From contig NZ_CP060092.1 of assembly GCF_014217335.1 (NCBI RefSeq), positions 3,737,501-3,801,500 of the forward strand: a stretch of DNA of 64,000 nt. Direction: 5' to 3'. This DNA comes from Teredinibacter purpureus. Lineage in GTDB: Bacteria > Pseudomonadota > Gammaproteobacteria > Pseudomonadales > Cellvibrionaceae. The translations under genes were made by a program, and so were the position numbers. Within the stretch, counting starts at the first letter, position 1, and the number at the start of each line of letters is the position of its first letter. Below, in pieces: positions 1 to 64,000 of the stretch. The notes beneath the pieces are model-generated. The model saw only the letters and a list, made by a program, of their open reading frames with translations. It was not told the DNA's origin and made no database searches.

Positions 1-28
1 AGTAATTTATATTTCATATTGTGTAGCT

Positions 29-135
29 ATAACGCCGCCATAAATTGCGGCTTTGTAGTTGATTGTTTTGTGGCAGCGTAGCGTTAAGCCACAAAAAAAG
101 CGACGGAAAAGCCGTCAATTTGATGGCCTTGTTAC
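29..135 (-). other. attC site 1
   Basis: Recombination site of cassette 33-570. The junction core AAC is at 31-33 and the distal core GTTAC at 131-135. It belongs to the class that begins CGCCGCCATAAATTGCGG, shared with the sites at 7391, 8417 and 18730. Confidence 0.9.
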
Positions 136-558
136 AAGCTGCCGTACTATGAGCCAAAAGACTAAGCCTGAAACTGCACCACAAAAGCCAAAACCCAGCA
201 GAAACTTTAATTGGTACAAAAGGCCTGCTGTAGTGTAGCTGCCATTTTCAATGATTATTGTTTGCCCCACAACACTACGAGTCGTGCCGCCCGGAAAACT
301 AAATAGTAGCCAAGGAGCGGCTGAAATTAATGCACCGCCTAAAGTTAAAGAACGAAAGTTAATACAACCTTTAGCTTTAAGAAGTAAATATATAGGTATA
401 CCAACAATTGCGGAAATAACCCAACTTACAATAACTGCCCAAGCAGATATCCCACCAAAAATTTCACCAATACCGCCATATAGCACAACCCATATTAGTG
501 CACCTATAGGCGGGGCTATTAAAAACCCACTGATTGGATACAACGATGCTCGATTCAT
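115..558 (-). CDS. Four-TM membrane protein, cassette gene
   Basis: A 147-residue integral membrane protein with about four hydrophobic segments (roughly residues 12-32, 38-60, 72-92 and 118-140). I do not recognise the family. It looks like a distant paralogue of the cassette proteins at 7479-7895, 8505-8963 and 18818-19276: same size, same topology, and the same kind of C-terminal tail (VTRPSN here). The stop codon and the last few codons lie inside its own attC, so tail and attC are inherited together. The start at 558 lies close to the cassette junction at 571. No function can be assigned. Confidence 0.75.
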   Translation of the reverse strand: MNRASLYPISGFLIAPPIGALIWVVLYGGIGEIFGGISAWAVIVSWVISAIVGIPIYLLLKAKGCINFRSLTLGGALISAAPWLLFSFPGGTTRSVVGQTIIIENGSYTTAGLLYQLKFLLGFGFCGAVSGLVFWLIVRQLVTRPSN

Positions 559-564
559 TTTGCC

Positions 565-636
565 TTGTAACGCCTTTATAACGGGCGCGCTGTAAGCGCG
601 TCCAGCCGAAGGCGTTCGTTGATAAACTTGTTAAAT
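565..636 (-). other. attC site 2
   Basis: A short attC (about 70 bp) of cassette 571-933. The AAC core is at 569-571 and GTTAAAT starts at 630. The central palindrome pairs GGGCGCGC with GCGCGTCC. Confidence 0.85.
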
Positions 637-642
637 GTTGGG

Positions 643-909
643 CTAGATGCAATCACTAAACACATAGCATGCCGTCCAAATTAATGAAAACCAACTGAAA
701 GCAAAAGCTATGGCAAAATATACTATTACAAGCTCCCAGCTACTTTTATACTGCTTATATAAGAATGCCCCAAGTGACGATGACAAAAATAGAACTGCAT
801 AGCTTATTGGAGCAGAGCTAATCCCCAAAAATTCACCAAGAGAGAAGATTAGGAAAACTGGCAATAAGGGTACTACAAATGCTCCTGCAATATATTGACG
901 CCTACTCAA
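643..909 (-). CDS. Three-TM membrane protein, cassette gene
   Basis: A small hydrophobic protein with three predicted membrane segments and no recognised family. The longest reading frame opens at an ATG at 942, but that codon lies beyond the cassette junction (933), in the neighbouring attC. A TTG at 909, seven bases after a good AAGGA ribosome binding site, keeps the whole gene inside its own cassette and gives an 88-residue protein starting MSRRQY. I prefer this start. A fusion start in the upstream attC remains possible. Likely inner-membrane protein of unknown role. Confidence 0.65.
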   Translation of the reverse strand: MSRRQYIAGAFVVPLLPVFLIFSLGEFLGISSAPISYAVLFLSSSLGAFLYKQYKSSWELVIVYFAIAFAFSWFSLIWTACYVFSDCI

Positions 910-927
910 TGCTAATTCCTTGTGTAC

Positions 928-1032
928 ATTTAACGCCTGCATTTGCGGTTTGGGTGAAGTGGCGGCTGTTTTGCGTTTTTTTGCAAAACAGGTGGCAGTT
1001 TACCCAAATCCGGCAAGATGCACTTGTTATGA
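928..1032 (-). other. attC site 3
   Basis: attC of cassette 934-1494. The AAC core is at 932-934 and the distal GTTATGA starts at 1026. The arms contain GTTTTGCGTTTTTTTGC-like stem sequence. Confidence 0.85.
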
Positions 1033-1473
1033 GTGTTTATACCAAGCGTCGGATTTATATTGCTCTGGAATATCTTGATCAAACGGGTCGTCATAACCTA
1101 GTTTCTCTAATTCACTAAACCAAAGCTCGCTCTTATTAGGTAATTTAGTACCACACCAAGGGCAATTTCTAATTGGTGTTCGAGCAGGCCTAGGATCGTT
1201 AATTGCGTACTCATCAAATTTAGGGCTATATAAAATTATTACGTCATCACACTCGATTGAATCTGAGTGCTTATCACATTTGAAAGTAGCATATTTTGCC
1301 ATATGTACACATGGGTATCTCTCAAGATCAACACCATCAATCTTGAGTTGAACTGCTGTCATAACATCACTGCACGATTCACAATCTCTTACGTGATCAA
1401 AGCATGAAGATAGAATTTCTCCTTCCATGTTTTGATAACCTTTATAATTTTTGACGAAATCTTCGCAATTCAT
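1027..1473 (-). CDS. DUF6980-like putative zinc-binding protein
   Basis: A 148-residue soluble protein. The C-terminal half carries CDDVIILYSPKFDEYAI followed by NCPWCGTKLP and a tail ending in SDAWYKHS. This pattern matches what I recall of the DUF6980 family, where cysteines including CPWCG probably bind zinc. The N-terminal half is also cysteine-rich (CFDHVRDCESC, about residues 24-34). Function in the family is not known; related small proteins often occur in accessory DNA. It fills cassette 934-1494, with an ATG start at 1473 preceded by a purine-rich GGAAG. The stop overlaps the attC core. Confidence 0.75.
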   Translation of the reverse strand: MNCEDFVKNYKGYQNMEGEILSSCFDHVRDCESCSDVMTAVQLKIDGVDLERYPCVHMAKYATFKCDKHSDSIECDDVIILYSPKFDEYAINDPRPARTPIRNCPWCGTKLPNKSELWFSELEKLGYDDPFDQDIPEQYKSDAWYKHS

Positions 1474-1488
1474 TTCATGCTTCCATAC

Positions 1489-1572
1489 TCATAACGCCCC
1501 AAGCAGAGGCTTATTTTGCGTTTTGGAGCGAAGCGACAGCAAAATAAGTCCTGCTGGCTTGGCTTGTTAGTT
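1489..1572 (-). other. attC site 4
   Basis: attC of cassette 1495-2005 (about 80 bp). The AAC core is at 1493-1495 and GTTAG at 1566-1570. The arms pair TTATTTTGC-type sequence with GCAAAATAA. Confidence 0.88.
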
Positions 1573-1986
1573 TTCTTTGTAGAGAACTTTACATTCATCA
1601 ATTCCATATCCTTCAGATTCAAGGTTAAAACTATGCATGAAGATATATACTCCCGGCTCACCAAATATTTTTATATTCTTTCTAACTGGCGTCCATTTGA
1701 CGGGGGCTGCAACGGCATTATTAACACTGATCTCAAAGCTACTAATATTCTTAAATTTTTCTGCATGGTAAAGAGATGGAAAATCCTCATCAGGAGCAGG
1801 ATAAACTATAAACATCCAATTATCGTCAGGAGTTTTTACCCCAAAATATCCCCCATGAGGAACAGAAATCGAGAAATTTAAAACATCTCCGTTTGATACC
1901 TCTTTTGGACTACAACTAAACTCAACTTCTCCAAAAGCTAAGGGACATACTAAGTATAAAGTAATAAGTAGATTAATTTTTGCCAT
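1567..1986 (-). CDS. Exported protein of unknown function, cassette gene
   Basis: A 139-residue protein with a clear N-terminal signal peptide (MAKINLLITLYLVCPLAFGE; cleavage likely after AFG) and a beta-rich mature part with two cysteines, one early (FSCSPKE) and one late (DECKVLY), that could form a disulfide. Probably periplasmic. The start at 1986 has an AGGAAGG ribosome binding site four bases upstream. The stop TAA is formed within the GTTAG core of the attC. No family recognised. Confidence 0.75.
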   Translation of the reverse strand: MAKINLLITLYLVCPLAFGEVEFSCSPKEVSNGDVLNFSISVPHGGYFGVKTPDDNWMFIVYPAPDEDFPSLYHAEKFKNISSFEISVNNAVAAPVKWTPVRKNIKIFGEPGVYIFMHSFNLESEGYGIDECKVLYKEN

Positions 1987-1999
1987 AACCTTCCTGAAA

Positions 2000-2118
2000 A
2001 ACTAACGCCGAGCTCACCGGCGCATATTGCGGAGAGCGTTTTTATGTAAAATGGAGCACCGCGACATACATAAAAACGAGCGTAGCAATATGCGTCCGTG
2101 TGCAGCGATTTGTTACTT
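2000..2118 (-). other. attC site 5 (cassette B, copy 1)
   Basis: AAC core at 2004-2006, GTTAC at 2112-2116. Type member of the class beginning CGCCGAGCTCACCGGCGC, found again nearly identical at 8973, 11725, 14932, 16595, 19286 and 21190. Confidence 0.92.
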
Positions 2119-2500
2119 GTACCAAACACCTACTCACTTTTAACTACGCTGCTACGCCAATTGCTGTATTTTTTTAAAAAGCCTGAAGCTTTGGTTAGAC
2201 CCAACTATAACCGTGGGATAGCCAAAACAGAAGGCATAAAATTGACCCAAAACAACAAGTGATTATGGCAACCAACAGAAAGGAACAAACGGGAGGAATA
2301 AGCCGAAAACTCCCTTTGCTAGGTAAAGCTTGGTTGCGCTTTTTTGCAACGAAGCTTTACCGGATTACCAAATCTACCTTTTACGAAGCACGTTGTAAGC
2401 GACCAAAGGTGGCTTACCTAAACTTGATGGAGGGTAACGAATTTAGGAACACCCTACTGAAACTTAACTACACACCAAACTTTTTTTAATAGACAAGTAA
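2006..2500. repeat. Repeated non-coding cassette B, copy 1
   Basis: This cassette of about 495 bp has no credible gene on the minus (cassette) strand. Its plus strand can encode a basic 76-residue peptide (2259-2489, GTG or internal ATG at 2265, no ribosome binding site). That frame is destroyed by a 13-bp deletion in copy 2 and a 1-bp deletion in copy 6, and runs past its stop in copy 5, so coding is doubtful. What is kept in every copy is a long hairpin (2322-2361, 16-bp stem with one mismatch) and a second hairpin (2395-2417, 10-bp stem, AAA loop). The other copies start at 8979, 11731, 14938, 16601 and 21196. Confidence 0.85.
2322..2361. repeat. Conserved hairpin of cassette B
   Basis: Inverted repeat: GGTAAAGCTTGGTTGC pairs with GCAACGAAGCTTTACC around a T-rich loop, with one mismatch. 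Equivalent hairpins are at 9282-9321, 12048-12087, 15254-15293, 16917-16956 and 21512-21550. Confidence 0.85.
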
Positions 2501-2613
2501 CGTCTTGCTCACCTGCACATACTGCGGAGAGCGTTTTTGTGTAAAATGGAGCGTAGCGACAGACACAAAAACGAGCGTAGCAGTATGTGTCAGCGTGCAG
2601 CAACTTGTTAGCT
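2495..2613 (-). other. attC site 6
   Basis: attC of cassette 2501-3107. The AAC core is at 2499-2501 and GTTAGC starts at 2607. It is related to the cassette B class but diverged (CGTCTTGCTCACCTGCACAT). Confidence 0.88.
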
Positions 2614-3078
2614 TTTTTTCTCATACTTTCTAACTGTTTCTTGCCGCTCTTCTAGCCGTTTTAAACAGTATTCTTTATCGGTTTCAGACTCAGGAAGTTT
2701 ACAAAGGAGCGATTCTGTTTCAGATTCGACAGGATTTAAACTACGATAACTTGCTATGTTTTCAATTGATTTTTCCAAGTGATCGAGGTGACTGGACAAA
2801 AACACCTTCGAGAACAAATGATCTCCTGAGCTACGATACCAATTATATGAGTCTATAGCCTCGCTTATGGACATTTCATACTCCCAGTAAATATATTTTA
2901 ACTCCTTCTCACTACCACCCTTCAAGTCTTTCGCTCGAAGCACATCAATGTTAGATGACAGTACTTTCTCTAGGTGGGAATAGTTTTCTACGCCGGCATG
3001 AAATCCGTAATAAACACCGCCACTAAATGCAACTAAAACCAAAATAAAACTTAATGATATGTAGATATTTTTCTTCAT
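2608..3078 (-). CDS. Signal-anchored protein of unknown function
   Basis: A 156-residue protein with one N-terminal hydrophobic segment (about residues 7-27, VLVAFSGGVYYGFHAG) that acts as a signal anchor. A long, charged, probably helical periplasmic part follows, with two cysteines near the end (LLCKLPE, EYCLKRL). No family recognised. The gene occupies cassette 2501-3107. The ATG at 3078 is 30 bp inside the junction. Confidence 0.7.
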   Translation of the reverse strand: MKKNIYISLSFILVLVAFSGGVYYGFHAGVENYSHLEKVLSSNIDVLRAKDLKGGSEKELKYIYWEYEMSISEAIDSYNWYRSSGDHLFSKVFLSSHLDHLEKSIENIASYRSLNPVESETESLLCKLPESETDKEYCLKRLEERQETVRKYEKKS

Positions 3079-3101
3079 ATTTACTCGAATTTTCGCGTAG
3101 A

Positions 3102-3197
3102 AGCTAACGTTGCAATTTGCGGCTGAAGTGTAGGCGCGAAGCGCCGAAACGGAGGTCCAGTGAGCGAAGCGAACGAGGCAAGATTGCCTTGTTAAGT
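3102..3197 (-). other. attC site 7
   Basis: attC of cassette 3108-3469. The AAC core is at 3106-3108 and GTTAAG starts at 3191. The inner arms resemble those at 11093 and 22108 (GGAGGTCCAG motif). Confidence 0.88.
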
Positions 3198-3443
3198 TTT
3201 TGCATCACTCCCTTCACCTGAGCCGCTTGATTCTGATTTATTTCCTGAAAAATACGTGGCGGATATCGCAAGAACCAAGGCGAGGAACAATTGCCCATAA
3301 AAACCACTAAGAATCTCTTTTTCCGAAGGCCAATACAAAGCCTTAAGATTTAGAATGACGAACAACACTCCGCAATTTATGAAAAAATATTTAGTTAATC
3401 CATCTATCCTAAGGCTTGCAATTACTGCATGTATTTTCTTCAT
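3192..3443 (-). CDS. Two-TM small membrane protein
   Basis: An 83-residue protein with two membrane segments (about residues 18-38 and 50-67) and a Ser/Gly/Glu-rich tail. The frame can open earlier at a TTG (3455), but the ATG at 3443 follows a GGAAGAG ribosome binding site and gives a normal N-terminus (MKKIHAV). No family recognised. It fills cassette 3108-3469. Confidence 0.65.
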   Translation of the reverse strand: MKKIHAVIASLRIDGLTKYFFINCGVLFVILNLKALYWPSEKEILSGFYGQLFLALVLAISATYFSGNKSESSGSGEGSDAKT

Positions 3444-3463
3444 TTTCTCTTCCAACTGATGGA

Positions 3464-3568
3464 ACTTAACGCCGCCAGCAACTGCCGGAGTAAATTGGCT
3501 GGTTTTTTGCGTCTTTTTGCAAAAAAGAAGACAGTTTACGGAGGTCAGATTGACTGGCCTTGTTCTGT
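3464..3568 (-). other. attC site 8 (degenerate distal core)
   Basis: attC of cassette 3470-3967. The AAC core is at 3468-3470. The distal core reads GTTCTGT (3562-3568) instead of the usual GTTAnnn. Class beginning CGCCGCCAGCAACTGCCGG, shared with the sites at 6898, 9986 and 13122. Confidence 0.85.
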
Positions 3569-3569
3569 G

Positions 3570-3944
3570 TTACTTGGCACATATGTATGCCTTAGGATAT
3601 AGAATGACTCTGTTTTGATCATGTGCAGATGTACGATAAAAACCGTTCATTTCAGAGTTATACTCTTGGCCTTCCTGTAAGTATACCCTCTCTATATTTA
3701 GTACATTTGCACCAGACAAATAGGCTTCGTGACGCCAGCCATTTAGAAGACCAAGAACAATTGCTTCACCTTCATGGGAAGACAATGAAACATTCGTTTT
3801 AGAGCCAATCATATCACCAAGAAATTTACACTCATCTACAGATTTTGAATCATATAATAGCTCTATACTCATGTACCCAATACTTTCCGCCTTGCACTCA
3901 AGTGAATTTAAACAAAGGAAAAAACATACTGCTATATATTTCAA
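3570..3944 (-). CDS. Exported DUF4156-like protein
   Basis: A 124-residue protein with a signal peptide (MKYIAVCFFLCLNSLECKAE). The mature part (VDECKFLGDMIGSK ... NGWRHEAYLSGANVLN) resembles the DUF4156/RcsF-like envelope proteins, in which a Cys near the start of the domain pairs with a later one. That assignment is from motif memory only. It starts with TTG at 3944, preceded by AAGGA at good spacing. It lies in cassette 3470-3967. Confidence 0.65.
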   Translation of the reverse strand: MKYIAVCFFLCLNSLECKAESIGYMSIELLYDSKSVDECKFLGDMIGSKTNVSLSSHEGEAIVLGLLNGWRHEAYLSGANVLNIERVYLQEGQEYNSEMNGFYRTSAHDQNRVILYPKAYICAK

Positions 3945-3961
3945 ACCAAAATCCTTGTTAC

Positions 3962-4060
3962 ACAGAACGCCTAAATAATTTGCCTCAGTAAATTGGCGGT
4001 TTTTTTGCCCCGCAAAAAAGACGACAGTTTACGTAGGTCAAATTGATTTACTTGTTACAA
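3962..4060 (-). other. attC site 9 (cassette D, copy 1)
   Basis: AAC core at 3966-3968, GTTACAA from 4054. Class beginning CGCCTAAATAATTTGCC, repeated at 14578. Confidence 0.88.
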
Positions 4061-4321
4061 TAGCTGCATGATTACCTGCTACGAAGCACTATGCGAAGCC
4101 GTTGGTTAATTATTAAAGGGCAAGAATACCGAACTTGAAGATTCCTTGCACTCACTTATTGGCAGCTTACATTGAACGGGTTTGGCTGCCGATACTGCTT
4201 ATTATTTAGTGGCACCGGAACGAACTGAAGGGATAGAAACCCAGCACATTCCTTGATGCTATTTCTCTGCTAGTGGCAGAGTTTTTAAAACCATTACAAA
4301 TTAAATTGAAACAGCCTGTAA
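3968..4321. repeat. Repeated non-coding cassette D, copy 1
   Basis: This 354-bp cassette has no open frame of useful length in either direction. It contains a GGCAGC/GCTGCC stem, and at 4264-4286 a plus-strand hairpin (CTCTGC-TAGTG-GCAGAG) followed by a T run, like a rho-independent terminator. A near-identical copy lies at 14584-14937. The terminator orientation is antisense to the cassette array, so the cassette may specify a short plus-strand RNA (inference). Confidence 0.75.
4264..4290 (+). terminator. Terminator-like hairpin in cassette D1
   Basis: CTCTGC stem, five-base loop, GCAGAG stem, then TTTTT on the plus strand. The same structure is at 14881-14904 in copy D2. Confidence 0.55.
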
Positions 4322-4426
4322 CGCCCAGTTAACCCGCCGAAACGGAGTTGATTGTTTTGTGCGAGCGTAGCGAAAAAGCACAAAACGAGCAACGCAGTGG
4401 AGGTCGGGTTGAACTGATTGTTATAC
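4316..4426 (-). other. attC site 10
   Basis: attC of cassette 4322-4892. The AAC core is at 4320-4322 and GTTATAC starts at 4420. It shares CCGCCGAAACGGAGTTGA-type arms with the site at 6053. Confidence 0.88.
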
Positions 4427-4879
4427 GTTTTTCTTTGCAAGGTAAACTGCTCCAGAAAAACACACTAAAAAGACCAAGATCAGTAGGTTAAAGCCTTTAC
4501 GATCGTTCATTTCTGGATTAAGAACTGAAAATCTATAATTTGAACGGCTATAATAGACACTTGTCTGACTACCTACAGGATACTTACTAAGTATTTCTTC
4601 AACTGAATCCTTATAGCGACTACCCTTAAAGCCAAAGCCAACCCTCGAAGACTTATATTTTTCTCCTGCTATCTCGTATTCATAAACAATATGAAACCTA
4701 TACGCAGGCTTGAAACCTTTCTTTATTTCAGACTCAAGAATGACACCATTAGCTTGTTCGAAGTTAAATGACTCCGGAAAGTATGAACCACGTACATCGT
4801 GGAATCTTAAAGCAACCACGATAGCAGAAATCACGACCACGTAGATAATACCTTGATACCTTTTAATATTTCGATTCAT
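4421..4879 (-). CDS. DUF3592-type membrane protein
   Basis: A 152-residue protein with an N-terminal membrane segment (about residues 8-25), an extracytoplasmic beta domain and a C-terminal membrane segment (about 128-147). The middle part has the DUF3592 signature: a repeated hydrophobic/Tyr pattern (YRFHIVYEYEIAGEKYKSSR), YPVGSQTSVYY, and a Ser-Val-Leu-x-Pro-Glu end. The function of the family is unknown. ATG at 4879, 13 bp inside the cassette junction, without a clear ribosome binding site. Confidence 0.8.
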   Translation of the reverse strand: MNRNIKRYQGIIYVVVISAIVVALRFHDVRGSYFPESFNFEQANGVILESEIKKGFKPAYRFHIVYEYEIAGEKYKSSRVGFGFKGSRYKDSVEEILSKYPVGSQTSVYYSRSNYRFSVLNPEMNDRKGFNLLILVFLVCFSGAVYLAKKNV

Positions 4880-4886
4880 GGTTTAC

Positions 4887-4996
4887 GTATAACGCCAAGT
4901 GCAGCGGCAGTTTGTGGAGTGGCTTTTTGTGTAGCGTAGCGATTTACACAAAACAAGCCACGTAGCAAACTGTCCGTCTGGCACGACTTGTTAAAT
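4887..4996 (-). other. attC site 11
   Basis: attC of cassette 4893-5409. The AAC core is at 4891-4893 and GTTAAAT starts at 4990. Confidence 0.88.
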
Positions 4997-5401
4997 TTTT
5001 TCATGCACGGAGAACACAACAGGTTCTTTACCATGCTGCTCTAGAAATAGCCCTCGACTTAAATAAGTACAGCCATGTAATTTCTTTAGCCCGCGCCCAA
5101 TTTGACCAAACTTAATCTTACTCCCTACCTGACCAGATAAATACTCCATCGCTTCTGCGTGACCCGACAAAGACATTGGCCGCTTATACCCAGACCAGTA
5201 CTCTTGATCATATATCCCTTTAACGAGGATAGAATTGCAATTTTTTCCAATACCTTCGCCCGTGAAATTCAGAGTGAGATGAAATTCACTGCCTTCTTCG
5301 AATGGCTCTACGTATTCTAAAAGTAATCCATCGTAATATTCCCCACCTGAATAAGAGTTGGAGCATACAAAAAATAAAAGAATAGTGATTATCTGCTTCA
5401 T
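4991..5401 (-). CDS. Exported protein of unknown function
   Basis: A 136-residue protein with a signal peptide (MKQIITILLFFVCSNSYSGG) and a mature part containing two cysteines (KNCNSILV, HGCTYLSRG). The reading frame is open into the neighbouring attC, but the ATG at 5401 that starts the signal peptide is the sensible start. It leaves only about 8 nt between the cassette junction (5409) and the start codon, with no ribosome binding site of its own. No family recognised. Confidence 0.7.
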   Translation of the reverse strand: MKQIITILLFFVCSNSYSGGEYYDGLLLEYVEPFEEGSEFHLTLNFTGEGIGKNCNSILVKGIYDQEYWSGYKRPMSLSGHAEAMEYLSGQVGSKIKFGQIGRGLKKLHGCTYLSRGLFLEQHGKEPVVFSVHEKI

Positions 5402-5403
5402 AA

Positions 5404-5519
5404 ATTTAACGCCTGTAGCACCTGCACAAATTGTGGAGTGCCGTTTGTGTAACATTGAGCGTAGCGAAAACACAATAAGGCGCGTAGCAATTTGTGTCAG
5501 GTGACTACACTTGTTAGCT
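5404..5519 (-). other. attC site 12
   Basis: attC of cassette 5410-6058. The AAC core is at 5408-5410 and GTTAGC starts at 5513. Class beginning CGCCTGTAGCACCTGCAC, related to the site at 20103. Confidence 0.88.
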
Positions 5520-6038
5520 TAATTCTACCGCAGTAGTAGTTATACCATACTCATCAATGAGCTTGTTATTAGCCATAGCAGCCCAAAGACCATCTAGTGC
5601 GGTATTCGCTTTTTCCAAAAATTTAATGTTTAGATAGGCATCAAAGGGCTGGCAAAAAACGGAGAATTCGTCTTCCTCCGTTTTCGGCTCACACTCGTAA
5701 GATGAAGGCTTCGCATGTGCAAGTACATCCCTGGTCTCTTGAAGAGAATCCAGAACGCAGTGCAGATCAGCTATATGTCCAATATCTAGCTGACTTAGAA
5801 CCTTTGAGCGCTTTTTAATATAGCTATCTCTTTCCCTAAACTTTTCTCGAAATATTCCGTACCCAGCCATATTAATTAGAGCCTCTGCAAGAAAAGCTTG
5901 GGATATTATGCAGGCCTGCATATCTAACCCGAGTCCCGATTGATTATCTGACGCAGCTTTTCTCCTTACTAAATTCAACTGATATCGAACCATATTTTCT
6001 AAATCTGAATGAGGCTTGTATTTGACTAGAAATTTCAT
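5514..6038 (-). CDS. HEPN-like helical protein (candidate)
   Basis: A 174-residue soluble, mostly helical protein without a signal peptide. Residues 95-110 (LDSLQETRDVLAHAKP) contain R103-x4-H108, the Rx4-6H pattern of HEPN domains, many of which are RNases in toxin-antitoxin and phage-defence systems. The preceding helix (FLAEALINMAG, about 49-59) and the helical spacing also fit a HEPN-like fold. The motif is short and I cannot test the fold, so this is a candidate assignment. It stands alone in cassette 5410-6058. No nucleotidyltransferase partner is adjacent. Confidence 0.55.
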   Translation of the reverse strand: MKFLVKYKPHSDLENMVRYQLNLVRRKAASDNQSGLGLDMQACIISQAFLAEALINMAGYGIFREKFRERDSYIKKRSKVLSQLDIGHIADLHCVLDSLQETRDVLAHAKPSSYECEPKTEEDEFSVFCQPFDAYLNIKFLEKANTALDGLWAAMANNKLIDEYGITTTAVELS

Positions 6039-6052
6039 CAGATCTCCCAGAA

Positions 6053-6163
6053 AGCTAACGCCGTTATAACCCGCCGGAACGGAGTTGATTTGTTTGCGCT
6101 AGCGTAGCGTTTAAGCGTAAACAAAGCAGCGCAGTGGAGGTCGGGTTGATAACCTTGTTATGT
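6053..6163 (-). other. attC site 13
   Basis: attC of cassette 6059-6475. The AAC core is at 6057-6059 and GTTATG starts at 6157. Arms similar to the site at 4316. Confidence 0.88.
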
Positions 6164-6451
6164 ATTTTTTTTCGAAATAAGCACACCAACAAAGCATAGA
6201 AATACCCCTATAGTAATCAAAATCAATAATGCAGGTAATGTAAGATTACTGTCGTTCGTTTCTTCTAGAGCTACACCATAACGTAAAGACGCTAGTGGTA
6301 ATTCTAAAAAGTATACCAAGCCATAAAGTAATACAGCGCTGGGAGCTATAGTAAGCCCAAGTTTCAATACTTTCCCTTTAATTTTGAAGGCTGGGAAAAA
6401 CCAAAACTCATTTATCCCCGCAACCCCTAAAAAAACTAAAATGCTAATCAT
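6158..6451 (-). CDS. Three-TM small membrane protein
   Basis: A 97-residue protein with three hydrophobic segments (about 2-20, 30-50 and 70-92) and a C-terminal SKKNT tail. Its stop overlaps the attC core. Family not recognised; likely inner membrane. Confidence 0.65.
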   Translation of the reverse strand: MISILVFLGVAGINEFWFFPAFKIKGKVLKLGLTIAPSAVLLYGLVYFLELPLASLRYGVALEETNDSNLTLPALLILITIGVFLCFVGVLISKKNT

Positions 6452-6469
6452 ATTCTCGACTAATTTAAT

Positions 6470-6587
6470 ACATAACGTCGTTGTAACAAGCGCGCAATTG
6501 ACGAACTTGTTACGGAAAAATGCACTTGAATTCCGCTTACAAATTTAAGCGTTGTCTGGCGCGTCTTTGTTTACAACCTTGTTAGAA
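6470..6587 (-). other. attC site 14
   Basis: attC of cassette 6476-6903. The AAC core is at 6474-6476 and GTTAGAA starts at 6581. Arms pair ACAAGCGCGCAATTG-type sequence with GCGCGTCTTTGT. An extra internal GTTAC occurs at about 6510. Confidence 0.8.
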
Positions 6588-6608
6588 TTGCCCGCGCAGA
6601 CCTCTATT

Positions 6609-6881
6609 TTATAGCACGAAATACCAATACACGACCCAAAAAACTGGCGCCACCAGCAACCATTGCGACCTCCAGCTCGATGACTTACCCAATATTACAG
6701 CGGCTAATAGAATACAAAATCCTATTGGCGAAAAATACATAATAAATAGATATTCCCAGCCCCCGCATTCAAAGTGATTTTCCGGGCAGCTGAAGTACAA
6801 GTAAATATTAAACACACAAAAAGACAGCAACGGTAGCGATATTGTAACCTCAAGATAAAATGTAGCTCGCTTAAAGTTCAT
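6609..6881 (-). CDS. Three-TM small membrane protein
   Basis: A 90-residue protein with three membrane segments (about 10-30, 44-63 and 71-89). Two cysteines lie in the first loop (SCPENHFECGG), possibly disulfide-linked outside the membrane. ATG at 6881 just after a GAGGAAG ribosome binding site. No family recognised. Confidence 0.65.
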   Translation of the reverse strand: MNFKRATFYLEVTISLPLLSFCVFNIYLYFSCPENHFECGGWEYLFIMYFSPIGFCILLAAVILGKSSSWRSQWLLVAPVFWVVYWYFVL

Positions 6882-6897
6882 TCTTCCTCGTGCAACT

Positions 6898-7002
6898 TTC
6901 TAACGCCGCCAGCAACTGCCGGAGTGAATTGGCTGCTTTTTTGCGTCTTTTTGCAAAAAAGAAGACAGTTTACGGAGGTCAGATTGACTGGCCTTGTTAG
7001 CA
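6898..7002 (-). other. attC site 15 (cassette E, copy 1)
   Basis: AAC core at 6902-6904, GTTAGC from 6996. Same class as the sites at 3464, 9986 and 13122, each attached to a different gene except E2. Confidence 0.9.
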
Positions 7003-7380
7003 CTTTTTGCCAACGATACTATACTGCCGAGCATAGCATTCCTCCATTTTTTTAGCCCCTGACTTTGTGAAGCGTAAATACTGACCTTTACGTTTTACAA
7101 AATTAGTGGACTTTGCTAGATTGAGATCATGTGAATGAAAACCAAGTACAGCCATAATTCGATTTGCTTTGCTTAGATTGCATTCGATCACAGTCTCTAG
7201 ATAGCCCACCTGCCCAGCATTCCACTTTTTGATATTTTCTTCGGACAATACACCGATCTTGTGAAATACATCAATTGTTTTTACTACTCGCTCACACTCA
7301 AGTATTTCGGAAACGACACCAACAACTTTGGGATAATATTTATCTTCTTTGTAATTGCTTAAAGTAACTCGATAATTCAT
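6997..7380 (-). CDS. Hypothetical protein E1 (duplicated cassette)
   Basis: A 127-residue soluble protein, basic at the C-terminus (KRKGQYLRFTKSGAKKMEE). The pattern of helices suggests a small winged-helix-like or nucleic-acid-binding protein, but I do not recognise it. The identical cassette recurs at 9992-10484, whose product differs by one residue (Asn9 here, Ser9 there). The other coding change seen is synonymous. The stop overlaps the attC core. Confidence 0.7.
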   Translation of the reverse strand: MNYRVTLSNYKEDKYYPKVVGVVSEILECERVVKTIDVFHKIGVLSEENIKKWNAGQVGYLETVIECNLSKANRIMAVLGFHSHDLNLAKSTNFVKRKGQYLRFTKSGAKKMEECYARQYSIVGKKC

Positions 7381-7390
7381 ATGTTTTGAG

Positions 7391-7501
7391 TGCTAACGCC
7401 GCCATAAATTGCGGCTTTGTAGTTGATTATTTTGTGGTAGCGTAGCGTTAAGCCACAAAATAAGCGACGGAAAAGCCGTCATTTTGATGGCTTTGTTATG
7501 G
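7391..7501 (-). other. attC site 16
   Basis: attC of cassette 7397-7923. The AAC core is at 7395-7397 and GTTATG starts at 7495. Class of the site at 29 (CGCCGCCATAAATTGCGG). Confidence 0.9.
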
Positions 7502-7895
7502 CCTTGACATGACGAAGACCAACAAGCCATACCGAAAAGGCAACTGCCAACGAATAATATGCGACCATTAATGAAAAAACGATGTCTTTAGTAATTAGAA
7601 CTGTTATAGCAGAAGGAATGATAGAAGCTATTAGTAGCGAAGATAATGAAAGCCTTTCAAAACGCCACAGCAGATACCAACTTAAGCTCCCAAACGTGGC
7701 TGTAACTATATATGCGATGCAAATACCCCATAAACTAATAAATAATCCGGTAATTACAGCATCAATTGAGCTTTGAAAAGTGAACTGCGCAACGGCTGAA
7801 AAAAGTGTCCAGAATAGAGTAGCGGGAAGTACCGCTAGCGGTGCAACAAGCACTCCTCTCCAGTACGCAATTTTTATTGAGCTATTTTGCTTCAT
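7479..7895 (-). CDS. Four-TM membrane protein, cassette gene
   Basis: A 138-residue integral membrane protein with four hydrophobic segments (about 14-34, 47-67, 78-98 and 106-127), ending AITKPSK. It resembles the products at 115-558 and 8505-8963 in topology and in having its last codons and stop encoded by the same class of attC. ATG at 7895 with ACGGA five bases upstream. Function unknown. Confidence 0.7.
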   Translation of the reverse strand: MKQNSSIKIAYWRGVLVAPLAVLPATLFWTLFSAVAQFTFQSSIDAVITGLFISLWGICIAYIVTATFGSLSWYLLWRFERLSLSSLLIASIIPSAITVLITKDIVFSLMVAYYSLAVAFSVWLVGLRHVKAITKPSK

Positions 7896-7917
7896 AAATT
7901 TCCGTAAGGCTGACTAG

Positions 7918-8010
7918 CCATAACGCCACAATAACCGAGCGAAGCTAAGCGTGGTATTGTGAGCAAAGCGAACCACGCTTAGCGAAGTCCGGTTGATTGT
8001 TTTGTTACAT
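7918..8010 (-). other. attC site 17
   Basis: attC of cassette 7924-8422. The AAC core is at 7922-7924 and GTTAC at 8004-8008. Arms pair CGAAGCTAAGCGTGG with CCACGCTTAGCG almost perfectly. Confidence 0.9.
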
Positions 8011-8388
8011 TCATTTTAATAATTCGAGCACCCAGTCATGATCAGCTTTTTCGACTTTTTCCTTCGCTTTGGTAATATTGATATTCATACCTCCATTACA
8101 CTTAGCTTCGAATTCTTCTATAGTTTCGACGTCTGAGTGCTTTAACACCATACAACCCATAGCCTCGGTTAAAACCTCCATCGAATCAATGTTCCTGTTT
8201 TTTACGCAAGGCTCTCGGTGTTGCACCAAACCTTTTGTACACGCCTCAATGGTTTCTCCGTTTCTGCACCCAAGATACACATCGTCATAGCAAATAAAAA
8301 TGGGGAGCTGATAATAGAAGTCTTCCAGCGTATTAGCTCTAGCTGAAATACTGACCACAATCAGAATTAGTGAAAGCGCTATTTTCAT
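8011..8388 (-). CDS. Exported cysteine-rich protein
   Basis: A 125-residue protein with a signal peptide (MKIALSLILIVVSISARA, cleavage before NTLEDF) and six cysteines in the mature part, suggesting disulfide bonds in the periplasm. No family recognised. ATG at 8388. The stop lies right after the attC. Confidence 0.7.
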   Translation of the reverse strand: MKIALSLILIVVSISARANTLEDFYYQLPIFICYDDVYLGCRNGETIEACTKGLVQHREPCVKNRNIDSMEVLTEAMGCMVLKHSDVETIEEFEAKCNGGMNINITKAKEKVEKADHDWVLELLK

Positions 8389-8416
8389 TTAAAATTTTCT
8401 ACAACCCAGTTTGTGA

Positions 8417-8527
8417 ATGTAACGCCGCCATAAATTGCGGCTTTGTAGTTGGTTGTTTTGTGGTAGCGTAGCGTTAAACCACAAAACAAGCGACGGAAAA
8501 GCCGTCAATTTAATGGCCTTGTTAGTG
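8417..8527 (-). other. attC site 18 (cassette F, copy 1)
   Basis: AAC core at 8421-8423, GTTAGT from 8521. Class of the site at 29. Nearly identical to the site at 18730. Confidence 0.9.
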
Positions 8528-8963
8528 CATGCCCGCGATGTGCGATAAACCAGAACAATACACCCGCACCAATACCTGTTAATGAATAAAATATTAGCCT
8601 AGCAGCCAAGTTAATATAGCCGGCCAAGGTACGTTTACCCTCAATAATAAGGTCGATACCATGCTGGCGCACAGTGATGAAACCACCTTCGCTACCTAAG
8701 CTAGATAGCCATCCAAATAAATCTAACGACAAAGCCGGAAGCACACCTAGAATAGCGAAATGCCACCATTTTAACCATTGCTTCCATAGCATGACCCCAT
8801 AGATTGGAAGCGCTACAAATACCGTAATTAGGTACGAAAAAAAAGCTACTAACGGTAAAGCTTGTAAAAATTTATCGATACCTAAAACAAAAATACTTAG
8901 CAAAACTATTGGCACTATAGGCGAGACGATAAAAGCTAAAATAGACCGAGATATTTGATTCAT
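8505..8963 (-). CDS. Four-TM membrane protein F1 (duplicated cassette)
   Basis: A 152-residue membrane protein with about four hydrophobic segments, ending HALTRPLN. The last codons and the stop lie inside its attC. The open frame extends upstream into the adjacent attC, but the ATG at 8963 (MNQISRS) is the first one inside the cassette (junction at 8978). The gene at 18818-19276 is a second copy differing at two residues. It belongs with the membrane proteins at 115-558 and 7479-7895. Function unknown. Confidence 0.7.
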   Translation of the reverse strand: MNQISRSILAFIVSPIVPIVLLSIFVLGIDKFLQALPLVAFFSYLITVFVALPIYGVMLWKQWLKWWHFAILGVLPALSLDLFGWLSSLGSEGGFITVRQHGIDLIIEGKRTLAGYINLAARLIFYSLTGIGAGVLFWFIAHRGHALTRPLN

Positions 8964-8972
8964 GGTTTTAAG

Positions 8973-9091
8973 CACTAACGCCGAGCTCACCGGCGCATAT
9001 TGCGGAGAGCGTTTTTATGTAAAATGGAGCACCGCGACATACATAAAAACGAGCGTAGCAATATGCGTCCGTGTGCAGCGATTTGTTACTT
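8973..9091 (-). other. attC site 19 (cassette B, copy 2)
   Basis: AAC core at 8977-8979, GTTACT from 9085. Same class as the site at 2000. Confidence 0.92.
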
Positions 9092-9460
9092 GTACCAAAC
9101 ACCTACTCACTTTTAACTACGCTGCTACGCCAATTGCTGTATTTTTTTAAAAAGCCTGAAGCTTTGGTTAGACCCAACTATAACCGTGGGATAGCCAAAA
9201 CAGAAGGCATAAAATTGACCCAAAACAACAAGTGATTATGGCAACCAACAGAAAGGAACAAGCCGCAAACTCCCTTTTCTAGGTAAAGCTTGGTTGCACT
9301 TTTTTGCAACGAAGCTTTACCGGATTACCAAATCTACCTTTTACGAAGCACGTTGTAAGCGACCAAAGGTGGCTTACCTAAACTTGATGGAGGGTAACGA
9401 ATTTAGGAACACCCTACTGAAACTTAACTACACACCAAACTTTTTTTAATAGACAAGTAA
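8979..9460. repeat. Repeated non-coding cassette B, copy 2
   Basis: Copy of 2006-2500 with a 13-bp deletion near 9260 that removes most of the reading frame present on the plus strand of other copies. The hairpin at 9282-9321 is intact. Nothing else is recognised between 9092 and 9454. Confidence 0.85.
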
Positions 9461-9582
9461 CGCCGCCATATGCGGCAAATTTGGAGTTGTTTTTTTGTGC
9501 TAGCGTAGCGTTAAAGCACAAAACAAACAACGGAAAATTTGTCCAGCCAGCTTGCTGGCGCAGCATGATGGCCTTGTTAAAT
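9455..9582 (-). other. attC site 20 (cassette C, copy 1)
   Basis: AAC core at 9459-9461, GTTAAAT from 9576. Class beginning CGCCGCCATATGCGGCAAAT, repeated at 15427, 17089 and 17621. Confidence 0.92.
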
Positions 9583-9991
9583 GGCGATACACCAAACAAC
9601 ACCAACACTGCGTTGCGGAACGCAAATAGAGCTTTGCTACCAAAGTGGCGAACAACGCTACATGAACACCCGTAAACGCTAAACCTGAAAACCCTAAGAA
9701 GAACGACCGGTAAACTTTACACCACTACCCCGCTCTGCTTTTTTCTTCATTAAAACTACCCGCTCGAAAATAACACTTTTTACGAGTTACTAAAATATGC
9801 TTGCAACCAGTAAAACTTAAAATACTAAAACAGACTTTTAGAGTGGTTTGCACGGTTTAATGCTGGTAGAGCTAAACGAACTGTTTCGTTATGAAACTAG
9901 CATTATATTTAAAACCACTACACAGCTAAAAATGTAAGTTTAAAACTGAAATCTTCACGCCGTATAAATAGTATGTTGCCGAGCTATTTAA
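9461..9991. repeat. Repeated non-coding cassette C, copy 1
   Basis: A 531-bp cassette without a convincing gene. Short frames overlap the attC on both strands but do not extend into the body. The distinctive element is a nested inverted repeat at 9842-9919. The other copies are 15433-15963, 17095-17626 and 17627-18157, so copies 3 and 4 are a tandem pair. Confidence 0.85.
9842..9919. ncRNA. Nested stem-loop in cassette C (possible structured RNA)
   Basis: Three stems are nested in 78 nt: AGTGGTTT with AAACCACT at the ends, AATGCTGGT with ACTAGCATT inside (one G-T wobble position), and AACGAA-CTGT-TTCGTT at the tip. The same element is at 15814-15891, 17477-17554 and 18008-18085. Copies 2 and 3 carry AGCATA, which weakens one closing pair. 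Whether it is transcribed, and from which strand, is unknown. Confidence 0.45.
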
Positions 9992-10090
9992 CGCCGCCAG
10001 CAACTGCCGGAGTGAATTGGCTGCTTTTTTGCGTATTTTTGCAAAAAAGAAGACAGTTTACGGAGGTCAGATTGACTGGCCTTGTTAGCA
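9986..10090 (-). other. attC site 21 (cassette E, copy 2)
   Basis: AAC core at 9990-9992, GTTAGC from 10084. One base differs from the E1 site in the central arm. Confidence 0.9.
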
Positions 10091-10468
10091 CTTTTTGCCA
10101 ACGATACTATACTGCCGAGCATAGCATTCCTCCATTTTTTTAGCCCCTGACTTTGTGAAGCGTAAATACTGACCTTTACGTTTTACAAAATTAGTGGACT
10201 TTGCTAGATTGAGATCATGTGAATGAAAACCAAGTACAGCCATAATTCGATTTGCTTTGCTTAGATTGCATTCGATCACAGTCTCTAGATAGCCCACCTG
10301 CCCAGCGTTCCACTTTTTGATATTTTCTTCGGACAATACACCGATCTTGTGAAATACATCAATTGTTTTTACTACTCGCTCACACTCAAGTATTTCGGAA
10401 ACGACACCAACAACTTTGGGATAATATTTATCTTCTTTGTAACTGCTTAAAGTAACTCGATAATTCAT
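10085..10468 (-). CDS. Hypothetical protein E2 (duplicated cassette)
   Basis: Second copy of the 127-residue protein at 6997-7380, with Ser9 instead of Asn9. Only about three base changes separate the two cassettes over roughly 490 bp, so the duplication is recent. Function unknown. Confidence 0.7.
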   Translation of the reverse strand: MNYRVTLSSYKEDKYYPKVVGVVSEILECERVVKTIDVFHKIGVLSEENIKKWNAGQVGYLETVIECNLSKANRIMAVLGFHSHDLNLAKSTNFVKRKGQYLRFTKSGAKKMEECYARQYSIVGKKC

Positions 10469-10478
10469 ATGTTTTGAG

Positions 10479-10609
10479 TGCTAACGCTGCCATCAGCGGC
10501 AGACTAGTTGTTGATTGTTTTGTGTGAAAATGGCGTAGCCATGCACAAAACGAGCAACGACTAGGCTGTCCAAGCCACGCAGTGGCTGTGCTGCATGGCC
10601 TTGTTAGAT
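10479..10609 (-). other. attC site 22
   Basis: attC of cassette 10485-11098 (131 bp, among the longest here). The AAC core is at 10483-10485 and GTTAGA starts at 10603. Contains CCAAGCCACGCAGTGGCTGT in the right arm. Confidence 0.88.
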
Positions 10610-10614
10610 GATTC

Positions 10615-11079
10615 TTAACCACCGATTATAAGGCGAGAGTACTCTCCGTCATTTAAAGAGACAACTTTCTCAGTGTGCTCGGGAGACCAAACTAGATATA
10701 GCTGCCCGTAATATCTTTCCCAACGGAAAGGAATTCCAGCCTTTTCAAAACTTTCTGCGATTGGGTGCAAATGCTTTTCAGGTGAAATACTAATTGACCT
10801 TCCTCGTGGAGGAATATTACCAACCACGGATTCCTTAATAGCTTGAACTTGAGAATCAACAGCCTTAGACCAGAAAACAAACTCCTTTCCACCATCCATT
10901 AACTTGGTTGAAAATTCGATATTGCTATTCTCGAGTTCCGTCTTAAATTCATTACGGAGATTTTCGTCTGCGATATGTGTATTTGGGGAGGACTTAAAAA
11001 TATATCCATCACCGTCGATATCACACGACACCAGAAATAGCGCCATGAAGGTAGCCGTAATGATTCGATATATATTCAT
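10615..11079 (-). CDS. Putative lipoprotein of unknown function
   Basis: A 154-residue protein beginning MNIYRIITATFMALFLVSC: a signal peptide ending in a lipobox (LVSC), so probably lipid-anchored in the envelope. The mature part starts DIDGDGYIF and has a soluble alpha/beta pattern. An earlier ATG at 11094 (MRTRPMN) is 3 nt from the cassette junction and is equally open. I chose the start that gives a standard lipoprotein signal. No family recognised. Confidence 0.7.
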   Translation of the reverse strand: MNIYRIITATFMALFLVSCDIDGDGYIFKSSPNTHIADENLRNEFKTELENSNIEFSTKLMDGGKEFVFWSKAVDSQVQAIKESVVGNIPPRGRSISISPEKHLHPIAESFEKAGIPFRWERYYGQLYLVWSPEHTEKVVSLNDGEYSRLIIGG

Positions 11080-11092
11080 TGGACGTGTTCTC

Positions 11093-11218
11093 ATCTAACG
11101 CCGTTAGCAACGGCCGTAGTGTAGGTGTTTTTGTGCGTTAGCGTAGCGATAAACGCATAAAAATACCGGAACGGAGGTCCAGCCCGCTTGCGGGCGAGGT
11201 TGGCTAACCTTGTTAAAC
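11093..11218 (-). other. attC site 23
   Basis: attC of cassette 11099-11730. The AAC core is at 11097-11099 and GTTAAAC starts at 11212. Class beginning CGCCGTTAGCAACGGCCGTA, repeated at 22108. Confidence 0.9.
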
Positions 11219-11710
11219 ATGTACTCCCCCGTTTAGGACAATACCAAATGAACAAACAGCTAAGAAAGCACCGAGAACTAAAAAGATGCATAAAGCAATA
11301 ATTAGGTTCTTGCAACGCTTCCCATCTTTTTCTAGGCTATCTTTCTCTGTTTTCAATTTTTCATTACCCTCAGCCTCACTAAGGCGTAGTATCCGCACAT
11401 AGTGCGCTAGGCAATCAGATGAGTAAAACCTGTGCGCAAGAGCCGCCAAGGAAGAAAGTAAAAAAGCAATTGGACCCAAAAAAAGAAAAACTACCGAGCT
11501 CATATTGGCATTGAGAGCTAACAGACCGCTCTCCCCGATTTCCAGCACGATGTTAGATACTAAAAACCCATATACAGCTATTCCCAATAACGCCAATCTC
11601 AATATTTCAGTAGAAAACGCCATATATTTTTCTAGTACTATGACATCTATTTTGTATCTATCTTCGTGAACCTTACTTCCGCCAAGATATTTTTCAGAAA
11701 ATGTTCTCAT
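11213..11710 (-). CDS. Membrane protein with coiled linker
   Basis: A 165-residue protein with hydrophobic segments at about 32-52, 70-92 and 138-160 and a charged helical stretch between the last two (LSEAEGNEKLKTEKDSLEKD). The frame runs open into the upstream attC, but the ATG at 11710 (MRTFSEKY) follows an AAGAGA and lies inside the cassette (junction 11730). General layout like SLATT-type or effector-associated membrane proteins, but I see no specific signature and assign no function. Confidence 0.65.
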   Translation of the reverse strand: MRTFSEKYLGGSKVHEDRYKIDVIVLEKYMAFSTEILRLALLGIAVYGFLVSNIVLEIGESGLLALNANMSSVVFLFLGPIAFLLSSLAALAHRFYSSDCLAHYVRILRLSEAEGNEKLKTEKDSLEKDGKRCKNLIIALCIFLVLGAFLAVCSFGIVLNGGVHV

Positions 11711-11724
11711 GACTATCTCTTGGT

Positions 11725-11843
11725 GTTTAACGCCGAGCTCACCGGCGCATATTGCGGAGAGCGTTTTTATGTAAAATGGAGCACCGCGACATACATAAAA
11801 ACGAGCGTAGCAATATGCGTCCGTGTGCAGCGATTTGTTACTT
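11725..11843 (-). other. attC site 24 (cassette B, copy 3)
   Basis: AAC core at 11729-11731, GTTACT from 11837. Same class as the site at 2000. Confidence 0.92.
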
Positions 11844-12226
11844 GTACCAAACACCTACTCACTTTTAACTACGCTGCTACGCCAATTGCTGTATTTTTTT
11901 TAAAAAGCCTGAAGCTTTGGTTAGACCCAACTATAACCGTGGGATAGCCAAAACAGAAGGCATAAAATTGACCCAAAACAACAAGTGATTATGGCAACCA
12001 ACAGAAAGGAACAAACGGGAGGAATAAGCCGCAAACCCCCTTTGCTAGGTAAAGCTTGGTTGCACTTTTTTGCAACGAAGCTTTACCGGATTACCAAATC
12101 TACCTTTTACGAAGCACGTTGTAAGCGACCAAAGGTGGCTTACCTAAACTTGATGGAGGGTAACGAATTTAGGAACACCCTACTGAAACTTAACTACACA
12201 CCAAACTTTTTTTAATAGACAAGTAA
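11731..12226. repeat. Repeated non-coding cassette B, copy 3
   Basis: Copy of 2006-2500. The plus-strand 76-codon frame is open here (11985-12215). Hairpin at 12048-12087. No gene in cassette orientation. Confidence 0.85.
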
Positions 12227-12334
12227 CGCCTAGCTCACCGGCCCATTTTGTGGAGAGCATTTGTGTATTATGGAGCGCAGCGACTACACAAATGAGCGTA
12301 GAAAAATGGGTCCGCGTGCAGCGTTTGGTTATGT
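12221..12334 (-). other. attC site 25
   Basis: attC of cassette 12227-12670. The AAC core is at 12225-12227 and GTTATG starts at 12328. Related to the cassette B class (CGCCTAGCTCACCGGCCCAT). Confidence 0.88.
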
Positions 12335-12649
12335 GTAATGCCCGCCAAGTACGGCATACACTGTTATTAGCCCAACCCATATAAGAAACCCACCAAACAA
12401 TATGGGAAAGATTGCCTCTAAAACTGCCCTTTTGCTAAGACAACCAAACGCAATAAATAACTGCCCGCCCCCGATTATTACAAAAAGCAAAGAGATCGCT
12501 GGAACGATGACATACACAATAAAATTGAACCCCAAGAATAAAACACCTACCAAACCAAACAAGATGGTCAGGAGAAAAAACATTTTGAATGCTTTACTCT
12601 CAGTTACTCTCCGGTTCCATTTTAGCGATTTCCGATAGAAACTCTTCAT
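12329..12649 (-). CDS. Three-TM membrane protein, cassette gene
   Basis: A 106-residue protein with a basic N-terminus (KSFYRKSLKWNRR) and three hydrophobic segments (about 22-42, 46-68 and 77-102). Family not recognised. ATG at 12649, 21 bp inside the junction. Confidence 0.65.
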   Translation of the reverse strand: MKSFYRKSLKWNRRVTESKAFKMFFLLTILFGLVGVLFLGFNFIVYVIVPAISLLFVIIGGGQLFIAFGCLSKRAVLEAIFPILFGGFLIWVGLITVYAVLGGHYT

Positions 12650-12664
12650 ACTCTGCTCGTATAC

Positions 12665-12773
12665 ACATAACGCCCCGCTTAGAGGCAGTTTTGGAGCTGA
12701 TTGATTTATGGCAGTCTTTTCGCCATAAATTTAAGCGGCGGAAAAACTGTCCTTCTACAGCGGCTTGTTAGGA
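12665..12773 (-). other. attC site 26
   Basis: attC of cassette 12671-13127. The AAC core is at 12669-12671 and GTTAGG starts at 12767. Confidence 0.88.
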
Positions 12774-12781
12774 TTGCACTG

Positions 12782-13093
12782 TTAACCATCACCAAGGCAC
12801 TTAATAACACCCTCAGTTAAGGGGTGAAATACTTGCACTGGGTAATAACTACTGTGACCACCATTTTCTTTTGAAACGATATCATATCCACTTGGGCATA
12901 ATTCTGCGGCTCGTTTTTCCCAATATAGCTCGACTGTTTCTGGAGAAGTAGTACCGTTTCCCTGATACGAAACTTCAATAGACCCATCATCTAACTGCTT
13001 ATCTTTATAGCCACCTGAGAAACCATATTTACCATATGCAGTTGCGCATCCAGACAAACATAAAACAAAAATTGTGAAATATAAGTTTTTCAT
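12782..13093 (-). CDS. Lipoprotein, CC0125/CC1285-like
   Basis: A 103-residue protein with a lipoprotein signal (MKNLYFTIFVLCLSGCATAY; lipobox LSGC). The mature part (GGYKDKQLDDGSIEVSYQGN ... RAAELCPSGYDIVSKENGG) matches the CC0125/CC1285 family of small envelope lipoproteins, marked by GxG, Y-x-V-x-Y-x-GNG and RAAEL. Function unknown in the family. AGGGGA ribosome binding site before the ATG at 13093. Confidence 0.75.
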   Translation of the reverse strand: MKNLYFTIFVLCLSGCATAYGKYGFSGGYKDKQLDDGSIEVSYQGNGTTSPETVELYWEKRAAELCPSGYDIVSKENGGHSSYYPVQVFHPLTEGVIKCLGDG

Positions 13094-13121
13094 AAATCCC
13101 CTAGATTGATAGATAGAAATA

Positions 13122-13226
13122 TCCTAACGCCGCCAGCAACTGCCGGAGTGAATTGGCTGCTTTTTTGCGTCTTTTTGCAAAAAAGAAGACAGTTTACGGA
13201 GGTCAGATTGACTGGCCTTGTTAGAA
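13122..13226 (-). other. attC site 27
   Basis: attC of cassette 13128-13536. The AAC core is at 13126-13128 and GTTAGA starts at 13220. Same class as the sites at 3464, 6898 and 9986. Confidence 0.9.
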
Positions 13227-13250
13227 TTTTTCCCTTATTTATACATCACA

Positions 13251-13514
13251 CTAAAACAGTCCACCATTGTGGTGAGTAGTATTTTCAATTTTTCTGCGAG
13301 CCACTTCTTTCTCCTTCTCCTTTTTTCGGTAATCATCTAACTGCCTTTCTTGTGCGGCATTCGCCTCCTCAATCTCAACCAATTTTTCGTCTTTTTCACT
13401 TTGAGAGAAATGATATTCTTCTTTATAGGCTTCGCCACAATATATGCATTTGTTGTACATATTTCTGGGAGTTTTCCTAGAGCATTTTTCACAAGTAACC
13501 TTCTGCTTGCTCAT
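13251..13514 (-). CDS. Small zinc-ribbon/coiled-coil protein
   Basis: An 87-residue soluble protein. The N-terminus has two CxxC knuckles (CEKC at about 8-11, CIYC at about 23-26), a likely zinc ribbon. Residues 40-75 are highly charged and helical (QLDDYRKKEKEKEVARRK), a coiled coil. The tail ends HHNGGLF. Role unknown. Confidence 0.7.
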   Translation of the reverse strand: MSKQKVTCEKCSRKTPRNMYNKCIYCGEAYKEEYHFSQSEKDEKLVEIEEANAAQERQLDDYRKKEKEKEVARRKIENTTHHNGGLF

Positions 13515-13530
13515 ATTAGACTTTTCCGTT

Positions 13531-13590
13531 TTCTAACGCCTAAAGCAAGCGCGCCGCTTTTTGGCGTCGCCTTGCCTTTACTTGTTAGCT
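13531..13590 (-). other. attC site 28 (short)
   Basis: A 60-bp attC of cassette 13537-13986. The AAC core is at 13535-13537 and GTTAGC starts at 13584. Classic compact form with arms CAAGCGCGCC / GGCGTCGCCTTG. Confidence 0.9.
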
Positions 13591-13961
13591 GTGGACTCAG
13601 GACTCTCAAATAAAGCCCCAAGAATATTTTCTACAGTTTTTTTACATGGCGAATCAATCTTCCCGAAACTAAACTTCCTGCCATCTTTGAATAACGCCAA
13701 AAGAACAGAGCTATCATCATAAGTAAAATATTCAACTGCATCGAGTTTTTTTGTCCATTTCATGTCACTCAGAGTACTACCACGAAAAGTCATGATGTTC
13801 CTTGATGGGGCTAGTGAAATCCTTCTGCTAACTTCACCTCTCGCAAATTGTATAATCAACACACCATTTTCAGACAGGTCACATCGTGTCTGTGAATATT
13901 CTTCCGCTGAAAAGCATCCCAAACTAAAAAACATGCTAAAAAGAAATATTACTTTATTCAT
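13578..13961 (-). CDS. Exported protein of unknown function
   Basis: A 127-residue protein with a signal peptide (MNKVIFLFSMFFSLGCFSAE). Cys16 sits near the cleavage region but the lipobox is poor. The mature part has two further cysteines (TRCDLSE, SPCKKTV). Probably periplasmic. CTGGGA before the ATG at 13961. The stop lies in the attC. No family recognised. Confidence 0.68.
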   Translation of the reverse strand: MNKVIFLFSMFFSLGCFSAEEYSQTRCDLSENGVLIIQFARGEVSRRISLAPSRNIMTFRGSTLSDMKWTKKLDAVEYFTYDDSSVLLALFKDGRKFSFGKIDSPCKKTVENILGALFESPESTANK

Positions 13962-13980
13962 ATATCCCAGCCCAAAACAC

Positions 13981-14082
13981 CGCTAACGCCGCATTAACGG
14001 GCGTTTTTGTTGTTGTTTGTTTTGTGCTAACAAGCACAAAACGAGCGACGACGAAAACGTCACGTTGAATGCCTTGTTAGAA
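13981..14082 (-). other. attC site 29
   Basis: attC of cassette 13987-14583. The AAC core is at 13985-13987 and GTTAGA starts at 14076. Confidence 0.9.
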
Positions 14083-14556
14083 ACTGTACGCATAAAACTT
14101 TGAATCTACATGCATTACAGGAAAAGCCGGTGGTAGATCGAGTTTAGTCACTTCTTTAAACCCCGATTTTTCGTAGAATCTGTGTGCCGCTATAAACTTG
14201 TCAGTTGTACCAAGGAAAATTCGGCTATAGCCTTTCAGTGCGCACCAATTTAAAGCGGTTTGAAGCAGATTGCATGAAACTGCCTTTTCTTTGCCACGGA
14301 ACTCTGATGCGACAAACATCTTTCGCAAAGCGCCGATTTTATCACCAACATCTAGAATGGATATTGTACCTACAACCTTCCCCTCGAAAATTGCCACCCA
14401 GAAATTACCTGACGCTTTCTGGTAGTAGGCGCCAATATTTTGTAAATCCGGCTGGTCTGACTCGGTTATACGGATATTAAACTCGTTGTTCTGAATATTT
14501 AGGATGAGCGATATGATCTCTTCCTTAAATTCGTCTCTATATTCTCGAATTTCCAT
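14077..14556 (-). CDS. GNAT family N-acetyltransferase
   Basis: A 159-residue protein with the GNAT fold. The acetyl-CoA-binding motif A region is LRKMFVASEFRGKEKAVSCN (about residues 77-96), where the usual Arg/Gln-x-x-Gly-x-Gly/Ala loop appears as FRGKEKAVS. It is followed by a helix, then GYSRIFLGTT and RFYEKSGFKEV, the typical motif B. It transfers acetyl from acetyl-CoA to an unknown amine substrate. GNATs are common integron cargo, some giving antibiotic resistance, but the substrate cannot be read here. Cytoplasmic; lone gene in cassette 13987-14583. Confidence 0.88.
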   Translation of the reverse strand: MEIREYRDEFKEEIISLILNIQNNEFNIRITESDQPDLQNIGAYYQKASGNFWVAIFEGKVVGTISILDVGDKIGALRKMFVASEFRGKEKAVSCNLLQTALNWCALKGYSRIFLGTTDKFIAAHRFYEKSGFKEVTKLDLPPAFPVMHVDSKFYAYSF

Positions 14557-14577
14557 TTCTCACTATGACCTAGACGT

Positions 14578-14676
14578 TTCTAACGCCTAAATAATTTGCC
14601 GCAGTAAATTGGCGGTTTTTTTGCCCCGCAAAAAAGACGACAGTTTACGTAGGTCAAATTGATTTACTTGTTACAA
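14578..14676 (-). other. attC site 30 (cassette D, copy 2)
   Basis: AAC core at 14582-14584, GTTACAA from 14670. Same class as the site at 3962. Confidence 0.9.
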
Positions 14677-14937
14677 CAGCTGCATGATTACCTGCTACGA
14701 AGCACTATGCGAAGCCGTTGGTTAATTATCAAAGGGCAAGAATACCGAATTTGAAGATTCCTTGCACTCACTTATTGGCAGCTTACATTGAACGGGTTTG
14801 GCTGCCGATACTGCTTATTATTTAGTGGCACCGGAACGAACTGAAGGGATAGAAACCCACCACATTCCTTGATGCTATTTCTCTGCTAGTGGCAGAGTTT
14901 TTAAAACCATTACAAATTAAATTGAAACAGCCTGTAA
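14584..14937. repeat. Repeated non-coding cassette D, copy 2
   Basis: Near-identical copy of 3968-4321, with the same plus-strand terminator-like hairpin at 14881-14904 and no gene. Confidence 0.78.
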
Positions 14938-15050
14938 CGCCGAGCTCACCGGCGCATATTGCGGAGAGCGTTTTTATGTAAAATGGAGCACCGCGACATA
15001 CATAAAAACGAGCGTAGCAATATGCGTCCGTGTGCAGCGATTTGTTACTT
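14932..15050 (-). other. attC site 31 (cassette B, copy 4)
   Basis: AAC core at 14936-14938, GTTACT from 15044. Class of the site at 2000. Confidence 0.92.
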
Positions 15051-15432
15051 GTACCAAACACCTACTCACTTTTAACTACGCTGCTACGCCAATTGCTGTA
15101 TTTGTTTAAAAAGCCTGAAGCTTTGGTTAGACCCAACTATAACCGTGGGATAGCCAAAACAGAAGGCATAAAATTGACCCAAAACAACAAGTGATTATGG
15201 CAACCAACAGAAAGGAACAAACGGGAGGAATAAGCCGAAAACTCCCTTTGCTAGGTAAAGCTTGGTTGCGCTTTTTTGCAACGAAGCTTTACCGGATTAC
15301 CAAATCTACCTTTTACGAAGCACGTTGTAAGCGACCAAAGGTGGCTTACCTAAACTTGATGGAGGGTAACGAATTTAGGAACACCCTACTGAAACTTAAC
15401 TACACACCAAACTTTTTTTAATAGACAAGTAA
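14938..15432. repeat. Repeated non-coding cassette B, copy 4
   Basis: Copy of 2006-2500. The plus-strand 76-codon frame is open (15191-15421). Hairpin at 15254-15293. Followed on its right by cassette C copy 2. Confidence 0.85.
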
Positions 15433-15554
15433 CGCCGCCATATGCGGAAAATTTGGAGTTGTTTTTTTGTGCTAGCGTAGCGTTAAAGCACAAAACAAAC
15501 AACGGAAAATTTGTCCAGCCAGCTTGCTGGCGCAGCATGATGGCCTTGTTAAAT
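15427..15554 (-). other. attC site 32 (cassette C, copy 2)
   Basis: AAC core at 15431-15433, GTTAAAT from 15548. Class of the site at 9455, with GCGGAAAAT in place of GCGGCAAAT. Confidence 0.92.
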
Positions 15555-15963
15555 GGCGATACACCAAACAACACCAACACTGCGTTGCGGAACGCAAATG
15601 GAGCCTTGCTACCAAAGTGGCGAACAACGCTACATGAACACCCGTAAACGCTAAACCTGAAAACTCTAAGAAGAACGACCGGTAAACTTTACATCACTAC
15701 CCCGCTCTGCTTTTTTCTTCATTAAAACTACCCGCTCGAAAATAACACTTTTTACGAGTTACTAAAATATGCTTGCAACCAGTAAAACTTAAAATACTAA
15801 AACAGACTTTTAGAGTGGTTTGCACGATTTAATGCTGGTAGAGCTAAACGAACTGTTTCGTTATGAAACTAGCATAATATTTAAAACCACTACACAGCTA
15901 AAAATGTAAGTTTAAAACTGAAATCTTCACGCCGTATAAATAGTATGTTGCCGAGCTATTTAA
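15433..15963. repeat. Repeated non-coding cassette C, copy 2
   Basis: Copy of 9461-9991 with the nested stem-loop at 15814-15891 and no credible gene. Confidence 0.85.
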
Positions 15964-16071
15964 CGCAGAGTGCAGCTGCATTTTGGTTGGTGTGGAGTTT
16001 TGTGTAGCATGGCGAAGCCATACACAAAATGGAGCGCCGACCAAAATGTCAGCTGGCACGTATTGTTAGGG
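15958..16071 (-). other. attC site 33
   Basis: attC of cassette 15964-16600. The AAC core is at 15962-15964 and GTTAGG starts at 16065. Confidence 0.88.
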
Positions 16072-16589
16072 TTACCCATAGTCCTCGCCCCAATCTAGCA
16101 TGAACGTTTCTCCCGACCAAACAACGTCAGCTAGGTGCCCACATTCCATACACATCACCCAAGATAGGGCATCGCCTCTAACCAGAAAAGCAGAAAACCC
16201 CGGCCTGTCGTATTTCGTACTTAAGGAATGAAGTAACTTTCCATCTTTGGAAGTTGCGAAAAGGACTTTGTAATATTGCCCTTGCTTTGATTTAGCCACT
16301 CCAATACGCCATATTTCAATAATGCCATCAGAGTTAAAATCACCTTCGACAGTCAAGCTTAGATTATTCCCATCAATTTCTGCGCACTCTTCTGCCGAGA
16401 ACGTAGCGGGCAGTTTACAGCTCAAGATTGAGATTTTCTTAAAGTCAGAATTCAGAGCGGTAGCCTCGATATTCTTGAAATTCATACTCTTCGGTTCTAC
16501 TTTATACGTCAACCACCATGCATATGCACCGCGCCACATTCGGCGGCAACCGAAATTAGGACAATAATAAAAAGTACGAGATTTCTCAT
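16072..16589 (-). pseudogene. Exported protein gene with apparent frameshift after signal peptide
   Basis: An ATG at 16589 with an AGGG ribosome binding site encodes a typical signal peptide (MRNLVLFIIVLISVAAECGA) but runs into a stop at 16509-16511. The mature-looking protein continues in another frame from 16539 to 16072 (155 codons). It contains GDFNSDGIIEIW, a calcium-loop-like DxNxDG motif, and paired cysteines (SCKLPATFSAEEC, CMEC). The two frames overlap by about 30 bp. A single-base slip joins them into one exported protein of about 170 residues. This is either a disabled gene or a sequence error. If intact as read, translation from an internal ATG (16539 or 16485) would give a protein without a signal peptide. 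Confidence 0.6.
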
Positions 16590-16594
16590 AGGAA

Positions 16595-16713
16595 CCCTAA
16601 CGCCGAGCTCACCGGCGCATATTGCGGAGAGCGTTTTTATGTAAAATGGAGCACCGCGACATACATAAAAACGAGCGTAGCAATATGCGTCCGTGTGCAG
16701 CGATTTGTTACTT
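16595..16713 (-). other. attC site 34 (cassette B, copy 5)
   Basis: AAC core at 16599-16601, GTTACT from 16707. Class of the site at 2000. Confidence 0.92.
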
Positions 16714-17094
16714 GTACCAAACACCTACTCACTTTTAACTACGCTGCTACGCCAATTGCTGTATTTTTTTAAAAAGCCTGAAGCTTTGGTTAGACCCAAC
16801 TATAACCGTGGGATAGCCAAAACAGAAGGCATAAAATTGACCCAAAACAACAAGTGATTATGGCAACCAACAGAAAGGAACAAACGGGAGGAATAAGCCG
16901 CAAACTCCCTTTGCTAGGTAAAGCTTGGATGCGCTTTTTTGCAACGAAGCTTTACCGGATTACCAAATCTACCTTTTTCGAAGCACGTTGTAAGCGACCA
17001 AAGGTGGCTTACCTAAACTTGATGGAGGGTAACGAATTTAGGAACACCCTACTGAAACTTAACTACACACCAAACTTTTTTAATAGACAAGTAA
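16601..17094. repeat. Repeated non-coding cassette B, copy 5
   Basis: Copy of 2006-2500. One T fewer near the end lets the plus-strand frame read on into the next attC (to 17138). The hairpin at 16917-16956 has a second mismatch. Confidence 0.85.
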
Positions 17095-17217
17095 CGCCGC
17101 CATATGCGGCAAATTTGGAGTTGTTTTTTTTGTGCTAGCGTAGCGTTAAAGCACAAAAAAAACAACGGAAAATTTGTCCAGCCAGCTTGCTGGCGCAGCA
17201 TGATGGCCTTGTTAAAT
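17089..17217 (-). other. attC site 35 (cassette C, copy 3)
   Basis: AAC core at 17093-17095, GTTAAAT from 17211. Class of the site at 9455. Confidence 0.92.
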
Positions 17218-17626
17218 GGCGATACACCAAACAACACCAACACTGCGTTGCGGAACGCAAATGGAGCCTTGCTACCAAAGTGGCGAACAACGCTACATGA
17301 ACACCCGTAAACGCTAAACCTGAAAACTCTAAGAAGAACGACCGGTAAACTTTACATCACTACCCCGCTCTGCTTTTTTCTTCATTAAAACTACCCGCTC
17401 GAAAATAACACTTTTTACGAGTTACTAAAATATGCTTGCAACCAGTAAAACTTAAAATACTAAAACAGACTTTTAGAGTGGTTTGCACGGTTTAATGCTG
17501 GTAGAGCTAAACGAACTGTTTCGTTATGAAACTAGCATAATATTTAAAACCACTACACAGCTAAAAATGTAAGTTTAAAACTGAAATCTTCACGCCGTAT
17601 AAATAGTATGTTGCCGAGCTATTTAA
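17095..17626. repeat. Repeated non-coding cassette C, copy 3
   Basis: Copy of 9461-9991 with the nested stem-loop at 17477-17554. Directly followed by copy 4 in the same orientation. Confidence 0.85.
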
Positions 17627-17748
17627 CGCCGCCATATGCGGCAAATTTGGAGTTGTTTTTTTGTGCTAGCGTAGCGTTAAAGCACAAAACAAACAACGGA
17701 AAATTTGTCCAGCCAGCTTGCTGGCGCAGCATGATGGCCTTGTTAAAT
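17621..17748 (-). other. attC site 36 (cassette C, copy 4)
   Basis: AAC core at 17625-17627, GTTAAAT from 17742. Class of the site at 9455. Confidence 0.92.
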
Positions 17749-18157
17749 GGCGATACACCAAACAACACCAACACTGCGTTGCGGAACGCAAATGGAGCTT
17801 TGCTACCAAAGTGGCGAACAACGCTACATGAACACCCGTAAACGCTAAACCTGAAAACCCTAAGAAGAACGACCGGTAAACTTTACACCACTACCCCGCT
17901 CTGCTTTTTTCTTCATTAAAACTACCCGCTCGAAAATAACACTTTTTACGAGTTACTAAAATATGCTTGCAACCAGTAAAACTTAAAATACTAAAACAGA
18001 CTTTTAGAGTGGTTTGCACGGTTTAATGCTGGTAGAGCTAAACGAACTGTTTCGTTATGAAACTAGCATTATATTTAAAACCACTACACAGCTAAAAATG
18101 TAAGTTTAAAACTGAAATCTTCACGCCGTATAAATAGTATGTTGCCGAGCTATTTAA
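17627..18157. repeat. Repeated non-coding cassette C, copy 4
   Basis: Copy of 9461-9991, second member of a tandem pair. Nested stem-loop at 18008-18085. At the sites compared it matches copy 1 better than its neighbour copy 3 (for example AGCATT), so it may come from a separate insertion rather than simple tandem duplication. Confidence 0.82.
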
Positions 18158-18227
18158 CGCCTTTGGAAGGGGCTGCGTTGTGGCGAAGCCACGCTTTTAG
18201 CAGTCCCGCTTGCCAAACTTGTTAGGG
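18152..18227 (-). other. attC site 37 (short)
   Basis: attC of cassette 18158-18735. The AAC core is at 18156-18158 and GTTAGG starts at 18221. Confidence 0.85.
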
Positions 18228-18229
18228 CT

Positions 18230-18724
18230 TTAGTCGGCATATAGGTTAACTTTAATAGCATTAATAATATTACCCTTTGCTTGAAACTCAATACAATTGG
18301 CGGCACCGCAATAATTTAGAGTACCTTCATGCGGAGAAACAGGTAGTTTGGATAGCACACTTAGGCTTTGGCCAATTGCAATACCATTGGAAAGAACCCA
18401 GTTGCTTGAGCTTATAGTTATTTGAGTTACATGGGCTTTTTTAGTCTCTGTTTGCTCAACAATGGCACAAACCTCAAGGCCGGGGAACCTATAAGTTACA
18501 GATTTCAACGGATTGGCAGCATGCCCTACAGAATACTCTTCTTCAGTAGATTCGATAAGTTTACCAAGCTCGATAATCTTACCTTCTGTTGCTGGGCTAC
18601 CAAAAGGAAATGCCTCGTATATCCAGCTATCAAATTCCTCATACTTTTGCATTTCAGCTAAATCAATATCCGCATAGAGGTTACACGAACATAGCATTGT
18701 AATTAAAAGTATCGCTGATCTCAT
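18230..18724 (-). CDS. Exported protein of unknown function
   Basis: A 164-residue protein with a signal peptide (MRSAILLITMLCSCNLYADI). Cleavage after YA, or lipidation at Cys14 (LCSC), are both possible. The mature part has cysteines in LEVCAIVE and NYCGAANCIEF. The frame is open further upstream into the next attC, but the ATG at 18724 is the first inside the cassette (junction 18735). No family recognised. Confidence 0.7.
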   Translation of the reverse strand: MRSAILLITMLCSCNLYADIDLAEMQKYEEFDSWIYEAFPFGSPATEGKIIELGKLIESTEEEYSVGHAANPLKSVTYRFPGLEVCAIVEQTETKKAHVTQITISSSNWVLSNGIAIGQSLSVLSKLPVSPHEGTLNYCGAANCIEFQAKGNIINAIKVNLYAD

Positions 18725-18729
18725 GGTGG

Positions 18730-18840
18730 CCCTAACGCCGCCATAAATTGCGGCTTTGTAGTTGGTTGTTTTGTGGTAGCGTAGCGTTAAACCACAAAAC
18801 AAGCGACGGAAAAGCCGTCAATTTAATGGCCTTGTTAGTG
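18730..18840 (-). other. attC site 38 (cassette F, copy 2)
   Basis: AAC core at 18734-18736, GTTAGT from 18834. Matches the site at 8417. Confidence 0.9.
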
Positions 18841-19276
18841 CATGCCCGCGATGTGCGATAAACCAGAACAATACACCCGCACCAATACCTGTTAATGAAT
18901 AAAATATTAGCCTAGCAGCCAAGTAAATATAGCCGGCCAAGGTACGTTTACCCTCAATAATAAGGTCGATACCATGCTGGCGCACAGTGATGAAACTACC
19001 TTCGCTACCTAAGCTAGATAGCCATCCAAATAAATCTAACGACAAAGCCGGAAGCACACCTAGAATAGCGAAATGCCACCATTTTAACCATTGCTTCCAT
19101 AGCATGACCCCATAGATTGGAAGCGCTACAAATACCGTAATTAGGTACGAAAAAAAAGCTACTAACGGTAAAGCTTGTAAAAATTTATCGATACCTAAAA
19201 CAAAAATACTTAGCAAAACTATTGGCACTATAGGCGAGACGATAAAAGCTAAAATAGACCGAGATATTTGATTCAT
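18818..19276 (-). CDS. Four-TM membrane protein F2 (duplicated cassette)
   Basis: Second copy of the 152-residue membrane protein at 8505-8963. Two residue differences are visible (Gly to Ser in SEGxFITV, Asn to Tyr in GYIxLAAR). Same attC-encoded ALTRPLN tail. Start at 19276 as for F1. Function unknown. Confidence 0.7.
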   Translation of the reverse strand: MNQISRSILAFIVSPIVPIVLLSIFVLGIDKFLQALPLVAFFSYLITVFVALPIYGVMLWKQWLKWWHFAILGVLPALSLDLFGWLSSLGSEGSFITVRQHGIDLIIEGKRTLAGYIYLAARLIFYSLTGIGAGVLFWFIAHRGHALTRPLN

Positions 19277-19285
19277 GGTTTTAAG

Positions 19286-19404
19286 CACTAACGCCGAGCT
19301 CACCGGCGCATATTGCGGAGAGCGTTTTTATGTAAAATGGAGCACCGCGACATACATAAAAACGAGCGTAGCAATATGCGTCCGAGTGCAGCGATTTGTT
19401 ACAT
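19286..19404 (-). other. attC site 39 (cassette-B-type attC on a different gene)
   Basis: AAC core at 19290-19292, GTTACA from 19398. The attC is of the cassette B class, but the sequence beyond it is the gene at 19399-19776, not the B body. Confidence 0.9.
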
Positions 19405-19776
19405 TTTTAGCTCGATATTGTACTCCGCATAGCAGCCAACAAACGAGAAACTATTACTTTCCTTATTGTAGCTACCAAGTTTCTTGTAATTTACCGACAA
19501 ATTAGCTGCATTAAAGAATTCTTTGCTTCCAATAACTGTTGTCGATACCCAACCAATATAATCTATTCTGGTGAAGCTCAAGGCAACTTGTATTTTACCA
19601 CTTGTAAGTGTGCCACTTACATATTTATGCTCTTTGTAATACTCAGGAACCGATATAAACAATTCGATCTTTTCATTATTTGAAGACCACTCCATTCGTT
19701 GTGGGATCTCCAAATCATCACATGACAATGAGCAATTTGAAAAGAGCAGTATTAACAGTGAAATATGTTTTTTCAT
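19399..19776 (-). CDS. Exported protein of unknown function
   Basis: A 125-residue protein with a signal peptide (MKKHISLLILLFSNCSLSCD) and a beta-rich mature part with cysteines at the start (SCDDLE) and end (VGCYAEY). An upstream in-frame start (19800) lies in the neighbouring attC, so the ATG at 19776 is preferred. The stop is formed inside the attC core. No family recognised. It carries a cassette-B-type attC. Confidence 0.7.
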   Translation of the reverse strand: MKKHISLLILLFSNCSLSCDDLEIPQRMEWSSNNEKIELFISVPEYYKEHKYVSGTLTSGKIQVALSFTRIDYIGWVSTTVIGSKEFFNAANLSVNYKKLGSYNKESNSFSFVGCYAEYNIELKM

Positions 19777-19782
19777 GGGTAA

Positions 19783-19843
19783 ATGTAACGCCTTTAGCAT
19801 GTGCGCCCGCCTTTTGGGCGTCGCATGGCTAAACTTGTTAAGG
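19783..19843 (-). other. attC site 40 (short)
   Basis: A 61-bp compact attC of cassette 19789-20108. The AAC core is at 19787-19789 and GTTAAG starts at 19837. Arms GTGCGCCCGCC / GGGCGTCGCA. Confidence 0.9.
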
Positions 19844-19909
19844 GCAGCACTGTATTAGCTAATTGTGCTGGACTTAGCCCGGCACAAACAAATGCGAAGC
19901 ACTGCCCTT
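19840..19909. ncRNA. Cloverleaf-like inverted repeat in a gene-poor cassette
   Basis: Cassette 19789-20108 has no clear gene; a 73-codon minus-strand frame (20095-19874) has no ribosome binding site or recognisable product. Its attC-proximal part folds: AAGGGCAG at 19840 pairs with CTGCCCTT ending at 19909, enclosing GTGCTGG-ACTTAG-CCCGGCAC and the palindrome ATTAGCTAAT. It is not a tRNA (no T-loop motif). A structured RNA is possible, but transcription is unproven. Confidence 0.35.
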
Positions 19910-20102
19910 GATTATTAGTTGACGACAAAACGGAACACAGGGAACGGATGGATTGAGATGGATACAACACGCTAAACCCTCCATTGGAGCCACGTTGACG
20001 CGGTCTTTATTACAAGCCACTTTACCGGTTAAACACACGGACTGAAAGAGGCGGACGATCACTGCTAACTCGTTGGTGGAAAACCCTAAAACCACGAACA
20101 GC

Positions 20103-20218
20103 CTTTAACGCCTATAGCACCTGCACAAATTGTGACGCGCCTTTTTGGTAAAATGTGAGCAACGCGAACACCAAAAAGGCGCGTTGCAATTTGTGTCAGG
20201 TGGCTATACTTGTTAGGC
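20103..20218 (-). other. attC site 41
   Basis: attC of cassette 20109-20829. The AAC core is at 20107-20109 and GTTAGG starts at 20212. Related to the site at 5404. Confidence 0.9.
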
Positions 20219-20220
20219 AT

Positions 20221-20802
20221 TTATATTGAATTCCAGTAGGTTTTTGATGGAACGAAGCCCTTCTCAGTATTTAGCTTAGCCTTATAGTCAATTTTAATTA
20301 GTTTCTCAATGCCTTCGAGATTGATGTAGCTAAAACTAAAAACATAATCTTTGTTTATCTCAATATCGCTAATCCACGGTGTAATTAATATATCTCTTAC
20401 TGTGTTTAAGCCCCCCATATTCTTTAGGTGGCCATAGGTTTCGTATTTATCAATATCTTTGTACCATGAGTCGCGAAGGACAAGGTTCTCTGGTTTAAGT
20501 AAAAGTAAATTAGCTTGACTCTCATCACGTAATGATACCGACGTAATCGTGAACGGAGAATCTTTGTGCTTAATATTTGCTGAGACATGAATCAATATGC
20601 GTGGTGGAAAAGCATATTCTCGACTATGCAGATTTTCGTTAGCTTCACGAGATATGAGCGTGCCCTCAGTCAATACGATAATGTTTAGGTCTCCATCCGA
20701 AAAATTTGATTGAACCGGCTGTAGCTCTTCGGATTTGAAATCAATTTTGGTGCATGCAGATACCAAGAGAATTAGCGCCACAAACCCCATTATTCGAAAC
20801 AC
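20221..20802 (-). CDS. Putative lipoprotein of unknown function
   Basis: A 193-residue protein starting MFRIMGFVALILLVSAC, a lipoprotein signal with lipobox VSAC. The frame opens earlier, but the GTG at 20802 has a strong AAGGAG ribosome binding site eight bases upstream and lies inside the cassette (junction 20829). The mature part is mixed alpha/beta with no recognised family. One of the largest cassette products here. Confidence 0.7.
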   Translation of the reverse strand: MFRIMGFVALILLVSACTKIDFKSEELQPVQSNFSDGDLNIIVLTEGTLISREANENLHSREYAFPPRILIHVSANIKHKDSPFTITSVSLRDESQANLLLLKPENLVLRDSWYKDIDKYETYGHLKNMGGLNTVRDILITPWISDIEINKDYVFSFSYINLEGIEKLIKIDYKAKLNTEKGFVPSKTYWNSI

Positions 20803-20823
20803 TGAACTCTCTCCTTGTGGGTT

Positions 20824-20922
20824 GCCTAACGCCCAAATAATTCGCCGGAGCGAGATGGCTGCTTTTTTGCTCCGCAAAAAAGAAGACAGCTTGCGGAGGT
20901 CGAATTGATTTGTTTGTTATGG
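20824..20922 (-). other. attC site 42
   Basis: attC of cassette 20830-21195. The AAC core is at 20828-20830 and GTTATG starts at 20916. Arms resemble the cassette D class. Confidence 0.88.
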
Positions 20923-21162
20923 CTATGTACTTGAACCAACATTATTAACCTTGTGATTGGCAAAAACTAGAAGCAAGAGCACCAGTAAGCTCACTATTGT
21001 ACCTAAACTTGAAACTAGATAGCTTGGAGCGATTAAATCTCCATACATCCTATCACCCGGCCTGACAGAACCAGAAACAAGCATGTAAGAAATCATCGCA
21101 GACTGAATGAAAAATAGCAGAGTTGGAATTACAGCGATATAAATTAGAATTCTTTTCCCCAA
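20923..21162 (-). CDS. Two-TM small membrane protein
   Basis: A protein of about 79 residues with two hydrophobic segments (ILIYIAVIPTLLFFIQSAM and IVSLLVLLLLVFA). There is no in-frame ATG inside the cassette. A TTG at 21162 six bases after AGGAGA is the best start (a GTG at 21168 is too close to that site). No family recognised. Confidence 0.55.
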   Translation of the reverse strand: MGKRILIYIAVIPTLLFFIQSAMISYMLVSGSVRPGDRMYGDLIAPSYLVSSLGTIVSLLVLLLLVFANHKVNNVGSST

Positions 21163-21189
21163 GCTCACTCTCCTATCGTTTAACCTTAG

Positions 21190-21308
21190 CCATAACGCCG
21201 AGCTCACCGGCGCATATTGCGGAGAGCGTTTTTATGTAAAATGGAGCACCGCGACATACATAAAAACGAGCGTAGCAATATGCGTCCGTGTGCAGCGATT
21301 TGTTACTT
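21190..21308 (-). other. attC site 43 (cassette B, copy 6)
   Basis: AAC core at 21194-21196, GTTACT from 21302. Class of the site at 2000. Confidence 0.92.
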
Positions 21309-21689
21309 GTACCAAACACCTACTCACTTTTAACTACGCTGCTACGCCAATTGCTGTATTTTTTTAAAAAGCCTGAAGCTTTGGTTAGACCCAACTATAA
21401 CCGTGGGATAGCCAAAACAGAAGGCATAAAATTGACCCAAAACAACAAGTGATTATGGCAACCAACAGAAAGGAACAACCGGGAGGAATAAGCCGCAAAC
21501 TCCCTTTGCCAGGTAAAGCTTGGTTGCGCTTTTTGCAACGAAGCTTTACCGGATTACCAAATCTACCTTTTACGAAGCACGTTGTAAGCGACCAAAGGTG
21601 GCTTACCTAAACTTGATGGAGGGTAACGAATTTAGGAACACCCTACTGAAACTTAACTACACACCAAACTTTTTTTAATAGACAAGTAA
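21196..21689. repeat. Repeated non-coding cassette B, copy 6
   Basis: Copy of 2006-2500 with one T missing in the hairpin loop (21512-21550). This breaks the plus-strand reading frame but leaves both stems intact. Confidence 0.85.
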
Positions 21690-21797
21690 CGCCGCTGTAT
21701 GAGGCATTTTTTGTGTAGTGGAGTTTTGGGGTATAGTGGCGAAGCCACCCCAAAACGAAGCGAAGCAAAAAATGTCCTTATGACAGCTTTGTTATGT
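21684..21797 (-). other. attC site 44
   Basis: attC of cassette 21690-22113. The AAC core is at 21688-21690 and GTTATG starts at 21791. Central arms similar to the site at 22580 (GTGGCGAAGCCACC). Confidence 0.88.
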
Positions 21798-22097
21798 GTT
21801 GGGGTAATATACAAGAGAGCTACCTTCGCGAAGCGCTTCTTCGTAAAAACCCGAAAACCCTTGATACATTTGAGTATTAAGTGATTCTACGCTCATTCGC
21901 TTCCCATCAACACTTTCCAAATCTACAAATCCAAAACGGCCGATTTCATTTCTTGCTGATAATGTATCAATTTCAGCGGATTCTTGAGCAATAAAGATCA
22001 AACAGCTATGCGTATGCCCTGCGACTGGTGCATGGTAGTCATAGTCTGACCCCCCAGAATAAGTACCGCGAAACTTATAGATAAAAACTTTCTTCAT
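21792..22097 (-). CDS. Hypothetical soluble protein
   Basis: A 101-residue protein without a signal peptide or membrane segment. Sequence features are a His/Tyr-rich region (SDYDYHAPVAGHTHSC) and a predicted alpha/beta pattern. No family recognised. ATG at 22097, 16 bp inside the junction. Confidence 0.62.
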   Translation of the reverse strand: MKKVFIYKFRGTYSGGSDYDYHAPVAGHTHSCLIFIAQESAEIDTLSARNEIGRFGFVDLESVDGKRMSVESLNTQMYQGFSGFYEEALREGSSLVYYPNT

Positions 22098-22107
22098 TAT
22101 TAGCTAC

Positions 22108-22238
22108 ACATAACGCCGTTAGCAACGGCCGTAGTGTAGGTGTTTGTGTTGTGCTAGCGTCAGCGTTAAAGCACATAAACAAACACCGGAACGGAGGTCC
22201 AGCCCGTTTACGGGCGAGGTTGGCTAACTTGGTTATGT
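22108..22238 (-). other. attC site 45
   Basis: attC of cassette 22114-22585. The AAC core is at 22112-22114 and GTTATG starts at 22232. Same class as the site at 11093. Confidence 0.9.
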
Positions 22239-22240
22239 TT

Positions 22241-22552
22241 TTACTTATATAGGCCAAATAGAGGGTAAAAAAACACTTCCCAATAGCAAAGCATTATTCC
22301 AAATGCAATTACCCAACCAATAAACCAACCATCCAACTCCGAGTTTTTAATTATTTCTAATTGAAAGGTGTCCACGTACAAAAACCATTCATTCCCTTCT
22401 TGTATCTCAGTACGAGTGTTCATCACTGCATGCCGTCGCCACGAATCGTATTCTATTGCCCACCATCCGGGTGACTTAGGAATCAGATCGGTGGCCACAT
22501 AGAAGCTAAATAAGCACGCAGCAATGAGCGATAATAGGCTACCTCGCTCCAC
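22241..22552 (-). CDS. Two-TM membrane protein with periplasmic loop
   Basis: A 103-residue protein with hydrophobic segments near both ends (about 5-22 and 76-99) and a Trp-rich loop between (GWWAIEYDSWRRH). It starts with GTG at 22552, eight bases after an AAGGAGAGG ribosome binding site, one of the best in the array. No family recognised. Confidence 0.68.
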   Translation of the reverse strand: MERGSLLSLIAACLFSFYVATDLIPKSPGWWAIEYDSWRRHAVMNTRTEIQEGNEWFLYVDTFQLEIIKNSELDGWFIGWVIAFGIMLCYWEVFFYPLFGLYK

Positions 22553-22579
22553 CTAGACCTCTCCTTTATTCAGCCGCAA

Positions 22580-22693
22580 ACATAACGCCTTTGTAACGGG
22601 CATTTTTTGTGAAGTGGAGTTTTGCGGTAAAGTGGCGAAGCCACCGCAAAACGGAGCGTAATAAAAAATGTCCTGTTGACAAACTTGTTATGC
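22580..22693 (-). other. attC site 46
   Basis: attC of cassette 22586-23057. The AAC core is at 22584-22586 and GTTATG starts at 22687. Confidence 0.88.
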
Positions 22694-22695
22694 AT

Positions 22696-23034
22696 TTATA
22701 GCTCTTGTGCCCCATTAAAATATCTAATTGGTACGTCTGATACTTGCTGCCTAGCCAAACCAAAATTTATGGCAGTTTTTGGATTGGGTTGTCCTGTTTT
22801 AGTTTCATAATGAGTGACACAACCGCAATGACCACAGCGAATAAAATCAAGTTCATGATCACCCCAGGAATATGCCTCTACGCCCCTCTTCCCAATTTCG
22901 ATTTTGGGCTCATCTGGTTGGTAGTAGCCCCAAAGGCTCATGTATCTGCTACAGATAGAGCAATTGCACTGAGTTACTTGATCAGGTTTCGAGACTTCAA
23001 TTTTTACGTTACCGCAGTGACAAGTTAACTCCAT
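22696..23034 (-). CDS. GFA family (CENP-V/GFA domain) protein
   Basis: A protein of about 112 residues beginning MELTCHCGNVKIEV. CHC near the N-terminus, then CNCSICSRY and RCGHCG, are the zinc-binding cysteines of the GFA/Mss4-like fold (glutathione-dependent formaldehyde-activating enzyme family). The substrate of most family members is unknown, so a formaldehyde role should not be assumed. An alternative ATG at 23055 (MQHEKLN) lies directly on the cassette junction (GTTATG). Family alignments favour the start at 23034, although its ribosome binding site is weak. Cytoplasmic. Confidence 0.82.
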   Translation of the reverse strand: MELTCHCGNVKIEVSKPDQVTQCNCSICSRYMSLWGYYQPDEPKIEIGKRGVEAYSWGDHELDFIRCGHCGCVTHYETKTGQPNPKTAINFGLARQQVSDVPIRYFNGAQEL

Positions 23035-23051
23035 GTTCAATTTCTCATGTT

Positions 23052-23129
23052 GCATAACGCCCGTGTATGCGGACGGAGTGGAAGCGCGAAGCGCTGGAAT
23101 GGAGTTCCGACATGACACGCTTGTTAGCC
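23052..23129 (-). other. attC site 47
   Basis: attC of cassette 23058-24026 (78 bp). The AAC core is at 23056-23058 and GTTAGC starts at 23123. Confidence 0.88.
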
Positions 23130-23136
23130 TCTGTTT

Positions 23137-23997
23137 TTAGCCCTTTGGTATTGCTTTTTTTAAGCCGTCTGTTAAAAGCAGAGAAAACACACTAAAATGT
23201 GTTTCTCCATCCAATACATAGGCGTTAAACGTTAATCCCTTATATTGCCTATTTTTAAGTATTTTTTCGAAAAGCAAGACATCATCAACCATGCTTTTAT
23301 GGTTGTTTTTATTTTCTTCGCTACCAATATACATAAAGACAGTTGCATTCATCGCTTTGTTCTTTTTTGCATACGCCTCTTCTAGACGGAAAATAGCTCC
23401 TTCGTCATACCATAATGACGGACTACCTATAATATATTTCTGAAATAGTTCTGGTTTAACCAAAAGGGTGTAAGCTCCCAAAAGCCCTCCAAAAGAGTGG
23501 CCTATATAGATTTTATTATCCACATCAATACGGTATTTTTGAGATATTAAAGGAAAAACCTCCTTCTCCAAAAACTCCAAGTACTGGAATGCTTTACCCG
23601 AATATTTTTGAGCTTCTAAGGAATGTGCTCCTTTTTCACCTGGAGCGAAAGTTGGCGTGTAATCTCTAGTCCGACTAATTTCGGAAGAACTCCCTTTTGA
23701 ATATGATATACCTACTAGAATGAGATCTTCAATATCTCTGCCTCCCATAAGGCCAACTACACCACTAGCGATAGGAAAAGAAAATCCAGTATCACTTAAA
23801 ATTGCAACGGGATAATTTTTTTTCGTCTGTGAATAGTTACGAGGTAGCTTTATATATAATTCATAATCTTGTTTATTAATACCTGAACTGATTGTTACTA
23901 TTTCCGTACCACTTATTCTATATTCCGAAATTTCCTCAGCCTTAATGGTGAGTGATAACATAGATAATATAAGTGCATAAATATAACGTAATAACAT
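23137..23997 (-). CDS. Exported alpha/beta hydrolase, esterase D/BesA-like
   Basis: A 286-residue protein, the largest cassette gene in the window. A signal peptide (MLLRYIYALILSMLSLTIKA) places it in the periplasm or outside. The nucleophile elbow is GHSFGG with Ser168, and the catalytic His is likely His267 in DGETHFS. The acid residue is not obvious (a candidate lies near 228, GSEENKNNH). The layout matches the PF00756 esterase family, which includes siderophore-ester hydrolases (IroE/BesA type) and esterase D. The substrate is not determinable. Start at 23997; AAAGGA lies 12 bases upstream. Cassette 23058-24026. Confidence 0.82.
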   Translation of the reverse strand: MLLRYIYALILSMLSLTIKAEEISEYRISGTEIVTISSGINKQDYELYIKLPRNYSQTKKNYPVAILSDTGFSFPIASGVVGLMGGRDIEDLILVGISYSKGSSSEISRTRDYTPTFAPGEKGAHSLEAQKYSGKAFQYLEFLEKEVFPLISQKYRIDVDNKIYIGHSFGGLLGAYTLLVKPELFQKYIIGSPSLWYDEGAIFRLEEAYAKKNKAMNATVFMYIGSEENKNNHKSMVDDVLLFEKILKNRQYKGLTFNAYVLDGETHFSVFSLLLTDGLKKAIPKG

Positions 23998-24020
23998 TAA
24001 TTTTTTGATTCCTTTAGGGA

Positions 24021-24113
24021 AGCTAACGCCCAAATATGGGGCCGTAGTGGAGGAGCGAAGCGACGGAACGGAGGTCCCAGCAGCTTTGCTGCGCCATGAT
24101 TTGTTTGTTATGT
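24021..24113 (-). other. attC site 48
   Basis: attC of the first (attI-proximal) cassette. The AAC core is at 24025-24027 and GTTATG starts at 24107. Contains CCCAGCAGCTTTGCTGCG. Confidence 0.88.
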
Positions 24114-24114
24114 T

Positions 24115-24462
24115 TTAATCGAACTCCCATAGTTCCTGCTCGGTTAGATCAATGATTGTTCCACCCTGAATTTTGAAACCCTCTGAATAGCTAGTTGAAG
24201 ATCCAAACAAGTGATATTTGGTTGCCTCAACGATTACGTTTAACGTGCCATCCTGATCCATTTCACTATAAATAACCAAAGGATATTTTTTGCCAAAAAC
24301 ATCGTATTCTTTTTTCAATGGCTCTTTTTCATAAACCTTTAACTCTGCTTCAGGCTTTGACTTAAGCGAATCCCTCAAACGGATTAAATCAGATTTTATT
24401 AGATCAATTGTTTCCATACCTGCCTTAAACATAACAGTTGTATCTACGACATAAGGCGTCAT
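24115..24462 (-). CDS. Hypothetical protein in the first cassette
   Basis: A 115-residue soluble acidic protein of unknown family (alpha N-terminal part, beta C-terminal part). As the cassette nearest attI it should be the most recently inserted and the best expressed from an integron promoter. Possible starts are 24462 (MTPYVVD, close to a GGGGA), 24432 (MFKAG) and 24417 (METID). The first is given. Internal repeat sequence just upstream is shared with attI (see 24469). Confidence 0.62.
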   Translation of the reverse strand: MTPYVVDTTVMFKAGMETIDLIKSDLIRLRDSLKSKPEAELKVYEKEPLKKEYDVFGKKYPLVIYSEMDQDGTLNVIVEATKYHLFGSSTSYSEGFKIQGGTIIDLTEQELWEFD

Positions 24463-24468
24463 ATCCCC

Positions 24469-24481
24469 ATGTCGGTATATT
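24469..24481. repeat. 13-bp direct repeat, left copy
   Basis: ATGTCGGTATATT occurs at 24469-24481 and again at 24577-24589, on both sides of the presumed attI junction. Part of it (CGACATAAGG, 24447-24456) is also inverted relative to CCTTATGTCG at 24573-24582. Confidence 0.8.
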
Positions 24482-24491
24482 TATTTTCGAT

Positions 24492-24704
24492 AACGCAACA
24501 AATTACTCGCAACGCCCCGTCCCGTCAAGGTCTCAGAGGAGAACGGTTTACGACGCCAGCCGTGATATGGAACCTTATGTCGGTATATTAAGATAATTTT
24601 GCGCCGCTAACCCATTGATTTCAATAGGAAATATATTTAAGTCCCTTGTATTGAGGACATAACAGCAAAACTACTGCTGGAAAACGTGCGACCACGACTG
24701 TAAG
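24492..24704 (-). other. attI recombination platform (inferred)
   Basis: The stretch between the first cassette gene and the integrase gene. The first AAC junction core is at 24492-24494 (GCGTTATCG on the minus strand), and a second GCGTTGCG-type core is at about 24509-24516, giving two TTGCG repeats as expected for integrase binding. The cassette promoter (Pc) should also be here. A minus-strand TTGAAA (24619-24624) could be its -35 box, but I see no convincing -10. Exact attI limits cannot be set by eye. Confidence 0.5.
24577..24589. repeat. 13-bp direct repeat, right copy
   Basis: Second ATGTCGGTATATT, 108 bp from the copy at 24469. Confidence 0.8.
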
Positions 24705-24720
24705 CTGTATATATAAACAG
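24705..24720 (+). promoter_or_regulatory. LexA box upstream of intI
   Basis: CTGTATATATAAACAG fits the gammaproteobacterial LexA operator CTGT-N8-ACAG with an AT-rich centre. It ends 20 bp before the intI start and overlaps a TATATA -10-like sequence, so LexA binding would block intI transcription until the SOS response is induced. Confidence 0.88.
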
Positions 24721-24740
24721 CAGTATGAGCGCAATTTACC

Positions 24741-25736
24741 ATGGATGATATACGACCAAACCTACCGCAAAAACCCGTTAGATTTATGGATCAACTGCGG
24801 AGCCATATTCGCAGTAAGCAGCTCGCCTACAGCACTGAAAAAACCTATTGCAGCTGGATTAAACATTTCATTCATTTTCACAATAGAGCTCACCCCAAAG
24901 ATCTTGGCGCTGAGCAGGTCGACGCCTTTTTGAGTTATCTTGCAGTTGACCGTAATGTTTCCGTCAACACTCAGAAAACCGCACTTAATGCTTTGGTCTT
25001 TATGTACCATCAATTTTTTAATATTCAATTGGGCACGCTTCAGTTTGTTCCGAGCGTCACGCCACAAACGTTGCCTACAGTTTTTAGCCATCGTGAGGCA
25101 ATGGCGGTTATTAATCAGTTGCAGGGCGTTTACAAATTGGCGGCATTGCTTATGTATGGCTCTGGCCTACGCGTAATGGAATGTGCTCGATTAAGAATTC
25201 AAGACGTAGACTTCGAAAATAATTGTATCGTCGTTAGGGAGGGTAAAGGAAGAAAATGGCGTAGAACAATATTACCTGAAGTCAGTCTAGATACTCTTAA
25301 AGTACAAATACAATATGCTTTGGCATTACATAATAAGGATATCGGCGAAGGCTTTGGCGAAGTCTATCTTCCCGATGCTTTAGAAAAGAAATACCCGTGT
25401 GCAGCGCGCAACCCCGCATGGCAATATGTTTTTCCTGCAAAGAATACAGCCGTTGATCCTCGTGGAGGGACCATTAGGCGTCATCACATTGGTGAAAAAC
25501 AAATACAGAGAAAAGTTAAACTCGCGATCCAGGCGGCCCATGTTTATAAAAAATCAGGGTGCCATACTTTTCGTCATTCATTTGCAACACAACTTTTACA
25601 AAGTGGCGCTGACATTCGAAATATTCAGGAATTAATGGGGCATTCAGATTTGTCGACTACCCAAATATATACGCATGTTATTGGTGTTCATGAACGAGGG
25701 CTGTGCAGCCCCGTTGATAAAACCATTTACGAGTAA
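24741..25736 (+). CDS. intI: Integron integrase (tyrosine recombinase)
   Basis: A 331-residue IntI. The N-terminal SAM-like core-binding domain covers about residues 12-100, and the catalytic domain follows. Active-site residues are visible: Arg144 (GSGLRVME), Lys near 169-172 (GKGRKWRR), HTFRH (275-279), His301 (GHSDLSTTQ) and Tyr310 (IYTHV). The IntI-specific insertion, which recognises the extrahelical bases of attC, is present at about 209-232 ([11 protein letters not shown] ... WQYVFPA). Length and motifs indicate an intact enzyme. It excises and integrates cassettes between single-stranded attC and double-stranded attI. Transcribed divergently from the cassettes, with a LexA operator in front. 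Start ATG at 24741. Confidence 0.97.
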
Positions 25737-25767
25737 GGTATGACGGTAAAAAATGTAAACTCCGGCA

Positions 25768-25791
25768 TTAACATGGGTGTCCGATTATTTG
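25768..25791. repeat. 24-bp direct repeat, left copy
   Basis: Starts TTAACATGGGTGTCCGATTA and is followed by TTTG. The identical sequence is at 28427-28450. Both copies are followed within a few bases by another GATTATTTT. Together they bracket 2.66 kb containing hipBA. Confidence 0.85.
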
Positions 25792-26016
25792 ATTATTTTT
25801 TGATGTATTAACAAACTGAATAACGACTGCATCAATGCCCTCATGGTAACGAGCGATACTATAATACCCCGGTAACAAGCCGGTATGCCCATACACATAG
25901 ACAGAGGAGTAAATAGCCTGTTCATATTCATCTAGCAATGAACCATCGTTTAATGCCCTCAAGAATATACCCACATCCTCTGCTGTAGCCATCATTCCGA
26001 AATCAGTATGCTTCAA
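25768..26016 (-). pseudogene. C-terminal fragment of a beta-lactamase-family serine hydrolase
   Basis: An 82-codon remnant. It shows GMMATAEDVGIFLRALNDGS, the helix that follows the active-site half in penicillin-binding-protein-like hydrolases, and GHTGLLPGYYS, the HTG (KTG-equivalent) box. The SxxK and YxN motifs that should lie upstream are absent, and the region 26017-26111 does not encode them. The 3' end runs into the 24-bp repeat, which supplies the stop. A functional enzyme cannot be made from this. Confidence 0.75.
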
Positions 26017-26111
26017 ATCGGCAAAGCCAACCAGAACACCTTAAAGCAACTTATATATTGCCAATATGCAAAAAAGAAACTAATATGTTTCTTATAGATA
26101 AATAGCAACAT

Positions 26112-26471
26112 ATGAGTTTCATCGTGAATTCACTACTCGAACAGATCAAAAAACGCCGTATAGTACTGGCACTCAAGCAGCACGATATGCTGTTGCGCGT
26201 CGGTATATCGCGCCAACAATATCAGCGACTGGAATCCAAAGGAAATCCTCGGCTCGATACCCTTGAGTTAATCGCCAAGGGGCTTAAGAGCGAGTTGCTG
26301 CTTATCCCCCAAGAAAAGCTAAATGCTGTGCTGGCTGTATTGGCCGACGAGGCTTTGTCACCCACTGGGTCATCAACTGGGGCGCCAACCAAGCCAAGCC
26401 AGACGGGCAAAGAAAAGAATAAGTCTCTAACCGATGATCCATGGCAAGGGTTGCTGGGAGAAAACGAATGA
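26112..26471 (+). CDS. hipB: HipB-like XRE antitoxin
   Basis: A 119-residue protein. The N-terminal helix-turn-helix of the XRE/Cro type spans about residues 7-60 (LKQHDMLLRVGISRQQYQRL). A low-complexity, Ser/Thr/Gly-rich linker follows, then a C-terminal DDPWQGLLGENE, as in HipB proteins whose tail contacts the HipA kinase. Its stop overlaps the hipA start (ATGA), so the pair is translationally coupled. Expected role: antitoxin and operon autorepressor. The region 26017-26111 is its promoter region and contains the AT-rich palindrome-like TATGTTTCTTATAG; the operator was not resolved. Confidence 0.88.
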   Translation: MSFIVNSLLEQIKKRRIVLALKQHDMLLRVGISRQQYQRLESKGNPRLDTLELIAKGLKSELLLIPQEKLNAVLAVLADEALSPTGSSTGAPTKPSQTGKEKNKSLTDDPWQGLLGENE

Positions 26472-27772
26472 GCACAGATACAAATGATGAAGTGAATGTA
26501 TTACAGCTCTCCATTCACGGCGTTTTGATCGGCTATCTCGCAGGGTTTAAGAATGGCCGCAATGTATTGAGCATTGCAGATACGTTTAAAAACAATCCTG
26601 AACGTCCGGCATTCAGCCTGATTACGCACCCCAAGTTTCCGAATGCGGACAAGCTCATGGCCGAGCCATGGGCACGGAATCAACGATTGCATCCTGTACT
26701 TTCAAACTTACTGCCAGAGGGCTCATTACGTGAGCTGATCGCACAAGGCCTGAAGGTGCACGTTGATAATGAATTTCACATTCTCTCGTACCTTGGCGAA
26801 GATTTGCCGGGGGCTATCGAAGCCACGCCGATGGAGCCTGAAGATGTTCCCGACCATTTATTAGACAGGGTATTGAACACGCATGGAAAAGCCAAGGCCG
26901 TAAAATTCGACAAAGATGCTCTCCATAAAAAGGGAAGAGAAAATAAGTTTTCCTTGGCTGGCGTGCAAATGAAGTTTTCCATGAAGGAAAAGGATGGGCG
27001 CTATAATTTGTCCAAGGGTGATGTGCTGGGTGACTGGATCATCAAAACGCCCTCAACCAAGCATAAGTTCGTACCACTGAACGAATATACGGCCATGTCG
27101 CTGGCGGGGCTCGTTGGCGTTGATATCCCTGAGATCAAACTTGTCGAGCTGGATAAGCTCGATAACCTGCCACAAATTAACTTACCCGATGAGAAGCAAG
27201 CCTTTGCCATCAAGCGATTTGATCGTGAAGACGATCAACGTATTCACATGGAAGACTTCGCACAAATTCTGGCGAAGTACCCGCACGAAAAATACACTTC
27301 GGCTAATTACGAGAATATCGGCAAAGTCATTTATGGCTTTTCTGGCGACGGGCTTGCCGACGCTCAACAGTTCGCAAGGCGATTACTGGTGAATATTCTC
27401 TTGGCCAATGGCGATGCACATCTCAAGAACTGGAGCTTTCTATACCCCGATAAGATCACGCCACGGCTGTCTCCTGCTTACGATATCGTCACAACCAACG
27501 TCTATATCGAAAACGAAACCCAGTACGCGCTCAATCTTGGTAAAACGAAGGAGTGGTATACAGTCACCATGGCGCACTTTCAGTCATGGGCTGATAAGTC
27601 AGGTATTCCATGGCGAGCAATAAAGCCACATTTGGATGATACGCTGAGTAAGGCAAGGGAGCTTTGGCCTGAAGCACTCAAAGCACTACCGATGGAGGAT
27701 GCCCACAAAGATGGGCTTAGAACGCATTGGGGTAAGCTTCAGGAAGACTTTAAGATTGATACCACAAAATAA
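26468..27772 (+). CDS. hipA: HipA-like serine/threonine kinase toxin
   Basis: A 434-residue protein with the N-terminal couple_hipA domain (about 12-110) and the HipA_C kinase domain. Key motifs: FSLAGVQMKFSM (glycine-loop region), IIKTPST and FAIKRFDR (nucleotide-binding lysine region), LANGDAHLKN (catalytic Asp/Asn loop) and LSPAYDIVTT (metal-binding Asp). All are intact, so an active kinase is likely. E. coli HipA phosphorylates glutamyl-tRNA synthetase and halts growth; other family members use different synthetases, so the target here is not known. A longer frame exists, but the ATG at 26468 overlapping the hipB stop is the coupled start. Confidence 0.93.
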   Translation: MSTDTNDEVNVLQLSIHGVLIGYLAGFKNGRNVLSIADTFKNNPERPAFSLITHPKFPNADKLMAEPWARNQRLHPVLSNLLPEGSLRELIAQGLKVHVDNEFHILSYLGEDLPGAIEATPMEPEDVPDHLLDRVLNTHGKAKAVKFDKDALHKKGRENKFSLAGVQMKFSMKEKDGRYNLSKGDVLGDWIIKTPSTKHKFVPLNEYTAMSLAGLVGVDIPEIKLVELDKLDNLPQINLPDEKQAFAIKRFDREDDQRIHMEDFAQILAKYPHEKYTSANYENIGKVIYGFSGDGLADAQQFARRLLVNILLANGDAHLKNWSFLYPDKITPRLSPAYDIVTTNVYIENETQYALNLGKTKEWYTVTMAHFQSWADKSGIPWRAIKPHLDDTLSKARELWPEALKALPMEDAHKDGLRTHWGKLQEDFKIDTTK

Positions 27773-28017
27773 ACGGCCTCTCAGTTAACGAATAATTCAG
27801 ATACACAGCGTATGCTATTAGTAGCTGCGTGGCTTAATTCTGAGAAAGCGACTATCTGTTAACAGCAGGCGCGTAACTAATTTTCAAACATGGGTGCAAG
27901 GAAGCGATGCAGCATATGGCTGTTACCGCTTCCTTTGAAAAGGAAAGCCCCATGGATCAGATATTAAATGGCAAAAGCATTAAGGCGGACTTTTAAGCGC
28001 AGGTAACAGCGGCGCTT

Positions 28018-28236
28018 ATGATTCAGAGCAATGCACTTATCCCTCTCAAGCTTGCCGCTCGCCTATGCGGTATTCCCAAACAAGAAATACTAGGGCGCAT
28101 TGACTGCGGCACTTTCCCAAAACCCAGAACACTATCTTTAACAGGCAAACGCATTCGTGAAGCGTTCTACCTGAAAGATTTGCATGAATGGATTAAATGC
28201 CCGCACCTCTATCACCAGAGAGGGTTGCATGAGTGA
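28018..28236 (+). CDS. AlpA-like small DNA-binding protein
   Basis: A 72-residue protein with a MerR/AlpA-type helix-turn-helix (LAARLCGIPKQEILGRIDCG) followed by TFPKPRTL, the beta wing typical of AlpA/excisionase proteins, and a terminal LHEWIKCP. Such proteins regulate or assist excision of prophages and islands. ATG at 28018. A better-spaced ribosome binding site was not seen, but GCAGG lies about 20 bases upstream. It overlaps the next gene by 8 bp. Confidence 0.7.
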   Translation: MIQSNALIPLKLAARLCGIPKQEILGRIDCGTFPKPRTLSLTGKRIREAFYLKDLHEWIKCPHLYHQRGLHE

Positions 28237-28423
28237 TCAATTAAGCTTGTCGCAAATAAAAAAGGCTTATCATCAAGCTGCAAAAATTGTAGCGCGATAT
28301 GGCGATAAATATTTACCGATTTTCGAACGACTGGAAAAAGAATACCACGAGAGAAAAGATAAAATCGAAACGCTAAAACGTGCTATAAAAATTGCTGAAA
28401 AACACACAGGATTCGAACCTTGA
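28229..28423 (+). CDS. Small helical protein, unknown
   Basis: A 64-residue, charged, all-helical protein (KIVARYGDKYLPIFERLEKE) of the kind often found beside AlpA-like regulators in integrative elements. ATG at 28229 follows AGAGAGGG and overlaps the end of the upstream gene, which suggests one operon. No family recognised. Confidence 0.65.
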   Translation: MSDQLSLSQIKKAYHQAAKIVARYGDKYLPIFERLEKEYHERKDKIETLKRAIKIAEKHTGFEP

Positions 28424-28426
28424 GCG

Positions 28427-28450
28427 TTAACATGGGTGTCCGATTATTTG
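28427..28450. repeat. 24-bp direct repeat, right copy
   Basis: Same sequence and orientation as 25768-25791. It lies immediately after the stop of the small helical protein gene. Confidence 0.85.
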
Positions 28451-28683
28451 TCGTCTGATTATTTTGGTCTGTAGAAAGCGCCCCACTTCGGCCACAAGCC
28501 CTTACCCTTGCCTAAGCACGGGTGTGCAGCTTTCAATATAGTGCAGTAAGCCATTCTATCGGCATGGCTTTGCCTGACAAGCTGCTACTGAACAATGCCG
28601 GCTCTAAACAATTACCCATGCCTGCTTAAGGGTTTGCCCGCGCGGCACGGTTTAGATGGTGCTGTATAAACAAACAATAAAAA

Positions 28684-29529
28684 GTGGTGCCAACGCGGGA
28701 GGCCATTTGGCAAAATGGCGTAGAAAGGCGCGGCGGTAAGTTGCGCATTTATTTTAATTACAATGGCGAGAAATGCCGCGAGCCGCTGGGGCTGGGGCTG
28801 GGCAATACTCCAGAAAACGTAACCTACGCCCAAAATGTAGTGGCTACAGTTCAGCACAAAATTAAGCCGTGCACGTTCGACTATTCCAAGCACTTCCCTG
28901 AATCTTCCCGGCTGGCCGAACTTACGTTTGGGCGCTATGCGGATATTTGGTTGTGCATTAAAAAAGACAAGTCAGTGGCTTGGCGTATGTGGGTTAGGAG
29001 CGCTGGGCACGTAATTATATGCGAGCCAAATGGGGGGGAATGGTGGGCTAATCATTTAAACGCGGCTGTGGTTCGATATCACGGCCCCAGCCAATGCCGA
29101 CACACGTTTATTAGCCAAATGCTAACGATAGGAATACCCATAAATGGGATAATTGCCCACGTGGCCCACACTTCTGAAGCAATGCTTCGCAAACATTACG
29201 GCCGATTTATTCGTGAAGACCAGCCGGTGAGCGTTGCAGAATTAGCCAATAAGCCGTTGGGGTTTGGCTCGATATCGTCACCAGAAGTATTTTGGAGCAC
29301 GGAATACGTTGCCCATATTGCCGCACCAACAACATGCTCAGGCACGGCGAACACCCATAACAATACATTACTGGCAGCGCCAAAAACGTGCCCCTCTATA
29401 CTCTCATTTTCGGGTGACATAGCCTTTCCTTTTGCAGAGCAAAAAAAAGGCTACCTCTCGGTAGCCTTTTTTCACTTTCAGACCCAAAACAGTCCCATTC
29501 TAGTTCCGTTTCAATCCATTATGCCCTGA
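28684..29529 (+). pseudogene. Internally deleted phage tyrosine integrase
   Basis: The N-terminal part is an Arm-DNA-binding (DUF3596-type) domain: NGVERRGGKLRIYFNYNGEK, then FDYSKHFPES. After about 90 codons the frame jumps, through poorly conserved sequence, to the C-terminal box: CRHTFISQMLTIG, then HTSEAMLRKHYGRFI with the catalytic Tyr. The central core-binding domain and the first catalytic Arg are missing. A normal integrase of this type is about 400 residues. Downstream of about codon 190 the frame reads on through what is probably non-coding DNA. It faces the 3' end of tRNA-Ser, the usual place for such an integrase. Confidence 0.78.
29441..29474. terminator. Bidirectional rho-independent terminator
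   Basis: AAGGCTACC-TCTC-GGTAGCCTT, flanked by A and T runs on both sides. Confidence 0.85.
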
Positions 29530-29532
29530 AAG

Positions 29533-29551
29533 CCCCGCATTACGCGGGTTT
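29533..29551 (-). terminator. Probable terminator of tRNA-Ser
   Basis: CCCGC-ATTAC-GCGGG hairpin directly after the CCA end of the tRNA gene. The T tract on the minus strand is short. Confidence 0.5.
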
Positions 29552-29554
29552 AAT

Positions 29555-29642
29555 TGGCGGTGGGCTAGGGATTCGAACCCCAGGAGCTATTACACTCAAC
29601 GGTTTTCAAGACCGCCGCTTTCGACCACTCAGCCAGCCCACC
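29555..29642 (-). tRNA. tRNA-Ser (TGA anticodon)
   Basis: An 88-nt class II tRNA on the minus strand. The acceptor stem GGTGGGC/GCCCACC is followed by an encoded G-CCA. The D-arm GGCTGAGTGG is characteristic of tRNA-Ser. The anticodon stem-loop contains CTTGAAA (anticodon TGA), there is a long variable arm, and the T-loop is GGTTCGAATCC. Read by eye. It sits next to an integrase remnant, so its 3' end may be an old attachment site. Confidence 0.95.
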
Positions 29643-29762
29643 GGAAGGATCGGAATTATACATGGGATTGCCGTTGTGGCAAGGGCTTGTACGAAATTTT
29701 AGTGAATTAAGTCAAAGGCTTAGCCGTTGTACAGAATGTATACCGTTATCACTACCCTATCG

Positions 29763-30425
29763 TCACAATACCTCTTTTAATATTGGCCACACATTATCCA
29801 GCACTATCGGTTGGGCTTCTGCGGTAGGGTGTAAACGATCTGCCTGCATTAGAGACGAGTCTCCCGCCACCCCCGCTAGAAGGAAAGGCACTAAGGGCAG
29901 GCTATATTCAACAGCTAACGCGCTGTATTGGTTAAAGAACGGTTCGGTATAGCGCTTGCCAAAATTGGGAGGGATACGAATGCCCGTCAAGACAACTTTT
30001 GCTCCAGCTTGCTGACTTAAAATAATCAGTTCTCGCAGGTTCTGCGTAATATAGGCAATGGGCTTTCCTTGCAGGCCGTCGTTAGCGCCCATTTCGAGCA
30101 CAACAATGGCCGGCTGGTGTAGCTTAAGAAGTGCAGGCAAGCGTTGCAGTGCAGCGGCGCTGGTTGCTCCTCCCGCAGAGGCGTTCACTACGGTGTAGAG
30201 GCCTCGATATTGCTCGTCGGTTTTTAGCCGTTGCTGCAGTAAATGTACCCAGCCTTGTTCTTCGGCTAAGTTGTAAGCGGCACTTAGGCTGTCTCCAACG
30301 ATCAATAAAGGTTTAGACGATGGCGCAGCCGCTACATTTATTGTGGCACTCATACACGCCACTATTAATAGGTGGATAATGACATTTAAATAGCGGTTGC
30401 AGTTGAATAAACGGATCACAATCAT
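29763..30425 (-). CDS. tesA: TesA-like arylesterase/lysophospholipase (SGNH hydrolase)
   Basis: A 220-residue exported protein with a signal sequence at about 1-34 (ending VAAA). SGNH blocks: GDSLS with nucleophile Ser46, Gly in the ASAGG loop near 84-86, Asn115 in GANDGL, and Asp196/His199 in DRLHP. TesA-type enzymes hydrolyse thioesters, lysophospholipids and aryl esters in the periplasm. The divergent arrangement with the ybbA-ybbP ABC genes (50 bp apart) is the same as in E. coli and many gammaproteobacteria, which supports the call. Confidence 0.93.
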   Translation of the reverse strand: MIVIRLFNCNRYLNVIIHLLIVACMSATINVAAAPSSKPLLIVGDSLSAAYNLAEEQGWVHLLQQRLKTDEQYRGLYTVVNASAGGATSAAALQRLPALLKLHQPAIVVLEMGANDGLQGKPIAYITQNLRELIILSQQAGAKVVLTGIRIPPNFGKRYTEPFFNQYSALAVEYSLPLVPFLLAGVAGDSSLMQADRLHPTAEAQPIVLDNVWPILKEVL

Positions 30426-30475
30426 TATTGGTAAACTCTCTCGTTCGTAAAAGCTTTCAGCAAAGGCAATGCAGT

Positions 30476-31141
30476 ATGATCAAAACACATAATCTTCATC
30501 ACCGTGTCCCTGTATTTGATGGCCACCTCGATATACTCAAAGGTATTAATCTAGAAATCAAGCATGGTGAATCTGTTGCGATTGTAGGCGCGTCGGGTTC
30601 GGGTAAGTCAACTCTCCTTGGTATGCTAGCAGGCTTAGATATTCCTAGCGCAGGGGAGGTACTTCTCGACAATACGGATATAACACAACTAACGGAAGAA
30701 GAGCGTGCGGGCGTGCGCGCCAAGCTTGTTTCGTTTGTTTTCCAGAACTTTCAACTACTCGGTAGTTTAACGGCCCTAGAGAACGTGATGCTGCCGCTGG
30801 AGGTTGCCAACCTCGATAATATTGAAGATAAGGCGAAAAGCTATCTTGAGCGCGTGGGTTTAAGCAAACGCGAACACCACTACCCTCGGCAATTGTCTGG
30901 CGGCGAACAGCAGCGAGTTGCGCTAGCACGTGCTTTTGCGTCTGAAGCACCCGTATTGTTCGCCGACGAGCCTACGGGCAACCTCGATTCCGAAACCGGT
31001 AATGCGATAGCCGACCTTCTTTTTACGATGAATAAAGAAGCGGGCACAACGCTGGTACTGGTAACGCACGACCAACATCTCGCAGGACGCTGTGAAAAGC
31101 AGTTTCGAATGGAATCCGGACAACTGGATTGCACCTTATGA
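30476..31141 (+). CDS. ybbA: ABC transporter ATP-binding protein YbbA
   Basis: A 221-residue ATPase of the LolD/MacB type. Walker A is GASGSGKST (38-46), the signature is LSGGEQQRVALARA, Walker B is VLFADEPTGNLD, and the switch His is in LVTHD. The frame is open 16 codons upstream, but MIKTHNL at 30476 fits the family N-terminus. The stop overlaps the next start (ATGA), so it is coupled with the permease. The complex is thought to be a mechanotransmission ABC exporter; its substrate is unknown. Confidence 0.93.
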   Translation: MIKTHNLHHRVPVFDGHLDILKGINLEIKHGESVAIVGASGSGKSTLLGMLAGLDIPSAGEVLLDNTDITQLTEEERAGVRAKLVSFVFQNFQLLGSLTALENVMLPLEVANLDNIEDKAKSYLERVGLSKREHHYPRQLSGGEQQRVALARAFASEAPVLFADEPTGNLDSETGNAIADLLFTMNKEAGTTLVLVTHDQHLAGRCEKQFRMESGQLDCTL

Positions 31142-33615
31142 CATCTATTTTTAAGTTGCTATGGCGGGATTTACGCGCTGGCGAACTCAATATTTTAATA
31201 TTTTCACTTATTTTAGCCACGGCCACGGTCACAAGCATTAGCCTGTTCACCAGCCGTATTCAGAATTCGATTTTAGATGAAGCAACCGAATTTCTCGCTG
31301 CCGATGCACAAGTGCGCAGCACTTTGCCTATTAAAGATGAAATAACTGATCAGGCACAACATTTAGATTTAGAAACCGCGTTGCTGGCGTCTTTTCGTGC
31401 AATGGCCTTTTCTGACACCGGAATGCAATTAGTTTCGGTAAAAGCGGCCACACAGCAATACCCCCTTAAGGGTGCCGTTACTTTGGCAAACGCGCCTTTT
31501 GGTGAAAGCTATACGGTTACCCGAGGGCCAGCGCAAGGTGAAATATGGCTTGCCCCGCGCCTGTTTTCGGCATTGGAGATTTCACCCGGTGCGCAAGTGA
31601 CAATTGGGGATGCGCACTTTACGGTATCGGCCGTGCTCGTAAAAGAGCCTGATAGCCCGCAATCTTTTTTTGGTGTGGCGCCTCGCGCTATCATGCATTA
31701 CAACGATATTCAGGCGACTGGCGCAGTGCAAGTGGGTAGCCGTGTTAACCACACTCTGCTGCTGAAAGGCTCGGCACCTTCCTTAAAAGCACTTAAAGAG
31801 TACCTTGTAGAGAGCCTCGATAGTCACACCCATTGGGTGGGCGTGCAAGACGGCAACCGAAACGTTGGTGATGCGCTACAACGCGCCGAAAAGTTTCTGC
31901 TGCTTGCTGGCAGTTTGAGTGTTCTGTTAAGCGGCGTAGCCATTGCGCTCGCAGCCAGACGCTACGCCATACGACAGTCGACCAATGTCGCGCTATTAAA
32001 AACCTTTGGCCAAACACCTGCTCAGATAACCAAGCGCTACTTAACCGTATTGCTAGTATTGGGTGCCTCGAGCGTATTGGTAGGCAGCATTATCGGCTGG
32101 CTGTTGCACTGGATAATTTTGCAGTTACTAAGCGCTGTATTGCCCTCTGGGCTTGTGGCGGCCTCTGCACAGTCATTTATTACGGGCGCCCTCGCCGGTT
32201 TCGTTACGCTGTTCGCATTTGCGGCCCCCCCTTTACTCTCATTGCGTCATGTCGCTCCAGCAGCGGTGTTAAGGCAAGACAGTAGCAGCGGTATCATTGA
32301 CCCGCGCATTGCGGCGCTTATCGGTTTTGTGAGTATTAACGCGCTTGTACTGGCGTATAGCCAAGATTTAATGATTACCGGCGTAATTGCGATTGGCGGG
32401 CTCATTACGTTAGCGGGGGGTAGCCTATTAGCTTGGCTCATACTCACACTAGGAAAGTGGGTAAGTGCCCATTTTAGTAATGCGTGGCGGTTGGGTATTG
32501 CTAATTTAAAGCGGCACCAAGGTTTTAATGCGATTCAAATCGTAATTTTTTCAACCTTAATAATGCTGTTACTCATACTCATTGATACGCGTACAAGCCT
32601 TATTTATCAGTGGCAAAAACAAATTCCCGAAGACACCCCCAACCACTTTATTTTTAATATTTTTAACGATGACAAACCCGTTGTTAAGCACTTGTTCGAC
32701 GAAAGTAATATTCAGTACAGCCAGTTTTACCCGATGATGCGAGGCCGCTTAACAGAAGTAAATGGCGATTCTATTGCCCCGCGCGTGGAACAAACCGAAT
32801 CCCATATGAATTATGAGCGAGAGCTTAATCTAACGTGGGCAACCGCGCTAGGAGGCGATAACACAGTTGTTGCGGGAAGCTGGCATTCTGAAACCGACAC
32901 CAGTATTGTCGTATCGGCAGAGGAAGAATACGCAAAAGGCATTGGCCTTAAGGTTGGGGATAGCCTTACCTTCAGTATTACTGGCCAACAGGTAATCGCT
33001 ACGCTCGGCAGTATACGATCGGTTCAATGGGATTCAATGAACCCCAATTTTTACATGATATTCAATCAACCGTTACTGGACAACACTGCCACAAACTGGA
33101 TGACGAGCTTCCATTTACCCAAGGATCAAAAAATCTTTGTCAACTCACTCACCCGTAAAGTACCTACCGCGTCTGTGATTGAACTCGACCAGATGATTCG
33201 CCAAGTTCAAAATATTATTGGGCAAGTCTCTATAGCGATTGAGTTTATTCTTTTACTGGTGCTGGTAGCGGGTATTTTGGTGCTTATTACCAGTGTGCAG
33301 GCAACGCTAGATATTCGCTTTCAAGAAAGCGCCATTCTAAGAACGCTCGGCGCGAAGCGACGATTAGTGAGCCAAGTATTGATTATAGAGTTTAGCAGCT
33401 TAGGTTTTATGGCCGGTTTACTGGGTGCTTTTGGTGCTCAGTTATCGTTGTATTTTTTGCAAACCAAGGTCTTTCAGCTAACCTTTGAACCAAGCCTGCT
33501 AATCATGTTCTTAGGGCCTATTTCTGGCGCACTACTCATTGGTATAATTGGTTGGCTGTCCACGAGAAAAGTAACTCATCAGCCGCCATTAACCATTTTA
33601 AGGTCATTACAGTAA
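31138..33615 (+). CDS. ybbP: ABC transporter permease YbbP
   Basis: An 825-residue membrane protein with the FtsX/LolC-like plan in duplicate: an N-terminal membrane helix, a periplasmic domain, three helices around 250-370, a central helix pair, a second periplasmic domain (about 500-690), and three C-terminal helices (about 700-815). It ends with RKVTHQPPLTILRSL. ATG at 31138 overlaps the ybbA stop. It partners YbbA; the next gene begins right after its stop codon. Confidence 0.92.
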   Translation: MTSIFKLLWRDLRAGELNILIFSLILATATVTSISLFTSRIQNSILDEATEFLAADAQVRSTLPIKDEITDQAQHLDLETALLASFRAMAFSDTGMQLVSVKAATQQYPLKGAVTLANAPFGESYTVTRGPAQGEIWLAPRLFSALEISPGAQVTIGDAHFTVSAVLVKEPDSPQSFFGVAPRAIMHYNDIQATGAVQVGSRVNHTLLLKGSAPSLKALKEYLVESLDSHTHWVGVQDGNRNVGDALQRAEKFLLLAGSLSVLLSGVAIALAARRYAIRQSTNVALLKTFGQTPAQITKRYLTVLLVLGASSVLVGSIIGWLLHWIILQLLSAVLPSGLVAASAQSFITGALAGFVTLFAFAAPPLLSLRHVAPAAVLRQDSSSGIIDPRIAALIGFVSINALVLAYSQDLMITGVIAIGGLITLAGGSLLAWLILTLGKWVSAHFSNAWRLGIANLKRHQGFNAIQIVIFSTLIMLLLILIDTRTSLIYQWQKQIPEDTPNHFIFNIFNDDKPVVKHLFDESNIQYSQFYPMMRGRLTEVNGDSIAPRVEQTESHMNYERELNLTWATALGGDNTVVAGSWHSETDTSIVVSAEEEYAKGIGLKVGDSLTFSITGQQVIATLGSIRSVQWDSMNPNFYMIFNQPLLDNTATNWMTSFHLPKDQKIFVNSLTRKVPTASVIELDQMIRQVQNIIGQVSIAIEFILLLVLVAGILVLITSVQATLDIRFQESAILRTLGAKRRLVSQVLIIEFSSLGFMAGLLGAFGAQLSLYFLQTKVFQLTFEPSLLIMFLGPISGALLIGIIGWLSTRKVTHQPPLTILRSLQ

Positions 33616-33918
33616 ATGCTAGACACTACCGACCCCGACGTTCTGAAAGCCAAACTTAACAGCGAGACGGCAACCATCCCATGGCGTGAGTTACAGCGTT
33701 TTTTTGCTGCTGGTCATGCCATTGCTGTTGCACCCTCTATTGATCTGTTATCGGTTGCAACCGCTTTTAACCAAGATGACGCCACGCAAATCAAAGCGTG
33801 GATGAACTCCCACGAGGTTCAGCCTGTAACGGATGAAGAGGCCTCTTTGTGGTACGAAAATGATACGTTAGTTTGGGCCGTTGTGGTTTCACCGTGGGTG
33901 CTTGTTCAAGCAAGGTAA
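33616..33918 (+). CDS. DUF2288 family protein
   Basis: A 100-residue soluble protein beginning with the DUF2288 pattern LNSETATIPWRELQRFFAAG and ending WAVVVSPWVLVQ. The function of the family is not known. Its ATG directly abuts the ybbP stop, so it is cotranscribed with ybbAP. Confidence 0.85.
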   Translation: MLDTTDPDVLKAKLNSETATIPWRELQRFFAAGHAIAVAPSIDLLSVATAFNQDDATQIKAWMNSHEVQPVTDEEASLWYENDTLVWAVVVSPWVLVQAR

Positions 33919-34092
33919 TAGTGGGCAATAAAGCCCTGAAGTAATGGCTTGTTGCCCTAGGTCAATCATTATTGAATTCTAAACCCTGCTAACCGAGAAG
34001 CGCTATACAATGGCGGCATGGCGTATTTTCCCCTACGCATATAACCCTACATTTTTATTCTGCATTTTTGCCCGCTCTCTATAGGAGATACT

Positions 34093-35481
34093 ATGTCCAC
34101 CGCCAATAAACGCAGTTTGGCAGCAACCGTTTTATTATTTGCGGCAATTATCTTTATCGAGCTCTTTGGTATTCCCAAAACAAACCTCACTCACGCACAA
34201 GAAATTACCGCCGCTATATTAGTTGTTGCCGCGGTACTGTGGGTTAGTGAATGGGTTTCACTTTTTGTTGTCTCGTTCCTCATATTAGGCTTAGAAATAG
34301 TATGGTTATTACCCTCTCTTAATGCGGTGAGTGAAACCGCGTTTAAGAGCAGCGTATTTTTTAGCCCTTTTTTCTCCAACATCATTCTTTTGTTTTTAGG
34401 CGGCTTTGTTTTATCTAGCTTGATGCAAAAATACGGGCTCGACATTCGATTTGCTCAGGCTATTCTACGTAAAACCAAGGGCCTACCTTCCATGACGTTG
34501 CTGGGCATTATTTTGGCTTGCTCATTTTTATCCATGTGGATTAGTAATACGGCTACCACAGCGATGATGCTAACCATGGTTTTCCCGCTGATCAAAAAAA
34601 TCCCCGAAGCCAACCCATTCAGAAAAGCCTTAGTGCTGTGCATACCCTTCGCCTGTAACTTGGGTGGTATAGGCACGCCAATAGGCACCCCCCCCAATGC
34701 TATTGCGCTTACTTACCTCACGGAGCACGGCTATACCGTTACTTTTGCTAAATGGATGGCATTGACGGCACCCTTTTTGGTGCTCTTTTTATTCCTTTTA
34801 TGGCAGATGCTGTTACGCCTATTCCCAGCAGGAAATTTACGTTTAGAGGTGCCCGAGCGCCATACTGGCACCTTTGGATTTAAACATTGGGCCGCTATTG
34901 CCGTGTTTGCTACCACCGCACTGGGTTGGTTTTTCGCTAGCGCGCTAGGGCTCGCAACCGGTACTGTTGGCCTCTTCCCTATTATTGTGTGCTTTTGGTT
35001 TGGCTTACTCGACACCAAAGATTTTAGAGATTTGCCATGGGATGTGCTTTATATGGTCTCGGGCGGGCTTGCGCTGGGTGTTGCCCTTAAAATTACAGGC
35101 TTAGGCGAAGTTATTATCCATGCACTGCCGCTAAACGGATCACCCGCTATTTTGCTTATGATCACTGCAGCAGTAGCAGGTATAATGTCTACGGTTATGA
35201 GTAATACCGCAACGGCAGGTCTCGTTATTCCACTGGTAATGAATTTGCCCTTTGAGAACGAGTACATCCTGTCACTGGTTATTGCTTTAGCACTAATGTG
35301 CTCAATGGCGATGGCGCTTCCTGTGAGCACCCCTCCGAACGCTATTGCGTTCAGCTCCAGAGCAATTAAAAGTAAAGATATGATAATAACTGGCGGTCTT
35401 ATAACGCTTATAGGCTATGCCTGTGTCGCGCTGCTAGGCCCCATGTACTGGCGTTTTATACTGTCAGTGATGGGCGTATAA
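34093..35481 (+). CDS. DASS/SLC13 family anion symporter
   Basis: A 462-residue membrane protein with about 11-12 helices. It shows both SNT-type substrate/Na+ motifs of the divalent anion:Na+ symporter family: WISNTATTAMML (about 149-160) with IGTPIGTPPNAIAL (about 196-209), and MSNTATAGLVIPLV (about 365-378) with LPVSTPPNAIAFSS (about 409-422). Members import dicarboxylates, citrate, sulfate or phosphate with Na+; the substrate here is undetermined. ATAGGAG ribosome binding site before the ATG at 34093. A hairpin follows the gene (35509). Confidence 0.9.
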   Translation: MSTANKRSLAATVLLFAAIIFIELFGIPKTNLTHAQEITAAILVVAAVLWVSEWVSLFVVSFLILGLEIVWLLPSLNAVSETAFKSSVFFSPFFSNIILLFLGGFVLSSLMQKYGLDIRFAQAILRKTKGLPSMTLLGIILACSFLSMWISNTATTAMMLTMVFPLIKKIPEANPFRKALVLCIPFACNLGGIGTPIGTPPNAIALTYLTEHGYTVTFAKWMALTAPFLVLFLFLLWQMLLRLFPAGNLRLEVPERHTGTFGFKHWAAIAVFATTALGWFFASALGLATGTVGLFPIIVCFWFGLLDTKDFRDLPWDVLYMVSGGLALGVALKITGLGEVIIHALPLNGSPAILLMITAAVAGIMSTVMSNTATAGLVIPLVMNLPFENEYILSLVIALALMCSMAMALPVSTPPNAIAFSSRAIKSKDMIITGGLITLIGYACVALLGPMYWRFILSVMGV

Positions 35482-35508
35482 CAATAAATAAACATATCAC
35501 AGTATGCT

Positions 35509-35542
35509 GATACCTCCGTAGATGGTACAACGGAGGTATCTT
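35509..35542 (+). terminator. Hairpin after the DASS transporter gene
   Basis: GATACCTCCGT pairs perfectly with ACGGAGGTATC (11 bp) around a short loop. The T run after it is weak (CTTATGCTT), so it may be a terminator or a regulatory hairpin of the next gene, whose start is 20 bp away. Confidence 0.5.
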
Positions 35543-35561
35543 ATGCTTCAGAGGATTCGTC

Positions 35562-35894
35562 ATGGGAGATGTAATGGAAGTTAAAGTTCAAAAATGTCAA
35601 AACTGCGCATCACGGAATTTGCGTAACGTACTCGTTCGTGACGAAACCCAAAAAGTCTTTGTCCAATGCCGCGATTGCAGTAATTTAGTGGCACGCTATG
35701 TATTGGCTAAAGGCGGCTACTTTCATGCAGGCAAAGGTTTTGAAAGCTTTTTACGCTCTATGGAGCGAGACGGCGATATGATTAGTGGCCGCGATATCAA
35801 TTCCAATTTCGATGAATTGGAGCATAATATTAACGACGAGTTTGCTGAAATAACCGCGATGATGAATAACATATTCGGCAAAAAGCTACCGTAG
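35562..35894 (+). CDS. Conserved zinc-ribbon protein of unknown function
   Basis: A 110-residue soluble protein. CQNC near residue 12 and CRDC near residue 36 form a probable zinc ribbon (VQKCQNCASRN ... FVQCRDCSNLVARY). The C-terminal half is acidic and helical (NSNFDELEHNINDEFAEITA). GAGGA ribosome binding site before the ATG at 35562. I do not recognise a functional family. Confidence 0.7.
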   Translation: MGDVMEVKVQKCQNCASRNLRNVLVRDETQKVFVQCRDCSNLVARYVLAKGGYFHAGKGFESFLRSMERDGDMISGRDINSNFDELEHNINDEFAEITAMMNNIFGKKLP

Positions 35895-36009
35895 ACACTG
35901 GCTATTATCGCAGCCAATCGGCTACCTGCCGTCGTAATTTTTACGTGGAAAGTTAGAACTATTAGCAATACAGCGCTAATATTTCGGTATAACTCGGCGG
36001 GTGGAAATC

Positions 36010-37491
36010 ATGAAAAAAGTCGATATAACGGTAATTGGCGGCGGTATCAACGGCGTTAGCATTGCTGCCGAAGCCGCCAATAGAGGGCTAAGTACTCTCC
36101 TAATACACAGCCACGACCTTGGTTCTAGCGGCTCTGCACCACCCGTTACACTTGCGGGCACACACCTTCAACACCTTTCGGCACTCGACTACTTTCAGTT
36201 AAACAGCATGCTGGATGAGCTTGAACGGCTAAGGCGCTTCGCACCTCATTTGATAGACCTGCTGCCCGTGGTAGGGCCAAACGGCGCCCCCCTAAAAGAC
36301 AAAGGCTTCGGGCTCATCGAGCAGTATTTCCAGGCGATGCGTGATAGAACACTGTCATCGCTGTGTAAACCCGCGCATTCGGCCAAAACACAAAGTATTG
36401 CCGCACGTATAAAGCCCTCTCGGCTTATCCTCTCAAAAGCGTTGCAAGCACAAGCATATGGCGCAGAAATACTGACAAAACACACCCTTATTGCCGCCCA
36501 ACGCCAATCGACTTGTTGGCAATTGACGCTTCAAAGAGAAGCACAAAGCCACCTTGAGATTCAAACCACACTGTTGGTGAATTGCAGCGGCTGGTGGGCA
36601 AATGAGCTACTTGAAGATATTTTACGGGTGAAAACACGTTGCAAAGCGAAAGAAGAGCATCGCACACAATTTTTCTTTCGCAACCCTGGCATAGAAGTCG
36701 CTACCGTAAGCGTTCTAAAGCTACAAGGCCTAAGCAAACAAGCCTATTACGTTTACCCCGTTGCCGAGGGTATTTTTGCCTTCGGGCCACGAAAATGTGA
36801 TCAGCACGGTTATGCCGAATGCGTCGAATTAAGACAAGGGTTTATTGATACCTGGAACAACGCCGTAGTACCGCACGCCCCACAGGCCGTTCTCGAACCA
36901 GCACATTTTATTTATCAGCGAAAATCTAAAATGGCACTAATCGCAGACCCGTGCTCTAACGACGAAACCCCCATGACCACGCCCTTGCATGATTTAGATA
37001 ACCCCGGCGGCGCAGCGGTTCTGCTTAATATTTTTGGGGTCGACATTGCCTTGCACCGCAAAGTGGCTCGACAAGCACTCGACATACTCTACCCTTTCAC
37101 CGGCAAAAAAATAAACTCTGCCTTTAAGGATGAAATACTGCCCGGAGGCAACTTCGGACCTTCATCAACAGATTCAGATGGCCGTTGTATAGACCACTTC
37201 ATTGCAACTCTAAACACCGATTACCCCAACATCCCCACACCTCTGCTGAAACGGCTAGCAGAAAACTACGGGAGCCTTGCTACGCATATCCTCGGCAACA
37301 AACAGTCAGTGGAGTCGCTCGGCCAGCATTTCGGGCATCAGCTCTACCAACAAGAAGTCGATTATTTAACCACAATGGAATGGGCGAACGAGGCTGATGA
37401 TATTTTGTACAGACGCACGCTCCTTGGGTTGAAATTTACACCCTCTCAAAAAGATACGCTTCAGCGCTACCTACAAAAAAACCACCTCTAG
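36010..37491 (+). CDS. Divergent GlpD-like FAD-dependent oxidoreductase
   Basis: A 493-residue flavoprotein with the Rossmann FAD motif VIGGGINGVSIAAEAANRG (8-26) and the overall length and C-terminal domain of aerobic glycerol-3-phosphate dehydrogenase (RLAENYGSLATHILG ... MEWANEADDILYRRTLLGLK). Residues conserved in GlpD are changed: the S-S-K-L-x-H-G-G-L-R-Y segment reads PPVTLAGTHLQHLS, and the F-G-G-K-L-T-T-Y-R segment reads FGVDIALHR. The substrate site is therefore unlike genuine GlpD, so glycerol-3-phosphate oxidation is doubtful. Start ATG at 36010 is preferred to an upstream GTG. Confidence 0.75.
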   Translation: MKKVDITVIGGGINGVSIAAEAANRGLSTLLIHSHDLGSSGSAPPVTLAGTHLQHLSALDYFQLNSMLDELERLRRFAPHLIDLLPVVGPNGAPLKDKGFGLIEQYFQAMRDRTLSSLCKPAHSAKTQSIAARIKPSRLILSKALQAQAYGAEILTKHTLIAAQRQSTCWQLTLQREAQSHLEIQTTLLVNCSGWWANELLEDILRVKTRCKAKEEHRTQFFFRNPGIEVATVSVLKLQGLSKQAYYVYPVAEGIFAFGPRKCDQHGYAECVELRQGFIDTWNNAVVPHAPQAVLEPAHFIYQRKSKMALIADPCSNDETPMTTPLHDLDNPGGAAVLLNIFGVDIALHRKVARQALDILYPFTGKKINSAFKDEILPGGNFGPSSTDSDGRCIDHFIATLNTDYPNIPTPLLKRLAENYGSLATHILGNKQSVESLGQHFGHQLYQQEVDYLTTMEWANEADDILYRRTLLGLKFTPSQKDTLQRYLQKNHL

Positions 37492-37693
37492 TTACCGGCC
37501 ACTTACCGCTATTTCACGTTTTTTCCTCACTTCTAAACTCATTTTATACGCCATGTAGACTCAGCGTACTATGATGCCAAAATGATTCTGTTCGCACGAC
37601 GTTATAATTTCGATTGACGCAGGTCAACGAGCTGAGCTTAAATACGCGCTTCAATACCAGCCACCTTAAAAACACTACATATTGGGATCGGGA

Positions 37694-39841
37694 ATGACCA
37701 ATACCACTACAAATAGTCTTTCAGATAGTACAAATCACAATCAAAAAAACACCTCTCCACCGCTTCAAGCGGCCTCAGAAGATATCTGGGACAAGAAATA
37801 TCGCCTTAAAGACGGACACGGAGTGCCCGTCGATGACGATGTAGGCGCCACCCGCATGCGCGTAGCGAAGGCCTTAGCCGACCAAGAGCCAAAACGTAAA
37901 AAATATTGGCAAGAGCAATTTTTATGGGCTTTGGAGAACGGCGCAATTCCTGCTGGGCGCATTATTTCCAATGCCGGTGCAAATGAATACAAACCTGCCA
38001 CATCCACTATTAACTGCACCGTTTCGGGCACTATTCAAGATTCCATGAAAGGAATTTTGCAGAAGAACTTAGAAGCCGGCCTAACACTTAAAGCGGGCTG
38101 CGGCATTGGTTACGAATTTTCTACGCTACGCCCTAAAGGCGCTTATGTCTCCGGCGCAGGTGCGTATACGTCGGGCCCGTTGTCGTTTATGGATATATTC
38201 GACAAGATGTGCTTTACCGTATCATCGGCTGGTGGCCGACGCGGCGCGCAAATGGCCACCTTTGATGTTCATCATCCAGACGTGCCTGAATTTGTTCGTG
38301 CAAAACGTGAAGATGGCAAGCTGCGCCAGTTTAACTTAAGCCTGTTGATTACCGACGACTTTATCAATGCGGTTAAAAACAATACGGATTGGGCGTTTTC
38401 ATTCCCACTGTCTCAAACCGATCTAGACCACACCCCTATCGACACGCAAGACCCTGATCAAGTGGTTTGGCGCAAAGTCCCCAACAGTATTAAATACATT
38501 ACCAACGATGCGGGCCTTACCGCGTGTCGTGTCTACAAAAAAATACCGGCTCAAAGGCTGTGGAATCAAATAATGACCTCCACATACGATTATGCCGAAC
38601 CCGGTTTCATTTTGATCGACAAAGTTAACCACCAGAATAACAATTGGTTTTGTGAAGATATAAGAGCAACGAACCCTTGTGGTGAGCAGCCACTGCCGCC
38701 TTATGGCAGCTGCTTATTGGGTTCGGTTAACCTAACCTTATTTGTTGAAAATGCCTTTACGGACGAAGCCCGTTTTAATTGGGAGCGTTACCGTAAAGTC
38801 GTCAGTATTTTCACGCGCATGCTGGATAACGTTGTAGAAATTAACGGCCTCGCGCTACCTGAGCAACAAGCCGAGATTACCAATAAGCGTCGTCACGGTA
38901 TGGGCTTTTTGGGTTTAGGCTCTACCTTGGCGCTACTTGGTATTAAATATGGCAGTTCAGCCTCTATTGCCTTCACCGAGCAAGTAAGCCGCGAACTTGC
39001 GATAACGGGCTGGCAACAGGGTATTGAACTCGCAAAAGAAAAAGGTATGGCGCCCGTTTTAGACCAAATATTCGACGTTACTATAGCAATGCTGGAACAA
39101 CGTCCAGAAATGGCCGAAGACGGTTACAACGCCGGCGATAAGGTTACCGGACGCGTTCTACTAAGCCGTTACAGCCGCTATATGCAAAATATAGCCGAAG
39201 AAGCCCCCGAGTTAATCGACCAAATTGTTGAGTTCGGCAGCCGCTTCACCCATCACTCATCTATTGCGCCAACGGGCACTATCTCCTTGTCCCTTGCCAA
39301 TAATGCGAGCAATGGTATTGAACCGAGCTTCGCTCATCATTACGCACGTAATGTAATTCGCGAAGGCCGCAAGACGAAAGAAAAAATAGACGTGTACTCG
39401 TACGAATTACTCGCCTATCGCCACTTAATTGATAGTGACGCGACCCCCAATAATTTACCGGATTATTTTGTAAGCGCCGACAGCATTTCACCGAATCAAC
39501 ACGTTGATGTACAAGCCGCCGCACAAAAATGGGTAGATTCCTCTATCTCGAAGACCATTAACGTACCCACCGACATTCCTTACGACGACTTTAAAGATAT
39601 CTACCTCTACGCGCACGAAAAAGGCCTAAAAGGTTGTACTACCTTCCGCTTCAACCCAGAAGCCTTCCAAGGCGTACTCGTCAAAGAAGAAGACCTCGCT
39701 AACACGACCTACAACTTTAAGTTGGACGATGGCAGTAGCATAGCGTTAAAGGGCAATGAGATGGTTGAATACGACGGTGAACAACACACCGCCGCTAACC
39801 TATACGACGCAATGAAAGAAGGCTACTACGGTAAACTTTAG
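37694..39841 (+). CDS. nrdJa: Class II (B12-dependent) ribonucleotide reductase, catalytic subunit NrdJa
   Basis: A 715-residue adenosylcobalamin-dependent reductase. Visible motifs: the substrate-binding loop with the first redox Cys (STINCTVSGT), NPCGEQPLPPYGSC, the region with the thiyl-radical Cys and its Asn/Glu partners, HGMGFLGLGSTLALLG, and APTGTISLSLANNASNGIEP. It reduces ribonucleotides to deoxyribonucleotides without oxygen. The C-terminal redox module is missing because it is encoded by the next gene, an arrangement known from Pseudomonas aeruginosa nrdJa/nrdJb. ATG at 37694; GATCGGGA just upstream. No cobalamin riboswitch was seen in 37492-37693. Confidence 0.93.
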   Translation: MTNTTTNSLSDSTNHNQKNTSPPLQAASEDIWDKKYRLKDGHGVPVDDDVGATRMRVAKALADQEPKRKKYWQEQFLWALENGAIPAGRIISNAGANEYKPATSTINCTVSGTIQDSMKGILQKNLEAGLTLKAGCGIGYEFSTLRPKGAYVSGAGAYTSGPLSFMDIFDKMCFTVSSAGGRRGAQMATFDVHHPDVPEFVRAKREDGKLRQFNLSLLITDDFINAVKNNTDWAFSFPLSQTDLDHTPIDTQDPDQVVWRKVPNSIKYITNDAGLTACRVYKKIPAQRLWNQIMTSTYDYAEPGFILIDKVNHQNNNWFCEDIRATNPCGEQPLPPYGSCLLGSVNLTLFVENAFTDEARFNWERYRKVVSIFTRMLDNVVEINGLALPEQQAEITNKRRHGMGFLGLGSTLALLGIKYGSSASIAFTEQVSRELAITGWQQGIELAKEKGMAPVLDQIFDVTIAMLEQRPEMAEDGYNAGDKVTGRVLLSRYSRYMQNIAEEAPELIDQIVEFGSRFTHHSSIAPTGTISLSLANNASNGIEPSFAHHYARNVIREGRKTKEKIDVYSYELLAYRHLIDSDATPNNLPDYFVSADSISPNQHVDVQAAAQKWVDSSISKTINVPTDIPYDDFKDIYLYAHEKGLKGCTTFRFNPEAFQGVLVKEEDLANTTYNFKLDDGSSIALKGNEMVEYDGEQHTAANLYDAMKEGYYGKL

Positions 39842-39851
39842 GATTAAGACC

Positions 39852-40559
39852 ATGAGTATTGTAAAAATAGATAAAAAAATAACAGGTTATTCTATTCAAA
39901 AAGAATTACCAGAAAGAGCGCCAGCAGTAACGAGTGTGGCGCCAGCAGTAGAACCAGTAGTAGAGCCCGAAATCGAACACATGCATGAAAACGTTGGCCG
40001 CCCGGAAATGCTATTGGGCTCTACCTACAAAATTAAAACGCCGCTTTCTGACCATGCACTCTATATCACTATCAACGATATTATTTTAAACCCCGGCACC
40101 GACCATGAAGCTCGACGGCCGTTTGAAATTTTTATCAACTCTAAGAATATGGATCACTTTCAATGGGTTGTTGCACTGACTCGTGTAATCTCAGCGGTTT
40201 TCCGTAAAGGTGGCGACGTCACCTTTTTAGCAGAAGAGTTAAAAGCCGTTTTCGACCCCCAGGGTGGGTACTTTAAATCTGGCGGTCGTTTTATGCCTTC
40301 CTTGGTAGCCGAAATTGGTATGGCCATTGAGTCTCATTTGAAAATGATTGGCATGCTTGTCGACGAAGAGCTTTCCGCGATTCAAAAGCAGATTTTGGCT
40401 GAGAAACGTGAAGAATATGAAACGGAAAAAGGCACCAAGTCCGCGGAAGGTGAGTTTCCTGAAAGCGCGCAGCTGTGTATGAAGTGCTATACCAAGGCAA
40501 TGATTCTTATGGATGGCTGCATGACCTGCTTAAGCTGCGGTAATTCCAAGTGCGGTTAA
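39852..40559 (+). CDS. nrdJb: Class II ribonucleotide reductase small subunit NrdJb
   Basis: A 235-residue protein 10 bp after nrdJa. A Pro/Val/Glu-rich linker (about 25-45) leads to a TSCPD-like domain (about 55-190) and a C-terminal cysteine cluster (LCMKCYTKAMIL ... CMTCLSCGNSKCG). These cysteines are expected to re-reduce the active site and receive electrons from thioredoxin. Together with NrdJa it makes up what is one polypeptide in other bacteria. Confidence 0.9.
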   Translation: MSIVKIDKKITGYSIQKELPERAPAVTSVAPAVEPVVEPEIEHMHENVGRPEMLLGSTYKIKTPLSDHALYITINDIILNPGTDHEARRPFEIFINSKNMDHFQWVVALTRVISAVFRKGGDVTFLAEELKAVFDPQGGYFKSGGRFMPSLVAEIGMAIESHLKMIGMLVDEELSAIQKQILAEKREEYETEKGTKSAEGEFPESAQLCMKCYTKAMILMDGCMTCLSCGNSKCG

Positions 40560-40745
40560 TACCTCACACTTAAGTACGTATTATACAAAACCTTTAAAAA
40601 CGTCGATTAACCCCCATAAATAGTTTGTACATCCGGAACGTTATATAGACTAAAATGCCGAAGTAAAGAACAGCATACCCCCCTCTTGCTATTTTTAGAG
40701 GGGTTTGTATCATATTCGGTAATTCATCAAAATTGGAGTTGGATA

Positions 40746-41399
40746 ATGCAAGAGCTTTATACACAATCCCCCGCGGGCCTTTCATCCCTTGAGGTGGGTA
40801 AAGTATTACGTAACACCTACGCGCTATTGGGCATGACTATTGCCTTCAGTGCCGTTACCGCCACAATCTCTATGGCTATCGGTTTTCCGTATTTAGGGCT
40901 TTTTATGCTTCTCCCTTACATCGGGTTACTGTTTGCCGTTGAGAAAACCAAAAATAGTGCCGCTGGCTTGTTTTGGGTCTTTGCCCTTACCGGTTATATG
41001 GGTTTAACGCTCGGCCCAATATTAACTCACTATATAAGTATGTCCGGCATTGAACCCGTTATTATGGCGTTAGGCGGTACCGCGCTTATATTCTTCGGTT
41101 TATCTGGTTATGTGCTCGTAACTCGCAAAGACATGAGCTTTATCACTGGCTTTATGATGACCGGCTTTATAGTTGCTTTTGTCGCTATGTTAGCGTCGGC
41201 CTTTTTAGATATTAGCGGCCTGAGCCTCGCGGTTAGCTGTATGTTTTTGGTTTTGTCATCGCTTTTAATTATGTGGCAAACCAGCAACATCATCCACGGC
41301 GGCGAAACTAATTACATCTCCGCAACCGTTACCCTTTACGTGAGTTTATACAATATATTCACCATATTGCTGAGTTTCCTCGGCGGTAGTGACGACTAA
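40746..41399 (+). CDS. BAX inhibitor-1/YccA family membrane protein
   Basis: A 217-residue protein with seven membrane helices and the UPF0005 layout. The N-terminus LEVGKVLRNTYALLGMTIAF is typical of YccA, and the last helix contains LYVSLYNIFTILLSFLGG, the family signature with the buried Asp at the extreme C-terminus (SDD). E. coli YccA modulates the FtsH protease at the inner membrane; the family also includes Ca2+ leak channels. GGAG ribosome binding site before the ATG at 40746. Confidence 0.92.
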   Translation: MQELYTQSPAGLSSLEVGKVLRNTYALLGMTIAFSAVTATISMAIGFPYLGLFMLLPYIGLLFAVEKTKNSAAGLFWVFALTGYMGLTLGPILTHYISMSGIEPVIMALGGTALIFFGLSGYVLVTRKDMSFITGFMMTGFIVAFVAMLASAFLDISGLSLAVSCMFLVLSSLLIMWQTSNIIHGGETNYISATVTLYVSLYNIFTILLSFLGGSDD

Positions 41400-41417
41400 G
41401 GCTTATAGGTCTTAATC

Positions 41418-41448
41418 ACGGCTCCGCAATGCGGGGCCGTTTTTGTTT
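41418..41448 (+). terminator. Rho-independent terminator after the YccA-family gene
   Basis: ACGGCTCCGCAATGCGGGGCCGT followed in the sequence by TTTTGTTTGT; GC-rich stem, small loop. Confidence 0.85.
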
Positions 41449-41477
41449 GTAGGCTCACCAATTATACTCTGGCGACA

Positions 41478-41870
41478 ATGCCTCATCTCTCCCCAAAACG
41501 AGCGCCCCTTGTGAACTTTGTAATTGCCATCAATGCAGCTCCCGAGTCAGCAACGGCACAACAAGCCTTGCTCTTTGCAGAGGCCGTCCTAAAAAATAAG
41601 CACACGGTATCTCAATTATTTTTTTTCGGGGAGGGTGTGCGTAACCTTGTACTTTCAGCAGAAGCGCCTTTAGCAAAGCACTGGCAGCAATTAATTCTTC
41701 AGCACTGTTTGGACGCTGTCGCGTGTATAAATGCCCTCCAGACATACCGGCCTCAAACTACGGACCAGTCTCTTGAATTCGCTAGTGTTGCCGGAATGGC
41801 GCAGCTAGTTGCAGCTAGCGCTTCTGCCGATAGAACCGTCACTTTTGGTGTACGTGAGAATACATTATGA
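41478..41870 (+). CDS. tusD: Sulfurtransferase complex subunit TusD
   Basis: A 130-residue DsrE-like protein. NFVIAINAAPESATAQQALL is the typical N-terminal strand-helix. Cys83 in LDAVACINAL is the sulfur-relay cysteine (equivalent to E. coli TusD Cys78). It accepts persulfide sulfur from TusA and passes it on for 2-thiouridine formation in tRNA. First gene of tusDCB; the stop overlaps the tusC start. Confidence 0.9.
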   Translation: MPHLSPKRAPLVNFVIAINAAPESATAQQALLFAEAVLKNKHTVSQLFFFGEGVRNLVLSAEAPLAKHWQQLILQHCLDAVACINALQTYRPQTTDQSLEFASVAGMAQLVAASASADRTVTFGVRENTL

Positions 41871-42187
41871 GCGATGATACCTTGCCCGAAAGGGCGAGCA
41901 CGGTTATAACCATTAGCCAGAACACCTGTAACGAAGATATACAAGCCGCCTTCGATTTCGCGGTAACTGCCAAAATTTTTGATCAGCCTTTAAGGCTCTA
42001 TGTGATTAGCACTTTACCTATTCGTTACGATATAGCCTTTCAACAAAAAATCACTAGCGCCAGCATAACGTTGACCGAAAATTTCGGTGAAAACATTGTT
42101 GAGTATGTATCAGGCAAGAGCCCTCTTGTCGAACGCTCACGCTTTCACTCAATACTAAGAGAAGCCGAGCAAGTAATACACTTTTAA
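41867..42187 (+). CDS. tusC: Sulfurtransferase complex subunit TusC
   Basis: A 106-residue DsrF-like protein; QAAFDFAVTAKIFDQPLRLY fits the TusC core. It forms the TusBCD heterohexamer. Overlaps tusD by 4 bp. Confidence 0.82.
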   Translation: MSDDTLPERASTVITISQNTCNEDIQAAFDFAVTAKIFDQPLRLYVISTLPIRYDIAFQQKITSASITLTENFGENIVEYVSGKSPLVERSRFHSILREAEQVIHF

Positions 42188-42202
42188 GAGTGCCAAAACT
42201 TT

Positions 42203-42490
42203 ATGCTACACATTATAAATTGTGAACGTACCGCTAAACACCAAGCAGAGCCCCTCGCACTTTTAAAGGGCAGCCTTCACAGCGACGACCGCATAGTTTT
42301 GATGAACTTAACCGACAATATGCCTTATGAGCTGGAACCCATTATTCGCCAGAACCTTAGCTTTCGGTGGCTTGCCCTTAATGATAAACGTAAAGACACT
42401 TTAAAGGCGGCAATGCCCTTTACCGAAATTGATCACACACAGCTCGTGGAGCTCTGTGTGAACCACACACCCGTTAGTAGTTGGTACTAA
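42203..42490 (+). CDS. tusB: Sulfurtransferase complex subunit TusB
   Basis: A 95-residue DsrH-like protein (MLHIINCERTAKHQA at the N-terminus). It is the third subunit of TusBCD. The downstream trmA starts 2 bp after its stop. No tusE is adjacent in this window. Confidence 0.82.
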   Translation: MLHIINCERTAKHQAEPLALLKGSLHSDDRIVLMNLTDNMPYELEPIIRQNLSFRWLALNDKRKDTLKAAMPFTEIDHTQLVELCVNHTPVSSWY

Positions 42491-42492
42491 AC

Positions 42493-43590
42493 ATGCAACA
42501 TACCGGCGCCGCATTAGAAGCGGACTATGAAAAACAACTCGATGTAAAATCAGCCTTAACCCAGCAAGAGTTTTCAGTTTTTAACCCGCCTCAGCTTGAG
42601 GTTTTTTCGTCGCCCAGCAGCCATTTCCGTATGCGTGCAGAATTCAAAATTTGGCACGATAAAGAATCAGGTCTTGCAAACTATGCTATGCATCAAAAGG
42701 GCGTATCCAATAAACCTTTTATTATTCAAGATTTTACGATTGGCTCTACAACTATAAATCGATTGATGCCATTGCTGCTAGATCAAATAAATCAATGTGA
42801 ACATTTAAAGCGTAAGCTCTTTCAAGCCGAATTCCTTACATCAACTACGGGTGAAGCACTAATATCGCTCATATACCACCGCCCATTATCAGGTGAATGG
42901 CAAGAAAAAGCCGAGCAATTGGCCTCAACGTTTGACTGCGGAATTATTGGCCGTAGCCGAAAACAAAAAATAGTGATCAATCGTGATGCTGTTAGCGAAA
43001 CGTTCACTGTCAACGGTTCTGCCTATCACTATCAGCAAGTTGAAAACAGTTTCACGCAGCCCAACGCTGATGTTTGCAACAAAATGTTAAATTGGGCCTC
43101 TAATGCGGTCGAAGCGCTTTCCGGCGATCTATTAGAACTTTACTGCGGTAACGGCAACTTCACTCTTCCGCTGTCACGTCAATTCAACAAAGTATTGGCC
43201 ACAGAAATATCCAAAACCTCCGTAAATTCTGCTAAATACAACATAGAAAAGAACGACTGTAACAATATTGAAATTGTGCGAATGTCTAGCGAAGAGTTTA
43301 CACAAGCACTTAATAAGGAACGCCCCTTTCGGCGATTAAAAGAGATAGCGTTAGAAGGCTATAATTTTTCAACCATTTTTGTTGATCCACCAAGAGCTGG
43401 CCTAGACCCCGACACAGAAGCCCTTGCAGCAAGGTTTGATAACATTCTCTATATTTCCTGTAATCCAGAAACACTCAAAAATAATATTGAGCACTTTTCG
43501 AAAACACACAACATTACGAAGTTTGCTCTTTTTGACCAGTTCCCTTATACCGACCACAGAGAATGCGGTGTTCTCCTACAAAAAAAATAA
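42493..43590 (+). CDS. trmA: tRNA (uracil-5-)-methyltransferase TrmA
   Basis: A 365-residue SAM-dependent enzyme making m5U54 in tRNA. SAM-binding motif LLELYCGNGNF (213-223), DPPRAGLDPDTE (about 298-309), catalytic Cys323 in YISCNPETL, and the general base Glu near 357 in DHRECGVLLQ. Length equals E. coli TrmA. It follows tusB directly, making a tRNA-modification operon. Confidence 0.95.
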   Translation: MQHTGAALEADYEKQLDVKSALTQQEFSVFNPPQLEVFSSPSSHFRMRAEFKIWHDKESGLANYAMHQKGVSNKPFIIQDFTIGSTTINRLMPLLLDQINQCEHLKRKLFQAEFLTSTTGEALISLIYHRPLSGEWQEKAEQLASTFDCGIIGRSRKQKIVINRDAVSETFTVNGSAYHYQQVENSFTQPNADVCNKMLNWASNAVEALSGDLLELYCGNGNFTLPLSRQFNKVLATEISKTSVNSAKYNIEKNDCNNIEIVRMSSEEFTQALNKERPFRRLKEIALEGYNFSTIFVDPPRAGLDPDTEALAARFDNILYISCNPETLKNNIEHFSKTHNITKFALFDQFPYTDHRECGVLLQKK

Positions 43591-43622
43591 AAAAAGGCCG
43601 CTAGCAATAGCGGCTTTTTTAG
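43591..43622. terminator. Terminator after trmA
   Basis: GCCGCTAGCAATAGCGGC flanked by an A run and a T run; may serve trmA and the convergent DUF2489 gene. Confidence 0.88.
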
Positions 43623-43637
43623 CACAACACCCTTTTG

Positions 43638-44117
43638 TTACAAGGTTTCAATATGAGCGAAAAAATCAGATTCCTTTGATAGCACTCGCTCTGCACCCGC
43701 GACTATAAAATCGTGGTATTGCTCTTCATGCTTCATTCGCTCTTTATCAAACTGACGCTGTTCTTTTTTCGACAAAGCCTTCCATGCCGCCAAAATGGGG
43801 ATATGGGAAGTCGCTTCAGCTAACTTATAGAACGACACAAAGTCCTCTTTCTCTTTATCCGGCAATGCTAACGCTTCTAACAAAACACTTATTCGAATAC
43901 TCACTTCAGTTGCACTCACCTGCTCCGCAAGAAAACCTCGCGCCAAAATGACAATACTTTTCAAGGCCTCCTTACGATTTTCGAGTACCCGTTTTTTTTC
44001 CTCGCCTAGCGCCTTATCACGTCTCACATTCTGCCAATAGAGTTTCCAATGTAGAAAACCTGCAACGCCAACGAGCAACACGACAATGGCTGTCGCCACG
44101 ACCATTAAATACAACAT
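43638..44117 (-). CDS. DUF2489 domain protein
   Basis: A 159-residue protein anchored by one N-terminal membrane helix (about 4-26). The cytoplasmic helical domain matches the DUF2489 pattern: ILARGFLAEQVSATEVSIRI, FYKLAEATSHIPIL, KKEQRQFDKER. Function unknown. It lies 50 bp downstream of rmuC in the same direction. Confidence 0.85.
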   Translation of the reverse strand: MLYLMVVATAIVVLLVGVAGFLHWKLYWQNVRRDKALGEEKKRVLENRKEALKSIVILARGFLAEQVSATEVSIRISVLLEALALPDKEKEDFVSFYKLAEATSHIPILAAWKALSKKEQRQFDKERMKHEEQYHDFIVAGAERVLSKESDFFAHIETL

Positions 44118-44167
44118 AAATTACTAAATCCTAAAAGGTAATCTCACCATAATACGGCATTTATAGC

Positions 44168-45631
44168 CTACTTTTTCTCAAGTTCAAAGTGCTCTTGCAC
44201 AGCCTCATCCTCTTCGATGGATAACACGCTTTCAGCAGCGTCAAGCGCTTCAGTCTTTAACTTTTCGGGTATGTTTCGACTCGTCTTCGCGCCCAGATCA
44301 CGTAAATTTTCGACTCGGCGCACCAAATTTCCACGACCACTACTCAACCGCTTTCGCGTTGTATCGTAAGCCTCAGACGCCTTTTCCAGAAATTTACCCA
44401 CATCATCAATCCCCGCCAGCAACATAACGAACTGATCATATAGTTTCCCCGCGCTTGCCGCGATTTCTTCCGCATTACTATTTTGCTTTTCGTATCGCCA
44501 CAACGTTTCTACCGTTCGTAACGCCACCATTAAGCTCGAAGGGCTAACCAGTACAATATTGTTATCATACGCTTCTTTGAAAAGCGCAGGAGCTGCTTGT
44601 ATTGCGGCAATATAAGCAGCCTCTATGGGCACAAATATAAATACGAAATCTAATGTTCTCACGTTCTCTAACTGCTCATACTTCTTTACCGAAAGCCCCT
44701 TGATATGAGTACGAATAGAATCTATATGCCGTTTCAAGGCTTGATTTTTTTCGCTAGTATCCTCAGCGTCGAAGTAGCGTTCGTAATCCACCAAGGACAC
44801 TTTTGCGTCAATAACAATATCCTTACCTTCTGGCAGATGCACAATCACATCCGGCTTAAACGTCTTTCCAGACTCGTCTGCGTGAGCCTTCTGTGTATCG
44901 TATTCACGCCCTTTTTCAAGGCCAGACTGTTCTAGTAAACGCTCAAGGATGATTTCACCCCAAGTGCCCTGCGCTTTATTGTCGCCTTTTAGAGCTGCCG
45001 CTAGGTTGTTCGCTTCGCTACTAATCTGTTGGGTATGTTTTTGCAGCTCAACAATTTGCCCCACCAACTTACTACGTTCACTGTTTTCCTTGTGATAGAC
45101 ATCCTCCACGCGCTTGTGGAAATCTTTAAGTTGCTCTTTGAACGGAGACAATACGGTTTCTATTTGCGACCGGCTTGTAGCCGTGAATTGCTGCTGCTTG
45201 GCCTCAAATAGCTTATTTGCCGACAACTCAAACTCTTTAAACAGTTGCGCTTTCGTTTCATCCAGCAATTGTTTCTCTTGCACATTCTGTTTTCGTTGGG
45301 CGTCGAAGCGGGTTTCCATTTGAATAAATCGAGATTTATACTCGGTGAGTACAGCAACTTCGTCGCGGCTGCGCTCCAACTGCCGCGCCATGGACGCTTG
45401 CTCAGCCTGCACACGGGTAAGGGTTAAGTCTTTTTGATGAAGAACCACTAAAGAACTCTGCTCTTGCGCTACCACTGTGGCCTGAAGCTCGGCTACACGC
45501 TGATCAAAGCGTTTTTTATCGCGTTGTCGCCCCACGTTTGCCAAGGCCCACCCTGCCGATGCCATTAACACACTTCCGAATGCGAAGGGCAATAAATAGT
45601 AATTTTCAAAAAATGACAATAATTCAAACAT
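44168..45631 (-). CDS. rmuC: DNA recombination protein RmuC
   Basis: A 487-residue protein. N-terminal membrane anchor (about 13-33), long coiled coil (about 40-200), then the RmuC nuclease-like domain (about 205-430) with GTWGEIILERLLEQSGLEKG, KPDVIVHLPEGKDIVIDAK and the FVPIEAAYIAA segment. The D-x(n)-IDAK residues resemble a PD-(D/E)xK core. RmuC limits inversions at short repeats in E. coli and has been linked to antiphage and degradation roles. Full length. Confidence 0.94.
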   Translation of the reverse strand: MFELLSFFENYYLLPFAFGSVLMASAGWALANVGRQRDKKRFDQRVAELQATVVAQEQSSLVVLHQKDLTLTRVQAEQASMARQLERSRDEVAVLTEYKSRFIQMETRFDAQRKQNVQEKQLLDETKAQLFKEFELSANKLFEAKQQQFTATSRSQIETVLSPFKEQLKDFHKRVEDVYHKENSERSKLVGQIVELQKHTQQISSEANNLAAALKGDNKAQGTWGEIILERLLEQSGLEKGREYDTQKAHADESGKTFKPDVIVHLPEGKDIVIDAKVSLVDYERYFDAEDTSEKNQALKRHIDSIRTHIKGLSVKKYEQLENVRTLDFVFIFVPIEAAYIAAIQAAPALFKEAYDNNIVLVSPSSLMVALRTVETLWRYEKQNSNAEEIAASAGKLYDQFVMLLAGIDDVGKFLEKASEAYDTTRKRLSSGRGNLVRRVENLRDLGAKTSRNIPEKLKTEALDAAESVLSIEEDEAVQEHFELEKK

Positions 45632-45710
45632 AGTGTTTTCTGTATCGAGTGGAAAAGCTTTGCTATTATCCTTTGGCCTTTTCTAATGGTAAAGCCGGAC
45701 AATAATTATT

Positions 45711-46523
45711 GTGCAACGAACACCCACTATTCTTATATTCGACTCTGGCGCTGGCGGCTTGAGTATCGCAAGGGAAATCCAAATACGTTACCCCTATTGC
45801 GACCTCGTTTACGTGGCCGACAATGCACTGTTTCCATACGGCTTAATGGACGATAGCCACCTCATTGACCGCGTAGTGCAGTTGATGGGAAGCCTTATTG
45901 CGCGCTATAAGCCAGACATTACGGTAATCGCTTGCAACACCGCAAGTACAATTGCACTAGCCCCTCTTAGAAAGCGTTTTAAGCAAATTTTTGTTGGCGT
46001 GGTTCCCGCCGTAAAGCCGGCCGCGGAAACGTCATCTAGTAGCGTTATAGGGCTATTAGCGACGCCAGCGACGGTAGACCGTGAGTATACAAACACTCTA
46101 ATCACTAAGTTTGCAGCGCACTGCCATGTGTATACGCTCGGTAGCAGCCAACTCGTACACTATGCAGAGGCGCAAATTTGTGGCAATCCCGTCGATGACG
46201 ATAAGCTATCTGACGAGCTGGTGCGATTAACAGGGCAGGATCACTCTGGCACTATGGATAAAATTGTGCTCGCCTGCACTCACTTCCCTTTGCTTAAAGA
46301 GCGCTTTACCAGCCTTGGTCACTTCCGCAAAATAGATTGGATTGATTCTGGAGAAGCTATAGCACGGAGAGTTGGTCATCATTTAGCGGATATACCGCAT
46401 AACGCTCAATCGTCCTCCCCCGCTAAGCTCAATTTTGTGTTTACTTCATCAACAACCAGCACCGAAACTAAAAACGCCTACCGTCGCTATTTAGTCACAT
46501 CGATAGAAAGCGGGTCTCCGTAG
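45711..46523 (+). CDS. murI: Glutamate racemase MurI
   Basis: A 270-residue racemase giving D-glutamate for peptidoglycan. Motifs: IFDSGAGGLSIAREI (proton-donor Asp-Ser), VIACNTAST with the first catalytic Cys, and LACTHFPLL with the second. GTG start at 45711; an upstream ribosome binding site is not clear. A terminator follows at 46571. Confidence 0.93.
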   Translation: MQRTPTILIFDSGAGGLSIAREIQIRYPYCDLVYVADNALFPYGLMDDSHLIDRVVQLMGSLIARYKPDITVIACNTASTIALAPLRKRFKQIFVGVVPAVKPAAETSSSSVIGLLATPATVDREYTNTLITKFAAHCHVYTLGSSQLVHYAEAQICGNPVDDDKLSDELVRLTGQDHSGTMDKIVLACTHFPLLKERFTSLGHFRKIDWIDSGEAIARRVGHHLADIPHNAQSSSPAKLNFVFTSSTTSTETKNAYRRYLVTSIESGSP

Positions 46524-46570
46524 CTTCAACCAGTAAAATTTCATTCCGCAAACATTTTATAGAAGGCGAA

Positions 46571-46612
46571 AAAAAAGCTTCGAAACTCCAAACGAAGTAA
46601 CGAAGCTTTTTA
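46571..46612. terminator. Terminator between murI and ppiD
   Basis: AAAAAGCTTCG ... CGAAGCTTTTT inverted repeat; usable by both convergent genes. Confidence 0.8.
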
Positions 46613-46627
46613 AGAGCGCGAAACGCT

Positions 46628-48505
46628 CTAGTGTATTTCTATTTCTGCTCCAGCAATAACGTTTGCCTGGAAAGCACCGCCTTCATAGCGACTATTCTCT
46701 GTCGTTAACTGGGATGCCAAACCGGTAATATCTAGCGCATCCAAATCAGCAATAGAGCCTGGTTTCTTGGAGGTGATACCAACAACTCTCATGCTACCGT
46801 CAGCATTTTTGTTCATTTCAAAAGTCGTTACACCTTGAACCATCGGTGCCGAGAAGACTGCCCGACGAGTCGTCGGATCCGAAACGGGTGCGCTACGCGT
46901 TGTATTTTCATGAACGGCAAAACCATAACCAAGATCATCCGCAAGCGTATTCGCTTCACTCCCAGCTTTAACAGAGGCAATAAAGGCATCGGCTTTATCG
47001 GTTAATATCGCCGCTACTTCGTTTTCAACAATAAGCTCTTGAATTTGCGCGGTTACCGCTTCTAGCGGTTTAATATGCTCAGGAGAGTGAGACTTCAAAC
47101 GCAGCACGACAGCTCTATTACCGGCCAACTCGAGAACCTCGCTATTTCGACCATCGACAAGAACTTCGTCGCCGAACGCCACTTCTCTAATTTTTGCGTT
47201 AGACGCAATACCTAGGCCGTTAGAACGTTCAAACATTGACGACACTTGCACCTCGGCACCCACTTCCGCGGCGGCATCATCAAGGCTATCTGAGTTAAAT
47301 GTAAGCTCTTCCAACAGCTCTAAACTTGAGGAGAAAATCTCTTCTGCTTTTGCCGTTTTTAATGCAGCCGCAATAGCATTTTTACGCTCGTCAAAACTAG
47401 GCATTTCATCAACACTTTTAGACACAACTTTAATCAAGTGTACGCCAGAATCGGTGCTCACCGGCGCCGACACTTCACCCTCTTCAAGTAAGTAAACGGC
47501 CTTTTCAAAAGCTTCGGGGAAAATACCTGATAGCAACACACCTAATGACCCGCCAGAATCTTTCGAACCTGCATCGTCAGAATAGACCTTGGCAAGCTCT
47601 GCAAACTCTTCACCTGCCGCTATTTTCGTTTGTAATTCAGCTAAACGGTCGTCTTTATCTTCTGCATTTTTATCGACCAAAATATGTGCGATCTCGTACT
47701 CCGCAGACGAACTAAAATCAGCAACTTCTAGATCATACTGAGTGCTTATTTCTTCATCAGATACAGTTTCTGTATTTGCTAAAGCGGTAACAGACAACTC
47801 AATATATTCAATAGATAACTGTTCAGGTTGTGAAAATTGCGCTTGATTACTTTCGTAGTAAGTTGCAATAGCATCATCACTAACAGTAATTCCTTCAGCC
47901 AAGCCTTCAACGGGAATGTCTGCGGTGTAAAACGAACGCTGCTCATAGATAATTTCGACTAAAGCAGCCTTTTCGGCTTCAGTTACAAATGAAGACTTAT
48001 CTAGACCTGCATCCAACTGCTGCAGCATGACACTTTCTACAAGCTCACTTTTGTAGAGCGCAGGAGAAGAGCCAATTCGACTTAACAACGATCGATACAA
48101 CTGAGGATCAAACACTCCATCTGTTTGAAAATCTTTCTGCGCTACGATTTGCGTATTAACCGTTGCGTCTGAAGCGGCCATACCCGCACTCTTAATAGAG
48201 GCGATTACCGCTGCTTTCTTCGTAAGACGATCTAACACCGGCGCGCGCAAATTTTCATCTTTCAAGTAGTCGGCAGACGGATCAACGCCTTGCTGAGACA
48301 GCAAGCGCTGCTTTTGCATGTAGACTTCTCGATTCACGGCTTGATTAGAGATGGTTTCACCATCAACAACCGCCGCATCCGTTCCTGCAACAGAACTTAA
48401 CCAAGAACTACCTACACCACTGATAACCATCGGCAGGATGAAAAAGAGCACAATAATACTAATAACCACTGTGCCTTTTAAGTTTTCTCGTAACCCCAGA
48501 ATCAT
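46628..48505 (-). CDS. ppiD: Periplasmic folding chaperone PpiD
   Basis: A 625-residue protein. N-terminal inner-membrane anchor (about 12-34), SurA_N-like chaperone region (about 40-200), PpiC/parvulin domain (about 265-360: EYEIAHILVDKNAED ... SGVHLIKVVSK), and a C-terminal chaperone-like part. It is anchored in the inner membrane facing the periplasm and helps newly translocated proteins at SecYEG. Position downstream of lon-hupB is the standard gammaproteobacterial order. Confidence 0.94.
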   Translation of the reverse strand: MILGLRENLKGTVVISIIVLFFILPMVISGVGSSWLSSVAGTDAAVVDGETISNQAVNREVYMQKQRLLSQQGVDPSADYLKDENLRAPVLDRLTKKAAVIASIKSAGMAASDATVNTQIVAQKDFQTDGVFDPQLYRSLLSRIGSSPALYKSELVESVMLQQLDAGLDKSSFVTEAEKAALVEIIYEQRSFYTADIPVEGLAEGITVSDDAIATYYESNQAQFSQPEQLSIEYIELSVTALANTETVSDEEISTQYDLEVADFSSSAEYEIAHILVDKNAEDKDDRLAELQTKIAAGEEFAELAKVYSDDAGSKDSGGSLGVLLSGIFPEAFEKAVYLLEEGEVSAPVSTDSGVHLIKVVSKSVDEMPSFDERKNAIAAALKTAKAEEIFSSSLELLEELTFNSDSLDDAAAEVGAEVQVSSMFERSNGLGIASNAKIREVAFGDEVLVDGRNSEVLELAGNRAVVLRLKSHSPEHIKPLEAVTAQIQELIVENEVAAILTDKADAFIASVKAGSEANTLADDLGYGFAVHENTTRSAPVSDPTTRRAVFSAPMVQGVTTFEMNKNADGSMRVVGITSKKPGSIADLDALDITGLASQLTTENSRYEGGAFQANVIAGAEIEIH

Positions 48506-48943
48506 ATCGAACCTCGATTTTTTTGTTTTTAAAACACAAAAAAAGGCGCTACCATTTTGCGCCTTTGACGACTTAAATTCATTTAAATCGATCAGGTAGT
48601 ATTTGTGTTTTTTTTGTTTTTTTCATTTTCATTTTACTGATTTAACACCGCTCCAATACGAGAAGCAATCTAACGAACGATTCAACAATCCGAATATAGG
48701 AACAATCATAAATGGCTTCGCTGTGTATTTGACCTAATCAGTTATTATTAGTTTTCTAGATCGAGACACAATAATTAACAGGGTTAAAACAGGGAGGCGT
48801 ACCAATTGGTGAAGCTTGAAATCTTTCCCGCTAACTTTTGCCGATTACTTATTAATAAAGTTAAATCAACTAACGTTAACTTAAACCGGCAACCGCAATA
48901 ATACGACCACCAGTTTAACGTCTAATAAACGCTTTAACCTATA
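48506..48943. other. Intergenic region ppiD-hupB (438 bp)
   Basis: No gene found. It contains the hupB terminator-like hairpin at 48540-48568 and presumably the ppiD promoter. The AT-rich part 48570-48900 shows only weak inverted repeats (GTTAACTTAA near 48860). A small RNA cannot be excluded. Confidence 0.6.
48540..48568 (-). terminator. Terminator-like hairpin upstream of ppiD
   Basis: AAAGGCGC-TACCATTTT-GCGCCTTT, with a T run on the minus-strand 3' side (AAAAAAA at 48538-48544). Confidence 0.75.
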
Positions 48944-49216
48944 TTAGTTAACAGCGTCTTTTAAAGCCTTACCAGCTTTAAAGCTCGGTATCTTTGCAGC
49001 TGCGATATCGATAGGCGCGCCCGTCTGAGGGTTACGGCCAGTTCGAGCAGCGCGCTCTTTCACAAGGAAAGTACCGAAGCCTACCAATGCAACCTGATCA
49101 CCTTCTTTGAGGGCAGCAGCGATTGACTCAGTTACGGCATCCAGGGCTCTACCAGCGGCTGCTTTTGAAATATCTGCGGAAGCAGCGATGGCTTCTACCA
49201 ATTCTGACTTATTCAC
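48944..49216 (-). CDS. hupB: DNA-binding protein HU-beta
   Basis: A 90-residue HU. Canonical features: [40 protein letters not shown] with the DNA-arm signature RxGRNPQTG, and the C-terminal [11 protein letters not shown]. It bends and compacts DNA; HU also assists site-specific recombination. GTG start at 49216 with a GAGGGG ribosome binding site. Confidence 0.97.
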
Positions 49217-49561
49217 TTTAATCCCCTCTTTTTATTGGATTACTCTATTAAACACTTCTAATGCTTTACATTTGCGCAGCCCAATGATTGGCTGTCGTAA
49301 CTAGGTCCCTGGGCGACAATGCCCCGCAAAGAATTGCGATTTATACCAACTGCCCGTATACCGGTCAAGAATGAAATCCATTATTTGTCGGACACGGCCA
49401 TAACTGGCTGTTTTTTGACCGCTTTACCCCTTTGGGCAAGCACCCTGGCTCTACATTCAAGATGTGACCAAGCTTACAGTGGAGCCTATAGACGTGAAAA
49501 TAAGCATCTATTGTTGGCCTAGCTATCGCAAGGCGACCAAATGATCGCCCCACAAATACGG
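49217..49561. other. Intergenic region hupB-lon (345 bp)
   Basis: No gene or recognisable RNA seen. Presumably the hupB promoter and the lon 3' untranslated region. No strong terminator hairpin was found after lon. Confidence 0.6.
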
Positions 49562-51979
49562 CTAATGTGTGCTTATACGTTTGGACTCTTCACCTGCAGT
49601 TTTAGCTTGCGCTTCGAGCTCTTGATACTCTTCGTCACTATAGGGCTTGGGCATATACTGCAATGCTATTTCAAGCACTTCATCAATCCATTTTACAGGT
49701 TTTACCGTTAAATCTTCTTTGATGTTATCGGGGATTTCACGCAAATCAGCTTCATTTCCGTGAGGAATAATAACCGTTTTAATTCCACCGCGATGAGCCG
49801 CCAGTAATTTTTCTTTCAGGCCACCAATTTTTAGCACCTCGCCACGCAACGTAATTTCACCGGTCATAGCCACGTCTGCCAATACCGGAATATCGGTAAA
49901 CACTGATACCAACGCTGTGCACATGGCAATACCTGCGCTTGGCCCATCTTTCGGGGTTGCCCCCTCCGGAACATGTATGTGCAAATCTCGTTTTTCATGG
50001 AAATCCGGCATGATGCCCAAGAACTGAGAGCGAGACCGAACAACGGTCATTGCTGCCTGAATAGATTCTTGCATAACATCGCCTAACGAACCGGTTTTAA
50101 CCATTCGCCCTTTCCCTTTAACCGACGATGCCTCAATAGTTAATAACTCTCCACCGACTTGCGTCCATGCTAGCCCCGTCACTTGGCCAACTTGGTTTTC
50201 ATTTTCAGCTTTGCCGTAATCCGATTTCCGAACACCAAGGTAATCTTCTAACTTATCGGCAGTAACCGTAATGGTCTTCGCGGATTTAGATTTTACATTT
50301 GCCGTTACGACCTTGCGGCAAAGTTTTGCGATCTCTCGATCCAACCCTCGAACTCCCGCTTCACGTGTGTAATAACGGATCACATCTAATATAGTATCTT
50401 CGGGAATAGCAGCTTCAGTTTCTTTTAAACCATTATTCTTTGTTTGCTTAGGAATTAAATATCGGCTAGCTATATTGACCTTTTCATCTTCGGTATAACC
50501 CGGAATACGAATAACTTCCATACGATCGAGTAACGGCCCTGGAATATTCATAGTGTTTGAGGTACACACAAACATTACGTCTGAAAGGTCATAATCAACT
50601 TCGAGATAATGATCATTAAAAGAATTATTCTGCTCAGGATCCAATACTTCCAGCAACGCAGATGCCGGATCACCACGATGATCCATACCCATTTTATCGA
50701 TTTCGTCGAGTAGGAATAATGGGTTTTTAACCCCCGCCTTCGACATTTTTTGGACAAGCTTACCCGGCATTGAGCCTATATAGGTTCGACGATGACCTCG
50801 AATTTCGGCCTCATCCCTAACGCCACCCAGCGCCATGCGAACAAATTTACGGTTAGTCGCGCGCGCAATAGATTCACCCAAAGACGTTTTACCCACTCCT
50901 GGAGGCCCAACCAAACACAATATGGGGCCTTTCACTTTTTTAACTCTTTGCTGAACCGCTAAATACTCGAGGATGCGTTCTTTAACTTCTTCTAGACCGT
51001 AATGATCTTTATCTAAGATATCTTCTGCCCGCTCTAGATCGTGACGTACCTTACTACGCTTTTTCCACGGAAGGTTTACCATCCAATCGATATAGGCTCG
51101 CACAACCGAAGCTTCGGCTGACATTGGTGACATCAATTTGAGTTTGCCCAGTTCAGCTTTTACTTTACTCTCGGCCTCTTTACTCATGCCAGCTTCAGCT
51201 ATTTTCCGCTCTAACTCTTCAGCCTCACTGACCTCTTCGCCCATCTCACCAAGCTCTTTTTGAATAGCTTTCATTTGCTCATTCAAATAGTACTCGCGCT
51301 GGCTCTTCTCCATTTGTTTTTTAACGCGGCCGCGAATGCGTTTTTCAACTTGATAGAGGTCTGCCTCAGCTTCCATCAAGCCAATTAAATGTTCTAACCG
51401 TTCCTGTACCGCAGGAATTTCAAGAATTTCCTGCTTCTGAGCCAGCTCTAGGCTCATATGAGCGGCCACGGTATCCGCTAAACGACCCGAGTCGTCTATA
51501 CCACTTAAAGAGGTCATAACCTCTGAAGGAACTTTCTTACTTAAATTAACGTATTGCTCAAAACGAGAGATCAAAGAACGCGTTAACACCTCAACTTCTC
51601 GGCCTTCGACGTCATCTTTCGGCACTATGGCAATATCCGCCATGAAGTACTCGCTCTCTTCTGTGATCGACTTTATCTCTGCCCGCTGCCGCCCTTCCAC
51701 CAACACTTTTACTGTGCCGTCAGGAAGCTTTAACAGCTGTAAAACACTTGCTATGGTTGCGAAACCGTATAAGTCTTCAATTCCTGGTTCATCCACAGAA
51801 GCATGCTTTTGCGCTACCAGTAATATTTGCTTGTCTTCGGCCATCGCTCGTTCTAGCGCCGCAATAGACTTAGCTCTACCGACAAACAGTGGGATGACCA
51901 TATGCGGATAAACAACAACATCACGCAAAGGTAAAAGAGGAAGGCGATTATCGCCTACGACAATCTCTGATTGATCCAT
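49562..51979 (-). CDS. lon: ATP-dependent protease Lon
   Basis: An 805-residue LonA. N-terminal substrate-binding domain (LPLLPLRDVVVYPHMVIPLF), AAA+ domain with Walker A GPPGVGKTSLGESIA (about 354-368) and Walker B LFLLDEIDKM, and a C-terminal peptidase domain with catalytic Ser in PKDGPSAGIAM and Lys in LGGLKEKLLAA-type sequence. It degrades misfolded and regulatory proteins in the cytoplasm. Full length. Confidence 0.98.
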   Translation of the reverse strand: MDQSEIVVGDNRLPLLPLRDVVVYPHMVIPLFVGRAKSIAALERAMAEDKQILLVAQKHASVDEPGIEDLYGFATIASVLQLLKLPDGTVKVLVEGRQRAEIKSITEESEYFMADIAIVPKDDVEGREVEVLTRSLISRFEQYVNLSKKVPSEVMTSLSGIDDSGRLADTVAAHMSLELAQKQEILEIPAVQERLEHLIGLMEAEADLYQVEKRIRGRVKKQMEKSQREYYLNEQMKAIQKELGEMGEEVSEAEELERKIAEAGMSKEAESKVKAELGKLKLMSPMSAEASVVRAYIDWMVNLPWKKRSKVRHDLERAEDILDKDHYGLEEVKERILEYLAVQQRVKKVKGPILCLVGPPGVGKTSLGESIARATNRKFVRMALGGVRDEAEIRGHRRTYIGSMPGKLVQKMSKAGVKNPLFLLDEIDKMGMDHRGDPASALLEVLDPEQNNSFNDHYLEVDYDLSDVMFVCTSNTMNIPGPLLDRMEVIRIPGYTEDEKVNIASRYLIPKQTKNNGLKETEAAIPEDTILDVIRYYTREAGVRGLDREIAKLCRKVVTANVKSKSAKTITVTADKLEDYLGVRKSDYGKAENENQVGQVTGLAWTQVGGELLTIEASSVKGKGRMVKTGSLGDVMQESIQAAMTVVRSRSQFLGIMPDFHEKRDLHIHVPEGATPKDGPSAGIAMCTALVSVFTDIPVLADVAMTGEITLRGEVLKIGGLKEKLLAAHRGGIKTVIIPHGNEADLREIPDNIKEDLTVKPVKWIDEVLEIALQYMPKPYSDEEYQELEAQAKTAGEESKRISTH

Positions 51980-52052
51980 TTATGACCTCGAAACAACTTA
52001 TGCCGCTATACGGCGGGAACATAAGAGTACTGGGAATTACAAGCAACAAACG

Positions 52053-52084
52053 CAAAAAAGGGGCAATTAACCGCCCCTTTTTGC
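52053..52084 (-). terminator. Terminator after clpX
   Basis: AAAAAAGGGGC-AATTAACC-GCCCCTTTTT between clpX and lon. Confidence 0.88.
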
Positions 52085-52120
52085 AATAACAACAATTGTG
52101 TCTTGGCATTACAAAACGAA

Positions 52121-53410
52121 CTATTCCTCGGGCATAGCCTTCGGAGACTCAGTATTACCGTAAACAATCAATGGCTCAGACTCACCTTTAATAACGGATT
52201 CATCAACAACAACTTTTTCGACATTTTCTTCCGATGGTAGCTTGTACATTGTTTCCAAAAGTACATTTTCCATTATAGAACGCAAGCCTCGCGCGCCAGT
52301 TTTACGCTCCATTGCCTTCTCTGCAACTGCGTCAAGGGCGTCGTTACGAAAATCGATCTCAACATTCTCCATTTCGAAAAGCTTGCCATACTGTTTTACG
52401 AGTGAGTTTTTAGGCTCTTTAAGAATAGTGACCAAGGCTTCTTTATCAAGCTCGTCTAAGGTTGCAATAACCGGTAAACGCCCAACGAACTCAGGGATCA
52501 ACCCATAACGAACCAAATCTTCTGGCTCTAAATCTTTTAGCGTCTCACCAACATTCTTGCTGCCATCTTTACTCTTTACTTCAGCGCTGAAGCCTATACC
52601 GCCTTTTTCAGAGCGGTCTCTAATAACCTTCTCTAAGCCGGCAAATGCACCACCACACACGAATAAAATATTCGAGGTATCCACTTGTAAAAACTCTTGC
52701 TGAGGATGCTTGCGCCCACCTTGCGGAGGAACCGATGCAATTGTGCCTTCTATCAACTTAAGCAATGCTTGCTGAACACCCTCGCCAGATACATCACGTG
52801 TAATAGAGGGGTTATCGGATTTACGCGAGATCTTGTCGATCTCATCAATATATACAATACCTTGCTGAGCTTTCTCCACATCGTAATCGCACTTCTGGAG
52901 TAGCTTCTGAATAATATTCTCGACATCTTCACCGACGTAACCCGCTTCAGTCAGCGTAGTGGCGTCCGCTATGGTAAAAGGTACATTCAGTAAGCGCGCC
53001 AAGGTTTCAGCCAATAACGTTTTGCCACTTCCAGTAGGGCCTACAAGTAGGATATTACTCTTGCCAAGCTCGACTTCGTCCTTACCTTTTTTCTGGTCAC
53101 CAACACGCAAGCGCTTATAGTGATTATAAACAGCAACGGCAAGCACTTTCTTCGCATCTCTTTGACCGATAACATAGTCATCAAGAGTCGCCGAAATCTC
53201 TTTAGGTACAGGCAATTTATCACTACCACCCTCGGTAGCACTCTCCTGAATTTCCTCGCGAATGATGTCGTTACATAAATCAACGCACTCATCACATATA
53301 AAGACGGAAGGCCCGGCTATTAGTTTACGTACTTCATGCTGACTTTTACCGCAAAAGGAACAGTACAACAGTTTGCCGCTATCTTCGTTATCACTACTAT
53401 TGTCGGACAT
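52121..53410 (-). CDS. clpX: ATP-dependent Clp protease ATPase subunit ClpX
   Basis: A 429-residue unfoldase. N-terminal zinc-binding domain ([10 protein letters not shown] ... [10 protein letters not shown]), Walker [16 protein letters not shown], Walker [11 protein letters not shown], the GYVGEDVE pore loop region, and the IGF-type ClpP-docking loop (GGIGFSAEV). Start at MSDNSSD (53410), preceded by GGAGA; an ATG 12 bases upstream is also in frame. Cotranscription with clpP is likely. Confidence 0.97.
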
Positions 53411-53618
53411 TCTCGTCTCCAACCAACTCTTTCAATACTATTTTCGATTTAGACTTCGGTTTAGCTTCAGCTAGCCGTAAATACAGCCAGTTAAAGTCTT
53501 ATTGTGGCCATGAGGTGTCTGGAGTGTCAACTTGTTAGCTGGTAATCAACCATTCCAGCTGCGATACAACATTTATGAACACCCTCGGCTACTTAAACCA
53601 AGTTTTCAATCAGCTCTT

Positions 53619-54260
53619 TTATGCACCTACGCCATCCCGACTTTGAAGGACTTCATCAATCAGCCCAAAAGCCTTAGATTCATCAGCACTCATAAAATTA
53701 TCGCGCTCAGTCGCAACGGCAACCTCATCTACTGTTTTACCAGTATGGTGTGCCATAATTTCATTCAAACGCTCACGAATTTTCAGTATTTCTTGTGCAT
53801 GAATATGAATATCGGTTGCTTGCCCCTGCGCACCACCAGAAGGCTGGTGAATCATTGTGCGTGCATTTGGTAAACAATACCGCTTACCTTTTGCGCCCGC
53901 TGACAGCAAAAACGACCCCATGCTACACGCCTGGCCGATACACATCGTGCTGACATCAGGTTTGATGAACTGCATGGTATCGTATATAGAAAGGCCTGCG
54001 GTTACGGAACCACCAGGAGAATTAATGTATAGGTGTATATCTTTATCGGGGTTTTCAGCCTCTAAGAATAGCAACTGAGCGACCACCAAATTGGCCATAT
54101 GATCTTCTACTTGTCCCACTAAAAAAATAACGCGTTCTTTTAATAAACGGGAGTAAATATCATAGGAACGCTCACCGCGTGCGGTTTGTTCAACAACTAT
54201 CGGCACCAAAGAACTATCGATTCCAGGCGCAGTACCACCGTACAGATCTAGTTGGGACAT
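53619..54260 (-). CDS. clpP: ATP-dependent Clp protease proteolytic subunit ClpP
   Basis: A 213-residue serine peptidase. Catalytic Ser in [11 protein letters not shown], His in TMIHQPSGG, and Asp in [11 protein letters not shown]-terminal loop [20 protein letters not shown]. It forms the tetradecameric chamber served by ClpX. Confidence 0.97.
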
Positions 54261-54649
54261 AAAATGTTTCCATTCATCAATTTACGATAACAATTATAAA
54301 TTTTGGGCAGGGGTTGGTCGGCCATGTAAGTTTAGTCGCTTGCCCGAATTTGCACTAGCAAATTACCGACTCACATTCCGAAACAATATATCTACAGCGA
54401 ATAAACGCGAGTTTGCCCGCCTATAGATCCATTATAAGGGCGAAAAGGCCACATACAATGATTGTAGCCACAATAGAGAGAGATTCTTTACTCAAACGCG
54501 CAATCGTTAACCATTCAGTTCAATTGGCGCACGAGAAACACTTTTTATTATTTTTAACGCCACAACACCTCAGTCCAAATTTGGCGCATAAAAAAACAGC
54601 CCCATATAGGAGCTGCTTTTATGTATACACGGAAGCGTTATTGATGCCG
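54261..54649. other. Intergenic region clpP-tig (389 bp)
   Basis: No gene supported; a 102-codon plus-strand frame is antisense to the tig end and lacks a ribosome binding site. Holds the tig terminator (54590-54622) and presumably the clpP promoter. No clear heat-shock promoter was read. Confidence 0.6.
54590..54622 (-). terminator. Terminator after tig
   Basis: Minus strand: CAGCTCC-TATAT-GGGGCTG followed by a T run. Confidence 0.82.
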
Positions 54650-55963
54650 CTATCCGTTTTCAGATGGCTTTACAATATCTTCGTAAGCTACTTTTTCGTC
54701 GGTTACATTAGCCGCTTCTAGCAGAATGTTAACAACTTGCTCTTCAAGAGCAGCCGCCTCAACACTCGCTAACAACTGCTCGTTGCCGTAGTAGTAATTA
54801 ACAACTTGCTCGGGATCTTCGTAGGTGGAAGCTGTTTCCTCGATAAGCGATCGAACGATATCTTTATCGGCTTTGATTTCTCGGTCTTTAACCAACTCTG
54901 AAATCAACAAAGCCAAAGCGGTACGACGCTCGGCTTGCGCTTTAAACATATCGTCTGGCAATAAAGCTTTTAGGTCGAGATTAGCGGCTGCCTGACCATA
55001 CTGCTGTACCATTTGCTCGCGAAGCGCATTAATTTCGGTAGCAACAAGGGCTGCCGGAAGCTCAATAGGATTGGCCTCAAGCAGTGAAGTCATAACCTGC
55101 TCTTTTAGCTTAGCCTTGATAGCCCGCTGCTTCTCACGCTCCATGTTCTCAGCGACATCGGTGCGGAATTTCTCAACGCCACCCTCTTCAACACCAAACT
55201 TTGCAAAAAATGCATCATTCAAAGCAGGTAGTTTTTCGCCCTTAACCTCGGTTAAAGAGATGCTAAACTCAGCCTCTTTACCCCGTAATTCTTCTACTTG
55301 GTAATCGTCTGGGAACGTTGCCGTAACAACGCCGCTTTCACCGGCTTTCATTCCGATAATCCCTTTCTCAAAACCTGGGATCATAGTGCCAGAACCTAGC
55401 GTTAAGGCGTGCGCTTCGGCACTTCCGCCCTCGAAGGATTCGCCATCAATTTTACCTTCAAAATCGATAGTAACTTGGTCACCCTTCTTAGATTTACGCT
55501 TTACAGGGTTCATTGTCGCTTGAGCCTTACGCAACGACTCTATCATTTTGTCGATGTCAGCCTCTTCAATGTCCGCATCTAGACGCGAAACAGCTAGCTC
55601 ATCCAACCCTTTGAGTTCTACCTCTGGGTAAACCTCAAAGGTTGCAACATATTCTATGTCTTTGCCTTCGTCCATCTGAACAGGCTCAATTGCAGGCTGG
55701 CCAGCGGGTCGTACAGATTCTTTTGTGACTGCATCGTAGAAAGAGCGCTGTATTACGTCACCAAGCACCTCTTGCCGTACACCGGCGCCATAACGCTGCT
55801 TCACCACTTTGAAAGGAACTTTACCTTTACGAAAGCCATTAATGCGTACTGACTTGGCAGCATCATTCAACCGCTTAGTCACTTCTTGATCAACGGCATC
55901 CGCTGGGATGCCGATTGTTAAACGACGCTCTAAGCCAGATGTTGTTTCAATGGAAACTTGCAT
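54650..55963 (-). CDS. tig: Trigger factor
   Basis: A 437-residue ribosome-associated chaperone and peptidyl-prolyl isomerase. Ribosome-binding signature GFRKGKVPFKVV (about 44-55), FKBP domain at about 155-240 (VTIDFEGKIDGESFEGGSAE), and a helical C-terminal domain. It binds nascent chains at the exit tunnel. Followed by clpP, clpX, lon. Confidence 0.97.
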   Translation of the reverse strand: MQVSIETTSGLERRLTIGIPADAVDQEVTKRLNDAAKSVRINGFRKGKVPFKVVKQRYGAGVRQEVLGDVIQRSFYDAVTKESVRPAGQPAIEPVQMDEGKDIEYVATFEVYPEVELKGLDELAVSRLDADIEEADIDKMIESLRKAQATMNPVKRKSKKGDQVTIDFEGKIDGESFEGGSAEAHALTLGSGTMIPGFEKGIIGMKAGESGVVTATFPDDYQVEELRGKEAEFSISLTEVKGEKLPALNDAFFAKFGVEEGGVEKFRTDVAENMEREKQRAIKAKLKEQVMTSLLEANPIELPAALVATEINALREQMVQQYGQAAANLDLKALLPDDMFKAQAERRTALALLISELVKDREIKADKDIVRSLIEETASTYEDPEQVVNYYYGNEQLLASVEAAALEEQVVNILLEAANVTDEKVAYEDIVKPSENG

Positions 55964-56018
55964 CTTGTTCCTCGTAGAAAATAGTGGAGATTAAACTGTG
56001 AATAATATGTTTGAGTTA

Positions 56019-56103
<85 letters not shown>

Positions 56104-56310
56104 ATAACTCAAAAACTAGCCACCACCTATATAGATAACGAGAGATTCTCGTCTAACCTGTTGTTTTATAAAGAGTAATTTCAACTTTACTCTTGCAGGT
56201 GGCCGCTGAAGGGTGGCAATTGTGCCACACTCATCTGAGCGGTTCAACAATCACATTAAGAAGAAAGTAAAACAGTGCCAGATTAACCCCAACACTGATT
56301 AAAGTTCAGC

Positions 56311-59659
<3,349 letters not shown>

Positions 59660-59950
59660 CTCTGCTTCTTATTTAGCGAGTGTTAAGAGCCGCTTGTTAG
59701 GCTCCCGATGAATAAAACGTTGCCACACGGCATTTATAGGGTCAACATCTATAAAGACTTTATGCTTATAACAATCAAAAATGCTTGTGGCGGCATACAC
59801 TAATGAAACGGCCTCTTGCTATCACTAGTCAAAACGACTGATATAGCTATCCTTATCAACCACCAGCAACGACTGCTCCAAAGTATGGAACAGAATACTA
59901 AGGATCGATAGAAATTTAAGACGAAGGGAGAATAAATAGAGAAGAAAGCG

Positions 59951-60571
59951 CTAGGTGCGCCTATCACTAAATGACACTGAAATTACGGTGCATTCTTTTT
60001 GGCCATGATTCGCCAAACTGTGGGAACGGTGTAGTGAAAAATGGAACCCTTCTCCTACATCCAAATGATACTCGTGGCCATCTAGCCGTAAAGTCAGTAT
60101 TCCGTTTACCACTATGCCGCCAACAAACCCTTTACGCATCATCCATTCAGAGGCGATATTTGCGCCAGGAGAATAAGTTTGGCGCGAAATGTAAACGCCG
60201 TCTCTACCCGCTTCAGTAAGCGGCATAATGCAACTTTCTGCGCCATCCTTTTGCACTTTAACGAAATCGCCCTCTCGATAAATAGGGGGCATAAGCTCAA
60301 GGTTATCGGAAAAGAACTCTTGCATTGTTAACGGTATTGCAGACAATATTTTTTCCAGCGAGCTCACAGAGGGGCTAACCTTGCCTTGTTCGATCATAGA
60401 CAGCGTACTATTTGTAACGTCTGCACGGCGAGCCAGTTCCCGCTGAGAAAGCCCTTGCTGTTTTCTGACCGCTTGCAATCGCTCGCCTAAATTCCCAGAC
60501 AGTGGCAACGCTGTCGAATACCGAACAATGCCCTCTCCTACGCGTCGTTTATCCTCTAGATCATCATCCAT
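59951..60571 (-). CDS. XRE-cupin transcriptional regulator
   Basis: A 206-residue protein. The helix-turn-helix (LGERLQAVRKQQGLSQRELA, about 28-82) is followed by a cupin domain (about 130-204) with GFVGGIVVNGILTLRLDG and HYLDVGEGFHF-like beta strands. The PuuR/SutR-type layout senses a small ligand. The target is unknown. It lies between fadBA and fabY in the same direction, which could point to lipid metabolism (inference only). Confidence 0.87.
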   Translation of the reverse strand: MDDDLEDKRRVGEGIVRYSTALPLSGNLGERLQAVRKQQGLSQRELARRADVTNSTLSMIEQGKVSPSVSSLEKILSAIPLTMQEFFSDNLELMPPIYREGDFVKVQKDGAESCIMPLTEAGRDGVYISRQTYSPGANIASEWMMRKGFVGGIVVNGILTLRLDGHEYHLDVGEGFHFSLHRSHSLANHGQKECTVISVSFSDRRT

Positions 60572-60632
60572 CGGAGCACTTCCATCTGCTTGATTTCATT
60601 ATTCACGCCATTTTCCGGCTAAAACATTTCAA

Positions 60633-62486
60633 TTAAAAAGAGTAGCCTTCACTATCTCCCAATGTAATCGGCTGAGCGTATCCCGGCAAGCTAATTGAGT
60701 CTGGTGTAAGCTTTATTTCCGACTCGTCGATAAGATCTGTACCAAAGGCATAAATAGGATTTAACTCTGCCTTGTCTGCCTCACCAAGATAAATTTTGGA
60801 TTGCGCTTCGCTCGCTTGTTGCCTATCACGAAAAGCACTCAACTCGGCCGCCGAATAACGTTTACTTAAAAAACCATTTAAAACACTTGGAGACAACACC
60901 GTGGCAGTTGCGTTGTTACCGCCAAAGCCTTTGGAGTTTAAAAAGGCTATCTGACTTGAATCAACGCCCAGTTCTATATCCGTATTCGAAAGGTTTAATC
61001 GGTCGGCGTATACATCACTAGCGACGCTATCTATCGTCTTAATACCGGGCACGATGCCATGAGCAAAAGTCCCTAAACTTGCAATAAGTTGGTCGCCACT
61101 GGCAGGCCCAAGCGAATGCCCTAAATAAGATTTAACCGCTGCCACCGGCCAATTTGAAATTCCGAAGGCTCTTGCAACCTCGTCGAATATTCTCGATTCA
61201 GTCACTCGATTATGCGGTGTACTGGAGCCATGAGCGTGAACGAAACTACGCTCACGCACTGCCTGCTCCCCAAGAAGTGTTCGCGCCAAAGACACCGCTT
61301 TGGCCATGGTCACATAATTACCCGCACCTGGTGCCGAAATCGACTTCTTATGGCCGTCAGCATTCACATAAACACCGGGCACAGCACCGTATACCTGAGC
61401 CCCCAACTCCACCGCCAAATCATCCGCCATTAACACAACATACTGGGCAGATTCTGCCAACGTAAAACCGCAGTTTTCGCCAAAGGGCCGGCTGGCGCGA
61501 CGATAATTCGGCGTATCGGTACTGTGTAAACCCTCAAGCTTTAACAAATCAGCATCCGTCGCCAAGGCGCTCATCGCCGAATAACCATCCATAACTTCAG
61601 GAATAATAGGCGCCTCACTTGACCCCACGAGCACAATTTTACGGCGCCCACTGCGAATATCCTCTACACCCGCGCGTAAATTGTAGAGAAACGTTGCACA
61701 GGCGCCGGTAACGCCGCCTGTTGCACCAACGCTACCGAGAACATAAGCATTGACGAAGTCAGCTGGCATTGTATTCAAACCCATAGCTAACTGTTTCGAC
61801 GTAACGCGCGACGCTAATTGACGGGCCTGCATCATACCGCCAAATCCCGTACTATCGAGCTGGCTCATAACGCTACTGCTATATACGGCAACTGCATCGG
61901 GCGATATCTTAGACGTTGCCTCTTTCCAGTCGATACCCATAGATTTTACCGCGTCACTTGCCGCTAAAATCGACATTTGCAGGCCACGAGGGTGATGCTG
62001 CGAGCGATAGTGAGCACCGGGATTAAAACCCGTGGGCAATTGCCCAGCCGCTTGAACCGGCATTTTTGAGGTACAACTAAGCGTTAGGGTTTGAGTACTA
62101 TCAATAGATATTTGATAACGCTTACCCCCGTCATCCAAAGGATCTGCAGTCCAATGCTCGGGTAATGGGTAAGGCAAATCCTTACCGGCAATCACGAACT
62201 TAGCAGGGTCACGCGGGCTCGCCTCCAAATTAATGCGCTTGCCAGCAGGCGTATTATTCACATTGAAAAAATCATGGCCAACCTGACGAACCAACGTACC
62301 ATTGATAACGGCTTGTTCGTCATACGATGCCTGCCCCATCAGGTGAGATAAAGAGCTGAGGGTTTGCTGACGTAAATCACCGCTAAGGCTCTCTAAAATC
62401 ATCCGTCGATAAGACTGAAAGCCCGAGCTTCTTCCGGCAGCGTTAAACCCACCAAAACCTACAATTAACGGTAAAAAATTCGCCAT
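60633..62486 (-). CDS. fabY: FabY-like beta-ketoacyl-ACP synthase
   Basis: A 617-residue condensing enzyme, far longer than FabB/FabF. Catalytic Cys263 (GVTGACATFLYNL), His419 (VHAHGSSTP) and His457 (YLGHSLGP) form the KAS triad, and KGFGGNNATAT is the C-terminal glycine loop. Length and layout match P. aeruginosa FabY, which condenses acetyl-CoA with malonyl-ACP to start fatty-acid synthesis. The start at 62486 (MANFLPL) is preferred over a frame extension. Divergent from the AraC-type gene at 62629. Confidence 0.85.
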   Translation of the reverse strand: MANFLPLIVGFGGFNAAGRSSGFQSYRRMILESLSGDLRQQTLSSLSHLMGQASYDEQAVINGTLVRQVGHDFFNVNNTPAGKRINLEASPRDPAKFVIAGKDLPYPLPEHWTADPLDDGGKRYQISIDSTQTLTLSCTSKMPVQAAGQLPTGFNPGAHYRSQHHPRGLQMSILAASDAVKSMGIDWKEATSKISPDAVAVYSSSVMSQLDSTGFGGMMQARQLASRVTSKQLAMGLNTMPADFVNAYVLGSVGATGGVTGACATFLYNLRAGVEDIRSGRRKIVLVGSSEAPIIPEVMDGYSAMSALATDADLLKLEGLHSTDTPNYRRASRPFGENCGFTLAESAQYVVLMADDLAVELGAQVYGAVPGVYVNADGHKKSISAPGAGNYVTMAKAVSLARTLLGEQAVRERSFVHAHGSSTPHNRVTESRIFDEVARAFGISNWPVAAVKSYLGHSLGPASGDQLIASLGTFAHGIVPGIKTIDSVASDVYADRLNLSNTDIELGVDSSQIAFLNSKGFGGNNATATVLSPSVLNGFLSKRYSAAELSAFRDRQQASEAQSKIYLGEADKAELNPIYAFGTDLIDESEIKLTPDSISLPGYAQPITLGDSEGYSF

Positions 62487-62628
62487 ATTTACACCTGACT
62501 GTTGTCGACTACTCAATACTGGATAGCGCACAGTGTAGGGATTCCTAACCGCATGGGTACCGCCATTTCAGCCACCGACCATGGTATATTGGCCACAATA
62601 TCACGAGTAACAAAATGGCGACCAATTA

Positions 62629-63627
62629 ATGCTCAACATCTCTTTCTTACTGTGCGACAACATGTTGGCAACCAGCGCCACACTGCCCATGGAGCTACTC
62701 CACGCTGCCGTTACGCTAGCTACCGCGAATATCGATTCAGAACTGGAGGCTCAACCCCTTAAGATCACTTTAGTATCCACTTCAGGACACCCCATAAAAA
62801 CACGCACAGGCCTCAAGCTCTCGCCAGATTGCGCAATTGCCAATGCCCCAACGGCCGATATCGTCTACCTTCCCGCTCTGTGGCGTAATCCAGAGCCTAT
62901 CCTAAAAGCTAACCTTGAGGTTATTCCCTGGCTCCAGGAGCATTATCGCAATGGCAGCCTGCTTGCCGGTGTAGGCACCGGCTGTTGGTTCTTAGCGGAA
63001 GCTGGTTTATTGGACAATAAACCAGCTACAACTCACTGGTTCTATTTCGACCGATTTCAAAAACGATTTCCCAATATTCAACTAAAACGTCATCACTTTA
63101 TTACTCAAGCAGGAAATCTTTATTGCACGGGCAGCGTCAACTCGTTAGCCGACCTCACCGTTCAATTTATCCAACGTTATTTTAGCCATCGCATAGCGAG
63201 CCATGTAGAGCGTCATTTCTTCCACGAAATACGGGCCTCCGCACGGGCCGCCCAAGCCTTTGACGAAGCCGATAACGCACACCCCGACGAAGCCATTGTG
63301 CAAACCCAAACGTGGTTGCAGTCTAATTACAATCAAGAGGTGCAAATGGGAGAGCTTGCGGAACAATTTGGTATGAGTACGCGAACATTCAATAGGCGGT
63401 TTAAAACAGCCACAGGCAGCACACCCCTTGCCTATTTAAAAAACATTCGCTTACGTATTGCAACAGATTTACTGAAGAGCAGTAATCTATCGGTAGGAGA
63501 GATTGTATTTCGAGTGGGCTATCAGGATGGAGCGCATTTCACGCAACTATTCAAACAGAAACACGGCGTGACCCCGAGCGTGTACCGCACAACCGTACGC
63601 GCCAAACTATTCACGCCTCACGAATAG
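62629..63627 (+). CDS. GlxA-like AraC family transcriptional regulator
   Basis: A 332-residue protein. The N-terminal DJ-1/PfpI-like (class I glutamine amidotransferase-like) domain covers about 1-180, with GVGTGCWFLAEAGLL around the usual nucleophile elbow. The C-terminal AraC double helix-turn-helix covers about 225-320: MGELAEQFGMSTRTFNRRF and VGYQDGAHFTQLFKQKHGVT. It lies 143 bp from the fabY start on the opposite strand, so it may regulate fabY, but that is inference. Confidence 0.9.
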   Translation: MLNISFLLCDNMLATSATLPMELLHAAVTLATANIDSELEAQPLKITLVSTSGHPIKTRTGLKLSPDCAIANAPTADIVYLPALWRNPEPILKANLEVIPWLQEHYRNGSLLAGVGTGCWFLAEAGLLDNKPATTHWFYFDRFQKRFPNIQLKRHHFITQAGNLYCTGSVNSLADLTVQFIQRYFSHRIASHVERHFFHEIRASARAAQAFDEADNAHPDEAIVQTQTWLQSNYNQEVQMGELAEQFGMSTRTFNRRFKTATGSTPLAYLKNIRLRIATDLLKSSNLSVGEIVFRVGYQDGAHFTQLFKQKHGVTPSVYRTTVRAKLFTPHE

Positions 63628-63668
63628 ACGTTGTGCCACAATCTATACTCATTCGCTTTTTGACAAAA

Positions 63669-63699
63669 AATAAAGGCCGAATAAAACGGCCTTTATTGA
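63669..63699. terminator. Terminator between the AraC-type gene and ibpA-like gene
   Basis: AAAGGCCG-AATAAAA-CGGCCTTT, flanked by A and T runs. Confidence 0.87.
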
Positions 63700-63722
63700 C
63701 TGATCGCGCCATTCACAAAGAA

Positions 63723-64000
63723 TTATGCAGCGTTATTTTTTGCAGCCGCTATATTGACAGAACCAGACGGATGAACATTGCTGTTGCTCGTGCTTCCAGC
63801 AGTTGCTATCGCTATAGTGCGCGGCTTCAATGCATCAGGAACCTCTCGCACTAAGTCAACATGCAATAAACCATTCACTAAAGATGCCCCCGTTACGGTA
63901 ACGTAATCCGCCAACTGAAAACGGCGCTCGAAATTTCTAGCGGCAATACCTTGATGTAAAAACTGGCGACTCTCTTCTTTAGACGCTTGATTATTTCCCG
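63723..64000 (-). CDS. ibpA: Small heat-shock protein Hsp20 (IbpA-like), partial
   Basis: The 3' part of the gene, cut by the right edge of the window. The visible residues include FLHQGIAARNFERRFQLADY and GLLHVDLVREVPDALKPRTI, the alpha-crystallin domain and the IbpA-type ending with KPRxIAI. The tail is Ser/Asn/Ala-rich. An ATP-independent holdase for aggregated proteins. Confidence 0.88.
   Translation of the reverse strand, partial: GNNQASKEESRQFLHQGIAARNFERRFQLADYVTVTGASLVNGLLHVDLVREVPDALKPRTIAIATAGSTSNSNVHPSGSVNIAAAKNNAA

What the first reader, a model, noticed from the sequence alone, without database searches (positions are those of the whole stretch)
1..25736. Large, class-diverse chromosomal integron with an intact integrase
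48 attC sites are readable, followed by attI and a full-length IntI with its specific insertion. Unlike Vibrio arrays, the attC sites fall into many classes (at least eight recurring ones plus singletons), which suggests a long history of cassette gain from different sources. The left end is outside the window.
Basis: partly seen in the sequence, partly recalled or inferred. Interest (0 to 1): 0.8.

Follow-up and report, generated by a model that had tools for sequence, protein, structure and literature searches.

The report
Integron scattered across a whole chromosome
The gene-capturing array in this window is real and is one of about a dozen arrays spread around the same bacterial chromosome, which appear to trade single genes with one another and to carry copied docking sites without their own integrase, beyond the usual picture of one integron in one place.

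Summary
In detail: 48 attC sites (28-24112), a full-length, SOS-boxed integron integrase (24741-25736) and a putative attI. The array runs about 24 kb further left.

It is part of something larger. A covariance model built from 32 window sites finds 589 attC in 0.94 Mb of fetched stretches of this genome, in 11 loci, and none in the 220 kb of controls among them. Only two genes pass the integron-integrase cut-off. Of 539 cassettes, 271 have a >=98% twin; twins lie among loci as if shuffled and rarely share neighbours. In 585 twin pairs, identity reaches the cassette's own boundary in 584 and falls to background beyond the IntI crossover. So single cassettes move between loci by site-specific recombination.

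Eleven copies of one ~133-300-bp sequence head arrays that lack intI. In a sister species the equivalent repeat matches the attI beside its intI. These "CALINs" are best read as intI-less attI platforms served in trans. Most sites (566 of 589 if the origin is at dnaA) follow the known leading-strand rule; one 24-site cluster near the origin mostly does not. Dispersal of the platform by a RAYT/IS200-like system is suggestive, unproven.

Verdict: new variant of a known kind.

The parts
28..136 (+). attC site (strand given = recombinogenic bottom strand; cassette genes lie on -)
   Evidence: R1 97.5 bits
566..635 (+). attC site
   Evidence: R1 41.6 bits
929..1031 (+). attC site
   Evidence: R1 65.5 bits
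1490..1571 (+). attC site
   Evidence: R1 57.2 bits
2001..2117 (+). attC site, 117-nt GAGCTC class
   Evidence: R1 73.5 bits
2496..2612 (+). attC site
   Evidence: R1 78.6 bits
3103..3196 (+). attC site
   Evidence: R1 41.6 bits
3465..3567 (+). attC site (found only by R1)
   Evidence: R1 59.4 bits
3963..4059 (+). attC site (found only by R1)
   Evidence: R1 55.5 bits
4317..4425 (+). attC site
   Evidence: R1 87.4 bits
4888..4995 (+). attC site
   Evidence: R1 71.6 bits
5405..5518 (+). attC site
   Evidence: R1 77.8 bits
6054..6162 (+). attC site
   Evidence: R1 84.7 bits
6471..6586 (+). attC site
   Evidence: R1 56.6 bits
6899..7001 (+). attC site
   Evidence: R1 72.5 bits
7392..7500 (+). attC site
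   Evidence: R1 93.5 bits
7919..8009 (+). attC site
   Evidence: R1 48.9 bits
8418..8526 (+). attC site
   Evidence: R1 95.9 bits
8974..9090 (+). attC site, 117-nt GAGCTC class
   Evidence: R1 73.5 bits
9456..9581 (+). attC site
   Evidence: R1 80.5 bits
9987..10089 (+). attC site
   Evidence: R1 72.8 bits
10480..10608 (+). attC site
   Evidence: R1 69.2 bits
11094..11217 (+). attC site
   Evidence: R1 69.8 bits
11726..11842 (+). attC site, 117-nt GAGCTC class
   Evidence: R1 74.1 bits
12222..12333 (+). attC site
   Evidence: R1 75.3 bits
12666..12772 (+). attC site
   Evidence: R1 72.8 bits
13123..13225 (+). attC site
   Evidence: R1 72.8 bits
13532..13589 (+). attC site (short)
   Evidence: R1 44.5 bits
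13982..14081 (+). attC site
   Evidence: R1 78.4 bits
14579..14675 (+). attC site
   Evidence: R1 66.3 bits
14933..15049 (+). attC site, 117-nt GAGCTC class
   Evidence: R1 73.8 bits
15428..15553 (+). attC site
   Evidence: R1 72.4 bits
15959..16070 (+). attC site
   Evidence: R1 73.3 bits
16596..16712 (+). attC site, 117-nt GAGCTC class
   Evidence: R1 73.5 bits
17090..17216 (+). attC site
   Evidence: R1 82.3 bits
17622..17747 (+). attC site
   Evidence: R1 81.6 bits
18153..18226 (+). attC site
   Evidence: R1 51.2 bits
18731..18839 (+). attC site
   Evidence: R1 95.7 bits
19287..19403 (+). attC site, 117-nt GAGCTC class
   Evidence: R1 73.3 bits
19784..19842 (+). attC site (short)
   Evidence: R1 47.6 bits
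20104..20217 (+). attC site
   Evidence: R1 82 bits
20825..20921 (+). attC site
   Evidence: R1 65.4 bits
21191..21307 (+). attC site, 117-nt GAGCTC class
   Evidence: R1 73.7 bits
21685..21796 (+). attC site
   Evidence: R1 90 bits
22109..22237 (+). attC site
   Evidence: R1 59.4 bits
22581..22692 (+). attC site
   Evidence: R1 88.3 bits
23053..23128 (+). attC site
   Evidence: R1 54.7 bits
24022..24112 (+). attC site of the first (intI-proximal) cassette
   Evidence: R1 53.1 bits
24115..24462 (-). ORF of the first cassette (115 aa)
24489..24555 (.). putative attI: GATAAC crossover box followed by non-attC sequence up to the intI promoter region
   Evidence: position and sequence; inferred, extent approximate
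24705..24720 (+). LexA (SOS) box CTGTATATATAAACAG before intI
   Evidence: consensus recalled
24741..25736 (+). intI, integron integrase, 331 aa
   Evidence: TIGR02249 406.8 bits, 2a3v best solved relative, motifs
25768..25789 (+). copy of the 22-bp motif that ends RAYT/IS200-like elements and 6 of the 11 dispersed attI-like units
28427..28448 (+). second copy of the same motif

Best explanation
The window array is the intI-bearing member of a distributed chromosomal integron. About a dozen cassette arrays lie around the chromosome. The arrays without intI start at a copied attI-like platform. Cassettes are excised from one array and re-inserted singly into another by IntI acting in trans, so all arrays form one mixed cassette pool. 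Shown by sequence: the arrays, the single-cassette movement with the expected crossover, and the shared sequence at the proximal ends of the intI-less arrays (at the exact cassette boundary in the five arrays of G000 where a twin reveals it). Inferred: that the shared sequence is a working attI, that the window IntI (or the second IntI at 1.19 Mb) is the enzyme, and how the extra copies of cassettes are made.
For: 589 attC by R1 at E<=0.01 in fetched stretches, 0 in the 220 kb of controls. Two genes of this genome reach the integron-integrase cut-off. 539 cassettes: 271 have a >=98% twin; 77 of 88 multi-copy families occur in more than one cluster. Twin pairs in the same locus 99 of 607 against 82.5+-10.9 shuffled; 585 collinear runs of one cassette, 11 of two, none longer. 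Crossover test on 585 twin pairs with different neighbours: the two bases at the cassette's own boundary agree in 584, those on the host side in 71 (random pairs 11%); own attC alike in 527, the next attC alike in 7 of 577 (random 1.3%). Replicate in sister species G001: same-locus twins 17 of 69 against 17.3 shuffled; crossover 67 of 67 against 18 of 67 (no random rate computed there). attI-like unit: 13 matches in the whole genome, 11 of them covering at least 133 of 145 bases and each at a proximal array end, none in 7 congeneric genomes. In G001 a different repeat has 10 copies in fetched stretches, one lying between intI and its array; an orphan copy matches that one at 79% over 203 bp.
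Against: The attI-like unit of G000 does not resemble the attI region beside the window intI, nor the flanks of any intI locus fetched, so its match to this IntI is unproven. Twins are not enriched near the platforms (first five positions 32 of 60, rest 239 of 478), so attI need not be the main entry point. Same-side neighbours of twins agree in 20 of 991 comparisons against 0.4% when shuffled, so a little block movement exists. Re-acquisition of the same cassettes from other cells would leave the same crossovers. The whole-genome R1 search scored only 150 of 2,416 candidates, so counts are lower bounds. In G001 one of the 10 attI-like copies (4049236) has no R1 attC before the next copy.
Confidence: 0.75

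Rival explanations
1. The intI-less arrays are ordinary decayed CALINs: fragments of one giant integron broken up by insertion sequences and inversions.
For: Insertion sequences lie in and beside arrays; [quoted passage not shown]
Against: Fragmentation leaves one attI, yet 11 near-full copies sit at the proximal ends of intI-less arrays. >=98% twins in different loci with almost no shared order need copying, not breakage.
Confidence: 0.08
2. Arrays were seeded by IntI inserting cassettes at scattered non-classical attG sites, then grew by attC x attC recombination.
For: attG integration across E. coli is described as reported in PMC12444791 (passage); the cited paper itself was not seen. Array flanks of G000 and G001 gave mostly short or repeat-like DNA matches.
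Against: attG predicts unrelated target sequences; here the same sequence sits at the boundary of the intI-less arrays in G000 and an attI-like family in G001.
Confidence: 0.08
3. Twins arise by RecA recombination or gene conversion between near-identical attC sites, without IntI.
For: Large classes of near-identical attC exist in many loci.
Against: Next attC alike in only 7 of 577 twin pairs, the random rate, and identity breaks at the IntI crossover base. Homologous exchange would carry the same attC class on both sides.
Confidence: 0.03
4. Add-on to the best explanation: the platforms were spread as passengers of a RAYT/IS200-like single-strand transposition system, whose strand bias helped to set the orientation of the arrays.
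For: 6 of 11 attI-like units end at the right-end motif of a Y1/REP-associated transposase family, and copies diverge just beyond it. With the origin at dnaA, 23 of 26 motif groups share one orientation relative to replication. IS200/IS605 elements insert in the lagging-strand template (PMC6006769, passages).
Against: No shared left end at the distal side of arrays. No RAYT-like gene in the fetched or sampled stretches of G001, where orientation is perfect in the 149 matches listed. NF047646 scores stay below its cut-off. Which strand this family should prefer was not predicted beforehand. Selection for the leading-strand orientation (PMC5371416, passages) explains the rule without it.
Confidence: 0.35

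Closest known systems
Saccharophagus degradans 2-40 core integron with five satellite sites (PMC2386152, section 7 read)
   Same: Genus name shared with the nearest named intI relative; one integrase-flanked array plus cassette clusters elsewhere, little synteny, most satellites at or in a transposase gene.
   Different: There 40 genes in the core and five satellites with one >95% conserved 140-bp repeat; here 11 loci, 589 attC by R1, 122 attC classes among 561 sites, attI-like units at the array heads and a crossover-level test of exchange. R1 matches occur in all 8 genomes of the genus; dispersed clusters are plain in the five whose full lists I read (G000, G001, G003, G004, G006).
Vibrio sedentary chromosomal integrons (superintegrons)
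   Same: SOS-boxed intI (recalled for Vibrio), attC arrays, bottom strand mostly on the leading-strand template (PMC5371416 and PMC11023631, passages).
   Different: Up to 203 cassettes in one array in that survey of 30; here the largest locus has 131 usable cassettes, lacks intI and is two platforms in tandem.
CALIN of IntegronFinder (PMC9024848, passages) and Xanthomonas CALINs (PMC12444791, passages)
   Same: attC clusters without a neighbouring intI; PMC12444791 says that CALINs can be mobilised in trans.
   Different: Almost 6 attC per CALIN on average there; here 10-72 usable cassettes per intI-less platform, each headed by an attI-like unit.

Membership tests
Chromosomal (sedentary) integron | Integron integrase over the family model's cut-off, with catalytic motifs | tested here: met
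   TIGR02249 406.8 bits, cut-off 265; aligned 15-326 to 2a3v; motifs present (their role recalled)
Chromosomal (sedentary) integron | Array of attC sites with conserved boxes, folding as imperfect hairpins | tested here: met
   15 of 81 sites fold no better than z=-2
Chromosomal (sedentary) integron | attI next to intI | tested here: inconclusive
   Candidate by position only
Chromosomal (sedentary) integron | Active recombination by this IntI | not testable with these tools
   Only footprints: exact crossovers between arrays
Chromosomal (sedentary) integron | One array in one place (usual trait rather than part of the definition) | tested here: not met
   11 loci, two intI genes
CALIN (the other arrays) | At least two attC and no neighbouring intI | tested here: met
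   10 of 11 loci hold no gene over the integron-integrase cut-off
CALIN (the other arrays) | Degraded integron without a platform (common reading) | tested here: not met
   11 attI-like units at proximal ends; their function is inferred
RAYT/IS200-like passenger (the attI-like unit) | Unit bounded by left and right ends of a Y1-transposase element | tested here: inconclusive
   Right-end motif at 6 of 11; no left end found
Mobile integron | Carried on a plasmid or transposon with few cassettes | tested here: not met
   4.64-Mb contig carrying dnaA; 80 usable cassettes in the window array

The most novel reading that the evidence does not exclude
A distributed integron: the attI docking platform itself has become a multi-copy mobile module, spread round the chromosome by a RAYT/IS200-like single-strand transposition system, so that one or two integrases in trans run a dozen arrays as a single shared cassette pool whose orientation reflects the replication-coupled way the platforms were inserted.
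Probability: 0.32. Interest if true: 0.92.

Novelty: new variant of a known kind. Interest (0 to 1): 0.82.

Why it matters
Integrons are described as one platform with one attI, and integrase-less arrays as their debris. Here integrase-less arrays carry what look like copied docking sites and exchange single cassettes across the chromosome, at about 590 attC sites in one genome, with dispersed clusters also in four congeneric genomes whose match lists I read. That makes several open questions directly testable: how CALINs arise, whether one IntI serves many platforms, what fixes array orientation, and how cassette copies multiply. On what is in print: one search found 10 held papers with both Cellvibrio and integron, of which I looked inside two; one search listed 30 of 707 papers with any two of four terms; one search found no held paper with phrases on multiple, orphan or duplicated attI (the first try, was spoiled by 'attitude'). 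Most subscription papers are not held, and the host genus is my inference.

Tried and rejected
A whole-genome pattern search for a degenerate attC consensus found nothing, even where attC are known, so the pattern was unsuitable. The 305-aa recombinase, first suspected to be a cassette-borne integrase, proved to be part of an IS91-like element; its ends do not carry the motif found at the attI-like units. attC x attC homologous recombination was tested and rejected. Polarity of twin cassettes from the platforms was tested and not found. Conservation of array positions between G000 and G001 was tested by DNA only, with mostly short or repeat-like hits, so the question is open. Promoter scans near attI were hardly above shuffles. 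Rfam gave only tRNAs in the window. A tRNA scan of L038 gave none. GC skew was not sampled for G005 and G006; in G006, if dnaA marks the origin, 6 of 145 listed sites on C1 lie on the unusual side, and 4 more are on another contig.

Skew of the non-array flanks of the 0.83-0.85-Mb cluster is about zero or negative (-0.005, -0.073, +0.004, -0.037), so the origin is more likely at dnaA (0.876 Mb) and 23 of that cluster's 24 sites are on the unusual side.

Dropped before counts: cassettes with bodies under 60 or over 3000 bp and minority-strand sites (539 kept); own-scan clusters with a single hit; one mirror-strand R1 hit, 16 matches in two overlapping loci and 8 weak ones; 27 of 327 cassette proteins not scanned.


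Full report
What is in the window. Window 1-24,112 carries 48 attC sites, all with the recombinogenic strand on +, followed by a putative attI and intI on +. My scan found 46, and covariance model R1, built from 32 of them with the classical R/L-box structure, found two more. Sites have TAAC/GTTA R boxes (invariant in the 32 aligned), a 3-nt unpaired spacer and a 5-6 bp L stem with strong covariation. The extrahelical-base position is G in 369 of 561 sites genome-wide, so not universal. 66 of 81 sites fold better than shuffles at z<-2. The integrase is full length and over the family cut-off, aligns with Vibrio IntI, keeps the expected motifs and has a perfect LexA box that ends 20 bases before its start codon. 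The array continues left to about C1:3713101; the own scan counts 81 sites in 48.5 kb. R1 gives 84 on the same stretch: 48 in the window, 33 in L012 and 3 in L011.

A genome full of attC. R1 on the whole genome returned 150 hits (its cap; 2,416 candidates) in many clusters. In fetched stretches R1 at E<=0.01 gives 86 matches on the window's side (leaving out two loci that overlap others), 183, 189 and 132. Less one mirror-strand hit that is 589, with none in 11 control stretches. My own scan, at a looser threshold, also totals 589 but includes isolated hits, 11 of them in controls; the equality is a coincidence and R1 is the better figure. Two genes pass the integron-integrase cut-off: the window's and one at 1.19 Mb, with no R1 match in the 19-kb stretch around it (the own scan has one doubtful 47-nt hit there). 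All 7 other genomes of the genus carry R1 matches: 149, 149, 143, 141, 111, 66 and 16 (at most 150 scored each).

Orientation. GC skew is negative at 0.65 Mb and clearly positive from 0.96 to 3.1 Mb, then negative from 3.3 Mb on; dnaA is at 0.876 Mb. R1 matches lie on - from 0.83 to 2.98 Mb and on + from 3.30 to 3.76 Mb, with one + site (L038:8970-9081) among the former. The cluster at 0.83-0.85 Mb (24 R1 sites, 23 on -) lies left of dnaA, and its non-array flanks have skew near zero or negative. [quoted passage not shown] only if the origin lay left of it would the count be 588. The rule, known from 25 of 30 sedentary integrons in PMC5371416 (passages), holds for 149/149 listed matches in G001, 106/111 in G003 and 62/66 in G004. 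The exceptions in G003 and G004 are groups of 2, 3 and 4 listed sites, two of them near an intI or an intI fragment. That fits the smaller size of reversed arrays in that paper (up to 22 cassettes); the 24-site cluster of G000 fits it less well.

One mixed pool. Of 539 cassettes, 271 have a >=98% twin and 199 an identical body. Twins spread over the 11 loci nearly as in shuffles, 99 of 607 pairs in one locus against 82.5 (sd 10.9), and share order only in 11 runs of two. Same-side neighbours agree in 20 of 991 comparisons, above the 0.4% of shuffles, so a little block movement exists. The boundary test is the sharpest: 584/585 on the cassette's own side against 71/585 on the host side, with the next attC alike in 7/577. 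G001 repeats it at 67/67 against 18/67. Cassettes therefore move singly with the IntI crossover, to attC or attI in any of the loci.

Docking sites. Twins of the first cassette of an array show its exact end. Of seven array starts in G000 with such a twin, five run on into one same sequence, one into a further attC and one was uninformative. Searching for that sequence gave 11 copies that cover at least 133 of 145 bases, plus a truncated one at 1.009 Mb and a weak 69-base match at 2.981 Mb; the whole-genome search found no others, and none in 7 sister genomes. The 11 lie about 260 to 2,250 bases from the nearest attC of the array they head; the copy at 2,631,984 divides one long locus into two arrays. 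All 11 share the first 133 or so bases at 90% identity or more; eight share at least 215. In G001 another family has 10 copies in fetched stretches. The copy at 668193 lies between intI and its array, hence attI, and an orphan copy matches it at 79% over 203 bp; nine of the ten head attC by R1, one (4049236) has no R1 attC before the next copy. In G000 the unit has no counterpart beside a fetched intI, so its attI function is inferred from place and crossover.

How the platforms may have spread. In 6 of 11 G000 copies the unit ends at TTAACATGGGTGTCCGATTATT, the same motif, with up to a few changes, at which four 97-99% identical copies of a 325-329-aa transposase gene end. That protein is 52% identical to one with a Y1_Tnp match and matches REP-associated transposases below cut-off. 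The motif also follows the window intI (25768) and other genes. 25 of 26 motif groups are - from 0.83 to 2.98 Mb or + from 3.76 to 4.51 Mb; with the origin at dnaA, two of them (0.83 and 0.85 Mb) count as exceptions, leaving 23. Against: no left end at distal array borders and no such gene in fetched or sampled stretches of G001.

Cassette content. 478 of 539 cassettes have a sense ORF of at least 60 aa. Of 327 non-redundant proteins I scanned 300. The first 150 match 73 Pfam families, led by transposase rve domains in 12 members, and the next 150 match 30 families. PADLOC on the first 150 hints at defence proteins. The three most frequent cassettes (20, 17 and 13 copies) show no sense ORF over 73 aa.

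Host. The nearest named intI relatives are Saccharophagus sp. K07 and a Cellvibrionaceae MAG at 63%; a Cellvibrio-like host is my inference. The intI tree groups the window gene with those of G004, G005, G007, G019, Saccharophagus and the MAG; the second intI falls in another clade (one intI per other genome).

Noticed in passing
C1:2120540, 2666029, 2683095 (-); 3299863, 3548558, 3685078 (+): Six of six left ends of an IS91-like element (about 2304 bp in the five full copies; tyrosine recombinase plus IS91 transposase) abut TTGTT, the end of an attC in the cases compared with R1 matches, as if attC were its target.
   Followed up: partly
window 26112-27772 +: A HipB-like HTH gene and a HipA gene (toxin-antitoxin pair) lie directly beside intI.
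   Followed up: no
window cassettes with the 117-nt GAGCTC attC (e.g. 21191-21684) and others genome-wide: Apparently non-coding cassettes are the most copied ones: 20, 17 and 13 copies. Could be small RNAs, promoters or selfish cassettes.
   Followed up: partly
C1:1191771-1192838 -: A second full integron integrase of another clade with no R1 match in the 19-kb stretch around it.
   Followed up: partly
C1:3712706-3712948 -: Remnant of a tyrosine recombinase (100-aa frame) at the far left end of the window array.
   Followed up: no
C1:830534-849622; G003 C1:554773-558079 and 1345489-1350911; G004 C1:3887618-3899613; G006 C1:2411953-2417372: attC groups in the unusual orientation relative to replication: 24 sites by the origin in G000 and groups of 2 to 6 listed sites in sister genomes; for G006 only dnaA marks the origin.
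   Followed up: partly
cassette proteins of alignment A2: One or more members match reverse transcriptases strongly, and others match Thoeris-like, TIR and Cas1-like PADLOC models; members were not identified singly.
   Followed up: no
C1:4504274-4504433 +: Four head-to-tail copies of the RAYT right-end motif with a 53-base period.
   Followed up: no
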